From NCBI RefSeq assembly GCF_016652235.1, contig NZ_JAEPKU010000012.1, positions 1 to 56,037 on the forward strand: a stretch of DNA of 56,037 nucleotides, given 5' to 3'. Positions 1-56,037 of this stretch are shown piece by piece (the first letter of the stretch is position 1; the number at the start of each line of letters is the position of its first letter). The notes under the pieces are model-generated. The model did no database searches. It was not told the origin of the DNA and worked only from the letters and a program-made list of their open reading frames with translations. Source of the stretch: Dysgonomonas sp. Marseille-P4677. Its GTDB lineage: Bacteria; Bacteroidota; Bacteroidia; Bacteroidales; Dysgonomonadaceae. The position numbers and the translations under genes were made by a program.

Positions 1-2371
1 CTGCATTTACAATCATATCATAATGGACATAGGGTGGTTGAGGTACATTTATATTATACAGCATACCGTCTACCTTACGCTTGTAGACATCTAATTTACC
101 ATATAAACGATTATTAAATAATGAATAGTCTAACCCGAAATTAAGCTCCTTCTTCTCTTCCCACTTCAAGTCAGGATTGACGTTATGGGTAGATCCGAAT
201 GTACGAACCCATTCATTATTTATAAACCACCATTGATCCGACCCATACATCAAAGTTGATTTACCTGCCGAGAAACCATTATTACCGGTTATTCCATAGC
301 CAACTCTTAATTTTAAATCATTAATAAAACTAAGATTTTCCATAAATGATTCTTCTGAAATCCGCCAGCCTCCAGATAAAGACCAAAAATCTCCCCAACG
401 ATTATTTTTTCCAAACTTAGAAGAACCTTCATGGCGCAGACTTGCCGTAACCATATATTTATCTTTGTATGAATAATTCGCACGCCCGAAAAAAGCAATC
501 AGACGCTCTCGTGCATCTTTAGACGAAGACATTTCAGCTTCTCCATCCGAAAGATATGTCCCGGCATTCATATCCCAAACATCAATAGCATCGACCGGAA
601 AATTGAAATTGGTCATATCCCACTTTTCACGATTTGTTTCAAAGAAACTATATCCCGCTGTGGCATTTATGCTATGCCCATTAAAATCTTTTATATAATT
701 TGCATAAGAGTCTAAAGAAACATCGTCTCTTTTATCTATACCAAGCTTTGCTCTTCCTGTACGTTTTGCTTCCTGCATTTCTTTTGTCCATCGAGAAGTA
801 TATTCATGAAAATCCCACTGTCTATTTTGATAACCAATTGTTGTCTGAAATGAAAATTCAGGAGTGAAATTCAATTTTATCGTAACATCACCATTCAGCC
901 ATTTATCAAGTCCTCCATTATTCTTCAAATTACTTTCGGCCAATGCATTAAAATCTTCCCAACCTCCAAGCCAGATATTATAGCCAGTATTGCTTGGGTC
1001 GTTTGGATTATAAGCTGGACGTGTTGGATTAGACTTCAAAGCCTGATTGAAATTTGGCTGATGATTAGTTCTCTTTGCTTGTCTGTATGCAGCATGGGTT
1101 TTTAATTCTAAAAAATTATCTATAAACTTGAAGTTCGCATTTATGCGAGCTGAATAATCTTTTCTTGAATCGTTAATAACAACTCCTTTTTGATCTTGAG
1201 TAGTAAATGTTGCATAAACATTTGAATATTTAGTTCCACCTGTCACATTAAAAACCTGACGATGTGAAAATGGAAGATCCTTTGTCAATTCATCGTACCA
1301 GTTAGTATCTCCACCATAATCTTTCCCCCTATTGTACTCCAGATATTCTTGTGCAGACAAAACTTCCGGTTTTTTACGAATTGATTCTGTAGTAAACTCT
1401 CCTGTATATGTGAACTTTATACGACCTTCGTCTGTAGATTGTCCTTGCTTGGTTGTGATAAGGATAACTCCGGCAGCCGCACGTGTTCCATAAATAGCTC
1501 CGGCTGATGCATCTTTTAACACATCTATAGATAATATATCTTCCTGATTTACTGAACGAATATCCCCGCCTGGTATTCCATCTATAACTACCAAAGGCTG
1601 CTGACCGGCATTAATGGAACCGACCCCACGCAACTGAATTTCATTACTCGAATTAGGGCTCGATGTACCTGATATAACCAATCCTGATACTTTTCCTTGT
1701 AAAGCAGTAGCTATACTAGCGCCACCAACACCTTGTACCAAGTCTTTACTGCTCAATGAAGTAATGGAACTTGTAACGGCTCTTTTCTCCATTGTACCGT
1801 AACCCACTACTACAACCTCACTCAAAAGAGTATTATCTTCATGCATCAAGACTCTTAGAGGTGAATCGGAAGCTTTTACTTCCTGATTGGAGAAGCCAAT
1901 ATAACTAAATGTGATATTCGTTCCTTTAGGCACTGAGATTTCAAATTTTCCATCTACATCAGTAACCGTTCCTTGATCACCTCCTTTTACAGTAACACCG
2001 ATCAGTGCAAATCCATCCTTATCGATCACTGTACCTGTTACCTTTTGCAAAGGCCTATTCTGGCTTATACCCTGCTCCTCTTTTCTTAGAACTATCTGAT
2101 TCCCAGAAATTTCATATATAATTCCCTTTCCCTGAAAGACTTTATCTAAAGCTGTTTTAATTGAAGTATCTTTATAGTTTACATTAACTTTCTCTGAAAG
2201 GTCTAGTGTATTATCAAACATGAAAGTATAATTTGTAGTTTTCTCTATTGTTTTTATCAAAGTTTCTAAACTAACATCCTTCATATTTAAATTTACAGTT
2301 TGCTGTGCTTTTATCGGCAATATGAAGATAGTCAAGCTACAACAAACGATTAAAGTGAGTTTCTTTAGCAT
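1..2371 (-). CDS. SusC-type TonB-dependent receptor with STN domain (3' end outside window)
   Basis: The gene starts at an ATG complementary to 2369-2371 and stays open for 790 codons to the window edge, so the C-terminal part of the barrel is missing. The reading begins with a signal peptide (MLKKLTLIVCCSLTIFILP, then a cleavage-like KAQQ). An STN domain follows at about residues 25-100, then a carboxypeptidase-D-like beta-sandwich and the plug (VVVVGYGTMEKRAVTSS, then LRGVGS, VVIDGIPGG and DVLKDASAGAIYGTRAA). SusC-like receptors import oligosaccharides across the outer membrane using TonB. An STN domain adds signalling to an anti-sigma factor in the inner membrane. The FecR-like and ECF sigma genes directly upstream on the same strand fit that trans-envelope circuit. 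The substrate cannot be read from this fragment; the partner SusD should lie to the left of the window. Confidence 0.93.
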   Translation of the reverse strand, partial: MLKKLTLIVCCSLTIFILPIKAQQTVNLNMKDVSLETLIKTIEKTTNYTFMFDNTLDLSEKVNVNYKDTSIKTALDKVFQGKGIIYEISGNQIVLRKEEQGISQNRPLQKVTGTVIDKDGFALIGVTVKGGDQGTVTDVDGKFEISVPKGTNITFSYIGFSNQEVKASDSPLRVLMHEDNTLLSEVVVVGYGTMEKRAVTSSITSLSSKDLVQGVGGASIATALQGKVSGLVISGTSSPNSSNEIQLRGVGSINAGQQPLVVIDGIPGGDIRSVNQEDILSIDVLKDASAGAIYGTRAAAGVILITTKQGQSTDEGRIKFTYTGEFTTESIRKKPEVLSAQEYLEYNRGKDYGGDTNWYDELTKDLPFSHRQVFNVTGGTKYSNVYATFTTQDQKGVVINDSRKDYSARINANFKFIDNFLELKTHAAYRQAKRTNHQPNFNQALKSNPTRPAYNPNDPSNTGYNIWLGGWEDFNALAESNLKNNGGLDKWLNGDVTIKLNFTPEFSFQTTIGYQNRQWDFHEYTSRWTKEMQEAKRTGRAKLGIDKRDDVSLDSYANYIKDFNGHSINATAGYSFFETNREKWDMTNFNFPVDAIDVWDMNAGTYLSDGEAEMSSSKDARERLIAFFGRANYSYKDKYMVTASLRHEGSSKFGKNNRWGDFWSLSGGWRISEESFMENLSFINDLKLRVGYGITGNNGFSAGKSTLMYGSDQWWFINNEWVRTFGSTHNVNPDLKWEEKKELNFGLDYSLFNNRLYGKLDVYKRKVDGMLYNINVPQPPYVHYDMIVNA

Positions 2372-2497
2372 TTAATTGAATTTTAAGATTAGTAATTGAT
2401 GTTTTTTAATTACATTTGAAAATAAGCAAGCCTCGTATAAGCTACGTAAATTACACAGCTTAATAAACTATTAAGAATAAGGGCATTGCTATCTTCG

Positions 2498-2533
2498 GGG
2501 TGTAAAGAATGGCCGTTCTTTACACCCTTTTTT
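2498..2533 (+). terminator. Perfect 12-bp hairpin with T-run on the plus strand
   Basis: GGGTGTAAAGAA at 2498-2509 and TTCTTTACACCC at 2516-2527 form a perfect stem with a six-base loop, followed by six T at 2528-2533. That is the shape of an intrinsic terminator for plus-strand transcription. The flanking genes fecR and susC are on the minus strand, where the hairpin has no T-run after it. It may stop antisense transcription that crosses susC, or act as an attenuator or RNA-stability element between fecR and susC. Confidence 0.5.
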
Positions 2534-2542
2534 CATGGTATT

Positions 2543-3538
2543 CTATTTATAGATTATGGTCACCTCCTTTCCATTAATATGATATTTCAATGGTGTCATT
2601 TTATTCATTAGTTCAAGTATTTCGGTAAGAGTTTCGGTTTTAATTCTAAATCTGTACCTCAAATTTTCTTTAGGTGATACAACTTTAATATTTACACCAT
2701 ACCAGTTTTCCATCTTTGAGAATACTTCATCTGTCGATGAATAATCAAAAATGAGTTCATCAAAGGTCCATGATATATAATTATCGGGATCGAATGTATG
2801 CCTATCCAAAAAACGCGTGTTTTTATTAATCGAAACTTCTTGATTTGGTTTTAGTTCGGTTAGTATTTTATTTGTATTATTTTCTAAGATACTCACTAAA
2901 CCTTCCTGAAGAGATACTTTTATGTCAGGCGATTCAGAATAAGCAGCAACCTTAAACGTAGTACCATGTACCATAACATCTAAATGATCAACCCTGACTA
3001 TAAACTTATTCTCCTCATCTTTAGTAACATCAAAATATGCTTCACCTTCCAGGTATACTATTCTGTTTTCTACATTAAATTGATTACTTAAGGTTACTTT
3101 GGTATCAGAATTCAACCATACTTTTGTTCCATCGGGTAAAAACAATTGTCCCTTTTCGCCCTTCGGCATATACATATATGTAAACTGAGGCTCATCGAAA
3201 ATGCCCCCTCTTCCTCTAAAAAAGTTGAATCCGAGCATAATAAGAATTGCCACTGCTGCTGATATGGAACAACAATAAATTAATATGCGTTTAGAATATC
3301 TTTGGGATGTTTTAACCGGAATATAATCAATAATACTATTCCAAATATGAACCTTCGATGCTTTTACTTTCTTATCTATATTTCTATCTGATAAAATCCA
3401 AGCTTTTTTAAACTCCATGTATTCCTTCTTATTTTCTTCCGATTGGGCACACCATTGCAATAGAAATGTAATTTCATCATCGGAAGCTTCTCCGCTCAGA
3501 CTCCTAGATATTATATCAAAAATATTATTGTTATTCAT
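2543..3538 (-). CDS. FecR-type anti-sigma factor
   Basis: A 331-residue single-pass membrane protein. I chose the ATG complementary to 3536-3538 (MNNNNIFDII) over an in-frame TTG at 3550. Residues 1-80 form the cytoplasmic sigma-binding region. A hydrophobic helix at about residues 85-105 (ILIYCCSISAAVAILIMLGF) crosses the inner membrane. The periplasmic part carries the FecR signature (MPKGEKGQLFLPDGTKVWLNSDT, discontinuous family pattern) and a C-terminal domain ending YHINGKEVTIIYK that should contact the receptor STN domain. FecR-like proteins hold an ECF sigma factor inactive until the outer-membrane receptor signals. It lies 61 bp downstream of the sigma gene and 171 bp upstream of susC, all on one strand. 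The family assignment is secure; the partners are inferred from position. Confidence 0.92.
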   Translation of the reverse strand: MNNNNIFDIISRSLSGEASDDEITFLLQWCAQSEENKKEYMEFKKAWILSDRNIDKKVKASKVHIWNSIIDYIPVKTSQRYSKRILIYCCSISAAVAILIMLGFNFFRGRGGIFDEPQFTYMYMPKGEKGQLFLPDGTKVWLNSDTKVTLSNQFNVENRIVYLEGEAYFDVTKDEENKFIVRVDHLDVMVHGTTFKVAAYSESPDIKVSLQEGLVSILENNTNKILTELKPNQEVSINKNTRFLDRHTFDPDNYISWTFDELIFDYSSTDEVFSKMENWYGVNIKVVSPKENLRYRFRIKTETLTEILELMNKMTPLKYHINGKEVTIIYK

Positions 3539-3599
3539 AAAAAAAATCAAGATTCTTTATATATATCACTTAATAAGAATAAAACCCCTATAGGAATTA

Positions 3600-4142
3600 T
3601 TAAAAAAAACAATTTACCACCAAAGAAATAAAAAGCATAATGATTTCGTAATACGATTTAAGATTGTCTCGAATACATTTTAAAGCGTAAGACATTTGGT
3701 TTTCAATAGTCTTCACAGAAACATTATGCTTCTTGGCAATTTCTTTATATGAGAACTTTTCTTCTCTTACCAATCTGTATACAATCTTGGCCTTTTCAGG
3801 TAAAAGATTCACTGATTCTTGCACTTTTTCATAAAACTCTTCAAAGTCAATAATATCCGTTGCTTCTTCATTAATCATTTCCTCAATAAAGAAATCCTCA
3901 AGTAGATTCTTGCGATTCCGATTATTTCTAATAGCATTAATGATACGATTACGAACTACAAGATACAGGTATGCTCTAATATTAGTAATAGAAACGTTTT
4001 CCCTGTCTTCCCATAACTTAAGAAAAGCAGACTGAACAACATCTTCGATTAAGGTAAAATCAGTAGTGAACAAATACAAATACTTACAGAGCGAATGATA
4101 ATATAAATTAAAAGTATGCTCGAACTCTTTTTCATCCATCAT
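3600..4142 (-). CDS. ECF RNA polymerase sigma factor (sigma-70 family, Bacteroidetes type)
   Basis: A protein of 180 residues from the ATG complementary to 4140-4142 (MMDEKEFEHTFNLYYHSLCKYLYL). An upstream in-frame start at 4247 would add a hydrophobic stretch atypical of sigma factors and would run through a 22-bp palindrome, so I rejected it. Region 2 is seen in DVVQSAFLKLWEDRE with RAYLYLVVRNRIINAIR. Region 4 helix-turn-helix is YKEIAKKHNVSVKTIENQMSYALK. ECF sigma factors redirect RNA polymerase to a few promoters, here most likely that of the downstream SusC/SusD locus. The C-terminus is somewhat hydrophobic (IIMLFISLVVNCFF), which is common in this Bacteroides group. Regulation is expected through the FecR-like protein encoded next. 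Confidence 0.93.
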   Translation of the reverse strand: MMDEKEFEHTFNLYYHSLCKYLYLFTTDFTLIEDVVQSAFLKLWEDRENVSITNIRAYLYLVVRNRIINAIRNNRNRKNLLEDFFIEEMINEEATDIIDFEEFYEKVQESVNLLPEKAKIVYRLVREEKFSYKEIAKKHNVSVKTIENQMSYALKCIRDNLKSYYEIIMLFISLVVNCFF

Positions 4143-4180
4143 ATTTCCCGTGAATATCAGATTAAATACAGGGCCTAAAA

Positions 4181-4202
4181 TCAATTGTGTAATCACAATT
4201 GA
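4181..4202. promoter_or_regulatory. Perfect palindrome upstream of the sigma-factor gene
   Basis: TCAATTGTG at 4181-4189 is matched by CACAATTGA at 4194-4202 around a 4-bp spacer, 38 bp before the chosen sigma start. A perfect dyad in a promoter-proximal position is a candidate operator. The spacing does not fit a CRP site (TGTGA-N6-TCACA). No regulator can be named. Confidence 0.45.
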
Positions 4203-4330
4203 ATAAATCAGTAGAAAAACTCGTCTATTTATAAGGCTCAAATACAAATGTGGCGAAAATAAATAAAATAATTTCAGATTTCATTTGTTTTTTAATCCCC
4301 ATCCTATACCCCCAAGATTATGATTGATTT

Positions 4331-4362
4331 ACAAAAAAGACCTGCTAAAATTAGCAGGTCTT
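4331..4362 (-). terminator. Intrinsic terminator of the GH43 gene
   Basis: AAGACCTGCTAA at 4337-4348 and TTAGCAGGTCTT at 4351-4362 are perfectly complementary. On the minus strand the stem is followed by a run of T (complement of 4333-4338). It lies about 45 bp after the GH43 stop codon and so separates GH43 from the sigma/anti-sigma/susC unit. Confidence 0.85.
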
Positions 4363-4407
4363 CTATTTTATTCTTTGCTTATCGTATCCTAGAATAAGTT
4401 ATTTCTT

Positions 4408-5421
4408 TCAGAAAACTGGCTTAGAAGCCGATAATGAAGGTGATCCTCCCGATACATAGGGCCAGTTATCACCACTCCACTTTATTTCGTCCAATAACAA
4501 GACTCTTCCTTTAGGATTTTGAACATCTACACCATGATAAAACAACCAATCTTTACCACTTTTATCTTGTACTATCTCGGAACAATGCCCATTACCTACA
4601 AAACGTGAATTGGGGGCAATAACCACTGTATAGCCATTTTCCATCATATCCTTTCCCGACTTGTCGAAATAAGGGCCGAATAAAGATTTAGAACGCCCAA
4701 CAACGAGTTGGTATGTACTATTTATCCCTTCGCAACAAGAGCCGATCGATGCAAATAAATAATAATATTCTCCTCTTTTATGTATATAAGTCCCTTCAAA
4801 AGCTGTTCCGGCTATTTGTTTTTTTTCAGCTCCAGACTTTATAGATAAGCCGTCATCACTTAGTTCTATACCATAAATCCCCCTAAAACTTCCCCAAATA
4901 AGGTATTTCTTTTCCTGATCTTCTATATAAAACTGATCTATAGAATTCTGCACATCTATTTCATTACTTCTAAAAAGCTTCCCCTTATCTACAAACGGGC
5001 CTTCAGGCTTGTCTGAAACAGCAACTCCAATGCCACAAGTCCATTCTCCACCCCAAACAGACATAGAGTAATAAAGACAATATTTACCATTTATATAATT
5101 AATGTCAGGTGCCCAAATTCCTCCATTAGATTCAAAACTGGGACGAGTATCTTCTGTAAATGCAGTCTTTACAAAAATCCAATCTATTAAATCTTCAGAT
5201 TTATAAATCGGAACATTCCGTGTATCCTCAGTTGCATACAGGTAAAAAAAGCCATCTTGTGCCTTGATTATTGTAGGATCGGGTAAACTTAAGGCTATTA
5301 CAGGATTATGATATTTACTATCTACGACAGGCTCATCTTTCTTATCGGTATTATTACATCCTACAGAGACAAGAGAAGCCAGAAACAAAATAAAGAACAG
5401 GATGAAATTGTATTTCTTCAT
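4408..5421 (-). CDS. GH43 family arabinanase-like lipoprotein (endo-1,5-alpha-L-arabinosidase-like)
   Basis: A protein of 337 residues from the ATG complementary to 5419-5421. The in-frame extension to 5571 was rejected because a lipoprotein signal begins here: MKKYNFILFF, a hydrophobic core, and Cys22 in VSVGC. GH43 five-bladed propellers use three acids, all visible: Asp48 in LPDPT (base), Asp162 in NSIDQFY (pKa modulator) and Glu209 in FEGTYI (acid). IWAPDI at 102-107 and the later GSCCEG, STYQLVVGRS and FVGNGH segments resemble arabinan endo-1,5-alpha-L-arabinosidases. It is probably a surface-anchored enzyme that cuts arabinan. It has its own terminator downstream. Exact subfamily and endo/exo mode cannot be fixed from sequence reading. 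Confidence 0.88.
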   Translation of the reverse strand: MKKYNFILFFILFLASLVSVGCNNTDKKDEPVVDSKYHNPVIALSLPDPTIIKAQDGFFYLYATEDTRNVPIYKSEDLIDWIFVKTAFTEDTRPSFESNGGIWAPDINYINGKYCLYYSMSVWGGEWTCGIGVAVSDKPEGPFVDKGKLFRSNEIDVQNSIDQFYIEDQEKKYLIWGSFRGIYGIELSDDGLSIKSGAEKKQIAGTAFEGTYIHKRGEYYYLFASIGSCCEGINSTYQLVVGRSKSLFGPYFDKSGKDMMENGYTVVIAPNSRFVGNGHCSEIVQDKSGKDWLFYHGVDVQNPKGRVLLLDEIKWSGDNWPYVSGGSPSLSASKPVF

Positions 5422-5666
5422 TACTATACAGTTTTTTTGACAAAATATTACATGTACTACTGAATTCGACTGGGCAAAATATCGATTTATATACTTAGTT
5501 GTAAGTTGAACCAAAATATGTTTCAGGGCAAAAGAAACATATTGTATCCGATTGCGAATACAGAAGAACAAATGTAAATAGCTTTTAGATGCAAAACAAT
5601 ATAATTATATAAAAAAGCTACACTAAAAGTAAAATTGACTAATTTTAGACCTTTATAATTAGAAAT

Positions 5667-6464
5667 ATGAATTTAGAATCACTAACATCCGAAGTTTGTA
5701 AAATAGCAAAAGCTGGTGGTAAATTTTTATCAGAAGAAAGAAAAGTTTTCAATAGAAATAAGGTTGAGGAGAAAAACGCTCACGACTATGTATCATATGT
5801 GGATAAGGAAACCGAAAAATTATTAGTTCAAAAACTATCAGAGCTTCTGCCCGAAGCTGGCTTTATTACAGAAGAAGAAACCGTAGAATTTACGGAAAAT
5901 GAATATTACTGGGTGATAGATCCTTTAGACGGAACAACTAATTTTATTCACGACAATGCGCCATACTGTGTAAGTATTGCATTAACTTACAAATCAGAAC
6001 CCATAATCGGAGTTGTCTATGAGGTTTGCCGCGACGAATGCTTCTATGCATGGAAAGATGGAATGGCGCACATGAATGGTAATCAGATTTCGGTTTCTAA
6101 TACAGGTGACATGAATAAAGCTTTGGTTGGACTTGATCTGCCATATAACGATAAACAATACAAGCCTGTCATTAATCATCTTATGAATACTTTATATGGA
6201 AATGTATCTAGTATTCGTATAAATGGATCTGCCGCTATGTCTTTATGCTATGTCGCTATAGGACGTTTCGATTTGTGGGTTGAAGCGTATATCAAACCTT
6301 GGGATTTTATGGCAGGAGCTTTAATTGTACAAGAGGCCGGAGGTATGATTACAGATTATAGAGGAAGTGATAACTTTGTTAAAAGTCATCATATTGTGGC
6401 TACTAACAATTTATTACATGAAAATACCTTATCTCTGGTAACCCCTTTCATCGATTCTTTGTAA
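5667..6464 (+). CDS. Inositol monophosphatase family protein
   Basis: A protein of 265 residues with the full signature of Mg-dependent sugar phosphatases. Asp in DYVSYVDKETEK and Glu in ITEEET supply metal ligands. DPLDGTTNF is motif 1 and WDFMAGALIVQEAGG is motif 2 near the C-terminus. Family members hydrolyse myo-inositol phosphate, 3'-phosphoadenosine 5'-phosphate or related sugar phosphates; the true substrate is not evident. The length is typical of IMPase rather than the longer CysQ proteins. It is transcribed divergently from GH43 across 245 bp. It ends 151 bp before the pigment cluster, whose own promoter lies in that gap, so it is probably not part of that operon. Confidence 0.9.
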   Translation: MNLESLTSEVCKIAKAGGKFLSEERKVFNRNKVEEKNAHDYVSYVDKETEKLLVQKLSELLPEAGFITEEETVEFTENEYYWVIDPLDGTTNFIHDNAPYCVSIALTYKSEPIIGVVYEVCRDECFYAWKDGMAHMNGNQISVSNTGDMNKALVGLDLPYNDKQYKPVINHLMNTLYGNVSSIRINGSAAMSLCYVAIGRFDLWVEAYIKPWDFMAGALIVQEAGGMITDYRGSDNFVKSHHIVATNNLLHENTLSLVTPFIDSL

Positions 6465-6554
6465 AGGATCATTTTTTATAATCAAAATATAGAAGAAATA
6501 CGTAAAATTTCTTTCTTATTACATGAAATATTTAACTGTTTTTTCCATCCTCGC

Positions 6555-6586
6555 TTTGCAAAGGAGATTAAAAAGTAATACTTTTG
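6555..6586 (+). promoter_or_regulatory. Bacteroidetes-type promoter of the aryl-polyene cluster
   Basis: TTTG at 6555-6558 is followed after exactly 20 bp by TACTTTTG at 6579-6586. This matches the Bacteroides sigma-70 consensus TTTG-N19-21-TAnnTTTG. Transcription would start near 6593 and leave a leader of about 23 bases before the ammonia-lyase ATG. Confidence 0.75.
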
Positions 6587-6615
6587 CTGTTCTTAAAAAA
6601 CACTAATATAAAAGA

Positions 6616-8148
6616 ATGGGAAAAAGCCTTGACATCGAATCTATATATAATATCTTATTCAAAGGTAAAGAATTTGTTGTAAGTCAAGAATCTATTTATG
6701 TTGTAAAAAAAAACTACGACTTTTTAAAAGAATTTTCTAAAGATAAAATCATTTACGGTATCAACACCGGTTTTGGTCCTATGGCTCAATATCGTGTTGA
6801 TGATGCTTTTCTTAATAATTTACAATATAATATTATCCGGAGCCATTCTACCGGAGCGGGTAAACCTCTGAATGAGCTTTATGTAAAATCGGCCATGATA
6901 GTTCGCCTAAACAATTTGCTACAAGGTAAATCCGGTGTTCATCCGGAACTAATTAGGCTTTTATCTGATTTTATAAATAAAGGAATCTGCCCTTCCGTGC
7001 CCGAACATGGTAGTGTCGGAGCCAGCGGAGATTTAGTCCAACTAGCCCATATAGCACTCACTCTGATAGGAGAAGGTGAAGTCTTTTATAAAGGAAAGCT
7101 AAGAAATACTTCCGAAGTATTACGGGAAAACAATCTGACTCCTATTTCGATGCACATTCGCGAAGGCCTTTCTGTGACCAATGGCACGTCGGTGATGACA
7201 GGTATCGGCTTAATCAATCTTATTTATGCCAAAAGGCTTTTACATTGGGCTATTGTAGCATCAGTAATGGTCAATGAAATAGCTTCTTCGTATGACGATT
7301 TTATGTCAAAAGAACTCAATACTGCCAAGCATCATAAAGGACAAAACGAGATAGCCTCAATAATGCGTAATTGGAGTAAGGACAGTTCTTGTCTACTGAA
7401 ACGCGAAAATTACCTATACAATAAAGAAAATAAAGACACTATACTTAAACATAAAGTACAGCCTTACTATTCGCTGCGTTGCGTACCACAGATACTGGGT
7501 CCAATATACGATACTTTGATATACATCGAAGATATTTTGACAGATGAAATCAACTCAGCATGTGATAACCCCATAGTAGACCATGAAAGTGAAAATGTAT
7601 ACCATGGTGGAAACTTTCATGGAGACTATATCTCTTTTGAAATGGATAAACTGAAAATTGCTATAACTAAGCTGACAATGCTTTCGGAAAGACAACTTAA
7701 TTACCTGTTTCACGATCGTATAAATGAAATACTACCTCCATTTGTAAATATGGGAGTATTAGGTCTGAATTATGGTTTGCAGGCTTCACAGTTTACAGCA
7801 ACATCTACCACAGCCGAAAGCCAGACTCTGTCTTACCCGATGTACGTACATAGCATTCCAAACAACAACGATAATCAGGATATTGTAAGTATGGGAACCA
7901 ACTCTGCATTACTTGCTAAAACTGTTATTGATAATGGCTATCAGGTCATGGCAATTCTATTTATGGCAATAGCGCAAGCTATCGACATTTTAGACATACA
8001 AGATAATTTATCACCCAATACAAAAAATATCTATACCGAAATCAGAAATATTTTTCCTAAATTCGTTGAAGATACTCCTAAGTATAAGGATATAGCAAAC
8101 CTAACTGATTATTTAACTAACAAAGAGATAGAAAAAACCTTATTATGA
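6616..8148 (+). CDS. Tyrosine ammonia-lyase (aromatic amino acid lyase, MIO enzyme)
   Basis: A protein of 510 residues, the usual length of a bacterial histidine or tyrosine ammonia-lyase. Ala136-Ser137-Gly138 in GSVGASGDL forms the MIO electrophile. Tyr in YGINTGFGP and the NNDNQDIVSMG stretch are also family landmarks. Substrate-selectivity positions are Ser76-His77, the pair seen in histidine lyases. The overall text nevertheless closely resembles the Flavobacterium johnsoniae tyrosine ammonia-lyase as I remember it (GFGPMAQYR, LQYNIIRSHS, ERQLNYL). That enzyme makes 4-coumarate for flexirubin. No hut genes are nearby and pigment genes follow, so I call it a tyrosine lyase feeding the aryl starter. 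Its stop overlaps the next start by 4 bp. Confidence 0.88.
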   Translation: MGKSLDIESIYNILFKGKEFVVSQESIYVVKKNYDFLKEFSKDKIIYGINTGFGPMAQYRVDDAFLNNLQYNIIRSHSTGAGKPLNELYVKSAMIVRLNNLLQGKSGVHPELIRLLSDFINKGICPSVPEHGSVGASGDLVQLAHIALTLIGEGEVFYKGKLRNTSEVLRENNLTPISMHIREGLSVTNGTSVMTGIGLINLIYAKRLLHWAIVASVMVNEIASSYDDFMSKELNTAKHHKGQNEIASIMRNWSKDSSCLLKRENYLYNKENKDTILKHKVQPYYSLRCVPQILGPIYDTLIYIEDILTDEINSACDNPIVDHESENVYHGGNFHGDYISFEMDKLKIAITKLTMLSERQLNYLFHDRINEILPPFVNMGVLGLNYGLQASQFTATSTTAESQTLSYPMYVHSIPNNNDNQDIVSMGTNSALLAKTVIDNGYQVMAILFMAIAQAIDILDIQDNLSPNTKNIYTEIRNIFPKFVEDTPKYKDIANLTDYLTNKEIEKTLL

Positions 8149-8873
8149 AATATGCACTGGTAACCGGAGCTAGTAAAGGAATAGGTCGTGCCATTAGCCT
8201 AAAGCTGGCCGAAATGGGATATTACATCCTTATCAATTATAATGCAAGCTACGATGATGCTATAAAGACGCTGGAACTGGTAAAAGAAGTTGGCTCTGAT
8301 GGAGAACTCTTGAAATTCGATGTATCAAACAGTAATGAAGTGAAACAGGCTTTAGATACTTGGACTACGCAGCATAAAAACGAGTACATCGAAGTGTTGG
8401 TTAACAATGCCGGTATCAATAAAGACAATCTGATGATCTGGATGCCAGAAGAAGACTGGAGCAGTGTCTTAAATATAAGTTTAAACGGTTTTTTCCATGT
8501 AACACAGTATATGTTGAAAAATATGCTTGTAAAGCGATTTGGCCGAATTATAAATATTGTATCTTTGTCCGGCATTAAAGGGATGAAAGGGCAAACCAAT
8601 TATTCTGCAGCAAAAGGAGGTCTCATTGCAGCAACTAAGGCCCTTGCAGCCGAAGTTGGTCCAAGAAACGTAACAGTAAATGCTGTAGCTCCGGGATTCA
8701 TTGAAACAGACATGACTAAAGATCTTCCTGAAAAGGAATTGAAAAATATGATCCCTGTCGGGCGTTTTGGTACAGCAGAAGAGGTTGCATCTTTAGTAGG
8801 ATTTCTTGCATCCAAAGAAGCTTCATACATTACAGGCGAAGTAATTTCTATTAATGGCGGTATATACACCTGA
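8145..8873 (+). CDS. 3-oxoacyl-ACP reductase (FabG-like, aryl-polyene ketoreductase)
   Basis: A 242-residue short-chain dehydrogenase. The NADP-binding TGASKGIGRAI lies at residues 6-16, NNAGI at about 87-91, and the catalytic Tyr153 and Lys157 in NYSAAKGG after a Ser in VSLSG. GRFGTAEEVA and YITGEVISINGG close the fold as in FabG. It should reduce the beta-keto group after each condensation on the carrier protein (the ApeQ role in characterised aryl-polyene systems). ATG overlaps the lyase stop in an ATGA junction. Confidence 0.93.
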   Translation: MKYALVTGASKGIGRAISLKLAEMGYYILINYNASYDDAIKTLELVKEVGSDGELLKFDVSNSNEVKQALDTWTTQHKNEYIEVLVNNAGINKDNLMIWMPEEDWSSVLNISLNGFFHVTQYMLKNMLVKRFGRIINIVSLSGIKGMKGQTNYSAAKGGLIAATKALAAEVGPRNVTVNAVAPGFIETDMTKDLPEKELKNMIPVGRFGTAEEVASLVGFLASKEASYITGEVISINGGIYT

Positions 8874-8893
8874 AGATACTATTTAAAAGCATA

Positions 8894-10117
8894 ATGAAGA
8901 GAGTTGTTATTACAGGGATGGGAATTTATTCCTGCATCGGGAAAAACCTTGATGAGGTTAAAAATTCACTATATCATGGCAAGTCCGGCATTGACATTGA
9001 TTCTGAAAGAATCGATTTCGGTTTTTTGTCTCCTTTAACAGGTATATTGAAAAGACCGGATATGAAAAAGTTACTCGATAGAAAAAAACGTAATTTTCTG
9101 GCCGAACAAGGAGAATATGCTTATGTGGCAACTCTTGAAGCATTCCAAAATGCAAAAATTGATGAGTCCTTTCTCGAAGCTAATGAAGTAGGCATACTCT
9201 ATGGAAACGACAGTAGCGCACTACCGGTTATTGAGGCTGCTGATATTATTCGAAATAAAAAAAATACAGTACTAGTAGGTTCAGGATCAATATTTCAGTC
9301 GATGAATTCGACCGTAACAATGAATCTTTCTGTTATTTTTAAACTCAAAGGAATCAACTTTACGATATCAGGTGCATGTGCAAGCGGCTCTCACACTATT
9401 GGGCTGGCATATTTCCTTATAAAAAATGGACTACAGGACTGCATTCTCTGTGGAGGAGCGCAAGAAGTTAATCCTTATGCTGTAGGAAGTTTTGATGGTT
9501 TAGGTACATTTTCAAAACGTATAGATGAACCAACTAAAGCCTCTCGTCCATTCGACAAAAATCGAGATGGATTAGTTCCGAGTGGAGGTGCAGCCAGTTT
9601 AGTTGTAGAAAGCTATGAATCTGCAATAAAACGTGGAGCACCTATATTGGCTGAAGTTATAGGATATGGTTTCTCTTCGAATGGAGATCATATTTCCACA
9701 CCAAATATAGACGGTCCGGTACGCTCACTTGAAATGTGCATAAAAGACGCTCGTATAAAACCCGAAGAAATACAATATATCAACGCTCATGCCACGTCAA
9801 CTCCTATAGGAGACATGAATGAGGCTAAAGCTATACATAATGTGTTTGGAAACCACAAACCGTTTGTGGCATCTACAAAATCGATGACCGGACACGAAAT
9901 GTGGATGGCCGGAGCAAGTGAAGCTATTTATTCGATACTTATGATGAATAACAATTTCATAGCCCCCAACCTAAACTTTGAAGAATCCGACGAAGCATCG
10001 GCTTTGCTAAATATACCTACTAAACGTATAGATACATCATTCGATATGTTCCTATCTAACTCTTTTGGTTTTGGAGGAACAAACTCAACATTAATAATAA
10101 AAAAATTCAAAGAGTAA
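8894..10117 (+). CDS. Beta-ketoacyl-ACP synthase (FabF-like KS, intact triad)
   Basis: A 407-residue KAS II type condensing enzyme. Catalytic residues are Cys162 (SGACASG), His299 (NAHATST) and His334 (MTGHEM), so it should be active in decarboxylative condensation. PFDKNRDGLVPSGG and SNSFGFGGTN are also typical. It follows FabG by 20 bp and precedes a carrier protein by 10 bp. In the aryl-polyene pathway such an enzyme either loads or extends the aryl starter; in known systems ApeR and ApeO do this. Which step this copy performs is not decided by the sequence. Confidence 0.92.
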   Translation: MKRVVITGMGIYSCIGKNLDEVKNSLYHGKSGIDIDSERIDFGFLSPLTGILKRPDMKKLLDRKKRNFLAEQGEYAYVATLEAFQNAKIDESFLEANEVGILYGNDSSALPVIEAADIIRNKKNTVLVGSGSIFQSMNSTVTMNLSVIFKLKGINFTISGACASGSHTIGLAYFLIKNGLQDCILCGGAQEVNPYAVGSFDGLGTFSKRIDEPTKASRPFDKNRDGLVPSGGAASLVVESYESAIKRGAPILAEVIGYGFSSNGDHISTPNIDGPVRSLEMCIKDARIKPEEIQYINAHATSTPIGDMNEAKAIHNVFGNHKPFVASTKSMTGHEMWMAGASEAIYSILMMNNNFIAPNLNFEESDEASALLNIPTKRIDTSFDMFLSNSFGFGGTNSTLIIKKFKE

Positions 10118-10127
10118 TTAGCCTTTA

Positions 10128-10400
10128 ATGGAAATGACAAACGAAGAGATAATAGAAAAAATCAGAGAGACTCTGTCCGAAGAATTCGAAGTGGATATTG
10201 AAACAATACAACCTAGCGCTCCACTGATAGAAACGTTAGAAATGGACAGTCTCGATTTTGTGGATATGGTTGTACTTATAGAGCAAAATTTTGGGTTCAC
10301 CGTAAGTGGAAATGATTTTGTAAATATAAAAACCTTTCAGGACTTCTATGATTTTATCATAGACCATCTGAACAAGCCAAATGACGAAATGGAAGGGTAA
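10128..10400 (+). CDS. Acyl carrier protein (first of two)
   Basis: A 90-residue acidic helical protein. Ser41 in MDSLDFVDMV is the phosphopantetheine attachment site. The preceding APLIETLEM and the following IEQNFGFTVSGNDF fit the ACP fold. It may start at 10128 or at the ATG at 10134. It carries the growing polyene or the aryl starter. Its 3' end overlaps the next gene by 20 bp, suggesting translational coupling. Confidence 0.92.
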   Translation: MEMTNEEIIEKIRETLSEEFEVDIETIQPSAPLIETLEMDSLDFVDMVVLIEQNFGFTVSGNDFVNIKTFQDFYDFIIDHLNKPNDEMEG

Positions 10401-11268
10401 ATCCAGAGGTGGAGCATTCGGATACCTGTTCTTTATTTTCTTAATAAAGAAAATTGGAATAAGAGCTGCTTATATATTTTTAGGTACGATTGTCTCATAC
10501 TTCATCCTATTTGCACCTAAAGCAACAAAAAGCATTTGGAATTATTCTCGCAAAACACTAAACCTAAACGTAATACATTCTATAAAAATGCTTTTCCTCA
10601 ACTATTATCGGTTGGGACAAACACTTATAGATAAAGTAGCTGTTGGAAACGGAATGAAAGACAAATACAATTTCCGTTTCGAAAATTACGACAAATTTCT
10701 AGATATACTTAATGCCGATACCGGAGCCATAATAATCGGTGCTCATATCGGAAACTGGGAAATTGGAACTCCTTTTTTCGATGAATACGGTAAAAAGATT
10801 AATATAGTACTGTATGATGCAGAATATCAAAGAATAAAAGACGTTCTACAGCAAAATACGGTTTCGGCAGATTTTAAAATTATTTCGGTGAATAATAGCG
10901 ACCTTAACCATGTCTTTGCTATTAAAGAAGCCTTAGATAATAAAGAATATATTTGTTTTCAAGGCGACCGATATGTAAATGAAGAAAGATGTCTTAAAAC
11001 TACATTTATGGGGAAAGAAGCAAATTTTCCTTTAGGACCGTTTTTATTGGCAGCCAAGATGAAAGCTCCTGTTGTATTCTACTTTGCCATGCGCGAGCGA
11101 AAAAAAACATACAGATTTCATTTTATACAAGCTACATCTTATAGAAAAGAAGACAATATTAGATCGGAACAACAACTTTTGAACCAATATGTCTCAGCTG
11201 TAGAAAGCGTTATTTGTAAATATCCCGAACAATGGTTTAATTATTATAAATTCTGGAACGAAAAATGA
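10381..11268 (+). CDS. LpxL/HtrB-like lysophospholipid acyltransferase
   Basis: A 295-residue membrane-associated acyltransferase. A hydrophobic N-terminal segment (GYLFFIFLIKKIG and IFLGTIVSYFILFAP, about residues 13-50) is followed by the acyltransferase motif HIGNWE at about residue 122, FQGDRY at about 199, and a C-terminal YPEQWFNYYKFW. LpxL-type enzymes move an acyl chain from ACP to a glycolipid. Here the donor is probably the aryl polyene on one of the adjacent ACPs, matching ApeD-like proteins in known clusters. It begins inside the end of the ACP gene. Confidence 0.85.
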   Translation: MTKWKGKSRGGAFGYLFFIFLIKKIGIRAAYIFLGTIVSYFILFAPKATKSIWNYSRKTLNLNVIHSIKMLFLNYYRLGQTLIDKVAVGNGMKDKYNFRFENYDKFLDILNADTGAIIIGAHIGNWEIGTPFFDEYGKKINIVLYDAEYQRIKDVLQQNTVSADFKIISVNNSDLNHVFAIKEALDNKEYICFQGDRYVNEERCLKTTFMGKEANFPLGPFLLAAKMKAPVVFYFAMRERKKTYRFHFIQATSYRKEDNIRSEQQLLNQYVSAVESVICKYPEQWFNYYKFWNEK

Positions 11269-11327
11269 AATCTCAGTAAAATACCGATTTTTCCTAAAAT
11301 TATAACTCTACTAAATATACACCTGTT

Positions 11328-12413
11328 ATGAATCTATTCCCCGCCTTACATAAAAGATACTCCGAAGAACAATATTCGGCATCCGAAGCTCAACGGATTG
11401 CCCAAGAAATAGCTTTTGGACCTATTGTATTTCAGGTATCACGACTTATGGTTAAATTTGGAATATTTGAACTATTATCAAATCACCGGGAAGGATTAAC
11501 TATTGAGGAAATAGGCAACGAGAAGAAATTATCGAAGTATGCTATTCAAGTATTGTTGGAGTCTTCATTATCTATAGGAACAGTACTGACCTCTAATGAC
11601 CGTTACACTCTATCTAAAATAGGCTGGTTTCTACTGAATGATGACATGGCACGTGTAAATATGAATTTTAATCATGATGTAAATTATCTTGGACTCTTTA
11701 ATCTGGAAGAATCTCTATTAAACGAGAAACCGGAAGGGTTAAAAGTATTTGGTGAATGGCCTACTATATACGAAGGATTATCTCAGCTACCTGAAGAGGT
11801 ACAGAAAAGTTGGTTCGATTTCGATCATTTTTATTCCGATAATTCGTTTCCTCAAGCACTGGATATCGTTTTTAGAAATAAACCTCGCACCCTGCTTGAT
11901 GTTGGCGGAAATACAGGTAGGTGGGCAACAAAGTGTGTAGAATATGATATTGATGTAAACGTCACCATCATGGATCTGCCACAACAACTAGAACTAATGA
12001 AAAAGCACATAGACGGATTGGAAGGTGCGAATCGTATACATGGTTATGGATGTAATCTTTTAAACAAAGATGTTCCTTTCCCTAAAGGATTCGATGTTAT
12101 ATGGATGAGCCAATTTTTGGATTGTTTTTCGGAAACGGAAGTAACAAGTATACTTACTCGTGCAGCCGAATCTATGACAAATTCTTCATTCCTTTATATC
12201 ATGGAAACATTCTGGAATCGTCAAAAATTTGAGACTGCAGCCTACTGTCTGACTCAAACGAGTCTATATTTTACAGCAATGGCAAATGGTAATAGCAAGA
12301 TGTACCATTCTGACGATATGGAACGTTGTGTGAAAGACGCCGGACTTGAAGTAGTAGAAATACACGATGGATTGGGACTAGGCCATAGTATTATGATATG
12401 TAAACGAATATGA
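11328..12413 (+). CDS. SAM-dependent methyltransferase (O-methyltransferase family 2-like)
   Basis: A 361-residue protein. The N-terminal 110 residues look like a winged-helix dimerisation domain (RLMVKFGIFELLSNHREGLTIEEIG). The Rossmann domain starts at LLDVGGNTGRW (about residue 188) and includes TIMDLPQQ and GFDVIWMSQFLDCF. The usual HVLHDW general-base block of plant-type O-methyltransferases is replaced by WMSQFLDCF, so the chemistry could differ from O-methylation. Methylation of the aryl ring is known for aryl polyenes and flexirubins. A 59-bp gap precedes it, the largest inside the first part of the operon; the next gene overlaps by 4 bp. Confidence 0.85.
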   Translation: MNLFPALHKRYSEEQYSASEAQRIAQEIAFGPIVFQVSRLMVKFGIFELLSNHREGLTIEEIGNEKKLSKYAIQVLLESSLSIGTVLTSNDRYTLSKIGWFLLNDDMARVNMNFNHDVNYLGLFNLEESLLNEKPEGLKVFGEWPTIYEGLSQLPEEVQKSWFDFDHFYSDNSFPQALDIVFRNKPRTLLDVGGNTGRWATKCVEYDIDVNVTIMDLPQQLELMKKHIDGLEGANRIHGYGCNLLNKDVPFPKGFDVIWMSQFLDCFSETEVTSILTRAAESMTNSSFLYIMETFWNRQKFETAAYCLTQTSLYFTAMANGNSKMYHSDDMERCVKDAGLEVVEIHDGLGLGHSIMICKRI

Positions 12414-12844
12414 AAAATCAAGCAATTATAGAAGGAAATAGTATATTGGATTTGATTCCTCAACGTCCGCCAATTGTAATGGTAGATAAGTTTTATGGGA
12501 TTGAAGAGAATACTTCATATACCGGATTGACTATTACTGTCGATAATATATTTGTAGAAAATAATAAATTAAAAGAGCCCGGTATCATAGAACATATCGC
12601 ACAATCGGCAGCTTCTCGTATAGGATATATCTGCCAGCAAGAGAATATTGATGTACCGTTGGGTTTTATCGGATCGGTAGACAAACTTACGATACATTCC
12701 TTACCCTTAGTTGAAGATAATCTACATACTGAAATAAAAATAATACAAGAAGTTGCTGAAATTACATTGATAAGTGCATCTGTGAGATCCGGAAACAGCC
12801 TTATTGCTGAATGCCGGATGAAAATATTTTTGAAAAAAGAATGA
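12410..12844 (+). CDS. 3-hydroxyacyl-ACP dehydratase, hotdog fold (ApeP-like)
   Basis: A 144-residue hotdog protein. It opens with LDLIPQRPPIVMVDKF, the typical beginning of FabZ/ApeP-like dehydratases, and carries the helix with PGIIEHIAQSAASRIGY, whose acidic residue is the expected catalytic one. It would dehydrate the 3-hydroxyacyl chain after FabG action, giving the conjugated double bonds. It overlaps both neighbours by 4 bp (ATGA at each end). Confidence 0.85.
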   Translation: MKNQAIIEGNSILDLIPQRPPIVMVDKFYGIEENTSYTGLTITVDNIFVENNKLKEPGIIEHIAQSAASRIGYICQQENIDVPLGFIGSVDKLTIHSLPLVEDNLHTEIKIIQEVAEITLISASVRSGNSLIAECRMKIFLKKE

Positions 12845-13284
12845 AAAAGCATAGATACGGATTAAAACAGCCATCACTAACAAACAGAACTTCGCTAAAA
12901 GTACGCTTTAGCGAAGTGGACTCTATGAAAATTGTCTGGCATGGTCAATATATAAAATATTTCGAAGATGGCAGGGAATCGTTCGGAAAACAATATGGAA
13001 TAGGCTATTGGGATATCTATAACAGTGGCTTTACAGCTCCGATTGTCGATCTTGCTTGCCAATACAAACAGTCGCTGACTTTTGGAGAAGAGGCTATAGT
13101 GGAAACACATTACATTGCTTCTGATGCGGCAAAAATCATATTCGAATATACGATTTACAAAAGTGATGGAATAACAGTTGTTGCTACCGGAAGCACCATA
13201 CAAGTATTCTTAAATTCGGAAAATGAACTGGAACTTACTAATCCGGAATTCTATGTGGAATGGAAAAAGAAATGGGACATTTAA
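12841..13284 (+). CDS. Acyl-CoA thioesterase, 4HBT-type hotdog (ApeK-like)
   Basis: A 147-residue protein from the ATG at 12841 (MKKHRYGLKQ), which forms an ATGA overlap with the previous stop. A longer form from 12811 would overlap further and lacks support. VRFSEVDSMKIVWHGQYIKYFE carries the Asp and the W-x-G-x-Y-x-x-Y-F-E pattern of 4-hydroxybenzoyl-CoA thioesterases and YbgC-like enzymes. It could release the finished chain, transfer it, or edit stalled intermediates. Confidence 0.83.
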   Translation: MKKHRYGLKQPSLTNRTSLKVRFSEVDSMKIVWHGQYIKYFEDGRESFGKQYGIGYWDIYNSGFTAPIVDLACQYKQSLTFGEEAIVETHYIASDAAKIIFEYTIYKSDGITVVATGSTIQVFLNSENELELTNPEFYVEWKKKWDI

Positions 13285-15005
13285 AGAATACATATATCAT
13301 CGCTGACAATATCATCAGCTCTCTGGGTTTTACCACTCAAGAGAATATAGATGCTATAGATTCATATAAATCGGGAATTACCTTTACTGATACAGGCGAA
13401 ATATCCGATACTCCTATTCTTGCGGGATTGATAAATAAAAATAAACTATCTAAGTTAATTGATAAATACAATCTGGAAAAATACACCAAAGCAGAACAAT
13501 TAATTATACTTTCAATCAAAGACTTACTATCTAAAAAGAAAATAACTTTAGATGAATGTGGGCTTATTATTTCTACCACAAAAGGAAATATCAACTTATT
13601 ACAAAACCATACAGAGACAATTGACAAAAATATTTTCATAAGAGAAAGTGCGTCTCGAATCACCAAATACTTTGAGATGGAAGATAAGGCTATGGTTATT
13701 TCCAACGCCTGCATTTCAGGAGTATCAGCATTAATAGTTGCTCGCCGTCTTCTACTTGGGAGAGGTTATAAACACATAATTATTACGGGAATAGACGTAT
13801 TATCACATTTCATTTCCAGCGGTTTTCAATCATTCCGATCCTTGAGTGAAAATTTATGCAAACCTTATGATTCAGAAAGAGATGGTCTGAACCTAGGTGA
13901 AGCCTGCGGCAGTATTTTACTATCTATCGAAGAAGAAAATAATAGTATCGTCCTCAGAGGTGGAAACATAAGTAACGATGCAAATCATATATCAGGCCCC
14001 TCTCGTACGGGAGACGGATTGTATTATGCTATAAAAGGTGCTATGGATGAAGCCGGAATTAAACCTAAAGATGTCGACTATATAAACTTACATGGTACTG
14101 CCACTGCTTTTAACGATGAAATGGAAGCCAAAGCTATTCATCTAAGCAAATTGAATGATGTTCCTATAAATAGCCTAAAGCCTTATTTCGGGCATACATT
14201 AGGAGCCTCGGGAGTCATAGAAACGATCATTTGTACTCATGAGTTGAGAAAGAATACGATATACGGCACACTCGGATACCAAAATAATGGAGTATCCTTA
14301 CCTTTAAATATAAGCAACAAACATCTTGGTAGAGATAAGATTGATACTTGTCTAAAAACTGCTTCTGGATTTGGAGGGTGTAATGCAGCTATTGTCTTAT
14401 CAAAACACAAGAATCAGCAGGAAAGTTTTATAGAAGATTTTAGATTAGAGCAAATTAGAAATTGCATAATAGAGAACAATACTATAAATGTAAATGGTGA
14501 AGTCGTTTTTAATTCATCATCAACAGATTTCTCCGTTTTCATCAGAGAAGCCTACAAAAACACAGAAGACAACAACCAAAAGTTTTATAAAATGGATGAT
14601 CTCTGTAAACTAGGATATATTACAGCCTTATATTTACTTGATCAGATATCATATTCTCCCGATGAAATAGGAATTATCCTATCAAATTACTCCTCTTCTT
14701 TGGATACCGATATTAGACATCAACGTATTATAGATAAGGATGGAGACAGTGCAGCTAGTCCGGCTACATTTGTATATACGCTTCCAAATATCGTTGCGGG
14801 AGAAATCTGTATCCGCCATAAAATACAAGGAGAAAATACATTCTTTATTGAGTGCCCGAATAATTTAGATAAGCAAAATGAATATATAAAACTTGCCATG
14901 ACCAGAGGAAAACTGCATCTTTGCATAACTGGCTGGTGCGAGTATATCGATAACAAATACAAAGCTGAATTTCGACTTATAAAAAAAGAAATATGGAAGA
15001 ATTAA
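13260..15005 (+). CDS. Beta-ketoacyl synthase with an added C-terminal degenerate KS-like domain
   Basis: A 581-residue protein, about 170-190 residues longer than a normal ketosynthase. Residues 1-385 form a complete KS with Cys151 (NACISG), His278 (LHGTAT) and His312 (FGHTLG). Residues about 400-581 read like the N-terminal half of a second KS: GYITALYLLDQ, DEIGIILSNYSSS, then SPATFVYTLPNIVAGEI. The place of an active-site Cys is replaced by FFIECPN and no His motifs follow. It may act as a built-in chain-length or docking partner. The start could be 13260 or the ATG at 13272. It overlaps the thioesterase by up to 25 bp and the next ACP by 13 bp. Confidence 0.88.
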   Translation: MEKEMGHLKNTYIIADNIISSLGFTTQENIDAIDSYKSGITFTDTGEISDTPILAGLINKNKLSKLIDKYNLEKYTKAEQLIILSIKDLLSKKKITLDECGLIISTTKGNINLLQNHTETIDKNIFIRESASRITKYFEMEDKAMVISNACISGVSALIVARRLLLGRGYKHIIITGIDVLSHFISSGFQSFRSLSENLCKPYDSERDGLNLGEACGSILLSIEEENNSIVLRGGNISNDANHISGPSRTGDGLYYAIKGAMDEAGIKPKDVDYINLHGTATAFNDEMEAKAIHLSKLNDVPINSLKPYFGHTLGASGVIETIICTHELRKNTIYGTLGYQNNGVSLPLNISNKHLGRDKIDTCLKTASGFGGCNAAIVLSKHKNQQESFIEDFRLEQIRNCIIENNTINVNGEVVFNSSSTDFSVFIREAYKNTEDNNQKFYKMDDLCKLGYITALYLLDQISYSPDEIGIILSNYSSSLDTDIRHQRIIDKDGDSAASPATFVYTLPNIVAGEICIRHKIQGENTFFIECPNNLDKQNEYIKLAMTRGKLHLCITGWCEYIDNKYKAEFRLIKKEIWKN

Positions 15006-15253
15006 TAGAAAAGCTAAAAAAAGAACTGATAGAAGAATTGAATCTGGAAGAAATGACTCCTGATGACATCGATGCAGACGCACCTCTATTTGGAGATGGG
15101 CTTGGTCTGGATTCGATAGATGCCCTTGAAATAATCCTTATACTGGAACGTAATTATGGTATTAAAATTAAAAAACCAGGAGAAGGCGAAGGCCGTGAGA
15201 TATTCAAATCGGTAAGATCATTAGCTGAATTTATTTCTACACACCGAAAGTAA
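14993..15253 (+). CDS. Acyl carrier protein (second of two)
   Basis: An 86-residue acidic carrier protein. Ser41 in GLDSIDALEI is the phosphopantetheine site. An insertion KKPGEGEGREIFKS after helix III distinguishes it from the first ACP. The pattern FGDGLGLDSIDALE is typical of carrier proteins paired with aryl-polyene ketosynthases. Having two distinct ACPs matches known aryl-polyene systems (ApeE and ApeF). It starts inside the preceding KS gene and its stop shares a base with the next ATG (TAATG). Confidence 0.92.
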   Translation: MEELIEKLKKELIEELNLEEMTPDDIDADAPLFGDGLGLDSIDALEIILILERNYGIKIKKPGEGEGREIFKSVRSLAEFISTHRK

Positions 15254-16443
15254 TGCAGATTTATATTACAGGAATAGGAATTGTATCGGGAATAGGTATA
15301 AACGTGGAAGAGAACCTTCATGCTATTCGCGACAATAAACATGGTATGGAAAAGGTTAGTCTTTTCCCTTCCTCCATCGATGTTCCTGTATGTGAAGTAA
15401 AGTACACAAATACTCAGCTAACGGAATTGCTGTCTCTTTCAACGCATAAAACATATTCTCGAACAGCCTTATTAGGGATATTAGCTGCCAAAGAGGCTTT
15501 AAACGATTCGAAAATAGATATAAATGCTCAGCGGATCGGTTTTATATCTTCAACATCTGTCGGTGGAATGGACTTAAGCGAAAACTTCTATGTCGATTTC
15601 AAAGAAGATCAGACAAAGGGACGATTACGAAATATTATCCACCACGATTGTGGAGACAGTACTGAAATAATAGCATCTTACCTCGGTATCGCTGACTTTG
15701 TCACTACTATCAGCACAGCCTGTTCTTCTGCGGCAAATGCAATCATATTGGGCGCACGAATGATTAAAAATGGATTGTTAGATGCCGTCATTGTCGGAGG
15801 AACAGATGCCTTATGCAAATTCACATTGAATGGTTTTAATTCATTAATGATTCTTGATAAAGGACATTGCAAACCATTCGATCACGCACGCGAAGGGCTA
15901 AACCTTGGCGAAGGTGCAGGATATTTGGTCTTGCAATCAGATAAAACTTTAAAAAAAGAACCTTACTGTACTCTATCAGGCTACGCAAATGCAAACGATG
16001 CTTTTCATCAAACAGCGACCTCATCCGAAGGAAATGGGCCTTATCTCTGTATGAAAGAAGCTATTAAGATGGCCAATATACTTCCCGAACATGTGGATTA
16101 TATAAATGTACATGGCACAGGAACGCCAAATAACGACCTCTCGGAAGGAAAAGCTATTATGAGAATTTTTGGCGATAACATTCCTAAATTTAGTTCTGTA
16201 AAGCCATTTATAGGACATACATTAGGAGCTTCAGAGGGTATAGAAGCTGCCCTTTCCGTTCTTTCAGTTTATAAAGGTTTGGTATATCCCAACCTAAATT
16301 TTAAAGAGCCTATAGAAAATACGCCCCTTATACCTGTTTCTAGATGGGATAGTGGCTTATCAATTAAGCATGTATTATCTAATTCTTTCGGCTTTGGAGG
16401 GAATGATTCTTCTTTACTTTTTTCAGCAATAGATAAAAAATGA
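15253..16443 (+). CDS. Beta-ketoacyl-ACP synthase (FabF-like KS, intact triad)
   Basis: A 396-residue condensing enzyme with Cys157 (STACSSAANA), His287 (NVHGTGTPNND) and His322 (IGHTLGASEG). KPFDHAREGLNLGEGAG and SNSFGFGGND complete the fold. It is followed with a 4-bp overlap by a ketosynthase-like protein that lacks the Cys. Such a pair strongly resembles the KS:chain-length-factor heterodimer (ApeO:ApeC) that elongates aryl polyenes, so this is my candidate for the elongating ketosynthase. Confidence 0.92.
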   Translation: MQIYITGIGIVSGIGINVEENLHAIRDNKHGMEKVSLFPSSIDVPVCEVKYTNTQLTELLSLSTHKTYSRTALLGILAAKEALNDSKIDINAQRIGFISSTSVGGMDLSENFYVDFKEDQTKGRLRNIIHHDCGDSTEIIASYLGIADFVTTISTACSSAANAIILGARMIKNGLLDAVIVGGTDALCKFTLNGFNSLMILDKGHCKPFDHAREGLNLGEGAGYLVLQSDKTLKKEPYCTLSGYANANDAFHQTATSSEGNGPYLCMKEAIKMANILPEHVDYINVHGTGTPNNDLSEGKAIMRIFGDNIPKFSSVKPFIGHTLGASEGIEAALSVLSVYKGLVYPNLNFKEPIENTPLIPVSRWDSGLSIKHVLSNSFGFGGNDSSLLFSAIDKK

Positions 16444-17390
16444 AAAAGCCTTGTTACATAAATTCATTTGCTTCTATCCATCCTAGCGGCTTCACTGGGG
16501 AAGATAGAATGCTTCATGCAATTGAACCTGATTACAAGGAGATCATAACCAATGCCAATATGCGCCGCCGGATGAGTCACATTATAAAAATGGGTGTCGC
16601 TTGCGGACTGATGTGTCTTGAACAAAATAAAGATAAGAATATTGATGCTATTATCACAGCCACAGGATTAGGCTGCCTTGCTGATACCGAAAAGTTCTTA
16701 AACAATCTAGTTGAGAATGATGAGCAATTACTAAATCCATCAACATTTATCCAATCTACATTCAACACCATAGGTGCACAAATAGCCTTGCTTACGGGAA
16801 ACCATTCCTACAATAACACCTATGTCCATCGTGGCCTCAGTTTCGAAAGTGCTTTGATCGATGGCATGATGAAAGTATGGGAGGGGAATAAACAAATTTT
16901 AATTGGTGCTGTAGACGAAGTAATTTCTACAGAATATACAATATTGAAAAGATTGGGAATGCTTAACAATATTAATATAGGTGAAGGTGCCCATTTTTTC
17001 ACATTATCTTCCGAGAAAGATATACAAACATCTGTTGAATTAATGTCGGTAAGAACATTCACAGGAAAACTCCGATTTGAAAAAATATTGCAAAATACAA
17101 TTGATTTCTTAAAAGATAATAAGCTGGAAACAAGTCAAATACATCACCTTATCACAGGACGTAATGGCAACAAAATAAAAGATAATATCTATAATGATAT
17201 AGAAAAGCTATTTCCATCGGCTTCTACTTCAACATTCAAAGATATTTGTGGCGAATACCCTACAGCTTCGGCTTTTGGCATGTGGCGAGGAGTTAATTTA
17301 CTAAAAGAGGCTGATAACGTTGAATATCTGCTTATTTACAATCATTATTACAATATAAATCATTCTTTGATCTTGCTAAGAAAATGTTGA
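16440..17390 (+). CDS. Ketosynthase-like chain-length-factor candidate without active-site Cys
   Basis: A 316-residue protein with recognisable thiolase-fold segments: DAIITATGLGCLADTEKF, then NPSTFIQSTFNTIGAQIALL, and IGAVDEV. Where a KS has its catalytic Cys this protein reads YVHRGLSFESAL (about residues 128-139), with Arg131-Gly132 at the elbow. The His motifs are not present. It is shorter than a full KS by about 80 residues. It is most likely a non-catalytic partner of the KS just upstream, with which it shares a 4-bp overlap. The assignment as the ApeC equivalent is inference from position and missing Cys. Confidence 0.78.
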   Translation: MKKPCYINSFASIHPSGFTGEDRMLHAIEPDYKEIITNANMRRRMSHIIKMGVACGLMCLEQNKDKNIDAIITATGLGCLADTEKFLNNLVENDEQLLNPSTFIQSTFNTIGAQIALLTGNHSYNNTYVHRGLSFESALIDGMMKVWEGNKQILIGAVDEVISTEYTILKRLGMLNNINIGEGAHFFTLSSEKDIQTSVELMSVRTFTGKLRFEKILQNTIDFLKDNKLETSQIHHLITGRNGNKIKDNIYNDIEKLFPSASTSTFKDICGEYPTASAFGMWRGVNLLKEADNVEYLLIYNHYYNINHSLILLRKC

Positions 17391-18076
17391 TATACCTTCT
17401 GCCCATAGTCATTATTTCTGTTATATTCCTTGTTTACGCATCATATAGCATTCAATCCGGAATATATCTGAAAGCATTATGCAGAAATCAACTCAAAGGA
17501 AAAACAATAGCTATTACATTCGACGACGGCCCCGATAGAGTACAAACGCCCAAAGTACTTGACATTCTGAAAGAATATAATATTACAGCCTGCTTTTTCT
17601 GCATTGGCAGTAAGATTGAAAATAACGAAGATATTCTGTTAAGAATAAAAGAAGAAGGGCATTTGATAGGAAATCATACTTTTAACCACTTTTTTTCGTT
17701 TCCTTTGTGTTCATACCGACAGATGGAAAAAGAACTGAGAGATTGTGAAAGAAAAATAGAAGAAGTTATAGGTGAGAAAACGATTTTGTTTCGTCCTCCT
17801 TTCGGTATAACAAATCCTACGATAGCAAAAGTAATTAGAGCAATGGGATATATCACCATCGGCTGGAATATCCGCTCTTTGGATACTTGTAGGAAAGAAA
17901 AAACGATTTTGAAAAGAATAAAACGAGGATTAAAACCGGGATCAGTCATTTTATTACATGACCCTCTGCCCTCTAGTGAAAGGCTCTTACGTAAAATATT
18001 AGAACTCGTAAAAGAGAATAATTACACAATAGAAAGAATAGATAAATTATTCGATATACCTAAAACAACGATATGA
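17384..18076 (+). CDS. Polysaccharide deacetylase family protein (NodB domain, CE4)
   Basis: A 230-residue protein with an N-terminal membrane anchor (about residues 1-20). The NodB domain follows: TFDDGPD at about residue 45 (base and metal Asp), GNHTFNH (two metal His) at about 93-99, and RPPFG at about 143. A final ILLHD supplies the last catalytic His. CE4 enzymes remove N- or O-acetyl groups from sugars. In a pigment cluster that also contains a glycosyltransferase, it may deacetylate an amino-sugar head group. Such genes occur in flexirubin-type loci, but the substrate is not known. It overlaps the previous gene by 7 bp and the next by 4 bp. Confidence 0.88.
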   Translation: MLIYLLPIVIISVIFLVYASYSIQSGIYLKALCRNQLKGKTIAITFDDGPDRVQTPKVLDILKEYNITACFFCIGSKIENNEDILLRIKEEGHLIGNHTFNHFFSFPLCSYRQMEKELRDCERKIEEVIGEKTILFRPPFGITNPTIAKVIRAMGYITIGWNIRSLDTCRKEKTILKRIKRGLKPGSVILLHDPLPSSERLLRKILELVKENNYTIERIDKLFDIPKTTI

Positions 18077-18702
18077 AACACTTGTATATTTATTGCTTAT
18101 TAATTTTCACCTGTCTACCTCAAGTAAATGCACAGATGAAAAAGATGAAAGATATAGATGCTTTCAATAAACGTATAGTACAAGAAGCCGTATCAGTAAA
18201 AAGCATAGAAAGTGATTTTACTCAAATAAAGCATCTTGATTTATTCAACGAAGACATAACATCAAAAGGTAAATTCTATTATAAACACAGTGACAAAATA
18301 AGTCTTGACTATAACCATCCAACAAAATACCTGATTGTCATCAATGGTGAGAAACTAAAAATTGTATCTGATGGTAAAAAAAACGTTGTAAATCTTAAGT
18401 CGAACAAAGTAATGACTGAGATGCGGGCTATGCTTACAGCCTGTATGTCGGGAAATATTTCCCGGATATCGGGTTACAGCATGGAATATTTCGAAGATGC
18501 CGGTTCTTATCTTATCAAGATAAAGCCAACGAACAAATCGATACAAGCTTATATCTCAGGCTTCGATATCTACATGGATAAAAAAGATATGTCTGTATCT
18601 AAACTACGAATATCCGAAAATGCTACTGACTATACAGATTACCTGTTCCAAAATAAAAAATTTAATACATTGACAGATGATAAAAAGTTTTCGGTTAATT
18701 AG
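18073..18702 (+). CDS. LolA-like outer-membrane lipoprotein carrier protein
   Basis: A 209-residue secreted protein. A signal peptide (MKHLYIYCLLIFTCLPQVNA) precedes a LolA-type half-barrel: VKSIESDFTQIKHLDLF, then SKGKFYYKHSDKISLDYNHPTKYLIVINGE. LolA homologues (ApeL in aryl-polyene clusters) ferry lipid-linked cargo across the periplasm. This copy is probably dedicated to the pigment lipid rather than being the housekeeping LolA, as it is embedded in the operon with a 4-bp overlap upstream and a 26-bp overlap downstream. Confidence 0.85.
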   Translation: MKHLYIYCLLIFTCLPQVNAQMKKMKDIDAFNKRIVQEAVSVKSIESDFTQIKHLDLFNEDITSKGKFYYKHSDKISLDYNHPTKYLIVINGEKLKIVSDGKKNVVNLKSNKVMTEMRAMLTACMSGNISRISGYSMEYFEDAGSYLIKIKPTNKSIQAYISGFDIYMDKKDMSVSKLRISENATDYTDYLFQNKKFNTLTDDKKFSVN

Positions 18703-19225
18703 TATACTGTTAGCTTGTATACTTTTTGCATCTTGTTCCAGAAATACATATCCGTTGAAAACCGGTACTTCCCCTATTATATCTGTTGGAAATGAAGTAC
18801 AGAAGTACAATATGGCGCTAGACTTTGCAGGAAAACATTTCAATGGAATGTTGATAGCTAAGAAAATGAATAATGGGGAAATACGTATAGTGGCATCGAC
18901 CATGTTTGGTCTTACAATTTTCGATTTTGGGCTAGAAGGTGAAGATTGGATGGTCTACAGCTGCATAGAACCTATGCGTAAGGAACGTATCCTCAAATTG
19001 TTTGAAAAAGACTTCAAATTTCTATTCTTACAGAATAGAGAGGTAAAAAAAATAGAAGAGAAGGAAGAATACACTAAATTTGTAACAGGTGGAGGAATAT
19101 CCAAAGGTGTTATTCACCTCACATCTGCAACAAGTGACAATCCCGAGAAAGTACAGATTAAACACTCATGGCTACGACTGACCATCAAGCTGGAAAAAAT
19201 GAATGAGAATAATGCTACTGAATAA
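18677..19225 (+). CDS. Small lipoprotein of the pigment-export module
   Basis: A 182-residue lipoprotein: MIKSFRLISILLACILFASC gives a lipobox with Cys20. No catalytic motif is visible. The mature part is predicted to be mostly beta strand (IVASTMFGLTIFDFGLEG). It occupies the slot next to the LolA-like gene where known aryl-polyene clusters carry a DUF3261-type lipoprotein (ApeN), which suggests it acts as an outer-membrane acceptor analogous to LolB. That role is inferred from position only. Confidence 0.7.
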   Translation: MIKSFRLISILLACILFASCSRNTYPLKTGTSPIISVGNEVQKYNMALDFAGKHFNGMLIAKKMNNGEIRIVASTMFGLTIFDFGLEGEDWMVYSCIEPMRKERILKLFEKDFKFLFLQNREVKKIEEKEEYTKFVTGGGISKGVIHLTSATSDNPEKVQIKHSWLRLTIKLEKMNENNATE

Positions 19226-19595
19226 TTTTTACGAAATAATAAGTATAACCGAAGAAAATTTGGTACAGACCTTTAATATAAGACTAAATTCCTCTCATCA
19301 TATATATGAAGGGCATTTCACAGGTCATCCAATTGTTCCGGGGGTTTGTACATTGCAAATAATAAAAGATTGTGCGGAAACGATTATCCATAAGAAATTT
19401 GTGTATGCACAGATATCCTCTGCAAAATTTTTATCTTTAGTTGACCCTAAAGAGAATGATCTTATAGAAATAAATATTTCATTAAAAAATACAGATAATA
19501 ATCAATATTCATTAATAGCAGAAGGTAAATATCAAAATACAGATACTATATTTATCAAAGTAAAAGCCACTTTGAAAGAGATTGATAATGAGTGA
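19203..19595 (+). CDS. Hotdog dehydratase, FabZ-like (ApeI-like)
   Basis: A 130-residue hotdog protein starting at 19203 or the in-frame ATG at 19212. Residues about 35-52 read HIYEGHFTGHPIVPGVC, very close to the FabZ motif with its catalytic His. The Glu expected in the following helix is represented by IIKDCAETI, with Asp in that region. It is the second dehydratase-like hotdog of the cluster. Having both an ApeP-like and an ApeI-like protein matches described aryl-polyene clusters, where the two form a dehydratase complex. Confidence 0.82.
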   Translation: MRIMLLNNFYEIISITEENLVQTFNIRLNSSHHIYEGHFTGHPIVPGVCTLQIIKDCAETIIHKKFVYAQISSAKFLSLVDPKENDLIEINISLKNTDNNQYSLIAEGKYQNTDTIFIKVKATLKEIDNE

Positions 19596-20787
19596 ATACA
19601 TCGATATGATGACATGGCAGGAAAAATTAAACAGCCTTAGCATCGTTGTTATTATACCTACATATAATAATGACAAGACTCTTCTGTCTGTAATTGAGGG
19701 CGTAAAACGATACAGTAAACACATTATAGTGATCAATGACGGTTCTACTGATACTACAGCACAAATACTGGCTACAACTACAGATATACAAACTATCACT
19801 CATCCTGTAAACAAAGGAAAAGGATACGCATTGAAAACAGGCCTGCTTGCTGCAAAAAAACTCGGATTCAGATATGCCATAACCATAGATTCGGATGGAC
19901 AACACTATCCTTCCGATATCCCGGCTTTTGTCGATGAAATAGAAAAGCTGCCCGATACTATGCTTGTAGGGGCAAGAAATCTTACGGCCGACAATATGCC
20001 CGGTAAAAATACTTTTGCAAATAAATTTTCTAACTTTTGGTTTCGTTTAGAAACAGGTATAAAACTAAATGATACCCAGTCGGGATACCGTCTATATCCG
20101 CTTCATCGTATCGGAGAAATGAAATATTGTACGGCTAAATACGAATTTGAATTGGAGATGATTGTATTTCTGGCATGGAAAGGCGTAGATGTAAAAAATA
20201 TTCCTGTAAATGTATATTATCCACCGGAGGGAGAACGCGTGTCGCATTTTCGACCGTTAAGAGATTTTACACGTATTAGTATACTTAATACAATACTTGT
20301 AATCATCACATTCTTATGGATACTTCCAATGAAGTTTTTCAAAAAACTAACGTGGACTAATATTCGTGCTTTCATCGATAAAGAAATTCTAAAATCAAAG
20401 GATACAAACAAAACAATTATATTATCAATCATGCTAGGTGTCTTTATGGGAATTGTTCCTATTTGGGGGTATCAGATGATTGTGACTGTTTTCTTAGCAC
20501 ATTTCCTGAAGCTGAATAAAGTAATATCATTGGTTGCATCCAACATCAGTATACCGCCAATGATGCCTTTTCTGTTATATGGTAGTTATGCAACAGGTTG
20601 TTTTCTGACAAACAGCCCCGTAACATTTGACTTTATCGACGTATCACTTGATAGTATGAAAACCGTTTTATTCCAATACCTCACAGGAAGTATCATATTT
20701 GCACTACTTTGCAGTATTATTGTGGGTATTATTTCAGGCTGTCTTTTATTGATATTTCGCAAAGAGAGGCAAGCAATAGATATTTAA
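19588..20787 (+). CDS. Family 2 glycosyltransferase fused to a DUF2062 membrane domain
   Basis: A 399-residue protein from the ATG at 19588; the open frame extends 6 bases further to a TTG but the ATG is preferred. Residues 1-240 form a GT-A fold: VVIIPTYNN, VINDGSTDTT, and the DSDGQH metal-binding motif. Residues about 275-395 form a DUF2062 segment with several membrane helices (IILSIMLGVFMGIVPIWGYQ and MMPFLLYGSYATGCF). Dolichol-phosphate-mannose-synthase-like enzymes of this type pass a sugar to a lipid or a carrier. It probably makes the sugar head group or polyprenyl sugar to which the pigment is linked. It overlaps the previous gene by 8 bp. Confidence 0.88.
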   Translation: MSEYIDMMTWQEKLNSLSIVVIIPTYNNDKTLLSVIEGVKRYSKHIIVINDGSTDTTAQILATTTDIQTITHPVNKGKGYALKTGLLAAKKLGFRYAITIDSDGQHYPSDIPAFVDEIEKLPDTMLVGARNLTADNMPGKNTFANKFSNFWFRLETGIKLNDTQSGYRLYPLHRIGEMKYCTAKYEFELEMIVFLAWKGVDVKNIPVNVYYPPEGERVSHFRPLRDFTRISILNTILVIITFLWILPMKFFKKLTWTNIRAFIDKEILKSKDTNKTIILSIMLGVFMGIVPIWGYQMIVTVFLAHFLKLNKVISLVASNISIPPMMPFLLYGSYATGCFLTNSPVTFDFIDVSLDSMKTVLFQYLTGSIIFALLCSIIVGIISGCLLLIFRKERQAIDI

Positions 20788-20798
20788 CTTAAATATAA

Positions 20799-23700
20799 AT
20801 GAGTAGTTTTTTTGTAAATCTATATACATATTTTACACGACATAAAATAATTCTTTATTTGTCACTGATAGCAAGCATAGCTATTATGGGATATTTTGCT
20901 CTGCAACTCAAATTTGAAGAGAATATAACCCAATTCTTTCCAGATACAAAAAACGAAAAAAATCTGAATACAGTCTTTGATAATCTGCGCATCAAAGATA
21001 AGATTATTGTTATATTCTCTTCTTCTGACAATAAGGAAGAGACAGACAGCAATCTATTAATAGAAAGTGCTACACTATTTAGTGATAGCTTGCTGGCTAA
21101 AACAAAAGAAACACATGTCAATAACATACTTATCCGTATAGATGACAGTCTGAAAATAGAAATGCAGAACTTTGTTTACAATAATCTGCCTATTTTCTTA
21201 TCCGACAGTGATTATTTGCGAATAGATTCGCTTTTTACTAAAGAAAAGGTGGCGGAGGTTATGCAACGAAACTACTCTAATCTGCTTTCCCCTGCCGGAA
21301 GTTTTCTCAAAGAATATATTATGAAAGACCCCTTCAGCCTTGGGGGAAATGCACTGAAAAGGTTGCAGGACTTTCAACTGGATAGTAACTTTGAACAACA
21401 AGACGGCTACATCTTTTCTAAGGACGGTTCCATGCTATTCATATTCATCACGCCTACTCATAGTATGGGAAGCACCGGCAAAAATGATAAGTTAATCACT
21501 GCCATCGAAGATGAAATTGCAGCAATCAATAAGGCTTATCCGTCAATAAAAGCTGAATATTATGGAGGACCTTCCGTAGGAGTATATAATGCTCGTCAGA
21601 TAAAAGAAGATTCGGTGATGACCATCACTATATCTTTAGCAATCATAATCACTTTTATCCTATTAGTTTTCAAGCAAAAACGAACAATCTTTCAAATTAT
21701 CGCCCCAAGTATTTTTGGTGGATTATTCGCTTTGTTTATAATTTCGCTGATAAAGGGTAGTATTTCGTCCATTGCTGTAGGTGCCGGCTCGGTAGTTATG
21801 GGTATTGCTTTGAGCTATTCTATACATATGGTTGTCCATCAAACCCATGTATCGTCTGTGATACAACTGATAAAAGAACTCACCTACCCTCTTACTGTCG
21901 GTAGCTTCACCACTATAGGAGCATTTTTAGGACTACTTTTCACCAGTTCGAGTTTATTACGAGACTTCGGTTTGTTTGCGTCTATGGCGCTTATTGGAAC
22001 AATTATTTTTTGTTTGATATACCTTCCTCATTTTCTGAATGGTAAAGTGCATCAAAAAAGGAGCCTATTATTACGACTTATAGAGCGTTTCAATTCTTAT
22101 CGTTTCGATAAAAATAAATGGCTGGTAGGCGGGATTCTGACTCTCACCGCCATTTGTATATTCACCTCGCGCAATGTGGGTTTCGATGCGGACATGATGC
22201 ACATGAATTATGAGCCTGAACATCTGAAAGCAACAGAAAATAAAATATCTACGTTGATAGATAACGATAAGAAAACGATCATTTTTGCGAGTGTAGGTAA
22301 AGACATAAACGAAGCAACAAGAAATTATAATAAGACTAACAAGACATTATCTGATCTCGAATCGCAAGGTTTGGTTAGAGCCCATGCCTCTGCCTATTAT
22401 TTTCTTATACCTAAGGATATACAAAAGGAACGTTTAGAGAAATGGAATAATTATTGGACATCTGATAAAAAAGAATATTTAAAAAGAAATGTGCAAAGCG
22501 AAGCCTCGGCGCTCCGCTTTCGTCCCGAAGCGTTCAACCCTTTTTATAAATGGATTGATTCTGATTTTAATTTACATGATGACTATATAGAAACAAACAA
22601 GCTGTTAGGCGACTGGCAAAACTCTACACCCGGTCTTACTATGTTAATATCGCAGGTACAACTCGATGACAAAAACAAAGATGAAGTATACCAGTATTTC
22701 GATAATAGTAATGAGGTAGTCATATTAGACCGTTCATACTTTACGAACAAATGGGTTTCAGCTATTAACGATGATTTTTACCTGATACTGTTTATCTCTT
22801 CATTCCTCATATTTTTCACCCTGCTCATTTCGTACGGACGCATAGAACTTACTCTGATAAGCTTCTCTCCTATGTTTATCAGTTGGATTATCATTATCGG
22901 AATAATGGGTATTACAGGTATGGAGTTCAATATAATTAATATTATCTTATCCACATTTATATTCGGCATAGGCGACGATTTTAGCATATTCATCATGGAT
23001 GGCTTACAAAATAAATACAGGACAAATAAGCCAGTACTGAACGGACACAAAACAGCCATTTTCTTTTCAGCCTTTACCATTATTGTTGGTATAGGAGCGC
23101 TTATATTTGCACAACATCCAGCACTCCAATCTATTTCGGTAATGTCTATATTAGGAATGATCGTTGTAGTTCTGGTTTCATATACTATACCACCTATACT
23201 TTTTCGTATATTCATTTCGTCGCAAACAACTAAAGGCTTACCTCCATACACACTAGCTTCAATACTTATAACAGCATTTATTTATGGACTTTTCCTCGTA
23301 GGATGTCTAAGTCTGCGCCTGATAATGTTAATCTTATACCTTATACCGATAAAAAAGGTCAAAAAAAGACAATTCATATGCTTTCTGCTAATGCTCACCT
23401 GCCGCTCGATTTGCTTTGCAGGATTTGTATTGAAGAAGAAAAGGATAAATATAAGTAAAGAAACATTTAAGAAACCAGCAATTATTATTGCCAACCACCA
23501 GTCTTTCCTCGATATCCTTCTATTACTTTCTCTTAGTCCGAAACTAGTGATGGTAACAAACAAGTGGGTATGGAAATCACCGTTTTTCGGTTCTATAATA
23601 AGGTACGCAGGCTATTTCTGTACTAGTGAAGGCTATGAAAACTCTGTTTCACACATAAAAGAACGTATAGAAGAAGGCTTTTCGGTGGTTATATTCCCTG

Positions 23701-24650
23701 AGGGAACTCGTTCGTATGACAATAAATTGAAACGTTTCCATAAAGGAGCTTTCTATCTTTCCGAAACGTTGAAAGTGGATATTATACCTGTCATATTATA
23801 TGGCACAGGAATGGTTATAGCTAAATCTCAGCCGTTTTATCTGAAACGGGGATATGTAGTTACTAAAATCCTACCACGCATTATATATCAAGATCGCTCT
23901 TTTGGCGATACATACAAAGAACGGACTAAAAAGATAGCATCTTATTTCGCTACCGAATATAAAACGGTATTAAAAGAATACGATACTGTTTCCAATCCTT
24001 ATTTTTATAATATGTTGGTTAAAAACTACATTTATAAAGGTCCTGTTGAAGAATGGTATGTACGTATAAAAGTGAAGATGGAAAGAAATTACAAATTATT
24101 TGACGAACTTATTCCTAAAAAAGGGAAGATCACCGATATAGGATGCGGATACGGAACTTTAGGATATATGCTTTCTATGCAGTCGAATGAAAGGCAGATA
24201 TTAGGTATAGACTACGATGAAGACAAAGCAAAAGTAGCACAATATGGCTATCTACACAGAGAGAATACAGAATTTATACATGCTAATGCTCTCGAGTATC
24301 CATTACCAGAAAGTGATGTATTCGTACTTAACGATATGCTGCATTATATGAGTAGCGACAAACAAGAGGATTTATTAAAAAGATGTGCAAAAAACCTTCT
24401 TCCTGATGGAATCATTATCGTGCGTGACGGAGATAAGCAAGATAAGGAAAAACAATGGCTTACAAATTTGTCAGAAATACTTTCCACTCGTATCTTTGGT
24501 TTCAATAAGACAAAGGAAAAGCTATGCTTTACATCTGCCGAGCAATTATATACAATAGCTAAAGATTGTAACATGACAGTGGAAAGCTTCAAGAATGATA
24601 AATATACTTCTAATACGATCTTTCTATTCAAGAGAAAAACAAATGAGTAA
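20799..24650 (+). CDS. Trifunctional fusion: MMPL/RND exporter, PlsC-type acyltransferase, SAM methyltransferase
   Basis: A 1283-residue protein made of three modules. Residues 1-830 are an MMPL/RND transporter with two periplasmic loops (about 35-265 and 455-640), two sets of membrane helices, and the proton-relay region FGIGDDFSIFIMD. Residues about 880-1070 are a lysophospholipid acyltransferase with His900 and Asp905 (NHQSFLD) and FPEGTRS (Glu968). Residues about 1100-1283 are a class I methyltransferase with DIGCGYG starting at Asp1113. The transporter probably moves the pigment lipid out of the inner membrane, while the cytoplasmic domains acylate and methylate. Similar triple fusions are annotated in other Bacteroidetes from memory. 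It overlaps the next gene by 8 bp. Confidence 0.92.
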   Translation: MSSFFVNLYTYFTRHKIILYLSLIASIAIMGYFALQLKFEENITQFFPDTKNEKNLNTVFDNLRIKDKIIVIFSSSDNKEETDSNLLIESATLFSDSLLAKTKETHVNNILIRIDDSLKIEMQNFVYNNLPIFLSDSDYLRIDSLFTKEKVAEVMQRNYSNLLSPAGSFLKEYIMKDPFSLGGNALKRLQDFQLDSNFEQQDGYIFSKDGSMLFIFITPTHSMGSTGKNDKLITAIEDEIAAINKAYPSIKAEYYGGPSVGVYNARQIKEDSVMTITISLAIIITFILLVFKQKRTIFQIIAPSIFGGLFALFIISLIKGSISSIAVGAGSVVMGIALSYSIHMVVHQTHVSSVIQLIKELTYPLTVGSFTTIGAFLGLLFTSSSLLRDFGLFASMALIGTIIFCLIYLPHFLNGKVHQKRSLLLRLIERFNSYRFDKNKWLVGGILTLTAICIFTSRNVGFDADMMHMNYEPEHLKATENKISTLIDNDKKTIIFASVGKDINEATRNYNKTNKTLSDLESQGLVRAHASAYYFLIPKDIQKERLEKWNNYWTSDKKEYLKRNVQSEASALRFRPEAFNPFYKWIDSDFNLHDDYIETNKLLGDWQNSTPGLTMLISQVQLDDKNKDEVYQYFDNSNEVVILDRSYFTNKWVSAINDDFYLILFISSFLIFFTLLISYGRIELTLISFSPMFISWIIIIGIMGITGMEFNIINIILSTFIFGIGDDFSIFIMDGLQNKYRTNKPVLNGHKTAIFFSAFTIIVGIGALIFAQHPALQSISVMSILGMIVVVLVSYTIPPILFRIFISSQTTKGLPPYTLASILITAFIYGLFLVGCLSLRLIMLILYLIPIKKVKKRQFICFLLMLTCRSICFAGFVLKKKRINISKETFKKPAIIIANHQSFLDILLLLSLSPKLVMVTNKWVWKSPFFGSIIRYAGYFCTSEGYENSVSHIKERIEEGFSVVIFPEGTRSYDNKLKRFHKGAFYLSETLKVDIIPVILYGTGMVIAKSQPFYLKRGYVVTKILPRIIYQDRSFGDTYKERTKKIASYFATEYKTVLKEYDTVSNPYFYNMLVKNYIYKGPVEEWYVRIKVKMERNYKLFDELIPKKGKITDIGCGYGTLGYMLSMQSNERQILGIDYDEDKAKVAQYGYLHRENTEFIHANALEYPLPESDVFVLNDMLHYMSSDKQEDLLKRCAKNLLPDGIIIVRDGDKQDKEKQWLTNLSEILSTRIFGFNKTKEKLCFTSAEQLYTIAKDCNMTVESFKNDKYTSNTIFLFKRKTNE

Positions 24651-26130
24651 ATACGATATTATCATAGCCGGAAGTGGGCTTGGCGGACTCGAATGTGCGG
24701 CAATTCTTAGTAAAGAGGGATACAATGTATGTGTCCTTGAAAAAAATGTATTGTTCGGAGGATGCTTGCAAACATATAAAAGAAAAGGGCATTTACTTGA
24801 TACCGGAATACATTATATAGGGAGCCTTGATGACGGGCAAATAATGAACCAGTATTTTAAGTACTTCGGTATAATTGATAAGTTAAAGATGAAAAGGCTC
24901 GACACCGATTCATTCGACACAATATTCTATAAGAATAAAATATATAATTATGCAGTCGGTCACGATAACTTTGCAGATACATTATCTAATTCTTTTCCAC
25001 ATGAAAGGGAAAACCTAAAATCGTATGTATCTGCACTAAAAGAAGTAGGCAGACTCATCGATATAGACACGCTCAAAAAAGGTATCATAGCACAAAACGG
25101 CATGAAGTACTTCTACGCCTCTGCTGCTAACACAATAGCTGATACTGTCAACGACGAAACGCTGAAAAATGTTCTGGCTGCAACATCTATGCTGTATGGA
25201 GGTATCGAAAACATGTCGACATTCTACCACCATGCAATGATAAATAATTCGTACATAGAAAGCCCTTATCGCTTTATGGACGGAACAATGCAAATAGCAG
25301 ACAGGCTGATAGAAGTGATCAGGACAAATGGAGGAACAGTCCTAAATAACAAAGAAATAACTCGGCTAATAGTAACAGACAATGAAGTAACTGCTGCAGA
25401 AGTTAATAATGAAGAGATTTTCGAAGCTGATCATTTTATATCGAATATTCATCCCAAACGAACGCTAGAAATATTAGATAAGAGCCGTTATATAAAAAAT
25501 GCATATATATCACGTATTAATGCTTTACCAAATTCGTTTGGTATATTCACACTCTATCTGGTAATGAAACCAAATACTTACCCCTATATCAACAGTAATT
25601 ATTATGTGCATGGGACAGATAATGTATGGTACAATCACGACTCATCTAGAAATAAAGTAAACAATGCCCTCCTTTGTTTTCAGTGTAACAATAATAGTAA
25701 TTACACTGATGTAATCTCGGTTATGTCGTGTATGTATATGTCGGAGCTGAAAGAATGGGAACATACCTCTGTTGGTAAAAGAGGCAATGATTACATCACG
25801 TTCAAGAAAGACTATTCAAATAAATTACTTGAATTCCTAAAAACAAAAGGCTTTGATTTTACTGATAAAGTAGAGTCGATGTATACAACAACACCATTAA
25901 GTTACCGCGACTATACAGGAACTCCTTATGGATCTGCATACGGAATAATTAAAGATTATAAATTTCCCGAAATAGGTTTTATATCAACTAAGACCAAGCT
26001 GAAAAACTTATACTTTACAGGTCAGAATATGAATGTACACGGAGCCTTGGGCGTAACGCTTACAGCTATGTTTACTTGCTCCGATTTTGTAGGACAAGAA
26101 TATCTAGCAAAAAAAGTTGGAAATGCATAA
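24643..26130 (+). CDS. FAD-dependent oxidoreductase, phytoene-desaturase-like (NAD(P)/FAD fold)
   Basis: A protein of 495 residues from the ATG at 24643, which sits inside the preceding stop region (ATGAGTAA). The longer frame from 24595 is not supported. The FAD dinucleotide motif IAGSGLGGLECAAIL lies at residues 8-22, with VLEKN following. A C-terminal segment NLYFTGQNMNVHGALGV matches the CrtI/amine-oxidase superfamily. No phytoene synthase is present, so carotenoid synthesis is unlikely. It may desaturate or isomerise the polyene or oxidise its end. It is a regular companion in flexirubin-type clusters, but its step is not established. Confidence 0.87.
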   Translation: MSKYDIIIAGSGLGGLECAAILSKEGYNVCVLEKNVLFGGCLQTYKRKGHLLDTGIHYIGSLDDGQIMNQYFKYFGIIDKLKMKRLDTDSFDTIFYKNKIYNYAVGHDNFADTLSNSFPHERENLKSYVSALKEVGRLIDIDTLKKGIIAQNGMKYFYASAANTIADTVNDETLKNVLAATSMLYGGIENMSTFYHHAMINNSYIESPYRFMDGTMQIADRLIEVIRTNGGTVLNNKEITRLIVTDNEVTAAEVNNEEIFEADHFISNIHPKRTLEILDKSRYIKNAYISRINALPNSFGIFTLYLVMKPNTYPYINSNYYVHGTDNVWYNHDSSRNKVNNALLCFQCNNNSNYTDVISVMSCMYMSELKEWEHTSVGKRGNDYITFKKDYSNKLLEFLKTKGFDFTDKVESMYTTTPLSYRDYTGTPYGSAYGIIKDYKFPEIGFISTKTKLKNLYFTGQNMNVHGALGVTLTAMFTCSDFVGQEYLAKKVGNA

Positions 26131-27784
26131 ATATCTGAAAAGAGTTGTTCGAATAAGCTTATATGTATTACTGGTGTTCATCCTTTCGCTGGGAGGAATT
26201 ATCGGCTACATGTACTTTTCAGCTGATATGTGTATCCCTGAAATTACGGAAAAAGTACCCGATCATAAATTAATAATAGAAGATAATTATCGACAATGGG
26301 GAGAAAATTATCTGCGGAAAAGTGAAAGCGGACTATGGGAATTAAAGGTTACAGGAAGTGATTATGAACGTGGAACTGCCATAGGTAAAATGTCTGAAGA
26401 CCTGCTCTATTATCAGGAAAAAGTATTTGTTGACCAAATAAAAGAAATTGTACCATCCGGAAGTTATCTGCGATTTCTAGGCTTCTTTACCATCCTCTAT
26501 AATCGTAATCTGGGTAAGAATGTACCAGAAGAATATAGGCGTGAAATCTATGGAGTATCGCAAGCCTGCTCCGATGAATTTGATTATATAAGCACCCCTT
26601 ACGAAAGACAACTCAATTATCATGCAGCACACGACCTCGGCCATGCTATGCAAGATTATATGTTGGTAGGATGCAGCTCCTTTGCCACGTGGGGTTCGCA
26701 AAGTACCGATTCGACACTGATAATCGGGCGTAATTTTGATTTTTATGTAGGCGATGATTTTGCAAAAAACAAAGAAGTATTATTTTACGAACCCGACAAA
26801 GGATATAAATTCGTTTCCATTGCATGGCCCGGAATGACAGGCGTATTATCGGGAATGAATGAAGAAGGATTAACAGTAACAATAAACGCAGCAAAATCTT
26901 CAATTCCCACTTCGGCAAAAACTCCTATATCCATTCTTACACGTGAGATCCTACAATATGCATCGACAATAGAAGATGCATATGAAATAGCAAAAAAGAG
27001 AGAAACCTTTGTGTCTGAATCCATCCTGATAGGTTCGGCTAAAGATAAAAAAGCCGCAATTATTGAAAAATCGCCGGATAATATAGGATTATTTACGACC
27101 TCCGAGGAACGGATTATCTGCACCAATCATTTTCAGTCGGATATCTTTGCCAACGATGAACGTAATCTGGAAAATATACGTACAACCGATAGTAATTACC
27201 GATATAAACGACTGACCGAGCTTCTCGATAAAAATAAACCTATAGATGAGAAAAAGGTAGCCTCCATACTTCGTAATACAAAAGGATTGAAAGAGAAAGA
27301 AATCGGTCTGACAAATGAAATGGCTATAAATCAGTTTATAGCGCATCATTCAGTAATATTCAAACCGGAGCAACGCATAATATGGGTATCTACCCACCCT
27401 TGGCAAATAGGAAAATATGTTGCGTACGATCTGAACAAGATCTTCAAAGGAAATCCGGATTTCAGAAAAGAAATATATTCAGATGAATATACAATAGCAG
27501 AGGACTCTTTAAGATATAATAACACGTATACCAACCTAATAGCATACAAAGATCTGACAAAGGATATAAAAATTCAGATTAAAGAAAAGTCTACAGTAAC
27601 AGAAGATATGCTAAAAATGTATGAAGCCACCAATCCCGAATATTATCATATGTATGAAATAATAGGTGATTATTATGATTCGCAAGGAGATAAGAATAAG
27701 GCTAAAATATATTGGAAAAAAGCTCTGACTAAAGAAATACCCAAAATCTCGGAAAAGGAGAGAATTTTGAAAAAGATAAAATAA
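26117..27784 (+). CDS. C45-type Ntn-hydrolase / acyltransferase with N-terminal membrane anchor
   Basis: A 555-residue protein. A membrane helix at about residues 10-35 (SLYVLLVFILSLGGIIGYMYF) anchors it toward the periplasm. Cys186 in VGCSSFATWG fits the autoprocessed Gly-Cys junction of Ntn hydrolases related to isopenicillin N acyltransferase. IIGRNFDFY and PGMTGVLSGMNEEGLTVTINA are typical of the family. The last 100 residues contain a TPR-like stretch (YHMYEIIGDYYDSQGDKNKAK). Family members form or cleave amide bonds. Here it may attach the aryl polyene to an amine or hydrolyse an amide. It may start at 26117 or at the ATG at 26123. Confidence 0.83.
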   Translation: MEMHKYLKRVVRISLYVLLVFILSLGGIIGYMYFSADMCIPEITEKVPDHKLIIEDNYRQWGENYLRKSESGLWELKVTGSDYERGTAIGKMSEDLLYYQEKVFVDQIKEIVPSGSYLRFLGFFTILYNRNLGKNVPEEYRREIYGVSQACSDEFDYISTPYERQLNYHAAHDLGHAMQDYMLVGCSSFATWGSQSTDSTLIIGRNFDFYVGDDFAKNKEVLFYEPDKGYKFVSIAWPGMTGVLSGMNEEGLTVTINAAKSSIPTSAKTPISILTREILQYASTIEDAYEIAKKRETFVSESILIGSAKDKKAAIIEKSPDNIGLFTTSEERIICTNHFQSDIFANDERNLENIRTTDSNYRYKRLTELLDKNKPIDEKKVASILRNTKGLKEKEIGLTNEMAINQFIAHHSVIFKPEQRIIWVSTHPWQIGKYVAYDLNKIFKGNPDFRKEIYSDEYTIAEDSLRYNNTYTNLIAYKDLTKDIKIQIKEKSTVTEDMLKMYEATNPEYYHMYEIIGDYYDSQGDKNKAKIYWKKALTKEIPKISEKERILKKIK

Positions 27785-27791
27785 CCGTATT

Positions 27792-29090
27792 ATGAAAAAA
27801 TACCCTGACATACAATTTCAACCGACTGACGTTATTAAAAATTTTCAGGAAGTACGACTACAAGATTCTCTTAAATATCTGCAAGAACATTCTGCTTTTT
27901 ATCAAAGAATGTTCAAAAATAATAATATCGACATAAACGAAATAAAAACGATAGAAGATTTACAGCAGCTACCGGTAACAACTAAAAATGATCTACAACA
28001 ATACAGCAAAGATTTTATCTGTGTAGACAAAACTGAAATAATAGACTATGTCACCACCTCCGGCACGCTGGGCGAACCTATTACATTCGTACTCACATCG
28101 AAAGATCTGGACAGACTCGCCTACAACGAATATTTATCTTTCACTACTGCCGGATTTACAAATAGGGACATCATACAACTAATGACAACAATAGACCGCC
28201 GTTTTATGGCCGGACTAGCATATTTTATGGGAGCACGTGAACTAGGGATGGGAGTGGCTCGTGTAGGAAACGGAATACCTGAATTACAATGGGATACGAT
28301 AGATCGAGTAGAGCCAACCTGTGGCATAGCTGTGCCTTCCTTTCTTATAAAACTAATCGAATTTGCAGAAAAGAATAATATAGATTACAATAACAGTTCA
28401 ATCAAGAAATGTCTTTGTATAGGAGAGTCTCTTCGCAAAGAGAATTTCGAACTGAACACTTTGGGAAAACGTATTCAGGAAAAATGGAATTCTCTACAAT
28501 TGTACTCTACATATGCTTCCACTGAGATGCAATCCTCATTTACGGAATGTGATAGTTTTTGTGGAGGACATTTACAACCTGAACTTATTATTGTTGAATT
28601 TCTCGATGATAATGACATGCCTGTTTCGGAGGGTGAAGCAGGAGAAGTCACTATCACAACACTTGGTGTGGAAGGAATGCCCTTACTCCGATTCAAAACA
28701 GGTGATGTTTGTTATCATTATAATAAGCCTTGCACATGCGGAAGAAATACGATACGACTTAGCAGCGTGCTTGGTCGTAGAGGACAGATGATAAAATATA
28801 AAGGAACGACACTTTATCCACCGGCATTATTTGATATACTCGACAATGTGCCCCATATAAAAAACTATGTAGTGGAAGTTTTTACAAACGATTTAGGAAC
28901 AGATGAAATACTAGTTCGCATAGGTTGTGATGAAAACAGAAGTGAAGCTTTTGTAAAAGAAATAAAAGACATGTTCAGGTCTAAAGTCAGAGTAGCACCT
29001 AATATTAGCTTCGAATCGCCTGAATATATAGCACAAATACAAACTCCGCCAATGAGTAGAAAGGCCATTAAATTTATAGATTTACGCTAA
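27792..29090 (+). CDS. PaaK-like AMP-forming aryl-CoA/aryl-ACP ligase
   Basis: A 432-residue ligase of the phenylacetate-CoA ligase branch. The ATP-binding loop is VTTSGTLGEPI at about residues 77-87. YSTYASTEMQ at about 236-245 and RFKTGDVC at about 300 follow, with a small C-terminal domain from about 330 (GRRGQMIKYKGTTLYPPALFD). It probably activates 4-coumarate from the first gene of the cluster and loads it to CoA or ACP. This gene is the last of the operon, 8 bp after the Ntn-hydrolase. The substrate is inferred from the cluster. Confidence 0.87.
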   Translation: MKKYPDIQFQPTDVIKNFQEVRLQDSLKYLQEHSAFYQRMFKNNNIDINEIKTIEDLQQLPVTTKNDLQQYSKDFICVDKTEIIDYVTTSGTLGEPITFVLTSKDLDRLAYNEYLSFTTAGFTNRDIIQLMTTIDRRFMAGLAYFMGARELGMGVARVGNGIPELQWDTIDRVEPTCGIAVPSFLIKLIEFAEKNNIDYNNSSIKKCLCIGESLRKENFELNTLGKRIQEKWNSLQLYSTYASTEMQSSFTECDSFCGGHLQPELIIVEFLDDNDMPVSEGEAGEVTITTLGVEGMPLLRFKTGDVCYHYNKPCTCGRNTIRLSSVLGRRGQMIKYKGTTLYPPALFDILDNVPHIKNYVVEVFTNDLGTDEILVRIGCDENRSEAFVKEIKDMFRSKVRVAPNISFESPEYIAQIQTPPMSRKAIKFIDLR

Positions 29091-29093
29091 TAT

Positions 29094-29125
29094 TTTGGGT
29101 GAGATACGGCTTTTTCTTACATTTG
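29094..29125 (+). promoter_or_regulatory. Bacteroidetes-type promoter upstream of the small secreted protein
   Basis: TTTG at 29094-29097 is followed by exactly 20 bp and TACATTTG at 29118-29125, matching TTTG-N19-21-TAnnTTTG. A start near 29132 would leave a leader of about 25 bases. It indicates that the pigment operon ends at 29090 and a new unit begins. Confidence 0.72.
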
Positions 29126-29156
29126 GTATAAAATCAACAATAAAAATTTTATTCTT

Positions 29157-29735
29157 ATGAAAAAATTAATTTTAGTTATGGCACTTTTGGCAAGTATTTG
29201 CAGCTTTGCCCAAAATAAGGAAATACTGAAAGACATTAACAAAGTCGAATTCTATGGCGTTGATTTCTCTCATGTAAAAGTTTATGAGGCTAAGGAGTCG
29301 TCCGAACAATTCAAAATTGCATTTCAGGACATTAATAATCTTTTCATTTCGGAGGCTAAAAAATACAATGTATCTAAAGCTTTAAACAGAGAGGTTGCGG
29401 GTGTTCACGTTGACAATGTTAAAGATCGTGCATATAAAATTGATACAAAGGATTTGTTTACATCTAACGCAGATTATCAGATAGAGGACAACACAATCAA
29501 AGACATTTTAAAATCTCTGGAGATAAATGAAAAAGAAGGTACAGGAGTGATTTTGATTGCGATTAAACTAAATAAATTACAAAACAGAGGCTACTATCGG
29601 GTAGTATTTTTCGATATCAAAACAAGGGATGTTATCGATAGCTGGAATACAGACGGAAAAGCCCGTGGTTTTGGCTTAAGAAACTTCTGGGCGCATTCTG
29701 TATATAATGTACTTAAAGATATGAATCTGAAATAA
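29157..29735 (+). CDS. Secreted protein of unknown function
   Basis: A 192-residue protein with a signal peptide (MKKLILVMALLASICSFAQ) and no lipobox. I do not recognise a family. The mature protein begins NKEILKDINKVEFYGVDFSHVKVYEA and ends with a segment RGYYRVVFFDIKTRDVIDSWNTDG followed by FGLRNFWAHSVYNVLKDM. The mix of strands and helices and the single-domain size suggest a periplasmic or secreted alpha/beta protein. It has its own promoter and a hairpin after its stop, so it is probably monocistronic and not a pigment gene. Confidence 0.75.
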   Translation: MKKLILVMALLASICSFAQNKEILKDINKVEFYGVDFSHVKVYEAKESSEQFKIAFQDINNLFISEAKKYNVSKALNREVAGVHVDNVKDRAYKIDTKDLFTSNADYQIEDNTIKDILKSLEINEKEGTGVILIAIKLNKLQNRGYYRVVFFDIKTRDVIDSWNTDGKARGFGLRNFWAHSVYNVLKDMNLK

Positions 29736-29745
29736 TCTTTGAAAA

Positions 29746-29773
29746 ATAAATAGATTTTTAGAAATCTATTTAT
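29746..29773 (+). terminator. AT-rich hairpin, possible weak terminator
   Basis: ATAAATAGATTT at 29746-29757 and AAATCTATTTAT at 29762-29773 form a perfect 12-bp stem with a TTAG loop, 11 bp after the stop of the preceding gene. There is no long T-run after it, so termination strength is doubtful. Confidence 0.45.
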
Positions 29774-29851
29774 CTATATAACGAATCTATCTTCTCTGAG
29801 ATCAAAGAACAGGTAGATTAGAAAGTAACAAACATGGGCAGAGATGTCACT

Positions 29852-30013
29852 TTTGTTACTTTTTCTTTACAAGTGGTACAGAACTTAAAAGATGAAAGAT
29901 TCTTAAATCATTAAATATTAGTGTAAGTTTGTCACTTTTTAGTTAAATTTACAACTTATGTGTAACAGAAATATTACACTATATCTGTACAACTTTGTCA
30001 CTTTTTAGTTAAA
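29852..30013 (+). repeat. Three copies of a 20-base promoter-like element upstream of the Xaa-Pro aminopeptidase
   Basis: TTTGTCACTTTTTAGTTAAA occurs exactly at 29928-29947 and again at 29994-30013. A divergent copy (TTTGTTACTTTTTCTTTACA) lies at 29852-29871. The second copy is preceded so that TAAGTTTG at 29924-29931 forms a -7 box. The last copy ends 19 bp before the ATG at 30033. The rest of the gap 29736-30032 shows no gene. Related copies precede the S9 peptidase gene at 51303 and 51358. Confidence 0.7.
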
Positions 30014-30032
30014 AACCAAAATATACAATATC

Positions 30033-31406
30033 ATGTTTTCAAAAGAAACCTATATCAACCGCCGAAATCAATTGAAAAAATCAATTGGTTCGGGCATCTT
30101 ATTATTCCTTGGGAACGACGAATCAGGAATGAATTACGCCGATAATACATATCCTTTTCGTCAGGATTCAACATTCCTTTATTACTTCGGTTTACCTTAT
30201 GCGGGATTGGCTGCTATTATCAATATAGACGAAGATAAAGAAATCATCTTCGGAGATGAACTTACTATAGATCAAATAGTATGGATGGGAACACAACCTA
30301 CACTGAAGGAAAAAAGCGAAAGGGTTGGCGTAGCGAGTACTCAACCATATCATTCTCTGGGTGAATACCTTTCTAAAGCTGCCACTAAAGGACAGAAGGT
30401 ACATTATTTGCCAACCTACCGAGCCGAACATAAATTGAAACTTATGGATTGGATGGGGCTAAAACCGGCCCAACAGGAAGCTTCTGTTTCATTTATTCAA
30501 AGAGTGGTAAATCAACGTAATTATAAATCGGAAGAAGAGATTGCCGAAATAGAAAAAGCTTGTAATATTACGGCCGATATGCACATAGCAGCAATGAAGA
30601 AGGTGCGTGTGGGAATAAAAGAATACGAAGTGATGGCTGCTCTCGAAGAAGTGGCTTATGCTGCAGGCGGAAGATTGTCTTTCCCTACTATTGCTACAGT
30701 GCATGGAGAGACTCTTCATAACCACTATCATGGTAATACAGTGAAAGAAGGCGACATGTTTCTGATAGATGCCGGTGCAGAAACTGAAATGGGATATGCT
30801 GGTGACATGTCGTCTACCATCCCAGCCGGAAAGAAATTTACAACACGACAAAAAGAAGTATATGACATCCAGGTAGCGTCGCATATAGCTGCAGTAGAAG
30901 CCTTACGTCCGGGTATACCATTCAAGGAAGTATATGAACTATCGGCAAAAGTAATTTGTGAAGGTATGAAATCCTTAGGCCTGATGAAAGGCGATATGGC
31001 AGAGGCTGTACAAGAGGGTGCTCATGCAATGTTCTTCCAATGCGGATTAGGTCATATGATGGGATTGGATGTACATGATATGGAAAACCTGGGTGAAGTA
31101 TGGGTCGGCTACGGCGGTGAACCCAAGAGTACTCAATTCGGACGTAAGTCGTTACGATTAGGACGCAAACTGGAACCGGGCTTTGTACTCACTATAGAAC
31201 CTGGAATATATTTTATCCCTGAATTAATAGACTTGTGGAAGAGCGAAAGAAAATTCGAACAATTTATCAATTATGATAAACTTGAAGCATATCGTGATTT
31301 CGGCGGATTACGCAACGAAGAAGATTACCTGATTACTGAAACAGGTGCGCGCCGACTAGGGAAAAAGATCCCACTCACCACCGACGAAGTCGAAGCTCTG
31401 CGATAA
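30033..31406 (+). CDS. Xaa-Pro aminopeptidase (M24B, aminopeptidase P)
   Basis: A 457-residue cytoplasmic metallopeptidase. The N-terminal aminopeptidase-P domain includes YPFRQDSTFLYYFGL at about residues 39-53. The pita-bread catalytic domain holds the five dinuclear metal ligands: Asp246 and Asp258 (DAGAETEMGYAGD), His341 (GLGHMMGLDVHD), Glu389 (IEPGIYF) and Glu436 (ITETGARR). It removes the N-terminal residue from peptides whose second residue is proline. It is followed after 3 bp by an EamA transporter gene, so they are probably cotranscribed. Confidence 0.95.
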   Translation: MFSKETYINRRNQLKKSIGSGILLFLGNDESGMNYADNTYPFRQDSTFLYYFGLPYAGLAAIINIDEDKEIIFGDELTIDQIVWMGTQPTLKEKSERVGVASTQPYHSLGEYLSKAATKGQKVHYLPTYRAEHKLKLMDWMGLKPAQQEASVSFIQRVVNQRNYKSEEEIAEIEKACNITADMHIAAMKKVRVGIKEYEVMAALEEVAYAAGGRLSFPTIATVHGETLHNHYHGNTVKEGDMFLIDAGAETEMGYAGDMSSTIPAGKKFTTRQKEVYDIQVASHIAAVEALRPGIPFKEVYELSAKVICEGMKSLGLMKGDMAEAVQEGAHAMFFQCGLGHMMGLDVHDMENLGEVWVGYGGEPKSTQFGRKSLRLGRKLEPGFVLTIEPGIYFIPELIDLWKSERKFEQFINYDKLEAYRDFGGLRNEEDYLITETGARRLGKKIPLTTDEVEALR

Positions 31407-31409
31407 ACG

Positions 31410-32312
31410 ATGCAAGATAGCAACAAAGCTCTTATATACGGTGGAATAGCTGTAATAAGCTGGTCGACAGTAGCTACGATGTTTAAGATGGCTTTGAAGT
31501 ATCTGTCCCATTTCGAGATGCTCCTGATTGCCAGTTTTACAGCTCTTTTCATATTCTGTATTGTAATGACAATATTGAAAAAGTGGACAGATTTAAAGAA
31601 ACTCCCACCAAAGCAATGGGGATGGTTTGCACTTGTAGGGTTACTCAATCCTGTAGCCTATTATCTGGTCTTATTCAAATCGTATGCTCTGTTACCGGCA
31701 CAAGTGGCTCAACCTATCAATTATGCGTGGCCAATTGTCTTATTGGTTTTATTGGCTATAATCGCACGTCAGCCTATACCTAAGCTTAAATATATCGGTA
31801 TGGTATTATCTTTGGGTGGAGTAGCTATCATATCCTTGGGATCGGGAGGTATTAGTGGACAGAGTCTGCCTTTGGTGGGCCTATTGTTGGCATTTCTCAG
31901 TGCCTTTTTGTGGGCTACTTATTGGATTGTCAACAATCAGAATAAAAAGGTAGACGGAATTGTTGCCTTATTCCTCAGCTTCCTTTTCGGATCTGGATAT
32001 CTTTTTATAATAGCCTTGTTTGTAGGAGTAAATCTTAATTCAATCCCGGGAATACTATCCAGTATCTATGTAGGTGCATTCGAAATGGGTATCCCATTTA
32101 TATTCTTTGGAATGGCAATCCGGAAGACTAATAATCCGGTCTTAGTAAACCAGATGTGTTACTTATCTCCATTCATATCACTCTTCCTTATCCATATGAT
32201 ACTTGGAGAGCAGATTTATGTGACGACTTACTTAGGTTTGTTCCTTATTGTGTTTGGCATCATATTTAATGAATACCTCACAAAATATTTTAGAAAGAAG
32301 ACTATTGACTAG
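31410..32312 (+). CDS. EamA-family (DMT) transporter
   Basis: A 300-residue inner-membrane protein with about ten hydrophobic helices and two EamA repeats (about residues 5-140 and 150-290). ALIYGGIAVISWSTVATMFK opens the first repeat and LLAFLSAFLWATYWIVNN opens the second. Members export amino acids or other small metabolites; the cargo here is unknown. It sits 3 bp after the aminopeptidase, so export of amino acids released from peptides is a possible but unproven link. Its last 11 bp overlap tail-to-tail with the hybrid sensor gene on the other strand. Confidence 0.9.
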   Translation: MQDSNKALIYGGIAVISWSTVATMFKMALKYLSHFEMLLIASFTALFIFCIVMTILKKWTDLKKLPPKQWGWFALVGLLNPVAYYLVLFKSYALLPAQVAQPINYAWPIVLLVLLAIIARQPIPKLKYIGMVLSLGGVAIISLGSGGISGQSLPLVGLLLAFLSAFLWATYWIVNNQNKKVDGIVALFLSFLFGSGYLFIIALFVGVNLNSIPGILSSIYVGAFEMGIPFIFFGMAIRKTNNPVLVNQMCYLSPFISLFLIHMILGEQIYVTTYLGLFLIVFGIIFNEYLTKYFRKKTID

Positions 32313-35300
32313 CCTTCTTCTTTTCTATAAAATCGGAAGGTAAAACTCCGTATTGCTTCTGAAAGCATTTGGCAAAATAGGAAGGATTATTAAAGCCAAC
32401 CATATAGCAGACCTCATTTACTCTATATTTATTTTCATAGAGTAATTCTGCCGCCTTCTTAAGCCTCATCAGTAATAATAATTTGTTAGGAGTAACAGCC
32501 GATACATTTTTTATTTTAGCAAATAAGCCTGAACTACTTATATGTAATTCATCTGCTAACTGCTCTATAGTAAAATCTACATTAGACAGGTTATTCTCTA
32601 TCACATCGTTTACCTTTGCCAGGAATTCGGCATCGGCACTGTTTCCTGCAATACTTTTCAATGAAGAAAAAGGTGCCTCAGCAAATTTCTTCATCAGAAC
32701 CTCTCTTGATTTTAAAAGATTCTTTATCTGAGCAAAAAGATAATCTATAGAGAATGGTTTTTCGATATAAGCATCAGCACCAATCTCTAAAGCTTCAATC
32801 TTTGATGTAATATTCGTTTTAGCCGTCAGCATTATTATGGGTATATGACTCCATAATATATTCTTTTTTATTGCATTACAAAACTCTATACCATTCATAT
32901 TAGGCATCATAATATCACTTATCACAAGATCTACTTCTTCCTTTTCTAATAGACAGATCCCCTCCTGTCCATCTTTTGCTAAAAGAATAGTATAAGACAA
33001 CTTTAGGTTCTTAGCAATAAATTCCCTCATATCGGCATTATCTTCTACAATCAATACAACCTGTTTATCCTCATCTATAAATAGTTCCTCATTGTCTACA
33101 TCGAATGAAGTCATTAAATCCTGCTCTGTTTCATCAATCTCTATAGGAGCAACTTGGATAGGACATTGCCGTATGACCGGTAAAAAGACAGAAAAGGATA
33201 AACCTTTTTCAGGTTCACTGTCGATCTTTATTTTGCCATCGTTAGCATCTATTATTGATTTTACTAAATACAAGCCTAAGCCTGTACCTGATTTATGCAC
33301 TCCTGATATTTGATAGAATGGCTTGAAGATTCTCTCCTGTTCGCTTTCAGATATGCCCGGACCATTATCCTTAACACAAATCTCATACAGACCACGATCT
33401 ATCTTGGTACGAAGTATAAGTTCGACAGAATCTTTTGTATACTTGGAAGCATTATTTAGTAAGTTGCTTACAACCTTTGTTAAATTTTCCACATCAATTC
33501 CAGTACAAAAGTCCACACTATCATATGTATACACAAAGTTAATCTGCTTATGATCCATAAAAGGTTTAAAACGGTCGTACATGTTTTGTAGAAACTCATG
33601 TACGTTCTGATTGAATAGCGATATCTGGATAGCTTCCTTTTCGATCTTTCTGAAATCAAGTAATTGATTTACCAGATTAAGAAGTCTCTGGCTATTACGA
33701 TCTATAATATTCAGGTCTCCTTTTATTTCTTCAGGAAGAGATCGGGCTGTTTTTATTATTTGTTCTAAAGGACCAATAATCAGACTTACCGGTGTGCGTA
33801 TTTCATGAGCTATTGTCGTAAAGAAATTTATCTTTGAATCATATGCCTCTTTCTCCTGTTCATTCTTTATTTTCTCTATCCTTTCTTTATTTCGTTTTTC
33901 ATCTCTTTTGCGCATGTAGTATAGAAGAGCAATCAAAACACCGATAATCAATATAATATAAAAGCTTATCGACCACTTGTTCCACCAAAACGGCGGAGTT
34001 ACGACCAGTTTAATAGTCAAACCATCAGTATTCCAAATCCCATCATTATTAGAGGCTCTCACCTTAAAGTAATATTCACCGGGAGGTATATTGGTGTATG
34101 CGGCCTTACGTTCTTTCCCCACATAATTCCAATGCTTATCAAAACCCTCAAGAATAAAAGCATATTCATTCTTTTCAGGGGCAAAATAACTTAGTGCAGT
34201 ATATTCGAAGCTAAACCCATTCTTATTATATGGCAAGGTTACCTGAAGAATACTGTCGTTGTTATATGACATGTAGTCATGTATATTAACAGACTTATTG
34301 AACAATTGAAAGTCTGTTATCTCTATTTGCGGAATATGTCTGTTAATTATAATTTGCTTGGGGTAAAACGCATTAAATCCGTTTGCTGTTCCTAAATAAA
34401 TTTTACCAGAAGACGTTTTCAAACCCGATTTACCAGTGAACTGATTGCTCAACAAACCATCATCTTTGGTGAAAGTTCGATATTTATTTTTTTGAGGATC
34501 GAAACTTACAAGTCCTTTGGTGGTAGCTATCCATAAAATCCCATTATCTGAAAATATACTACTGATAGCATTACTCTGAAAGTCTACCGAGTTTTGGATA
34601 AAAGATTTTGAATTGAAATCGAAACTGCATAATCCACTATTGGTTCCTATCCAAAAATGATTGGTATCATCAAGACAAAGGCAGATAACATCATTGCTAA
34701 TAAGAGAGGAGTTATTGTTAGGATCGAATCTATATACATCCCATTCCTCTGTATCCAGATTATAGGAATGCAAACCATCACCTATCGTTGCGAACCAAAC
34801 TCTATTACCAACCTGAAGTATATCTATAACCAGCGTATTGAGTTTCTTTAAACGGCGAAAGCTATCTGTTTTACGATCATAAATATTTATACCTGTAGTA
34901 GTGCCAATCCATATGTTTTCATACGAATCCTTATAAAGAGCATATATATTATTAGCATCTAATGTAGTTTCATCGGAAGGATTATTATAATAATATCGAA
35001 ACCTCTTGGTCGTCAGGTCCATTACATTCAGTCCTCCTGTGTATGTCCCTATCCATAATTCATTACCATCTATACATAAGGCATGTACATTATGGAATGA
35101 GAGGCTATTCTTTGTTTTATCCGGCTTGTATACAGTAAACTGTTCCGTCTTAGTATTAAAAAAGTTTAAACCACCCTCATCTGTACCTATCCATAAATTT
35201 CCTGATTTATCTTCACAGAATGTACTGACAACATTGCCGCTTATAGAATTCTCATGTTTATTATGAGTATAACTTGTAAAATAGTTTCTATTTGGAGAAG

Positions 35301-36333
35301 CATAATTTATTCCACCATAATATGTACCAATCCAGAGTCCGCCTTCCCGATCTTTAAATATCGGATATACAAAACGATTAGACAGTAAGGGTTCTTTTAT
35401 ATGTGCATCTCTCCTATTACCGATTACGGACGATACATTAAATGATGTCAGACCATCATTCGAACCTATAAGCAGCATTCCCGGCTCATATTCCATCATA
35501 GAGTGGATATGCAATATTTTATCTACATTCTCAGTGTTTAAATAACTTCGTTTAACCCCTTCCTTTTTATCTACTTCTAGTAAGCCATTAGTCCATGTAC
35601 CAATCCACAAAGTACCAAATGTATCTTCAAGCATGCTATACCCTCCCAGTTTCTTCAGCATCTCGGAAGATACCTCCGGAAAAGCCGGAACAAAATCATC
35701 CGTTTGTTTATTGTACTTATAAAGCTGATAACGTGTGTTGTTAGCTAACGCCCATATAGTACCGTTCCGATCTTTATAAATACAAGTTGTATAAATAGGC
35801 TCTTGTCTATTATCTATATATTTCTCGAAAGAATGCATTTTAAGAAGGTCCAGTTCCTTATCATAGAAAAATACCCCTTGCCTGAATGAACTTATCCACA
35901 TGTTTTCATTTTCATCAGCAATAATGTTCTGTATTTTATCATTAAGCAGGATATTATTTTTCGTCTTTTTATTAAAATAATGGAATTGATTGTTACGAGA
36001 ATCATAAATTGAGATACCGGTTTCTGTTCCTACCCACAACTGACCATTAATATCTTCATAAAGAGCGTATATATAGTTATTTATAATAGAAGTACTATCT
36101 CGGGGGGTATTCCTAAATGAACGAAAACTATAACCATCAAAACGGTTTAAACCATCCTCTGTTCCAATCCATATATAGCCTTTCGAATCTTGAATTATAG
36201 TATATACAGTATTCGATGACAATCCGTTCTCAACCATGTAATACTTAAAATTAAGCTCTATACCAAACAATTGAGACGATAAAATAAAAAAATATACTAC
36301 GAATAGGAATAGACGTACTCTTTGTGTTTTCAT
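32302..36333 (-). CDS. Hybrid two-component sensor/regulator (HTCS) of the arabinose locus
   Basis: A protein of 1343 residues from the ATG complementary to 36331-36333 (MKTQRVRLFLFVV), chosen because it begins a signal peptide; a longer frame to 36381 is unlikely. The periplasmic part holds repeated propeller strands (IWIGTEDGLNRFDGYSF, LWVGTETGIS, IWIGTYYGG and more) and a Y_Y_Y domain (about residues 690-775). The membrane helix is at 787-806. The kinase has His843 (IAHEIRTPVS). A receiver follows with phospho-acceptor Asp1140 (ISDIMMPN), and a C-terminal AraC-type DNA-binding domain ends the protein. HTCS proteins bind oligosaccharides in the periplasm and activate their neighbouring SusC/D operon, here the divergent one at 36749. 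Confidence 0.96.
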   Translation of the reverse strand: MKTQRVRLFLFVVYFFILSSQLFGIELNFKYYMVENGLSSNTVYTIIQDSKGYIWIGTEDGLNRFDGYSFRSFRNTPRDSTSIINNYIYALYEDINGQLWVGTETGISIYDSRNNQFHYFNKKTKNNILLNDKIQNIIADENENMWISSFRQGVFFYDKELDLLKMHSFEKYIDNRQEPIYTTCIYKDRNGTIWALANNTRYQLYKYNKQTDDFVPAFPEVSSEMLKKLGGYSMLEDTFGTLWIGTWTNGLLEVDKKEGVKRSYLNTENVDKILHIHSMMEYEPGMLLIGSNDGLTSFNVSSVIGNRRDAHIKEPLLSNRFVYPIFKDREGGLWIGTYYGGINYASPNRNYFTSYTHNKHENSISGNVVSTFCEDKSGNLWIGTDEGGLNFFNTKTEQFTVYKPDKTKNSLSFHNVHALCIDGNELWIGTYTGGLNVMDLTTKRFRYYYNNPSDETTLDANNIYALYKDSYENIWIGTTTGINIYDRKTDSFRRLKKLNTLVIDILQVGNRVWFATIGDGLHSYNLDTEEWDVYRFDPNNNSSLISNDVICLCLDDTNHFWIGTNSGLCSFDFNSKSFIQNSVDFQSNAISSIFSDNGILWIATTKGLVSFDPQKNKYRTFTKDDGLLSNQFTGKSGLKTSSGKIYLGTANGFNAFYPKQIIINRHIPQIEITDFQLFNKSVNIHDYMSYNNDSILQVTLPYNKNGFSFEYTALSYFAPEKNEYAFILEGFDKHWNYVGKERKAAYTNIPPGEYYFKVRASNNDGIWNTDGLTIKLVVTPPFWWNKWSISFYIILIIGVLIALLYYMRKRDEKRNKERIEKIKNEQEKEAYDSKINFFTTIAHEIRTPVSLIIGPLEQIIKTARSLPEEIKGDLNIIDRNSQRLLNLVNQLLDFRKIEKEAIQISLFNQNVHEFLQNMYDRFKPFMDHKQINFVYTYDSVDFCTGIDVENLTKVVSNLLNNASKYTKDSVELILRTKIDRGLYEICVKDNGPGISESEQERIFKPFYQISGVHKSGTGLGLYLVKSIIDANDGKIKIDSEPEKGLSFSVFLPVIRQCPIQVAPIEIDETEQDLMTSFDVDNEELFIDEDKQVVLIVEDNADMREFIAKNLKLSYTILLAKDGQEGICLLEKEEVDLVISDIMMPNMNGIEFCNAIKKNILWSHIPIIMLTAKTNITSKIEALEIGADAYIEKPFSIDYLFAQIKNLLKSREVLMKKFAEAPFSSLKSIAGNSADAEFLAKVNDVIENNLSNVDFTIEQLADELHISSSGLFAKIKNVSAVTPNKLLLLMRLKKAAELLYENKYRVNEVCYMVGFNNPSYFAKCFQKQYGVLPSDFIEKKKASQ

Positions 36334-36748
36334 ATAGCATATAGATTTTAAGTGTAAATATCGCACTTTTTCCGATAACACAAAACTCTAAAAAGATAAC
36401 AATAAACTCCAACACAATATATAACAATCTATATACAAGATACTTACCATAAAACAAACAAAATATATAAAAAAATAATTTGGATAAAATTCTCATTGTT
36501 TTAGAGAATTATTGTATATGTCAGATATAATTTCCACGTCCTTTGTAATAAGAGATACCTCTTTTCTCTTATTCAATAAAAATCACCTTAAATCTAAATC
36601 TTATTATACGTGAAATTTGAATCATAAGACCAACGATTATACTCTGGAATATAACATACAATGAAAGCCTAGATAAAGGAACAAACAATGGAGACACATT
36701 AAACAAACGGTTAGTAGTTTATTAATTCGAAACTAATTAAATCTAAAG
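36334..36748. other. Divergent intergenic region between HTCS and SusC genes
   Basis: This 415-bp AT-rich stretch has no convincing gene. It must contain the promoters of both units, but I found no exact TTTG-N19-21-TAnnTTTG match on either strand. The main visible element is an inverted repeat at 36547-36573, listed separately. Confidence 0.7.
36547..36573. promoter_or_regulatory. Inverted repeat, candidate HTCS operator
   Basis: AATAAGAGA at 36547-36555 is matched by TCTCTTATT at 36565-36573 around a 9-bp spacer, 176 bp before the SusC ATG. An AraC-type regulator binds paired sites in such positions, but binding here is a guess. Confidence 0.35.
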
Positions 36749-39700
36749 ATGAGAACAAACCTTCTAAAAATCAAACACAAAACAGCATGTTGCCTGTTAT
36801 TGGCATGCATCATGTTAGGTGGCCTGACCTATCCTCAGACATCGGTCGCCGAAAATAGTAAAGAAATGCAACAATCCAAAACAACTGTAACAGGTACTGT
36901 TTTAGATGAAAATGGTGATGCTCTTATAGGAGTATCCATAGTAGAAAAGGGAACAACCAATGGAACAACAACAGATATAGATGGTAAGTTTTCTATCTCA
37001 GTTTCAAATCTAAATGTAACATTAATGATTACATATGTCGGATATGAAAAACAGGAAATCAGCTTAAACGGAAAAAAAGATCTTTATATAATCCTCAACG
37101 AAGATACTAAAATACTAGATGAGGTTGTAGTTATTGGTTATGGAACACAACGAAAGGGAGATGTTACGAGTGCTATTGCCAGCGTTAAAGCCGAAGACTT
37201 TCTTGCTGGTAATATACAAGATGCATCACAACTAGTGAAAGGCAAAATTGCAGGTCTTACCATAACTAAAGCATCTGGAGATCCTAATGCTTCATCAAGT
37301 ATAAATCTGCGCGGAATGATATCTATAGATGGAAATCAAAATCCATTAGTACTTATAGACGGAAACCCAGGAGATATGTCAACTGTTGCCCCAGAAAATA
37401 TTGCATCAATCGATGTATTGAAGGATGCATCTGCAGCTGCTATCTATGGAACAAGGGGTGCCGGTGGTGTTATAATCATTACAACGAGGTCAGGAAAGCG
37501 CGATACAAAGTCAGTTGTTAACTATTCGGGATATGTTACCTCTTCTTCATATTACAAAAAAGCCGATTTCATGACACCGGAAGATATCCGCGCAGGTAAA
37601 ACTACATTCAAAGATTTAGGATCAGACACTGACTGGTTGAAAGGAATCTCACAAAACGGCTATACACAAAATCATAGCTTAAGTATAAATGGAGGTACTC
37701 AAAGCACGACTTATGCTGCAACAGTTTCTTATCGAGAAGAAGACGGAATGATTAAGAATACTGGAAATAATGAACTAAAAATGACATTTGACCTAAGCCA
37801 ATATTTTCTGAAAGACTTAATAAAAGTCAATCTTAATCTCGTAAAGGGTATACATAATCACGACATTGCTGATCCCGCTTATGCATATAGACAAGCGATG
37901 ATTCGAAACCCGACCGCACCTGTATATGACAACGATGGAAGCTACAGAGAGGATTTTTCTGTCCTACAGTATTATAACCCAGTCGCCATACTAAATGAAA
38001 AAACAGGAACAAACAGAAGTGAATGGACTCGTATGACGGGTAATATAACACTTGAACCTATCAAAGGTTGGAAAACAAATCTTATGCTAGCATCTCACAC
38101 TAGTTTTTCAAATGATAAATCGTACACAACCAGCAAATTTTACACAGCAGAAACGAACAATCGTATAGGAGAAGCATATAGATCATCTTATGAAAATAAA
38201 ACTGATCTGGCAGAAATCACCTCAAAATATGATAATGTCTTTGACAAACATCGTATGTCAATTATGGTTGGATATAGTTATCAAAAATCGACAAGTGAAA
38301 GTTTCTCCGCTTCCAATTATGGATTTCCTACCGACTATTTCGAATACAATAATCTTGGAGCCGGTACTGCTCTAAACAAGGGTCTTGCCGGAATGGGCAG
38401 CAGCAAAAGCGAAAGTAAATTAGTTGGTTTTTTCAGTCGTGTAAGCTATGGTTTTGATGATAGATATAATGTCCTGCTAAGTATACGACATGAAGGTTCT
38501 TCTAAATTTGGGGATAACCATAAATGGGGTAATTTCCCTTCTATATCTTTAGGTTGGAATATCAATAATGAGAAGTTTATGAAAGATTTCTCTTGGCTAA
38601 ATAATCTAAAGTTGCGTGCCGGATATGGTGTGACCGGAGTTATTCCTAACGACCCTTATCAATCAATACTCCGTTATTCATATAGTAAGGGTAATTATTA
38701 CAATGGAACAGAATGGCTCAAGGGATTAGGAGCTGTTTCGAACTCAAACCCTAACCTAAAATGGGAAAAATCCAAAGAGTACAATATTGGACTAGATTTT
38801 AGTCTGCTCAATAATCGTTTTGGTGGAACTATCGATTATTATACAAAGAAAACCTCCGATTTACTATATTGGTATAATGTCCCTGTTCCTCCAAATCTAT
38901 ACGGACAAACACTTGCAAACGTAGGAGAAATGGAAAATAAAGGAATTGAAATCATGTTGAATGGGGTACCTGTTCGTAATAAGAATTTTGAATGGAATAC
39001 AACAATTACAGCATCAAACAATAAGAATAAACTTATCAGTTTATCGAATGACTTATATGAAACTGAAAATTACCTTCTAACAGCGTATGCTACAGACCCT
39101 ATATCATTGCCAACACATAAAGTAGAACTTGGTATGTCTTTCGGTGAGTTTTGGGGAATGAAATCTGTAGGTCTTAGTGATGATGGATTCTGGATGATCG
39201 AAGACCCCAAAACAGGAGAAGCTGTGAAATTTAATGACGATATAAAAGCTGATGAAAATTATCGCCAATATCTGGGAAGTGGATTACCTAAAGTAACACT
39301 TGGCTGGACAAATACTTTCCGTTATAAAAATCTTGATTTAAATATGTTATTTACGTCTCAGTTAGGACATAAGATATTGAATACCCAACGTATGTTCTAT
39401 CAAAATAACTCTATTGCTTATAATAGATTACGTTCGGCAGGCGATGATGTGTATGGCGTTAGACCTCTATCAAACTCTCTGACGCAAACATTTGTAAGTT
39501 ATTATTTAGAAAATGGAAATTACCTGAAACTAAGTAATCTTACACTTGGGTATACACTTAATTTACCCAAATCAGTTCCTGTAAGTAATTGTAGAGTATT
39601 TATTACCGGAGAAAATCTATTTTGTATAACAGGATATAAAGGGCTTGACCCTGAACTAAATTCCGGCAATTTCAAATCTGCCGGTACTGACGATCGTGAC

Positions 39701-39751
39701 AAATATCCAACAATTCGTTCTTTCACTTTTGGACTAAACCTAATATTCTAA
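36749..39751 (+). CDS. SusC-like TonB-dependent outer-membrane receptor
   Basis: A 1000-residue receptor without an STN domain. A signal peptide (about residues 1-35) precedes a carboxypeptidase-D-like domain (TVTGTVLDENGDALIGVSI), the plug (EVVVIGYGTQRKGDVTSAI, LVLIDGNPG and DVLKDASAAAIYGTRGAGGV) and the barrel, ending in a terminal phenylalanine typical of outer-membrane barrels (FGLNLIF). It imports oligosaccharides, here probably arabinose-containing ones, with energy from TonB. It is the first gene of a seven-gene operon and is followed after 13 bp by SusD. Confidence 0.96.
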   Translation: MRTNLLKIKHKTACCLLLACIMLGGLTYPQTSVAENSKEMQQSKTTVTGTVLDENGDALIGVSIVEKGTTNGTTTDIDGKFSISVSNLNVTLMITYVGYEKQEISLNGKKDLYIILNEDTKILDEVVVIGYGTQRKGDVTSAIASVKAEDFLAGNIQDASQLVKGKIAGLTITKASGDPNASSSINLRGMISIDGNQNPLVLIDGNPGDMSTVAPENIASIDVLKDASAAAIYGTRGAGGVIIITTRSGKRDTKSVVNYSGYVTSSSYYKKADFMTPEDIRAGKTTFKDLGSDTDWLKGISQNGYTQNHSLSINGGTQSTTYAATVSYREEDGMIKNTGNNELKMTFDLSQYFLKDLIKVNLNLVKGIHNHDIADPAYAYRQAMIRNPTAPVYDNDGSYREDFSVLQYYNPVAILNEKTGTNRSEWTRMTGNITLEPIKGWKTNLMLASHTSFSNDKSYTTSKFYTAETNNRIGEAYRSSYENKTDLAEITSKYDNVFDKHRMSIMVGYSYQKSTSESFSASNYGFPTDYFEYNNLGAGTALNKGLAGMGSSKSESKLVGFFSRVSYGFDDRYNVLLSIRHEGSSKFGDNHKWGNFPSISLGWNINNEKFMKDFSWLNNLKLRAGYGVTGVIPNDPYQSILRYSYSKGNYYNGTEWLKGLGAVSNSNPNLKWEKSKEYNIGLDFSLLNNRFGGTIDYYTKKTSDLLYWYNVPVPPNLYGQTLANVGEMENKGIEIMLNGVPVRNKNFEWNTTITASNNKNKLISLSNDLYETENYLLTAYATDPISLPTHKVELGMSFGEFWGMKSVGLSDDGFWMIEDPKTGEAVKFNDDIKADENYRQYLGSGLPKVTLGWTNTFRYKNLDLNMLFTSQLGHKILNTQRMFYQNNSIAYNRLRSAGDDVYGVRPLSNSLTQTFVSYYLENGNYLKLSNLTLGYTLNLPKSVPVSNCRVFITGENLFCITGYKGLDPELNSGNFKSAGTDDRDKYPTIRSFTFGLNLIF

Positions 39752-39764
39752 TAAATAATAGATT

Positions 39765-41435
39765 ATGAGATCAATTAATCTTAAAAATATATTTTTAGCT
39801 GCTACTGGAAGCTTATTAATATTAAGTTCTTGTACAAACCTTGATGAGAAATTATACTCCGAACTTCCGGGAAATGGAAATTATGAGTTCTCAGACGATG
39901 ACATTCAAGCTATGTTTGGACCTGTTTATCAAAACCTTCGTTGGACATATTGGGGATGGAACGGGGTATTCGATATATATGAAGAATCTTCCGACCTAAT
40001 CATGACACCTTCTCGCATTGGAGTGGGATGGGGTGATTTATATGTTACTATGCATAAGCATACATACACAAGTTATACAGGGCATTTCTATACTCTATGG
40101 CAACAAGGATATGCTACTATAAACAGTTGTAATCAATTATTAGAACGAGATCTTATTAAAAATTCACCAATCGCAATGGCCGAACTTCGTGGAGTTAGAG
40201 CTTTAATGTACTATCTCTTATTTGACAACTTCCGTAATATACCTATAGAAACCGCCTTTACTCAGCCTGATGGCTATCTGCCAGAACAAGCTTCACCACA
40301 AGAAGCATTTGATTTTATTATTTCTGAGGTAGAAGATATTAAAGAAATTTTAAAAGGAGAAAGTCCTGGATATGGACAATTTAATTACTATGCAGCATGC
40401 ATGCTTCTCGCAAAAATGTATCTTAATCATAATGCATGGTTTGGAATAACAGACAATTCATATTACGAAAAAGCATATAATGAGGTTGATGAGGTTATAA
40501 AGAGTGGTAAATACACTCTATCAGGATCATATAAGGAACCTTTCAAAGAAGACGGATCGACATGTTCTGAAATTATTTATGCTATAGTATACGACTTTAA
40601 ATACGGGTCAGGTAATTATCTGTCAAATAAATGTCTACATGGAGGAAGTAAAGAAACATTCGGACTTAAAGCTGCTCCTTGGAATGGAAGCTGTGCTGTA
40701 CCCCAATTTATTGATACATATGATTCGGATGACACTCGCTTTACTGATACATGGCTGATGGGAGTACAAAAAGATCGCTCGGGGAATACTATCATGGTCG
40801 ATGGAACAACTCTCAATTATACTCAATCTGTACATAGTATAGACAATCCAGGAGCATATCAGATGGAAGGAGCTCGTTTTCAAAAGTATGAAATAGTAGC
40901 AGGCGAGAATGGTACTTATGGAGATGATGTTCCGTTCTTCCGTCTTACTGATGCTTATATGATTAAAGCTGAATGTTTATTACGTTTAGGCGGTTATAAC
41001 GGTGAATCGGAACAAACAGCGGCCGACATAGTAACGATGATTCGTCAAAGGGCCTTTAATAATACGAATCCGACAAAAGCCACACGTACTGTAGCTAATC
41101 TGAAAGCTGGAAGCGTGTATGCTTATGGACATCAGGAAAATACAGCTGAAGCAGGGAAACCTGATAACTGGATAATCACTCATGAAGGGGGAGAAGATAT
41201 TCAATTTGGCGGATTATTGGATGATCTTGCGTGGGAATTTGTCGGAGAGCACCATCGTCGTCAAGACTTGATACGTTTTCGTATGACAAGTAAAAATTCT
41301 AATGTATATCTGGGTAAATCATGGTTCTGTAAAGATGCACAGGCTGACCCTAATGATGTCCATAAAAATATATTCCCTATTCATCAGGATTTTCTCAATT
41401 CTAACCTAAAACTTAAGCAAAATCCTGGTTATTAA
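39765..41435 (+). CDS. SusD-like glycan-binding lipoprotein (RagB/SusD family)
   Basis: A 556-residue surface lipoprotein with lipobox LLILSSC (Cys23). TPR-like helices (QQGYATINSCNQLLERDL and LRGVRALMYYLLFDNFRNIP) and the C-terminal AWEFVGEHHRRQDLIRFRM block are the family hallmarks. It forms the lid of the SusC transporter and binds the target glycan. It follows SusC by 13 bp, as usual. Confidence 0.95.
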   Translation: MRSINLKNIFLAATGSLLILSSCTNLDEKLYSELPGNGNYEFSDDDIQAMFGPVYQNLRWTYWGWNGVFDIYEESSDLIMTPSRIGVGWGDLYVTMHKHTYTSYTGHFYTLWQQGYATINSCNQLLERDLIKNSPIAMAELRGVRALMYYLLFDNFRNIPIETAFTQPDGYLPEQASPQEAFDFIISEVEDIKEILKGESPGYGQFNYYAACMLLAKMYLNHNAWFGITDNSYYEKAYNEVDEVIKSGKYTLSGSYKEPFKEDGSTCSEIIYAIVYDFKYGSGNYLSNKCLHGGSKETFGLKAAPWNGSCAVPQFIDTYDSDDTRFTDTWLMGVQKDRSGNTIMVDGTTLNYTQSVHSIDNPGAYQMEGARFQKYEIVAGENGTYGDDVPFFRLTDAYMIKAECLLRLGGYNGESEQTAADIVTMIRQRAFNNTNPTKATRTVANLKAGSVYAYGHQENTAEAGKPDNWIITHEGGEDIQFGGLLDDLAWEFVGEHHRRQDLIRFRMTSKNSNVYLGKSWFCKDAQADPNDVHKNIFPIHQDFLNSNLKLKQNPGY

Positions 41436-41462
41436 GAATGTTACAACAAATAAGAATCAATT

Positions 41463-43298
41463 ATGAAAAAATATTTAATATATCTGCTTTCAAGCTGGTT
41501 TATCATATTTAATATCGGCTGTACTGATTATGATGATTTCACGAAAAAACATGTATATGGCGATCAGAACGTATATGGCGATAAAAAGATATATATTCCT
41601 ATTGACCTAAAAGATAATAACTTCGATGATGATAATAGTAAATGGAGCTATAAGCGGAGTCGACAAAGTGAAAACTTCATTTGCTTCTGGGAAGAAAAAT
41701 TCGGAGATGACCCAACCTATGCAAAACCTCAATATGCTGTAAACATTAATGATTTACTAGCCAAAGTAGAAAGCTTCTATGATGTATATACAAATAAAAT
41801 GAAGTTTATCACCCCTGGTCAATCCAAAACAGATAAATATAAGATGATGATCTTTTTAAATTATGACACGGAATGGTTAGCAACAGGCTCTGGCTATGAT
41901 GATGAGATAGGTGCCTTATGGATAAATATTCCTGCAGCACAGCCTGTAAATGAAACTATGGCTCACGAAGTAGGACACAGCTTTCAATATCAGGTTTATG
42001 CTGATGATGCCGCAAAAAAATCGGGCTTTCGTTATGGATTTGGAATAGATGGAGCTGGAGGAAATCCTTTTTGGGAGCAAACAGCTCAATGGCAATCATT
42101 TAAGATTTATAAACAAGAACAATTTACAAGCAGTTATTTTAACGAGTATCTAAAATATTGTAATTTAAATGTATTACACGAAACTCCACGCTATTCAAAC
42201 TATTTCATACACGATTACTGGGTCGATAAACATGGACTTGAAATAATATCAAAGATATGGCGTCAGTCACAATACCCGGAAGATCCTATAGAAGCTTATC
42301 AGCGCATAACCGGAGTCAATCAAAAGATATTCAATGACGAATTCTTCGACTACGCACGTCGTATGGTAACATGGGATTTAGAATCTATAAGAGAGTATGG
42401 GAAAAACTATCTGACGCGCCCACAACCTTCTATGGAAGAAATTGAAGATGGATTCTGGCAAATAAGCGAAGAAAATTGTCCCGAAAATTATGGATATAAT
42501 GTAATCAATTTAAATGTTCCCGATGGAGGTACCACTGTATCAGCTAATTTCGAAGGGCTTATCGGAGCAAATGGCTATCGCTCTATAAAAGTAGAAAAAG
42601 CTGGATGGCGCTATGGTTTTGTTGCTCTTTTAGAAGATGGTTCTACAGTATATAGTGACACCTATGATGAGAATAATGGCACTGTAACGTTCAATTGTCC
42701 TGATAAATGCAAAAAACTATGTTTTGTTGTAAGTGGAGCTCCTACCGAACATTGGCGTCACGAATGGGACAATGATACTAGTAATGATGAACAATGGCCA
42801 TATAAAGTGAGATTTAATGCAACTAACCTTTATGGCAAAATATCAATTGATCCTAATGCAGATCCTAAAGATATTACATTAACTTATGACGTTGCAATGG
42901 CTGCTGCAACTATAGACTATGACTATATCAGTGTCGAAGTTGACATAAATCGCTTATGCGGTGCATTTGTTCTTTATCCTGATCAAATATCTAGTAAGAT
43001 AGACAAAAAGGAAATAGAGTATTCTGCCATAAAACCAAGTGGAGAATTAGATTCGACACCAGCAACGGCCAATTATCCAGGACATTGGTTTGATGGTAGT
43101 GGAAATGTCTGCTCTTGGGGGGATAAAGCCAGATTTTTCTCTGAATACGATTCAGCTAATTTTGTTTTTAACATAGGACAATACCCCGGTAAAAACAAAT
43201 CAGGAGATAGAACGACTATCAAACAATCATTTATATATACCAATAACGAAGGTAAAAGGGCACAAGCAACATTCATCTTTAATGTTACTATTCAATAA
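41463..43298 (+). CDS. DUF6055/DUF4859-like lipoprotein with an HEVGH metal-site motif
   Basis: A 611-residue lipoprotein with lipobox FNIGC (Cys20). The first part (SENFICFWEEKFGDDPTY) resembles DUF6055 proteins of utilization loci. His168-Glu169-Val-Gly-His172 in MAHEVGHSFQYQ is a zinc-metallopeptidase-like site, and the following WEQTAQW supports a gluzincin-like arrangement. The C-terminal region from about residue 460 (YISVEVDINRLCG, WFDGSGNVCSWGDKA and QSFIYTNNEGKRAQATFIF) resembles DUF4859. It may cleave or bind glycoprotein. Domain names are from memory of the family pattern; the function is not established. Confidence 0.78.
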   Translation: MKKYLIYLLSSWFIIFNIGCTDYDDFTKKHVYGDQNVYGDKKIYIPIDLKDNNFDDDNSKWSYKRSRQSENFICFWEEKFGDDPTYAKPQYAVNINDLLAKVESFYDVYTNKMKFITPGQSKTDKYKMMIFLNYDTEWLATGSGYDDEIGALWINIPAAQPVNETMAHEVGHSFQYQVYADDAAKKSGFRYGFGIDGAGGNPFWEQTAQWQSFKIYKQEQFTSSYFNEYLKYCNLNVLHETPRYSNYFIHDYWVDKHGLEIISKIWRQSQYPEDPIEAYQRITGVNQKIFNDEFFDYARRMVTWDLESIREYGKNYLTRPQPSMEEIEDGFWQISEENCPENYGYNVINLNVPDGGTTVSANFEGLIGANGYRSIKVEKAGWRYGFVALLEDGSTVYSDTYDENNGTVTFNCPDKCKKLCFVVSGAPTEHWRHEWDNDTSNDEQWPYKVRFNATNLYGKISIDPNADPKDITLTYDVAMAAATIDYDYISVEVDINRLCGAFVLYPDQISSKIDKKEIEYSAIKPSGELDSTPATANYPGHWFDGSGNVCSWGDKARFFSEYDSANFVFNIGQYPGKNKSGDRTTIKQSFIYTNNEGKRAQATFIFNVTIQ

Positions 43299-43310
43299 AA
43301 CTAAAAATAA

Positions 43311-45776
43311 ATGAAAGAAAAACTAGCATTATTTATTGTCACGGCAGCATTAATGCTCTCATGCAAATTGACAGAGGAGCCATCTCAGGTTCAACTCGGC
43401 GAAATTAAAGAAGTTCCATTTACAGATGTCCACTTCACTGATGAATTCTGGTTGCCACGAATGGAAATAAACAGAACCGTTTCTATTCCGTCAGCGTTTC
43501 ACCAATGTGAAATCAATGGGCGATTTGATAATTTTGCTTTAGCAGGTGGATTGATTAAGGGTGAACATAAGGGAGACTTCTCTTTCGATGACACCGATCC
43601 ATACAAAATTATAGAGGGAGCTTCCTACTCTTTAGCCGTAAAATATGATCCAAAACTGGATGCATACCTAGATAGTGTTATTACACTAATAGCTGCGGCA
43701 CAAGAACCAGACGGTTACCTGACAACATGTGTGACCAACAAGTGTACTCGCCTGTCGGGCTGGTGGGGCAGTGCCCGTTGGGAAAAGATAAACAGTCACG
43801 AATTATATAACAGTGGCCATTTGTACGAAGCTGCAGTAGCTCATTATCAGGCAACAAAAAAAAGATCTTTACTCGATGTTGCTATCAAGAATGCAGATTT
43901 AGTGTGTCAAGTGTTCGGTCCAAATGAAGGACAGAAACATGTACCATCAGGACACCCGATCATCGAAATGGCATTAGTAAAACTATACAATGTCACAAAT
44001 GACAAAAAGTATTTGGATATGGCCCGTTATTTTGTAGATGAAACCGGAAGAGGTACTGATGGACATAAACTTAGTCCATACAGTCAGGATCACAAACCAA
44101 TTTTGGAGCAGGACGAAATAGTAGGACATGCGGTGCGTGCCGGTTATCTTTATTCAGGAGTGACGGATGTAGCTTCTATGTTACATGACAAAGAACTGTT
44201 TAATGCTGTAGATCGTGTTTGGGACAATATGGCTAGTAAGAAGCTCTATATTATAGGCGGAATCGGTTCGCGTGCTCAAGGTGAAGGCTTTGGCCCGAAT
44301 TATGAACTAAATAACTTCAACAATTATTGTGAAACTTGTGCTTCCATCGCCAATGTATACTGGAACCAACGCATGTTCCTTGCTACAGGAGAATCGAAAT
44401 ATGTAGATGTTCTTGAAAGGGCTCTTTACAATGGACTTATAGCAGGAGTTTCTCTGAGTGGCGACAGATTCTTTTATGGTAATCCGATGGCCTCAGATGG
44501 TGGATTCGAAAGAGCACCTTGGTTTGGCTGTGCCTGCTGTCCGGGCAACGTGACCCGTTTTATGGCATCCGTACCGGGATATGTATATGCTGTCAACAAG
44601 AAAGATATATATGTAAATCTATTTGTAGAAGGTAATTCTAAAATCAAGCTAGATAATAGTGAAATCGAATTAGCTCAAAAGACAAAATATCCTTGGGAAG
44701 GAGATGTTGAAATTGAGGTGAATCCTTCTGTTAAAGATAAATTTACGATACTTCTACGTATCCCAGGATGGGCAAAAAATAAACCTGTGCCTTCCGATCT
44801 GTACCACTATGTAGATGGAGCAAACCCCGATGTGAAAATATCAGTGAATGGACAAGATGCTAAAAAGGCAATTCGAGGCGGTTATGCTGTAATAGAACGC
44901 GAATGGAAATCGGGTGATAAGATAGCTATACATATGGATATGCCGATAAGAAGGGTACAAGCTCATAAAGAGGTAAAATATGACGAAGGTCTATTATCAA
45001 TAGAACGTGGCCCTATCGTTTATGCACTGGAAAGCATAGATCAGAAGAATAATTATTTGTTTGATATCGTTATTCCTCGCGATTCGAAAATAGATTCGCA
45101 TTTCGAAAAGAATCTCCTTAATGGAGTTATGGTTTTGGAAGGAAATGCCTCTATTATAGAAAAAGACTCGACAAACGGAAAGCTAATTGAGCAACCGTTT
45201 ACATTCAAAGCTATTCCTTATAGCACATGGAACAACCGTGGACAAGGTCAACTGGTAGTATGGACTGCCGAGACTTCTGAATATGCAATTGTCAAACCGG
45301 AACCTACAATCGCATCTCAGGCATGGCAAGTAGACGGATGGGGTTTCAAGGATCAATTCGAGCCAAAATCATCTGCCGATATTAATACTCCGTACCATTA
45401 TTGGTGGCTCAAGGCCGGAACTGAAGAATCGATCGGTTACAAGTTTAAGAAACCCAAAACAGTATCCAATGTGGAAGTCTATTGGTTAGCCTTCGAGCAT
45501 TACGATGTCATTTACAAAGCTCCTGAATCATGGAAATTATTATATAAAGATGGTAATTCGTGGAAAGAAGTTAAGAATACATCTCCATACGGAACTGAAC
45601 TTGATAAATATAATAAAGTTACATTCGAACCCGTAACTACCACCGAATTAAAGATGGTTGTACAACTACAAAGACCTAAAGCTAAAGATTCTTCGGATGA
45701 AAACGGGCCTCAAGTTGTCGATGTAGGACGAAAAGGGTATTCAGGTGGAGTTATCGAATGGAAAGTTAACAGATAA
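43311..45776 (+). CDS. GH127 beta-L-arabinofuranosidase-like lipoprotein (first copy)
   Basis: An 821-residue enzyme with a lipobox-like N-terminus (ALMLSC, Cys18). The GH127 zinc-thiolate centre is complete: Glu341 and Cys343 in YCETCASIAN, and Cys409-Cys410 in FGCACCPGN; in the characterised family member HypBA1 the equivalent Cys pair includes the nucleophile. An alpha/alpha-barrel (RRSLLDVAIKNADLV-type helices) is followed by beta-sandwich domains, and an extra C-terminal domain from about residue 690 (VSNVEVYWLAFEHYD) looks carbohydrate-binding. The family removes beta-L-arabinofuranose, for example from hydroxyproline-linked arabino-oligosaccharides. It starts 12 bp after the previous gene. 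Confidence 0.92.
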   Translation: MKEKLALFIVTAALMLSCKLTEEPSQVQLGEIKEVPFTDVHFTDEFWLPRMEINRTVSIPSAFHQCEINGRFDNFALAGGLIKGEHKGDFSFDDTDPYKIIEGASYSLAVKYDPKLDAYLDSVITLIAAAQEPDGYLTTCVTNKCTRLSGWWGSARWEKINSHELYNSGHLYEAAVAHYQATKKRSLLDVAIKNADLVCQVFGPNEGQKHVPSGHPIIEMALVKLYNVTNDKKYLDMARYFVDETGRGTDGHKLSPYSQDHKPILEQDEIVGHAVRAGYLYSGVTDVASMLHDKELFNAVDRVWDNMASKKLYIIGGIGSRAQGEGFGPNYELNNFNNYCETCASIANVYWNQRMFLATGESKYVDVLERALYNGLIAGVSLSGDRFFYGNPMASDGGFERAPWFGCACCPGNVTRFMASVPGYVYAVNKKDIYVNLFVEGNSKIKLDNSEIELAQKTKYPWEGDVEIEVNPSVKDKFTILLRIPGWAKNKPVPSDLYHYVDGANPDVKISVNGQDAKKAIRGGYAVIEREWKSGDKIAIHMDMPIRRVQAHKEVKYDEGLLSIERGPIVYALESIDQKNNYLFDIVIPRDSKIDSHFEKNLLNGVMVLEGNASIIEKDSTNGKLIEQPFTFKAIPYSTWNNRGQGQLVVWTAETSEYAIVKPEPTIASQAWQVDGWGFKDQFEPKSSADINTPYHYWWLKAGTEESIGYKFKKPKTVSNVEVYWLAFEHYDVIYKAPESWKLLYKDGNSWKEVKNTSPYGTELDKYNKVTFEPVTTTELKMVVQLQRPKAKDSSDENGPQVVDVGRKGYSGGVIEWKVNR

Positions 45777-45786
45777 ATAATAGACA

Positions 45787-46611
45787 ATGAAGATTAGACT
45801 TTTACATACATTCTTTTCTATCATATTCATAATTTCGCTTTACAGCTGCTCCGATAAAAAGGGGCAGCTTTCTTGCAAAGAAGCAAAAGTAACAAGTGTA
45901 CCCGATTCTTTACATCTCGATCCTTTTTATAAAAAATATATTGATGCAAATGGAATACCTGTAGTCTCATCGATGAATGTAAATGACTCTGCTCTTATCA
46001 GAGCTAGTAAAGTTATTTATCAGATATTATCGAAACGGGAAGATGTTAAGAAAGCTATGATCGCAAAGGGATGTAAAGTTATGATTATCGGAGAAAAGGA
46101 AGAAGTTTGTGATATACCCGAATACAAAAAGATTTGCGATACCCCCGAAAATATCGCATACTGGAATAAACGGGCACGTGGATTTGGCGGAGCTCCGGAA
46201 CATGATTCTAGTGCCAGTTGCGGTGAGGAAAATATTATTTGTCTTCCAGGTGATAGATATAAAGGTGAAAGCATACTTGTACATGAGTTTGCACATATCA
46301 TTCATATGGTAGGTATTTTAAATATTAATCCTAATTTTGACAACGAACTGGAAACTTTACGTCAGAAAGCCATTGAAAAAGGATTGTGGAAAGACACATA
46401 TGCCATTAGTAACAAAGAAGAATATTTTGCGGAAACAGTTCAATCGTTTTTCAACTGCAATAAATGCTCGGATCAACCTAATGGTGTACATAATTCTATC
46501 AGTACTCGGGAAAAGCTGAAATCGTACGATCCCGACATATATAATTTGTTGTTACAATATTTCGCGGAAGCAGAACTATATTTATGTACCGACAATAGAT
46601 CTGATATATAA
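45787..46611 (+). CDS. HEFAH-motif lipoprotein, putative zinc metallopeptidase
   Basis: A 274-residue lipoprotein (MKIRLLHTFF then SLYSC, Cys21). His166-Glu167-Phe-Ala-His170 in LVHEFAHIIHM is a zinc site, and Glu in EEYFAETVQSF about 45 residues later would be the third ligand, giving a gluzincin-like layout. DPFYKKYIDANGIPVVSS at the start of the mature part and GCGEEN-like cysteines are also seen. I do not recognise a named family with certainty. Its position between GH127 and GH43 suggests action on a peptide carrying the arabinose chains, or structural binding. Its stop shares a base with the next ATG (TAATG). Confidence 0.72.
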   Translation: MKIRLLHTFFSIIFIISLYSCSDKKGQLSCKEAKVTSVPDSLHLDPFYKKYIDANGIPVVSSMNVNDSALIRASKVIYQILSKREDVKKAMIAKGCKVMIIGEKEEVCDIPEYKKICDTPENIAYWNKRARGFGGAPEHDSSASCGEENIICLPGDRYKGESILVHEFAHIIHMVGILNINPNFDNELETLRQKAIEKGLWKDTYAISNKEEYFAETVQSFFNCNKCSDQPNGVHNSISTREKLKSYDPDIYNLLLQYFAEAELYLCTDNRSDI

Positions 46612-48698
46612 TGAAGATGCCAAGAAAAATACTTTACATATTATTTGTATTGTTATTACCCATACTCCTGTATGCTCAGGAGGTAAAATTCAATACACCG
46701 GGAGCAGGTAATCCTATAATCCCCGGTTATTTTGCCGATCCTACTGTTCGTAAATTTGGAGACACTTATTACATCTATGCCACTACAGATGGCACCGGCC
46801 TTGGCGTCGGTCCGGCTCAGGTTTGGAAATCGAAAGACTTTGTCAATTGGACAATAGCTCCTATGAATTGGCCTGATGCACATCAAATATGGGCTCCGGA
46901 TGTTATGCAAGGTACCGATGGAAAATATTATCATTATTATAGTCAGGCTTGCAAGATATTTTGCGGGGTATCTGACAATCCTACTGGTCCTTGGAAAAAT
47001 ATTTTGGGAGCTGATGAAGCAGTACTAATCCCAGACAGATATGTAAAAATGTCGATTACACTCGATGCTCAAAGCTTCATCGATGATGATGGCTCTACTT
47101 ACCTATATTGGGGAACATGGGGTATATATAAAGATCATGGTTGTGGTGTAGGTAAATTGAGTGCCGATATGAAAAGTCTTGTAGACACGGCACTAATACC
47201 AAACACGCAAGCAACTGAATTTTTCGAAGCTCCTTATGTATTCAAACGCAATGATATCTATTATCTGACTTATTCGTCAGGATCTTGCCATGACCATACT
47301 TATCGGGTACAATATGCGACAAGTAAAATAGGACCGATGGGACCTTTCGAATTTGCGGATAATAATCCCATATTGGCAACAAACTCAGATACCACTATAC
47401 ATGGACCCGGACATCATAGTATACTGAAAGAAGGTGACGACTATTATATAGTCTATCACAGGCACAACATTCCTCAATCTACTCGTGGATTCTTCAGACA
47501 AATAGCTGCCGACAAGTTGATTTTCGATAAAAACGGAAGAATACTAAAGATAGAAGCTGGTCATAAAGGAATCGGTTATCTACAAAAAGATTCCAATCCA
47601 TACAAAGATATTGCATTCGGCGCCAAAGTGAAGGCCTCGTCTTATTACGATGAAAACTTTAAGCCTAAATATGCCGTAGATAATAACAATGCAACTTTGT
47701 GGAGAGCAAAAAACTGCTCTGAAAAAGAATGGATCGAAATAGATTTAGGTAAAGCCCAGTCTGTAAAAAGAATTTGGACTCAATTTGAACATGCCACATC
47801 ATTTTATCAATATTTGTATGAAACATCAACTGATGGTAAAAACTGGACTGTATTTTCCGACAAACAGAATAATACCTTAGCAGGTAGTCCAATGACAGAT
47901 CACGGTGATATCAAAGCCAAATATATACGCTTAACAATAAGCGGTAACGAAATGAATGGTTTGTTCCCTGCTGTTTGGAATATCAAAGTATTTTCTGAAG
48001 GGAAAGATCCTTTTCCTGCGAATGAAATGCTATTCAACAGACAAGCTGCAACTGCTGTACCGAAACGCAGGGGATTATTATTCGAAATCAATGCCAATGA
48101 TTATCAAATAGGAGAATTGGCGGGCAGAATAACAAATAACAGAGATACGAAACAAGGATTCAATGCCATTTCAATGGCTGTACCCATAAAAGATCATAAA
48201 AGTAAAAAAGCATTTGCATTTAATGGGTATCAACAATTTAAATCTGATTTTGGACTACCTGAAACTATGACGGGTAATGCACCTTACAGTGTTTCGGCGT
48301 GGATAGCTTCACCATATCCAAAAGAAAACGAATGTATTATAGATATAAACGAATCTTATGGAGAACTTGAAAAAATAATTTTCGGGTATGGAACAAGCGA
48401 TAGAAGTGGTATCACGATGCACCATGGCTGGTATGAAGACATGGGGATAAAAGATATGGAAACAAGTGATGAATGGAAGCATATCGCCGTAACCTTCGAC
48501 GGATATAAAGAGCGGATATATATTAATGGTATATTCGTTAAAGAAAAAGATATATTCCTGCGTGTTGGAAAAAGTGAAAGGTTAACCCTAGGTACTAAAT
48601 TTGACGGAGAGCATCAATTTAGAGGTTATTTGCATTCACTTCAATTCTATGACATACCTCTAAAGCAGGAACAAATAACAGAATTATATAATCGATAA
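46611..48698 (+). CDS. GH43 enzyme with F5/8-type-C and LamG-like domains
   Basis: A 695-residue secreted enzyme with a signal peptide (MKMPRKILYILFVLLLPILLYA). Catalytic acids are Asp43 (FADPT), Asp152 (LDAQSF) and Glu206 (EAPYV). Residues about 340-460 form a discoidin-like carbohydrate-binding domain (AKVKASSYYDENFKPKYAVD). Residues about 490-690 form a LamG/concanavalin-like domain (AYSVSAWIASP-type strands, GEHQFRGYLHSLQFYD). GH43 members cleave alpha-L-arabinofuranose, xylose or galactose linkages; the arabinose setting favours arabinofuranosidase. It overlaps the previous gene by one base. Confidence 0.9.
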   Translation: MKMPRKILYILFVLLLPILLYAQEVKFNTPGAGNPIIPGYFADPTVRKFGDTYYIYATTDGTGLGVGPAQVWKSKDFVNWTIAPMNWPDAHQIWAPDVMQGTDGKYYHYYSQACKIFCGVSDNPTGPWKNILGADEAVLIPDRYVKMSITLDAQSFIDDDGSTYLYWGTWGIYKDHGCGVGKLSADMKSLVDTALIPNTQATEFFEAPYVFKRNDIYYLTYSSGSCHDHTYRVQYATSKIGPMGPFEFADNNPILATNSDTTIHGPGHHSILKEGDDYYIVYHRHNIPQSTRGFFRQIAADKLIFDKNGRILKIEAGHKGIGYLQKDSNPYKDIAFGAKVKASSYYDENFKPKYAVDNNNATLWRAKNCSEKEWIEIDLGKAQSVKRIWTQFEHATSFYQYLYETSTDGKNWTVFSDKQNNTLAGSPMTDHGDIKAKYIRLTISGNEMNGLFPAVWNIKVFSEGKDPFPANEMLFNRQAATAVPKRRGLLFEINANDYQIGELAGRITNNRDTKQGFNAISMAVPIKDHKSKKAFAFNGYQQFKSDFGLPETMTGNAPYSVSAWIASPYPKENECIIDINESYGELEKIIFGYGTSDRSGITMHHGWYEDMGIKDMETSDEWKHIAVTFDGYKERIYINGIFVKEKDIFLRVGKSERLTLGTKFDGEHQFRGYLHSLQFYDIPLKQEQITELYNR

Positions 48699-48712
48699 AA
48701 ATAAAATACTCT

Positions 48713-51136
48713 ATGAAAAAGTTAAGCTTAATTGTTCTTTTTATAGTCTTATACTGGTCTACAGCCTATGCCTGTAATCATTCGGGACATATAAGTGCCG
48801 AAGATAAGAAAGACTATCCTATTCAGCCGGTAGCTTTTACATCGGTTAAATTCTCCGATAGCTTCTGGGCTCCTCGCATCAGAATAAATCAGGATGTAAC
48901 TATCCCTATTGCATTAGGACATTGTTATAACACTGGGCGAGTAGACAACTTTAAGAAAGCGGGAGGCCTTATGCCCGGTTACTTTGGAACCCAACTGACT
49001 TTCGACGATACCGACATCTATAAAATAATAGAAGGTGCCTCCTACTCTATTCAGATGTTTCCTAATAAGGAACTTGAGTCCCGTATGGATACACTCATTT
49101 ATTATATCCAAAAAGCTCAGGAGCCCGATGGTTATCTTTTTACGGCCCGTACTGCAGGCGAACCGGGAAATCTACACGAATGGGTAGGTGAAAAACGTTG
49201 GGAAAAAGATCCGGAACTCAGTCACGAATTGTACAATTGCGGACATCTCTATGAAGCTGCCGTAGCACACTATCAAGCAACAGGAAAACGCACATTACTT
49301 GATGTAGCTATTAAGAGTGCAGATCTTTTAGTAAAAGACTTTGGTCCTGGGAAATTAGCTTATGAACCCGGTCATCAAATTGTAGAAATGGGGCTGGCTA
49401 AAATGTATCGTGTTACAGGTAAAAAAGAATATCTAGATTTAGCTAAATATTTCCTCGATCTGAAAGGACATGGAAAAAGTGGTGAATATAGCCAAACACA
49501 TAAACCTGTAATAGAGCAAGATGAAGCTGTAGGCCACGCTGTACGTGCTGCCTATATGTATTCCGGAATGGCCGATGTTGCGGCACTGACAGGCAACGAA
49601 GCCTATCTGCGTGCGATAGATAAAATTTGGGATAATGTTGTTACTAAGAAATTATATATCACAGGAGGTATAGGAGCAACAGGACATGGCGAAGCTTTCG
49701 GAGCAAACTATGAACTACCTAATATGTCTGCATATTGTGAAACATGTGCTGCCATAGCAAATGTGTATTGGAATCACAGATTATTCCTATTGCACGGAGA
49801 CTCCAAATACTATGATGTATTGGAAAGAACACTATACAATGGACTTATATCGGGGCTTAACTTAGAAGGTAACCGCTTTTTCTATCCTAACCCTTTAGAA
49901 TCGGTAGGCCAACATGGACGTAGTGAATGGTTTGGCTGTGCCTGCTGTCCTAGTAATGTTTGTCGTTTTATGCCTTCTATACCCGGATATGTATATGCTA
50001 AAAAAGATAATAAAATATACGTAAACCTATTTGTAGAAAGTGATTCAGATATAGAACTCGGCAAAAATAAGATAAACCTGTCTCAAAAAACAGGCTATCC
50101 ATGGGATGGTAATATAGCGATTAATATAAATCCTGCAAAGTCTGAAAAATTCGAGATATTAGTACGCATACCTGGTTGGGCTTTAAACAAACCAGTACCA
50201 AGTGACCTATATACATATTTGAATCCGAAAAAAGAAACTGTAAAAATTAAGATAAATGGCAAAGAGGTTAATTATACCATAGGAAGTGACGGATATGTAG
50301 CTCTTTCTCGAAAATGGGAAAAAGGTGATAAAATAGAAGTCTCGTTCCCGATGGATATACACAAAGATGTGGCAAACGAGAAAGTAGAAGACGATAGAGG
50401 TAAGGTTGCTATAGAACGTGGACCGATCGTATATTGTTTGGAGTGGGTAGACAATCAGGACCGTGTATTAAATGCTGTATTGGAAGACAATGTAACTTTT
50501 TCAGAAAGTTACCAACCAAAAGAATTGAGTGGTATAGTAAAACTTGAAGCCAATGCTAAAAGCGCATCGAGAGATAAAAATAATAATGTAATAGTGGAAA
50601 ATAAACATCTGACTGCTATTCCATATTACGCATGGGCAAACCGAGGTTCGGGAGAAATGGCTGTATGGATTCCACGTACTGTAGAATCGACTCGCCCACT
50701 GCCACCACCGACCTTCTGCACATCGGCAAAAGTTACGGTTTCATCTCCTAACAAATCGATGAGCAGTGTAAACGATGGTTACTGGCCTAAAAACTCGAAT
50801 GACCGACATGTTCCGTTCTTCACTCTTTGGCCAAAAAACAATTCGCTAGAGTGGATTGTATATGACTTCGATAAACCCGAAACATTCTCTACTGCATCTG
50901 TATTCTGGTACGATGATGGTCCTTGGGGTGGATGTCGTATCCCTCTATCATGGAATGTACAATATAAAGACCAAAACGGTGAATGGAAAGATGTAAAAAC
51001 TAAAGCCCAGCCTAAATCAGAAAAAGATGTGCTGAATAAGGTAGAGTTCGAAACTGTAACAAGCCAAAGTGTGCGTCTGCAATTTCAACTACCCGCTGAA
51101 GAATCGACCGGTATTTACGAATTTGAAGTAAAGTAA
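48713..51136 (+). CDS. GH127 beta-L-arabinofuranosidase-like enzyme (second copy)
   Basis: An 807-residue secreted paralogue of the enzyme at 43311, with a signal peptide (MKKLSLIVLFIVLYWSTAYA) and a Cys directly after it. The zinc-thiolate site is complete: Glu343 and Cys345 (YCETCAAIAN), Cys411-Cys412 (FGCACCPSN). Shared blocks include HLYEAAVAHYQATGKR and GANYELP. It lacks close identity in the C-terminal part, where DDGPWGGCRIPLSWNV differs from the first copy, suggesting different linkage or glycan preference. It is the last gene of the operon, with a clear terminator after it. Confidence 0.92.
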   Translation: MKKLSLIVLFIVLYWSTAYACNHSGHISAEDKKDYPIQPVAFTSVKFSDSFWAPRIRINQDVTIPIALGHCYNTGRVDNFKKAGGLMPGYFGTQLTFDDTDIYKIIEGASYSIQMFPNKELESRMDTLIYYIQKAQEPDGYLFTARTAGEPGNLHEWVGEKRWEKDPELSHELYNCGHLYEAAVAHYQATGKRTLLDVAIKSADLLVKDFGPGKLAYEPGHQIVEMGLAKMYRVTGKKEYLDLAKYFLDLKGHGKSGEYSQTHKPVIEQDEAVGHAVRAAYMYSGMADVAALTGNEAYLRAIDKIWDNVVTKKLYITGGIGATGHGEAFGANYELPNMSAYCETCAAIANVYWNHRLFLLHGDSKYYDVLERTLYNGLISGLNLEGNRFFYPNPLESVGQHGRSEWFGCACCPSNVCRFMPSIPGYVYAKKDNKIYVNLFVESDSDIELGKNKINLSQKTGYPWDGNIAININPAKSEKFEILVRIPGWALNKPVPSDLYTYLNPKKETVKIKINGKEVNYTIGSDGYVALSRKWEKGDKIEVSFPMDIHKDVANEKVEDDRGKVAIERGPIVYCLEWVDNQDRVLNAVLEDNVTFSESYQPKELSGIVKLEANAKSASRDKNNNVIVENKHLTAIPYYAWANRGSGEMAVWIPRTVESTRPLPPPTFCTSAKVTVSSPNKSMSSVNDGYWPKNSNDRHVPFFTLWPKNNSLEWIVYDFDKPETFSTASVFWYDDGPWGGCRIPLSWNVQYKDQNGEWKDVKTKAQPKSEKDVLNKVEFETVTSQSVRLQFQLPAEESTGIYEFEVK

Positions 51137-51152
51137 GGCCATAAATCATATC

Positions 51153-51203
51153 AAGGATATGTAGAATTATTGATGAAAGTTGTTCTACATATCCTTTGTT
51201 TTT
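51153..51203 (+). terminator. Terminator of the arabinose operon
   Basis: AAGGATATGTAGAA at 51153-51166 and TTCTACATATCCTT at 51183-51196 are perfectly complementary over 14 bp with a 16-base loop, followed by a T-rich tail. It begins 17 bp after the last GH127 stop. Confidence 0.85.
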
Positions 51204-51302
51204 ATGATATATCTTTATCTATACAGTTGCTATACAAATAAAAACGTGTTTTATTTAATGACTGAAAGAGTAACAATGATAATCAACAAAAAAGATGTAA
51301 CC

Positions 51303-51377
51303 TTTGTCACTTTTTTGTTAAAAAGGAAAATCAATAATAGTTAGCAGATGTGTTACTTTTGTCACTTTCTTATAGGA
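51303..51377 (+). repeat. Two copies of the promoter-like element upstream of the S9 peptidase
   Basis: TTTGTCACTTTTTTGTTAAA at 51303-51322 matches the element upstream of the Xaa-Pro aminopeptidase in 19 of 20 positions. A second, shorter match (TTTGTCACTTTCTTATAGGA) lies at 51358-51377; TACTTTTG at 51354-51361 gives it an exact -7 box, 53 bp before the ATG. Apart from these and the terminator, nothing else is seen in 51137-51413. Confidence 0.7.
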
Positions 51378-51413
51378 AGGCCTTAAAAAATCTATTTCTA
51401 ATAATTTACAATA

Positions 51414-53633
51414 ATGAAAAAACTGTTATTTTTTTTCTTATTCCTGTCTATCTATTCCTACGGACAAAGTATAGATAGCCTATATAGACGAGCCGATTCG
51501 TTTAGAGGCAAATATGCTACCAAATTTTACAATGGTCTGTCCGATATAAAAGCCATTAATGACACCCATAGTTTTTGGTATCTTACACAAACTCCCAATG
51601 GAAATGAATACTTTATAATAGATGCCGATACGAAGACTGTGTATCAAGCTTTTAATCAACAAAAACTAGCTTTAGCTCTAACTAATGTAACAAATAAAGA
51701 AATTAACCCATATAAGTTACCATTAAGATCATTGCAATTCTGCAAAAATATGCATTCTATTTATTTTTATGTAGATGAAACGAAATATAATTGTAAACTG
51801 ACTGACTATTCCATAAACAAAGATCTAAACCAAACATCACGCAATGAAAGCTATTGGGGTGGTGTATTTAAAGAAAACAAGAAAGATAAAATAAAATCAC
51901 CTGACGGAAAAAAAGAAGCTTATATACAAGAAGGAAATCTATGGATTACGGATATCGACACTAAAAAAGATAGAAAAATAAGTAACGACGGTTCGGTTTA
52001 CGAATATTATTCGTCCAATATTTATTGGTCTCCAGACTCTAAAAAGGTTGTATGTTGCCGTTACCGTCCGGCCGAAACTCGGAAACTTCTTATAATATCG
52101 TCATCGCCTAAAGATCAGCTTCAACCCAAAACAGAAGAGTATGATTACCCAAAACCGGGTGATGCACTCCCTATAAGACGTCCGGTAGTACATTTAATAG
52201 ATGAAAATAAATCTATTGAATTCTCAGTACCCGATGTAGAACAGCAATTTGACCTGAGTAATATAAGATGGAATAAAAACAGTGACTCTTTCACTTTTAA
52301 CTTTAATAAGCGAGGACATCAACAGTATGTCATCTATTCCGGAGATATTGCGACAGGTAAAGTTAGACCTATTGTGGATGAACAAAGCCCGACATTTGTT
52401 TATTATAATATGCTTTATCAATACTGGTTCGAAAACGGAAATGAGTTACTATGGGTATCAGAACGCGATGGCTGGCGACATATCTATCTTTATGATATCG
52501 CTTCGGGTAAAGTTAAAAAGCAATTGACAAAAGGTGAATGGGTAGTTAAGTCTGTCATCAAGGTGGATGAAACAAAACGAACTCTTATATTTAAAGCCTG
52601 TGGCATGGATAAAGATGAAGATCCATATCTCGAAAAATATTATTTGCTAAATATGGAAAGTGGAAAGATCAAGTCACTTACACCAGAGAACGCAAATCAT
52701 AGTGTAACCTTTTCTACCGATTATTCTTTCTTCGTCGATAACTATTCACGTGTAGACCTCTCTCCTACTATTGTAGTAAGGTCGACAGAAGATGGTAAAG
52801 TTATATTTAAGCCTCTACAACAGCCGGATGCATCAAAAGCAATTGAAGCAGGTTGGAAGATACCTGAAGTATTCTCGGCTAAAGGACGAGATGGTAAAAC
52901 AGATATATGGGGGGTAATCATTCGTCCAAGCAACTTCGATCCAAATAAGAAGTATCCTGTCATTGAATATATTTATGCGGGTCCACACGATTCACATGTA
53001 CCTAAATCATTCGCAATAAGCCACCGTTGCAGCGAATTAGCCGAGTTGGGCTTTATAACTGTTATGATAGATGGCATGGGTACAGCTAATCGTTCTAAAG
53101 CATTTCATGATGTGTGCTGGAAGAACCTTAAAGATGCGGGATTCCCCGATCGTATATCATGGATGAAAGCCGCCGCAACAAAATATCCTGAAATGGACAT
53201 AGAGCATGTGGGTATTTATGGTGGTTCGGCTGGCGGACAAAATACAATGGGAGCATTATTATTTCACCCCGAATTTTATAAAGTTGGAGTAGCATCATGT
53301 GGCTGTCACGATAACCGTATGGACAAAATATGGTGGAATGAACAATGGATGGGATATCCTATCGGCAAAGAATACGAAGAATGTTCGAATGTTGTGAATG
53401 CTAAATTGCTTCAAGGAAACTTGATGCTTATACTTGGAGAATTGGATAATAACGTCGATCCATCCAGTACATTACAGGTAGCCGATGAATTGATCAAGCA
53501 TAATAAGGAATTTGAATTTGTTATACTACCCGGAGCTAGACATACATTGGGCGAAAGCTACGGAGAGCGTAAACGACGAGATTTCTTTGTAAAGCACCTA
53601 TTAGGGATTGAGACTCCCAAGTGGAATAAGTAG
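51414..53633 (+). CDS. S9 family dipeptidyl peptidase (DPP IV-like)
   Basis: A 739-residue secreted serine peptidase. A signal peptide (MKKLLFFFLFLSIYSYGQ) precedes an eight-bladed propeller (about residues 40-480; WSPDSKKVVCCRYRP, WVSERDGWRHIYLYD) and an alpha/beta-hydrolase domain. The catalytic triad is Ser605 (YGGSAGG), Asp678 (GELDNNVD) and His710 (GARHTLG). DPP IV-like enzymes remove Xaa-Pro or Xaa-Ala dipeptides from N-termini in the periplasm. Subfamily S9B is inferred from architecture. It has its own promoter-like repeats upstream and a terminator downstream, so it is probably monocistronic. Confidence 0.92.
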   Translation: MKKLLFFFLFLSIYSYGQSIDSLYRRADSFRGKYATKFYNGLSDIKAINDTHSFWYLTQTPNGNEYFIIDADTKTVYQAFNQQKLALALTNVTNKEINPYKLPLRSLQFCKNMHSIYFYVDETKYNCKLTDYSINKDLNQTSRNESYWGGVFKENKKDKIKSPDGKKEAYIQEGNLWITDIDTKKDRKISNDGSVYEYYSSNIYWSPDSKKVVCCRYRPAETRKLLIISSSPKDQLQPKTEEYDYPKPGDALPIRRPVVHLIDENKSIEFSVPDVEQQFDLSNIRWNKNSDSFTFNFNKRGHQQYVIYSGDIATGKVRPIVDEQSPTFVYYNMLYQYWFENGNELLWVSERDGWRHIYLYDIASGKVKKQLTKGEWVVKSVIKVDETKRTLIFKACGMDKDEDPYLEKYYLLNMESGKIKSLTPENANHSVTFSTDYSFFVDNYSRVDLSPTIVVRSTEDGKVIFKPLQQPDASKAIEAGWKIPEVFSAKGRDGKTDIWGVIIRPSNFDPNKKYPVIEYIYAGPHDSHVPKSFAISHRCSELAELGFITVMIDGMGTANRSKAFHDVCWKNLKDAGFPDRISWMKAAATKYPEMDIEHVGIYGGSAGGQNTMGALLFHPEFYKVGVASCGCHDNRMDKIWWNEQWMGYPIGKEYEECSNVVNAKLLQGNLMLILGELDNNVDPSSTLQVADELIKHNKEFEFVILPGARHTLGESYGERKRRDFFVKHLLGIETPKWNK

Positions 53634-53643
53634 CCAGATACAA

Positions 53644-53669
53644 AAAGAGCAGGCTTTCACCTGCTCTTT
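53644..53669. terminator. Bidirectional terminator between S9 peptidase and RprY-like gene
   Basis: AAAGAGCAGG at 53644-53653 and CCTGCTCTTT at 53660-53669 pair perfectly around CTTTCA. T-rich tails follow on both strands, and the two convergent genes end on either side. Confidence 0.88.
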
Positions 53670-53693
53670 CTAAGCTTTATAATCGTACTGTTA

Positions 53694-54410
53694 TTATTCA
53701 GCAGTACCCTCTTCGTCATTTACAGGGGCAATCAGTTTATAACCTTTACCGTGTATGTTAATGATTTCGATACTAGGATCAGGTTTCAATAACTTACGCA
53801 GTTTAGTGATATACACGTCCATACTACGAGCATTGAAGTAGTTATCATCCACCCATATTTGTTTCAGGGCATGGTTTCTCTCCAATATATCGTTTGCATG
53901 AGCGCATAAAAGAGCTAATAGTTCAGCCTCTTTCGTCGTCAATTTAGTACTATTTCCATTTATAGTCAATATTTGCTTTTGAGTATCAAAACTCATATTA
54001 CCAAATTGATAAACTTGCTGTTCTTTATTTCTTTTGCCTTTTACACGGCGGAAAATAGCCTCTATGCGAAGAACAAGTTCTTCCATACTGAATGGTTTAG
54101 TAATATAATCATCAGCGCCAGCTTTGAAGCCTTCGAGAATATCGTCCTTCATATTTTTGGCTGTCAAAAATATAATCGGAATCTCTGTATTTATAGCCCT
54201 GATTTCTTTTACTAATGTAATACCATCTTTCTTAGGCATCATCACATCCAGAATACATAGGTCGTATTTTTCTTTTACAAATCCTTTGTACCCAACTTCA
54301 CCGTCAATGTAAAGGTCAGTATCATAACCTTTTGCCTGAAGATACTCTCTCAGCAACATGCCAAGGTTTTCGTCATCTTCACATAAAAATAATTTCAATT
54401 TTTCTTCCAT
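53694..54410 (-). CDS. rprY: OmpR-family response regulator, RprY-like
   Basis: A 238-residue regulator. The receiver has Glu11-Asp12-Asp13 (metal site), phospho-acceptor Asp55 (LCILDVMMPKKDG), Thr in LTAKN and Lys in ITKPFSM. The C-terminal winged helix includes LTTKEAELLALLCAHAND and MDVYITKLRKLLKPDPSIEIINIHGKGYKL. The adjacent kinase, 22 bp upstream on the same strand, is its partner. The name follows Bacteroides RprX/RprY, which this pair resembles in size and order; orthology is not proven. Confidence 0.92.
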   Translation of the reverse strand: MEEKLKLFLCEDDENLGMLLREYLQAKGYDTDLYIDGEVGYKGFVKEKYDLCILDVMMPKKDGITLVKEIRAINTEIPIIFLTAKNMKDDILEGFKAGADDYITKPFSMEELVLRIEAIFRRVKGKRNKEQQVYQFGNMSFDTQKQILTINGNSTKLTTKEAELLALLCAHANDILERNHALKQIWVDDNYFNARSMDVYITKLRKLLKPDPSIEIINIHGKGYKLIAPVNDEEGTAE

Positions 54411-54432
54411 AACTTACTTATTTACATACAAT

Positions 54433-56019
54433 TTATTTGAGTTGCTCATTATTCCTCATTACTGGCAGGCAAATTATAAACTTGGTTCCTTTTCCAACTT
54501 CACTCTCCGCTTTTATAGTTCCTTTGTGATCTTCTACAATTTTTCTCACGTAAGCCAAACCTAAACCAAACCCTTTTACATCATGTCGGTTGCCGGTTGA
54601 AACACGATAAAAACGCTCAAAGATCTTTTTCACATATTCTTTCTTTATACCTATTCCATTATCTTCTATTGCAATGTACAACTTATTATTATTGTTCCAT
54701 GTACGTATCATCAATTCTAATGGAATATCTTCTCTTCTATATTTTACCGCATTGTCTAATAAATTAAACAACACATTTGTTATATGCATTTTATCAGCTT
54801 CTATAGTAGAATCTGTAGCTTCTAAGTCAATATCTAAATTACCTCCAAATTTTTCAACCTTTATTTGAAAAGTATTTGCTACACTAACTACAATATCATT
54901 AGCATCCAGCTCCTTCATTTTTAATGTTGCTTTCTGCTTTTCAAACAAAGACATTTGTAAGACTTTCTCTACTTGTAAACTCAATCTTTCTGTCTCATCG
55001 TTTATAACACCCGATATATGTTTAAAGACTTCGGGCGATTTAATTATTGAACCATCTTTTAGCATCTGAGCGGCTAATGATATAGTAGAGACAGGTGTTT
55101 TAAGTTCATGAGTCATATTATTCATAAAGTCACTTTTCATTTCCGACAAACGTTTCTGACGGAAAGTTGTATAGATAATGATGATAAATGTCACCAATAA
55201 TATAAAGGTAAATAAGATAGAAGGATATATAAAAGAGACTTCACTAAAGAGATACTTTTCCTTATTAGGAAAATATACCTTCAAATATGTAACCCTATCT
55301 TGCGGATCGTTAGGAAATAATGCCTGAGGATAATAGTCTTTTCGGTTATTAACTATCAATAATGGTTGTCCATTGATAGGTTTATTGTTCTTGTCTACGA
55401 CTTCAAACTGAAAAGGCAACTCTATACCATTACTTTTTATTTCATTTCTAATACTAGCTTCTAATGTTTTGAAGTTTATTCTCTCTTCTATCGGAACATT
55501 GCTGGCAGTATTTATTATCTGCATAGCAACCTCATTTAACAAATCAGTTTCATACAAAAATCTTTTTTTCTGTTCATCCTGCATATCAAAAATTGTCTTT
55601 GATATTGCATTGGTTCCTTTTTTACCGGATGATTGGAATATCTGACTATTAGGCTTGGTTTGTACTGTACTTGAGGCATTGTATTCCATATTAATAATGC
55701 CCGTATCATCAGCTGACACTTTAAACCGCTGTTGATGAGTTACAGTCTCTTCTGACAGTTGATTTCTTAATGACAATGACCTGTTATAGGCTGCAGTTTG
55801 TTTCCTCTGGGCTTCTTCAAAAGCTTCATACATATACTTCTTTGTCTGATCAAGTTCCAAATTTCGAGCAACTTGAGACAAACTCCTATTAATAGCTTCA
55901 TTAAATTGATCGCTCCTTAAACGTATTGATTCCTTGAGATACATTATTTGTAAATACAACAAGCCAAAGAACGCGAATGCCATTATTCCAGCAAGTATCC
56001 ATATTGTAGATTTCTTCAT
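54433..56019 (-). CDS. rprX: Membrane histidine kinase, RprX-like
   Basis: A 528-residue kinase. Membrane helices at about residues 6-27 (IWILAGIMAFAFFGLLYLQIM) and 265-287 (PSILFTFILLVTFIIIIYTTF) enclose a periplasmic sensor of about 235 residues. His304 in MTHELKTPVS is the autophosphorylation site. The ATPase domain has NVLFNLLDNAVKYR, IAIEDNGIGI and GFGLGLAYV. It should phosphorylate the regulator encoded next. The start ATG lies 18 bp from the window end and fits the helix start, so the gene appears complete. The signal sensed is unknown. Confidence 0.92.
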   Translation of the reverse strand: MKKSTIWILAGIMAFAFFGLLYLQIMYLKESIRLRSDQFNEAINRSLSQVARNLELDQTKKYMYEAFEEAQRKQTAAYNRSLSLRNQLSEETVTHQQRFKVSADDTGIINMEYNASSTVQTKPNSQIFQSSGKKGTNAISKTIFDMQDEQKKRFLYETDLLNEVAMQIINTASNVPIEERINFKTLEASIRNEIKSNGIELPFQFEVVDKNNKPINGQPLLIVNNRKDYYPQALFPNDPQDRVTYLKVYFPNKEKYLFSEVSFIYPSILFTFILLVTFIIIIYTTFRQKRLSEMKSDFMNNMTHELKTPVSTISLAAQMLKDGSIIKSPEVFKHISGVINDETERLSLQVEKVLQMSLFEKQKATLKMKELDANDIVVSVANTFQIKVEKFGGNLDIDLEATDSTIEADKMHITNVLFNLLDNAVKYRREDIPLELMIRTWNNNNKLYIAIEDNGIGIKKEYVKKIFERFYRVSTGNRHDVKGFGLGLAYVRKIVEDHKGTIKAESEVGKGTKFIICLPVMRNNEQLK

Positions 56020-56037
56020 TTCTAGCTTCTCCAGTCT

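Follow-up and report, generated by a model that had tools for sequence, protein, structure and literature searches.

Flexirubin is a chemotaxonomic marker, and the locus described here raises the question of what a flexirubin-type gene cluster makes in a genome in which the genes for the resorcinol half of the pigment are not found. Flexirubins carry a dialkylresorcinol (DAR) ester (PMC3992019). The cluster lies at 6616-29090 of a 56,037-nucleotide stretch of DNA from Dysgonomonas sp. Marseille-P4677, referred to below as the window.

Gene content of the cluster

Twenty-one plus-strand ORFs occupy this region in the ORF list of the window, in which each ORF begins at the first start codon of its frame (Table 1). 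Judged from its sequence, the region is a complete and conserved flexirubin-type (flx) aryl-polyene cluster and a good example of an already known kind. Six ORFs passed the cut-offs of NCBIfam flexirubin equivalogs, which upholds the aryl-polyene/flexirubin-type identity that an earlier note on this DNA had given to the operon. FlxA, FlxY, FlxB, LolA2 and LolB2, by which membership in the flx kind was judged, were all recognised, as was a type II set of ketosynthases (KS), acyl carrier proteins (ACPs) and dehydratases for polyene extension, the dehydratases being weak matches. The gene list of the earlier note (21 one-strand ORFs with a lyase, a ligase, two ACPs, a ketoreductase, a thioesterase, acyltransferases, LolA, a lipoprotein and an exporter) was found to be present, and its three complete KS and one Cys-less KS were borne out by a Cys-His-His set in three and none in the fourth. 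Both of the dehydratases it had named were detected, but weakly: ORF 7 gave 31 bits to FabZ, and ORF 16 gave 27 bits to FabZ and 22 bits to Pfam FabA, below the cut-off of 23. Its many ATGA overlaps stood as overlaps, at 15 of 20 junctions, but the 4-base ATGA type occurs at just 4; counting ATGA over the whole window was uninformative. No dedicated enoyl reductase was recognised in the cluster. FlxJ, a polysaccharide deacetylase, a GT2 glycosyltransferase, a CrtD-like FAD oxidoreductase and a C45 acyltransferase were missing from that earlier list.

The Cys-less ORF 12 is a probable chain-length-factor partner; hhalign matched it to gene 11 (98%), and a phmmer search against solved structures gave no match at 0.001. 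The C-terminal part of ORF 9, about 200 residues, has weak KS-likeness and is a separate protein in five clusters from other orders (G125, G254, G174, G081, G090). By eye, the N-terminus of ORF 15 is lipobox-like. ORF 22 is a possible 22nd cluster gene. It has no Pfam family at 0.01 and no NCBIfam family above cut-off, and its structure, predicted from two sequences, had a mean pLDDT of 42. Its homologues occur at 11 of 197 loci, several within or adjoining flx clusters, and none in the clusters of G050, G125, G254 and G081.

Bacteroidota promoters follow the consensus TTTG-N20-TAnnTTTG. Three matches occur in the window against a shuffle mean of 1.46, a count not above chance because 17 of 100 shuffles reach at least three; the position of the promoter-like site before flxA is suggestive. 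A sigma-70-type scan upstream of flxA gave 7 sites, against 5.6 in shuffles.

Table 1. Features of the flx cluster, with profile matches (bits) to NCBIfam, Pfam and E. coli CFT073 Ape proteins
Feature	Position	Strand	Evidence
Promoter-like site, Bacteroidota-type (TTTG-N20-TAnnTTTG)	6555..6586	+	29 nt before flxA start
1 FlxA, tyrosine ammonia-lyase	6616..8148	+	NF053541 875 bits, cut-off 700; ASG at residues 136-138
2 FlxB, SDR ketoreductase	8145..8873	+	NF053542 411 bits, cut-off 340; ApeQ 253 bits
3 Ketosynthase (Cys162, His299, His334)	8894..10117	+	PF00109/PF02801; ApeR 291 bits
4 Acyl carrier protein	10128..10400	+	PF00550; Ser41 in DSL; ApeF 60 bits
5 LpxL-type acyltransferase	10381..11268	+	PF03279; ApeJ 111 bits
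6 FlxJ-family methyltransferase, ApeB-like	11328..12413	+	NF053543 632 bits, cut-off 560; ApeB 454 bits
7 FabZ-like dehydratase	12410..12844	+	NF000582 31 bits, below cut-off; Pfam none; ApeP 13 bits, weak
8 4HBT thioesterase	12811..13284	+	PF13279; ApeK 96 bits
9 Ketosynthase (Cys151, His278, His312) with fused part of ~200 residues	13260..15005	+	ApeO 189 bits
10 Acyl carrier protein	14993..15253	+	NF006617 92 bits, cut-off 70; ApeE 95 bits
11 Ketosynthase (Cys157, His287, His322)	15253..16443	+	ApeO 240 bits
12 KS-like protein without active-site Cys/His	16440..17390	+	PF13723; ApeR 23 bits, ApeC 15 bits
13 Polysaccharide deacetylase	17384..18076	+	PF01522
14 LolA2	18073..18702	+	NF053544 231 bits, cut-off 125; ApeL 37 bits
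15 LolB2, lipoprotein-like	18677..19225	+	NF053540 75 bits, cut-off 60
16 ApeI-like dehydratase	19203..19595	+	PF07977/PF22818 below cut-off; ApeI 39 bits
17 GT2 glycosyltransferase with DUF2062	19582..20787	+	PF00535, PF09835; ApeJ 144 bits
18 RND/MMPL exporter, PlsC-type acyltransferase and methyltransferase, fused	20799..24650	+	ApeM 121-126 bits, ApeD 55-70 bits
19 CrtD-like FAD oxidoreductase	24595..26130	+	PF01593; TIGR02733 124 bits, below cut-off
20 C45/AAT-family acyltransferase-hydrolase	26117..27784	+	NF040521 238 bits, cut-off 85
21 FlxY, acyl-CoA ligase	27792..29090	+	NF053551 723 bits, cut-off 520
22 Unnamed 192-aa protein, possible further cluster member	29157..29735	+	Signal-peptide-like start by eye

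The dialkylresorcinol genes in this genome and its family

DarH is the acyltransferase of the resorcinol module, of which DarA and DarB are the other parts. The earlier note had reported DarA and DarB absent from the operon, which was confirmed. Such absence proves nothing by itself, because in Chitinophaga pinensis darA and darB lie elsewhere in the genome, whereas in Flavobacterium johnsoniae they lie inside the cluster (PMC3992019); the genome-wide search therefore carries the argument. In the whole genome, a six-row DarA alignment gave no match at E <= 0.001; its rows had been named DarA by their position beside DarB, and the one row tested hit no NCBIfam model at 1e-8. The best DarB match was 35 bits against a model cut-off of 550, and DarH gave no match. 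Thus neither DarA nor DarB turned up outside the operon, which would have told against the earlier note, and none of the three proteins by which flexirubin biosynthesis proper was judged was found, the DarH-type acyltransferase being a mark set in this analysis and not a published one. Seven flx-bearing genomes of the same family were sampled, and DarA, DarH and intact DarB were found in 0/7 each, one of them (G050) having a 71-residue DarB fragment. G058 and G022, two of the seven, are single contigs and likewise without DarA, DarB and DarH. The dar genes are therefore unlikely to have been missed through an assembly gap or a split arrangement like that of C. pinensis, and dar genes elsewhere in the genome were rejected on the empty searches.

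It could still be imagined that true flexirubin is made, with a second KASIII or an unrecognised enzyme supplying the resorcinol and gene 20 or another acyltransferase joining it. The genome has two KASIII genes, the second being a 338-codon open frame on contig C234; a relative in the family (G012) has a DarB-type protein of 510 bits and no FlxA, and in C. pinensis the dar and flx genes lie at separate places (PMC3992019). However, both KASIII genes are FabH-sized and score no higher than 35 bits against the DarB model, when in flx-bearing genomes from other orders most full-length DarB matches reach 500-690 bits. The C234 gene is flanked, by eye, by TetR-like and AraC-like regulator ORFs, and neither DarA nor DarH was matched. 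We regard this explanation as very improbable.

Comparison with known clusters and the proposed product

By published list, the flx clusters of C. pinensis (flxA-flxY, Cpin_1853-1877) and F. johnsoniae have the same gene kinds as the present one, namely a lyase, a ligase, a reductase, several KS, LolA, a deacetylase, a glycosyltransferase and an exporter, and the first two enzyme steps have been demonstrated in C. pinensis (PMC3992019). As in C. pinensis, the dar genes are absent inside the cluster; unlike both species, this genome yielded none at all.

The ape stretch of E. coli CFT073 has no resorcinol gene annotated, and the aryl polyene that it makes carries no resorcinol. With an ape database of just 18 proteins and filters off, 15 of the 21 proteins matched ape proteins by profile, transport and attachment genes included; the ketoreductase, KS, ACPs, methyltransferase, thioesterase, GT2/acyltransferase, LolA and RND exporter occur together, as expected of an ape-type cluster. 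The likeness has its limits. Below E 0.001, six of the 21 proteins matched no ape protein, and at that threshold the transport proteins ApeG and ApeN, the ligase ApeH and also ApeA found no counterpart among the cluster proteins. Unlike ape, the flx pathway starts from tyrosine via a lyase and has a ligase with no match to ApeH; at the same threshold LolB2, the deacetylase, the FAD enzyme and the C45 protein are without ape counterpart. LolB2 and FlxY may be stand-ins for missing ape proteins.

A pathway can be proposed on this basis. FlxA would deaminate tyrosine to 4-coumarate, which FlxY would activate. The ACPs, the three KS with their Cys-less partner, FlxB and the two dehydratases would then build an aryl polyene of a chain length that we infer, and FlxJ would probably methylate its ring. 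The LpxL-type and PlsC-type acyltransferases may join the polyene to a putative lipid anchor, GT2 and the deacetylase may build or trim a sugar part, and the RND exporter, LolA2 and LolB2 would transfer the product to the outer membrane. With DarA, DarB and DarH missing, the pathway would stop at a resorcinol-free aryl-polyene lipid. The roles of genes 13, 19, 20 and 22 and the expression of the operon are likewise what we infer.

Since no genes for the resorcinol half were found, a membrane lipid is the probable attachment site of the pigment, by analogy with the aryl polyene system of E. coli. We therefore consider it likely, as the best reading, that this is a functional flx cluster without a dialkylresorcinol module and that its product is a lipid-anchored, resorcinol-free aryl polyene. 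The earlier suggestion of a lipid- or sugar-linked product is in part supported by the ape comparison. Sugar- and lipid-handling genes are present in dar-bearing clusters too, so by themselves they are no proof of a lipid anchor. In the available text of PMC8253772, E. coli attachment mutants in apeD and apeJ (and apeR) gave late intermediates, likely without the final lipid anchor, and lipid A or a lipoprotein was left open as that anchor. Esterification to a partner other than a small lipid, such as LPS core, a capsule sugar or a lipoprotein, would agree with this latitude and with the GT2, deacetylase, C45 acyltransferase and lipoprotein-like genes of the cluster. The LpxL-type and PlsC-type acyltransferases and the ApeM-kind exporter fit a lipid, although lipid A is still compatible with them, and such a partner seems to us rather unlikely.

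Conservation and distribution in the order

The same 21 genes occur in the same order in G058, G039, G133 and G050. All 21 genes are under purifying selection, with pN/pS of 0.03-0.25 against two same-genus genomes, values that are rough because synonymous sites are close to saturated. A cluster in decay since the loss of dar, making little or nothing, could account for the DarB fragment in G050 and for FlxA passing its cut-off in just 3 of 13 sampled genus genomes. All 21 frames are open, however, and the gene order is kept as far as G133, which belongs to a different family; decay was rejected on the low pN/pS, and we hold it to be quite improbable. The lipid-anchored polyene remains our preferred reading.

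Of the 59 flx-bearing genomes that were sampled from the order, 28 lack DarB, compared with 1 of 35 from outside it, counting only matches at E <= 1e-60, so that genomes with weaker matches only (G283, G355, G452, G479, G497, G535) were scored as lacking it. Excerpts of PMC3949708 report aryl-polyene clusters with and without DAR genes in many bacteria, and those of PMC5932025 state that Bacteroidetes aryl polyenes turn into flexirubin-type pigments where DAR proteins are present. In view of these counts and of the printed DAR-free clusters, the dar-less state is not rare, and a claim of rarity is not supported. The comparison adds a pattern, in which DarA and DarH move together and one deep group of flx clusters is mostly dar-less; neither the dar pattern in this order nor the DarH-DarA link is described in the available parts of PMC3949708 and PMC5932025. 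Five weak DarA matches (20-29 bits; G260, G360, G437, G481, G524) were scored as no DarA, a 20-residue DarH fragment in G439 was excluded from the counts, and the DarA-DarH test omitted G125, G206, G090 and G081, which lay outside the DarH search. G537, with a partial FlxA, is among the 59 and the 65 genomes counted and is excluded from the tree, and dar states of six non-order tree rows were taken from cluster maps. G133, with an unlinked DarB-type protein of 499 bits and no DarA or DarH, is DarB-positive in the counts and dar-less in the tree. A single clade for the dar-less state was rejected (AU p 0.0003); the group had been named after the tree was seen.

Among cluster maps, many of which end at 20 kb or at contig ends, genes 5 and 7 flank a slot that FlxJ fills in 12 of 27 genomes without DarA, DarB and DarH (G000, G022, G039, G047, G050, G058, G277, G290, G340, G362, G470, G481) and also in G133 and G515, and DarA-DarB fills it in 5 of 29 DarA-bearing genomes (G337, G354, G409, G438, G525). 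Of 65 flx-bearing genomes of the order, 21 have a FlxJ above its 560-bit cut-off, and 19 of these 21 lack DarA; none of 35 genomes from outside the order has one. This tempting association did not hold up: the independent-pairs test on the tree lent it no support (median p 1), and in G310 and G493 FlxJ occupies the slot although dar is present too. The FlxJ-dar link can be explained by shared ancestry.

More tentatively, and with somewhat less than even confidence, it could be proposed that in one deep flx group of the order the cluster forms an aryl-polyene-lipid pathway that stands alone, that its dialkylresorcinol half, a removable cassette of DarA, DarB, DarH and an ABC-exporter pair, was gained or lost many times, and that DarH, not the C45 protein, makes the polyene-resorcinol ester. 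DarH would thus be a testable candidate for the enzyme joining polyene and resorcinol. From known biochemistry, flexirubin is not to be expected from a genome that lacks DarA, DarB and DarH, and flexirubin labels may therefore overstate the product. Aryl-polyene clusters of gut Bacteroides have been labelled flexirubin by similarity, as for Bacteroides xylanisolvens against C. pinensis flexirubin in the available portion of PMC12940132. If the lipid-anchored reading is true, the outer membrane of these bacteria bears a polyene like that of E. coli, where the pigment gives protection from oxidative stress according to the accessible text of PMC8253772. If the stand-alone pathway is true, resorcinol-free, tyrosine-derived aryl-polyene lipids would be common in the order and would be missed by flexirubin tests.

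Gene content and conservation of the cluster

The scan of the window for ORFs revealed that the flexirubin-type (flx) cluster consists of 21 ORFs with gaps of ≤59 bases between neighbours, and each of them has a Pfam or NCBIfam match, weak at least. A one-strand operon of 21 genes with many ATGA overlaps had been described in the earlier note; the operon and its overlaps (15 of 20 junctions) stand, but the 4-base ATGA form occurs at four junctions only. The flexirubin-type identity was borne out as six ORFs, those for FlxA, FlxB, FlxJ, LolA2, LolB2 and FlxY, are over the cut-offs of the NCBIfam flexirubin set, where the FlxJ model is titled only FlxJ family methyltransferase. The ASG triad is present in the lyase FlxA and the serine motif in both ACPs. 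Three ketosynthases (KS) carry the Cys-His-His sites and a fourth (gene 12) is without them, in agreement with what had been noticed from the sequence; all these motifs are read in their usual sense. KS chain 6qsp_A, a solved structure which we take to be ApeO of an aryl-polyene system, can be aligned with ketosynthases 9 and 11. Gene 9 codes for a KS with about 200 fused residues, which five clusters from other orders encode as a small protein of its own and which are weakly KS-like when compared with gene 12 (hhalign E 3.5e-4, probability 37%). None of the 21 frames is broken, and the genes stand in the same order in G058 and G039 (same genus), G050 (own family) and G133 (same order, different family). 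Against G058 and G039, the two flx-bearing genomes of the genus, pN was 0.025-0.178 and pS 0.64-0.85 across the 21 genes, giving pN/pS of 0.03-0.25, a rough ratio with synonymous sites near saturation.

Coordinates of the features (in the window, unless a genome or locus is named)
Feature	Position	Length	Remarks
flx cluster, genes 1-21	6616-29090		plus strand
Gene 9	13260-15005		ketosynthase
Gene 12	16440-17390		Cys-less ketosynthase
ORF 22, candidate cluster gene	29157-29735	192 aa	secreted-looking, signal-peptide-like start by eye
Upstream of cluster	2543-5571		FecR-type, sigma-factor and GH43 genes
Downstream of cluster	32302-36381	1359 aa	hybrid two-component protein; beyond it, large ORFs as far as about 53600
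Second KASIII gene of the window's genome	L002:1186-2160		ORFs on either side resemble TetR and AraC regulators (by eye)
DarB-like fragment	G050:C29:315869-316084	71 residues	own-family genome without DarA and DarH
DarB-type protein, full length	G012:C29:15047-16171		510 bits; own-family genome without FlxA, DarA or DarH matches

For ORF 22, Pfam gave nothing at E 0.01, and no NCBIfam model passed its cut-off. Homologues were found by tblastn in 11 of 197 loci. Several are located within flx clusters or at their edge: after gene 21 in G133, G058 and G039, between genes 7 and 8 of the flx cluster in G373 and G090, between genes 14 and 16 in G393, and between genes 21 and 1 in G515; the GKARGFGLRNFW stretch of the protein is common to locus L036. 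The flx clusters of G050 (own family) and of G125, G254 and G081 (other orders) gave no match. The pN/pS of ORF 22 against G058 and G039 (0.28-0.29) exceeds the values of the 21 flx genes. Nearly all of the 197 loci were flx neighbourhoods, so the argument that ORF 22 is possibly a 22nd gene of the cluster is one of position only. A promoter-like site of the form TTTG-N20-TAnnTTTG occurs 29 nt upstream of flxA and another 31 nt upstream of ORF 22; the window contains three such sites against a shuffle mean of 1.46, and at least three turned up in 17 of 100 shuffles, so the number does not exceed chance.

Distribution of the dialkylresorcinol genes

The flx and dialkylresorcinol (dar) genes of C. 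pinensis are separate, according to PMC3992019, and therefore the absence of dar genes from the operon alone proves little. Neighbouring DarA and DarB genes were taken as six pairs from genomes belonging to other orders. In G125, of another order, DarB passes NF053539 (670 bits); DarA was named by its place and size beside DarB, no NCBIfam model matching at 1e-8; the third gene passes NF053550, the model of DarH, a BtrH-related acyltransferase, and after it come an ABC ATPase and then an ORF judged permease-like by eye. For the Azoarcus DAR cluster, too, PMC3949708 lists a BtrH-like gene together with the ATPase and the permease of an ABC exporter, under other letters. The absence of DarA and DarB noticed in the window held for the whole genome, an assembly of 4.73 Mb in 278 contigs with a completeness of 99.95%: the DarA alignment was unmatched, DarB gave ≤35 bits, from only two KASIII genes, and DarH had no match. 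FlxA is over the cut-off in 7 of 61 sampled genomes of the own family, and DarA, DarH and intact DarB are each found in 0/7 of these. The DarB-like fragment of G050 is likely a trace of dar loss. An assembly gap as the cause of dar absence is unlikely, since G058 (same genus) and G022 (own family), both among the dar-less genomes, are single contigs. None of the recognised genes for the resorcinol half is present in the window's genome, and the same is true of many of its relatives.

All genome counts are from samples; DarA, DarH and FlxJ were searched in chosen, mostly flx-bearing genomes, and DarB was counted at E <= 1e-60 in the class and order surveys. The class sample of 198 genomes contains 37 with FlxA (34 over the cut-off, three at 683-686 bits), 35 of which have DarB; the other two are the window's genome and G211, which is 78% complete and has a DarH. 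Five further genomes have DarB without FlxA. Outside the window's order (the window's genome and G133 excluded) DarB accompanies FlxA in 34 of 35 genomes. In the order sample FlxA was found in 59 of 295 genomes (58 over the cut-off, one partial), with DarB in 31 and not in 28 of them. Going by these order and class counts, a flx cluster without dar is ordinary inside Bacteroidales and unusual in the sample outside the order. DarB alone is no proof of a DAR pathway, because in G133 a DarB-type protein occurs where neither DarA nor DarH is found, and because the named control Bacteroides ihuae matches FlxA and FlxJ over the cut-off and DarB below it, but not DarH. Most of the 80 named FlxA relatives among the matches listed are titled Bacteroidales bacterium or carry the name of a genus in Bacteroidales; a few are titled only Bacteroidetes, Bacteroidia or bacterium.

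Evolution of the resorcinol module

The tree of FlxA, FlxB and KS 3 (70 rows, quick method) leaves 22 of 67 inner branches open for low support, and one strongly supported branch splits it into two groups. Group I has 29 rows, all from the window's order and including the window, with DarA in 6; group II has 41 rows from this and other orders, of which 29 have DarA, 7 have DarH but no DarA, and 5 have neither gene. The state of DarA requires at least 15 changes, be they gains or losses. It was observed that DarA and DarH change together: in 10 independent pairs they differ the same way in 6.8 (average), the opposite way in 0 and not at all in 3.2 (median p 0.016), and FlxJ has no comparable link on the same tree (median p 1). 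In G337, G354 and G438 the genes run 1-5, DarA, DarB, 7, DarH, 8; with the three genes lying within the flx gene order, the module resembles a cassette that can be inserted. DarH also occurs without DarA and DarB in seven flx-bearing genomes (G283, G295, G355, G452, G497, G515 and G535). In G283, G355, G452, G497 and G535 there is a divergent full-length KASIII (81-97 bits to DarB), which perhaps serves a different second pigment half.

Polyene clusters with and without DAR genes are already in print (PMC3949708), and Bacteroidetes aryl polyenes are said to give flexirubin-type pigments if DAR proteins are present (PMC5932025). Other papers compare a gut Bacteroides cluster with the flexirubin cluster (PMC12940132), place flexirubin clusters in five of six Bacteroidetes classes (PMC9248904), describe diversification by genus in Flavobacteriaceae (PMC10734526), and report aryl-polyene clusters of the mouse gut mainly from a single genus of Muribaculaceae, with resorcinol clusters mainly in Bacteroidaceae (PMC9007364). 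No publication describing how DarA, DarB and DarH are jointly distributed in Bacteroidales was found, which is weak evidence from a search of mainly open literature.

Likeness to the ape system and the proposed product

Each of the 21 proteins was made into a profile, from an alignment of 6-10 rows, and compared with the 18 proteins encoded in the aryl-polyene (ape) region of E. coli CFT073. Letters were given to the ape proteins from gene order, and several are borne out by PMC8253772. At E < 0.001, 15 of the 21 proteins have a match, among them the KR, three KS, both ACPs, the thioesterase, LolA, GT2, the LpxL-type acyltransferase, the exporter and PlsC domain, and both dehydratases, one weakly; FlxJ matches ApeB, and the Cys-less KS has a weak match, best to ApeR. 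FlxA, the deacetylase, LolB2, the FAD enzyme, the C45 protein and FlxY have none. The structure of a Xenorhabdus aryl-polyene lipid has reportedly been solved in cited work. E. coli apeD, apeJ and apeR mutants contain late intermediates that are likely unattached to the final lipid, and the identity of the anchor was not known to the authors (PMC8253772). The simplest reading of this likeness is that the flx cluster would make an aryl-polyene lipid, to which the resorcinol cassette, where present, would add a second half.
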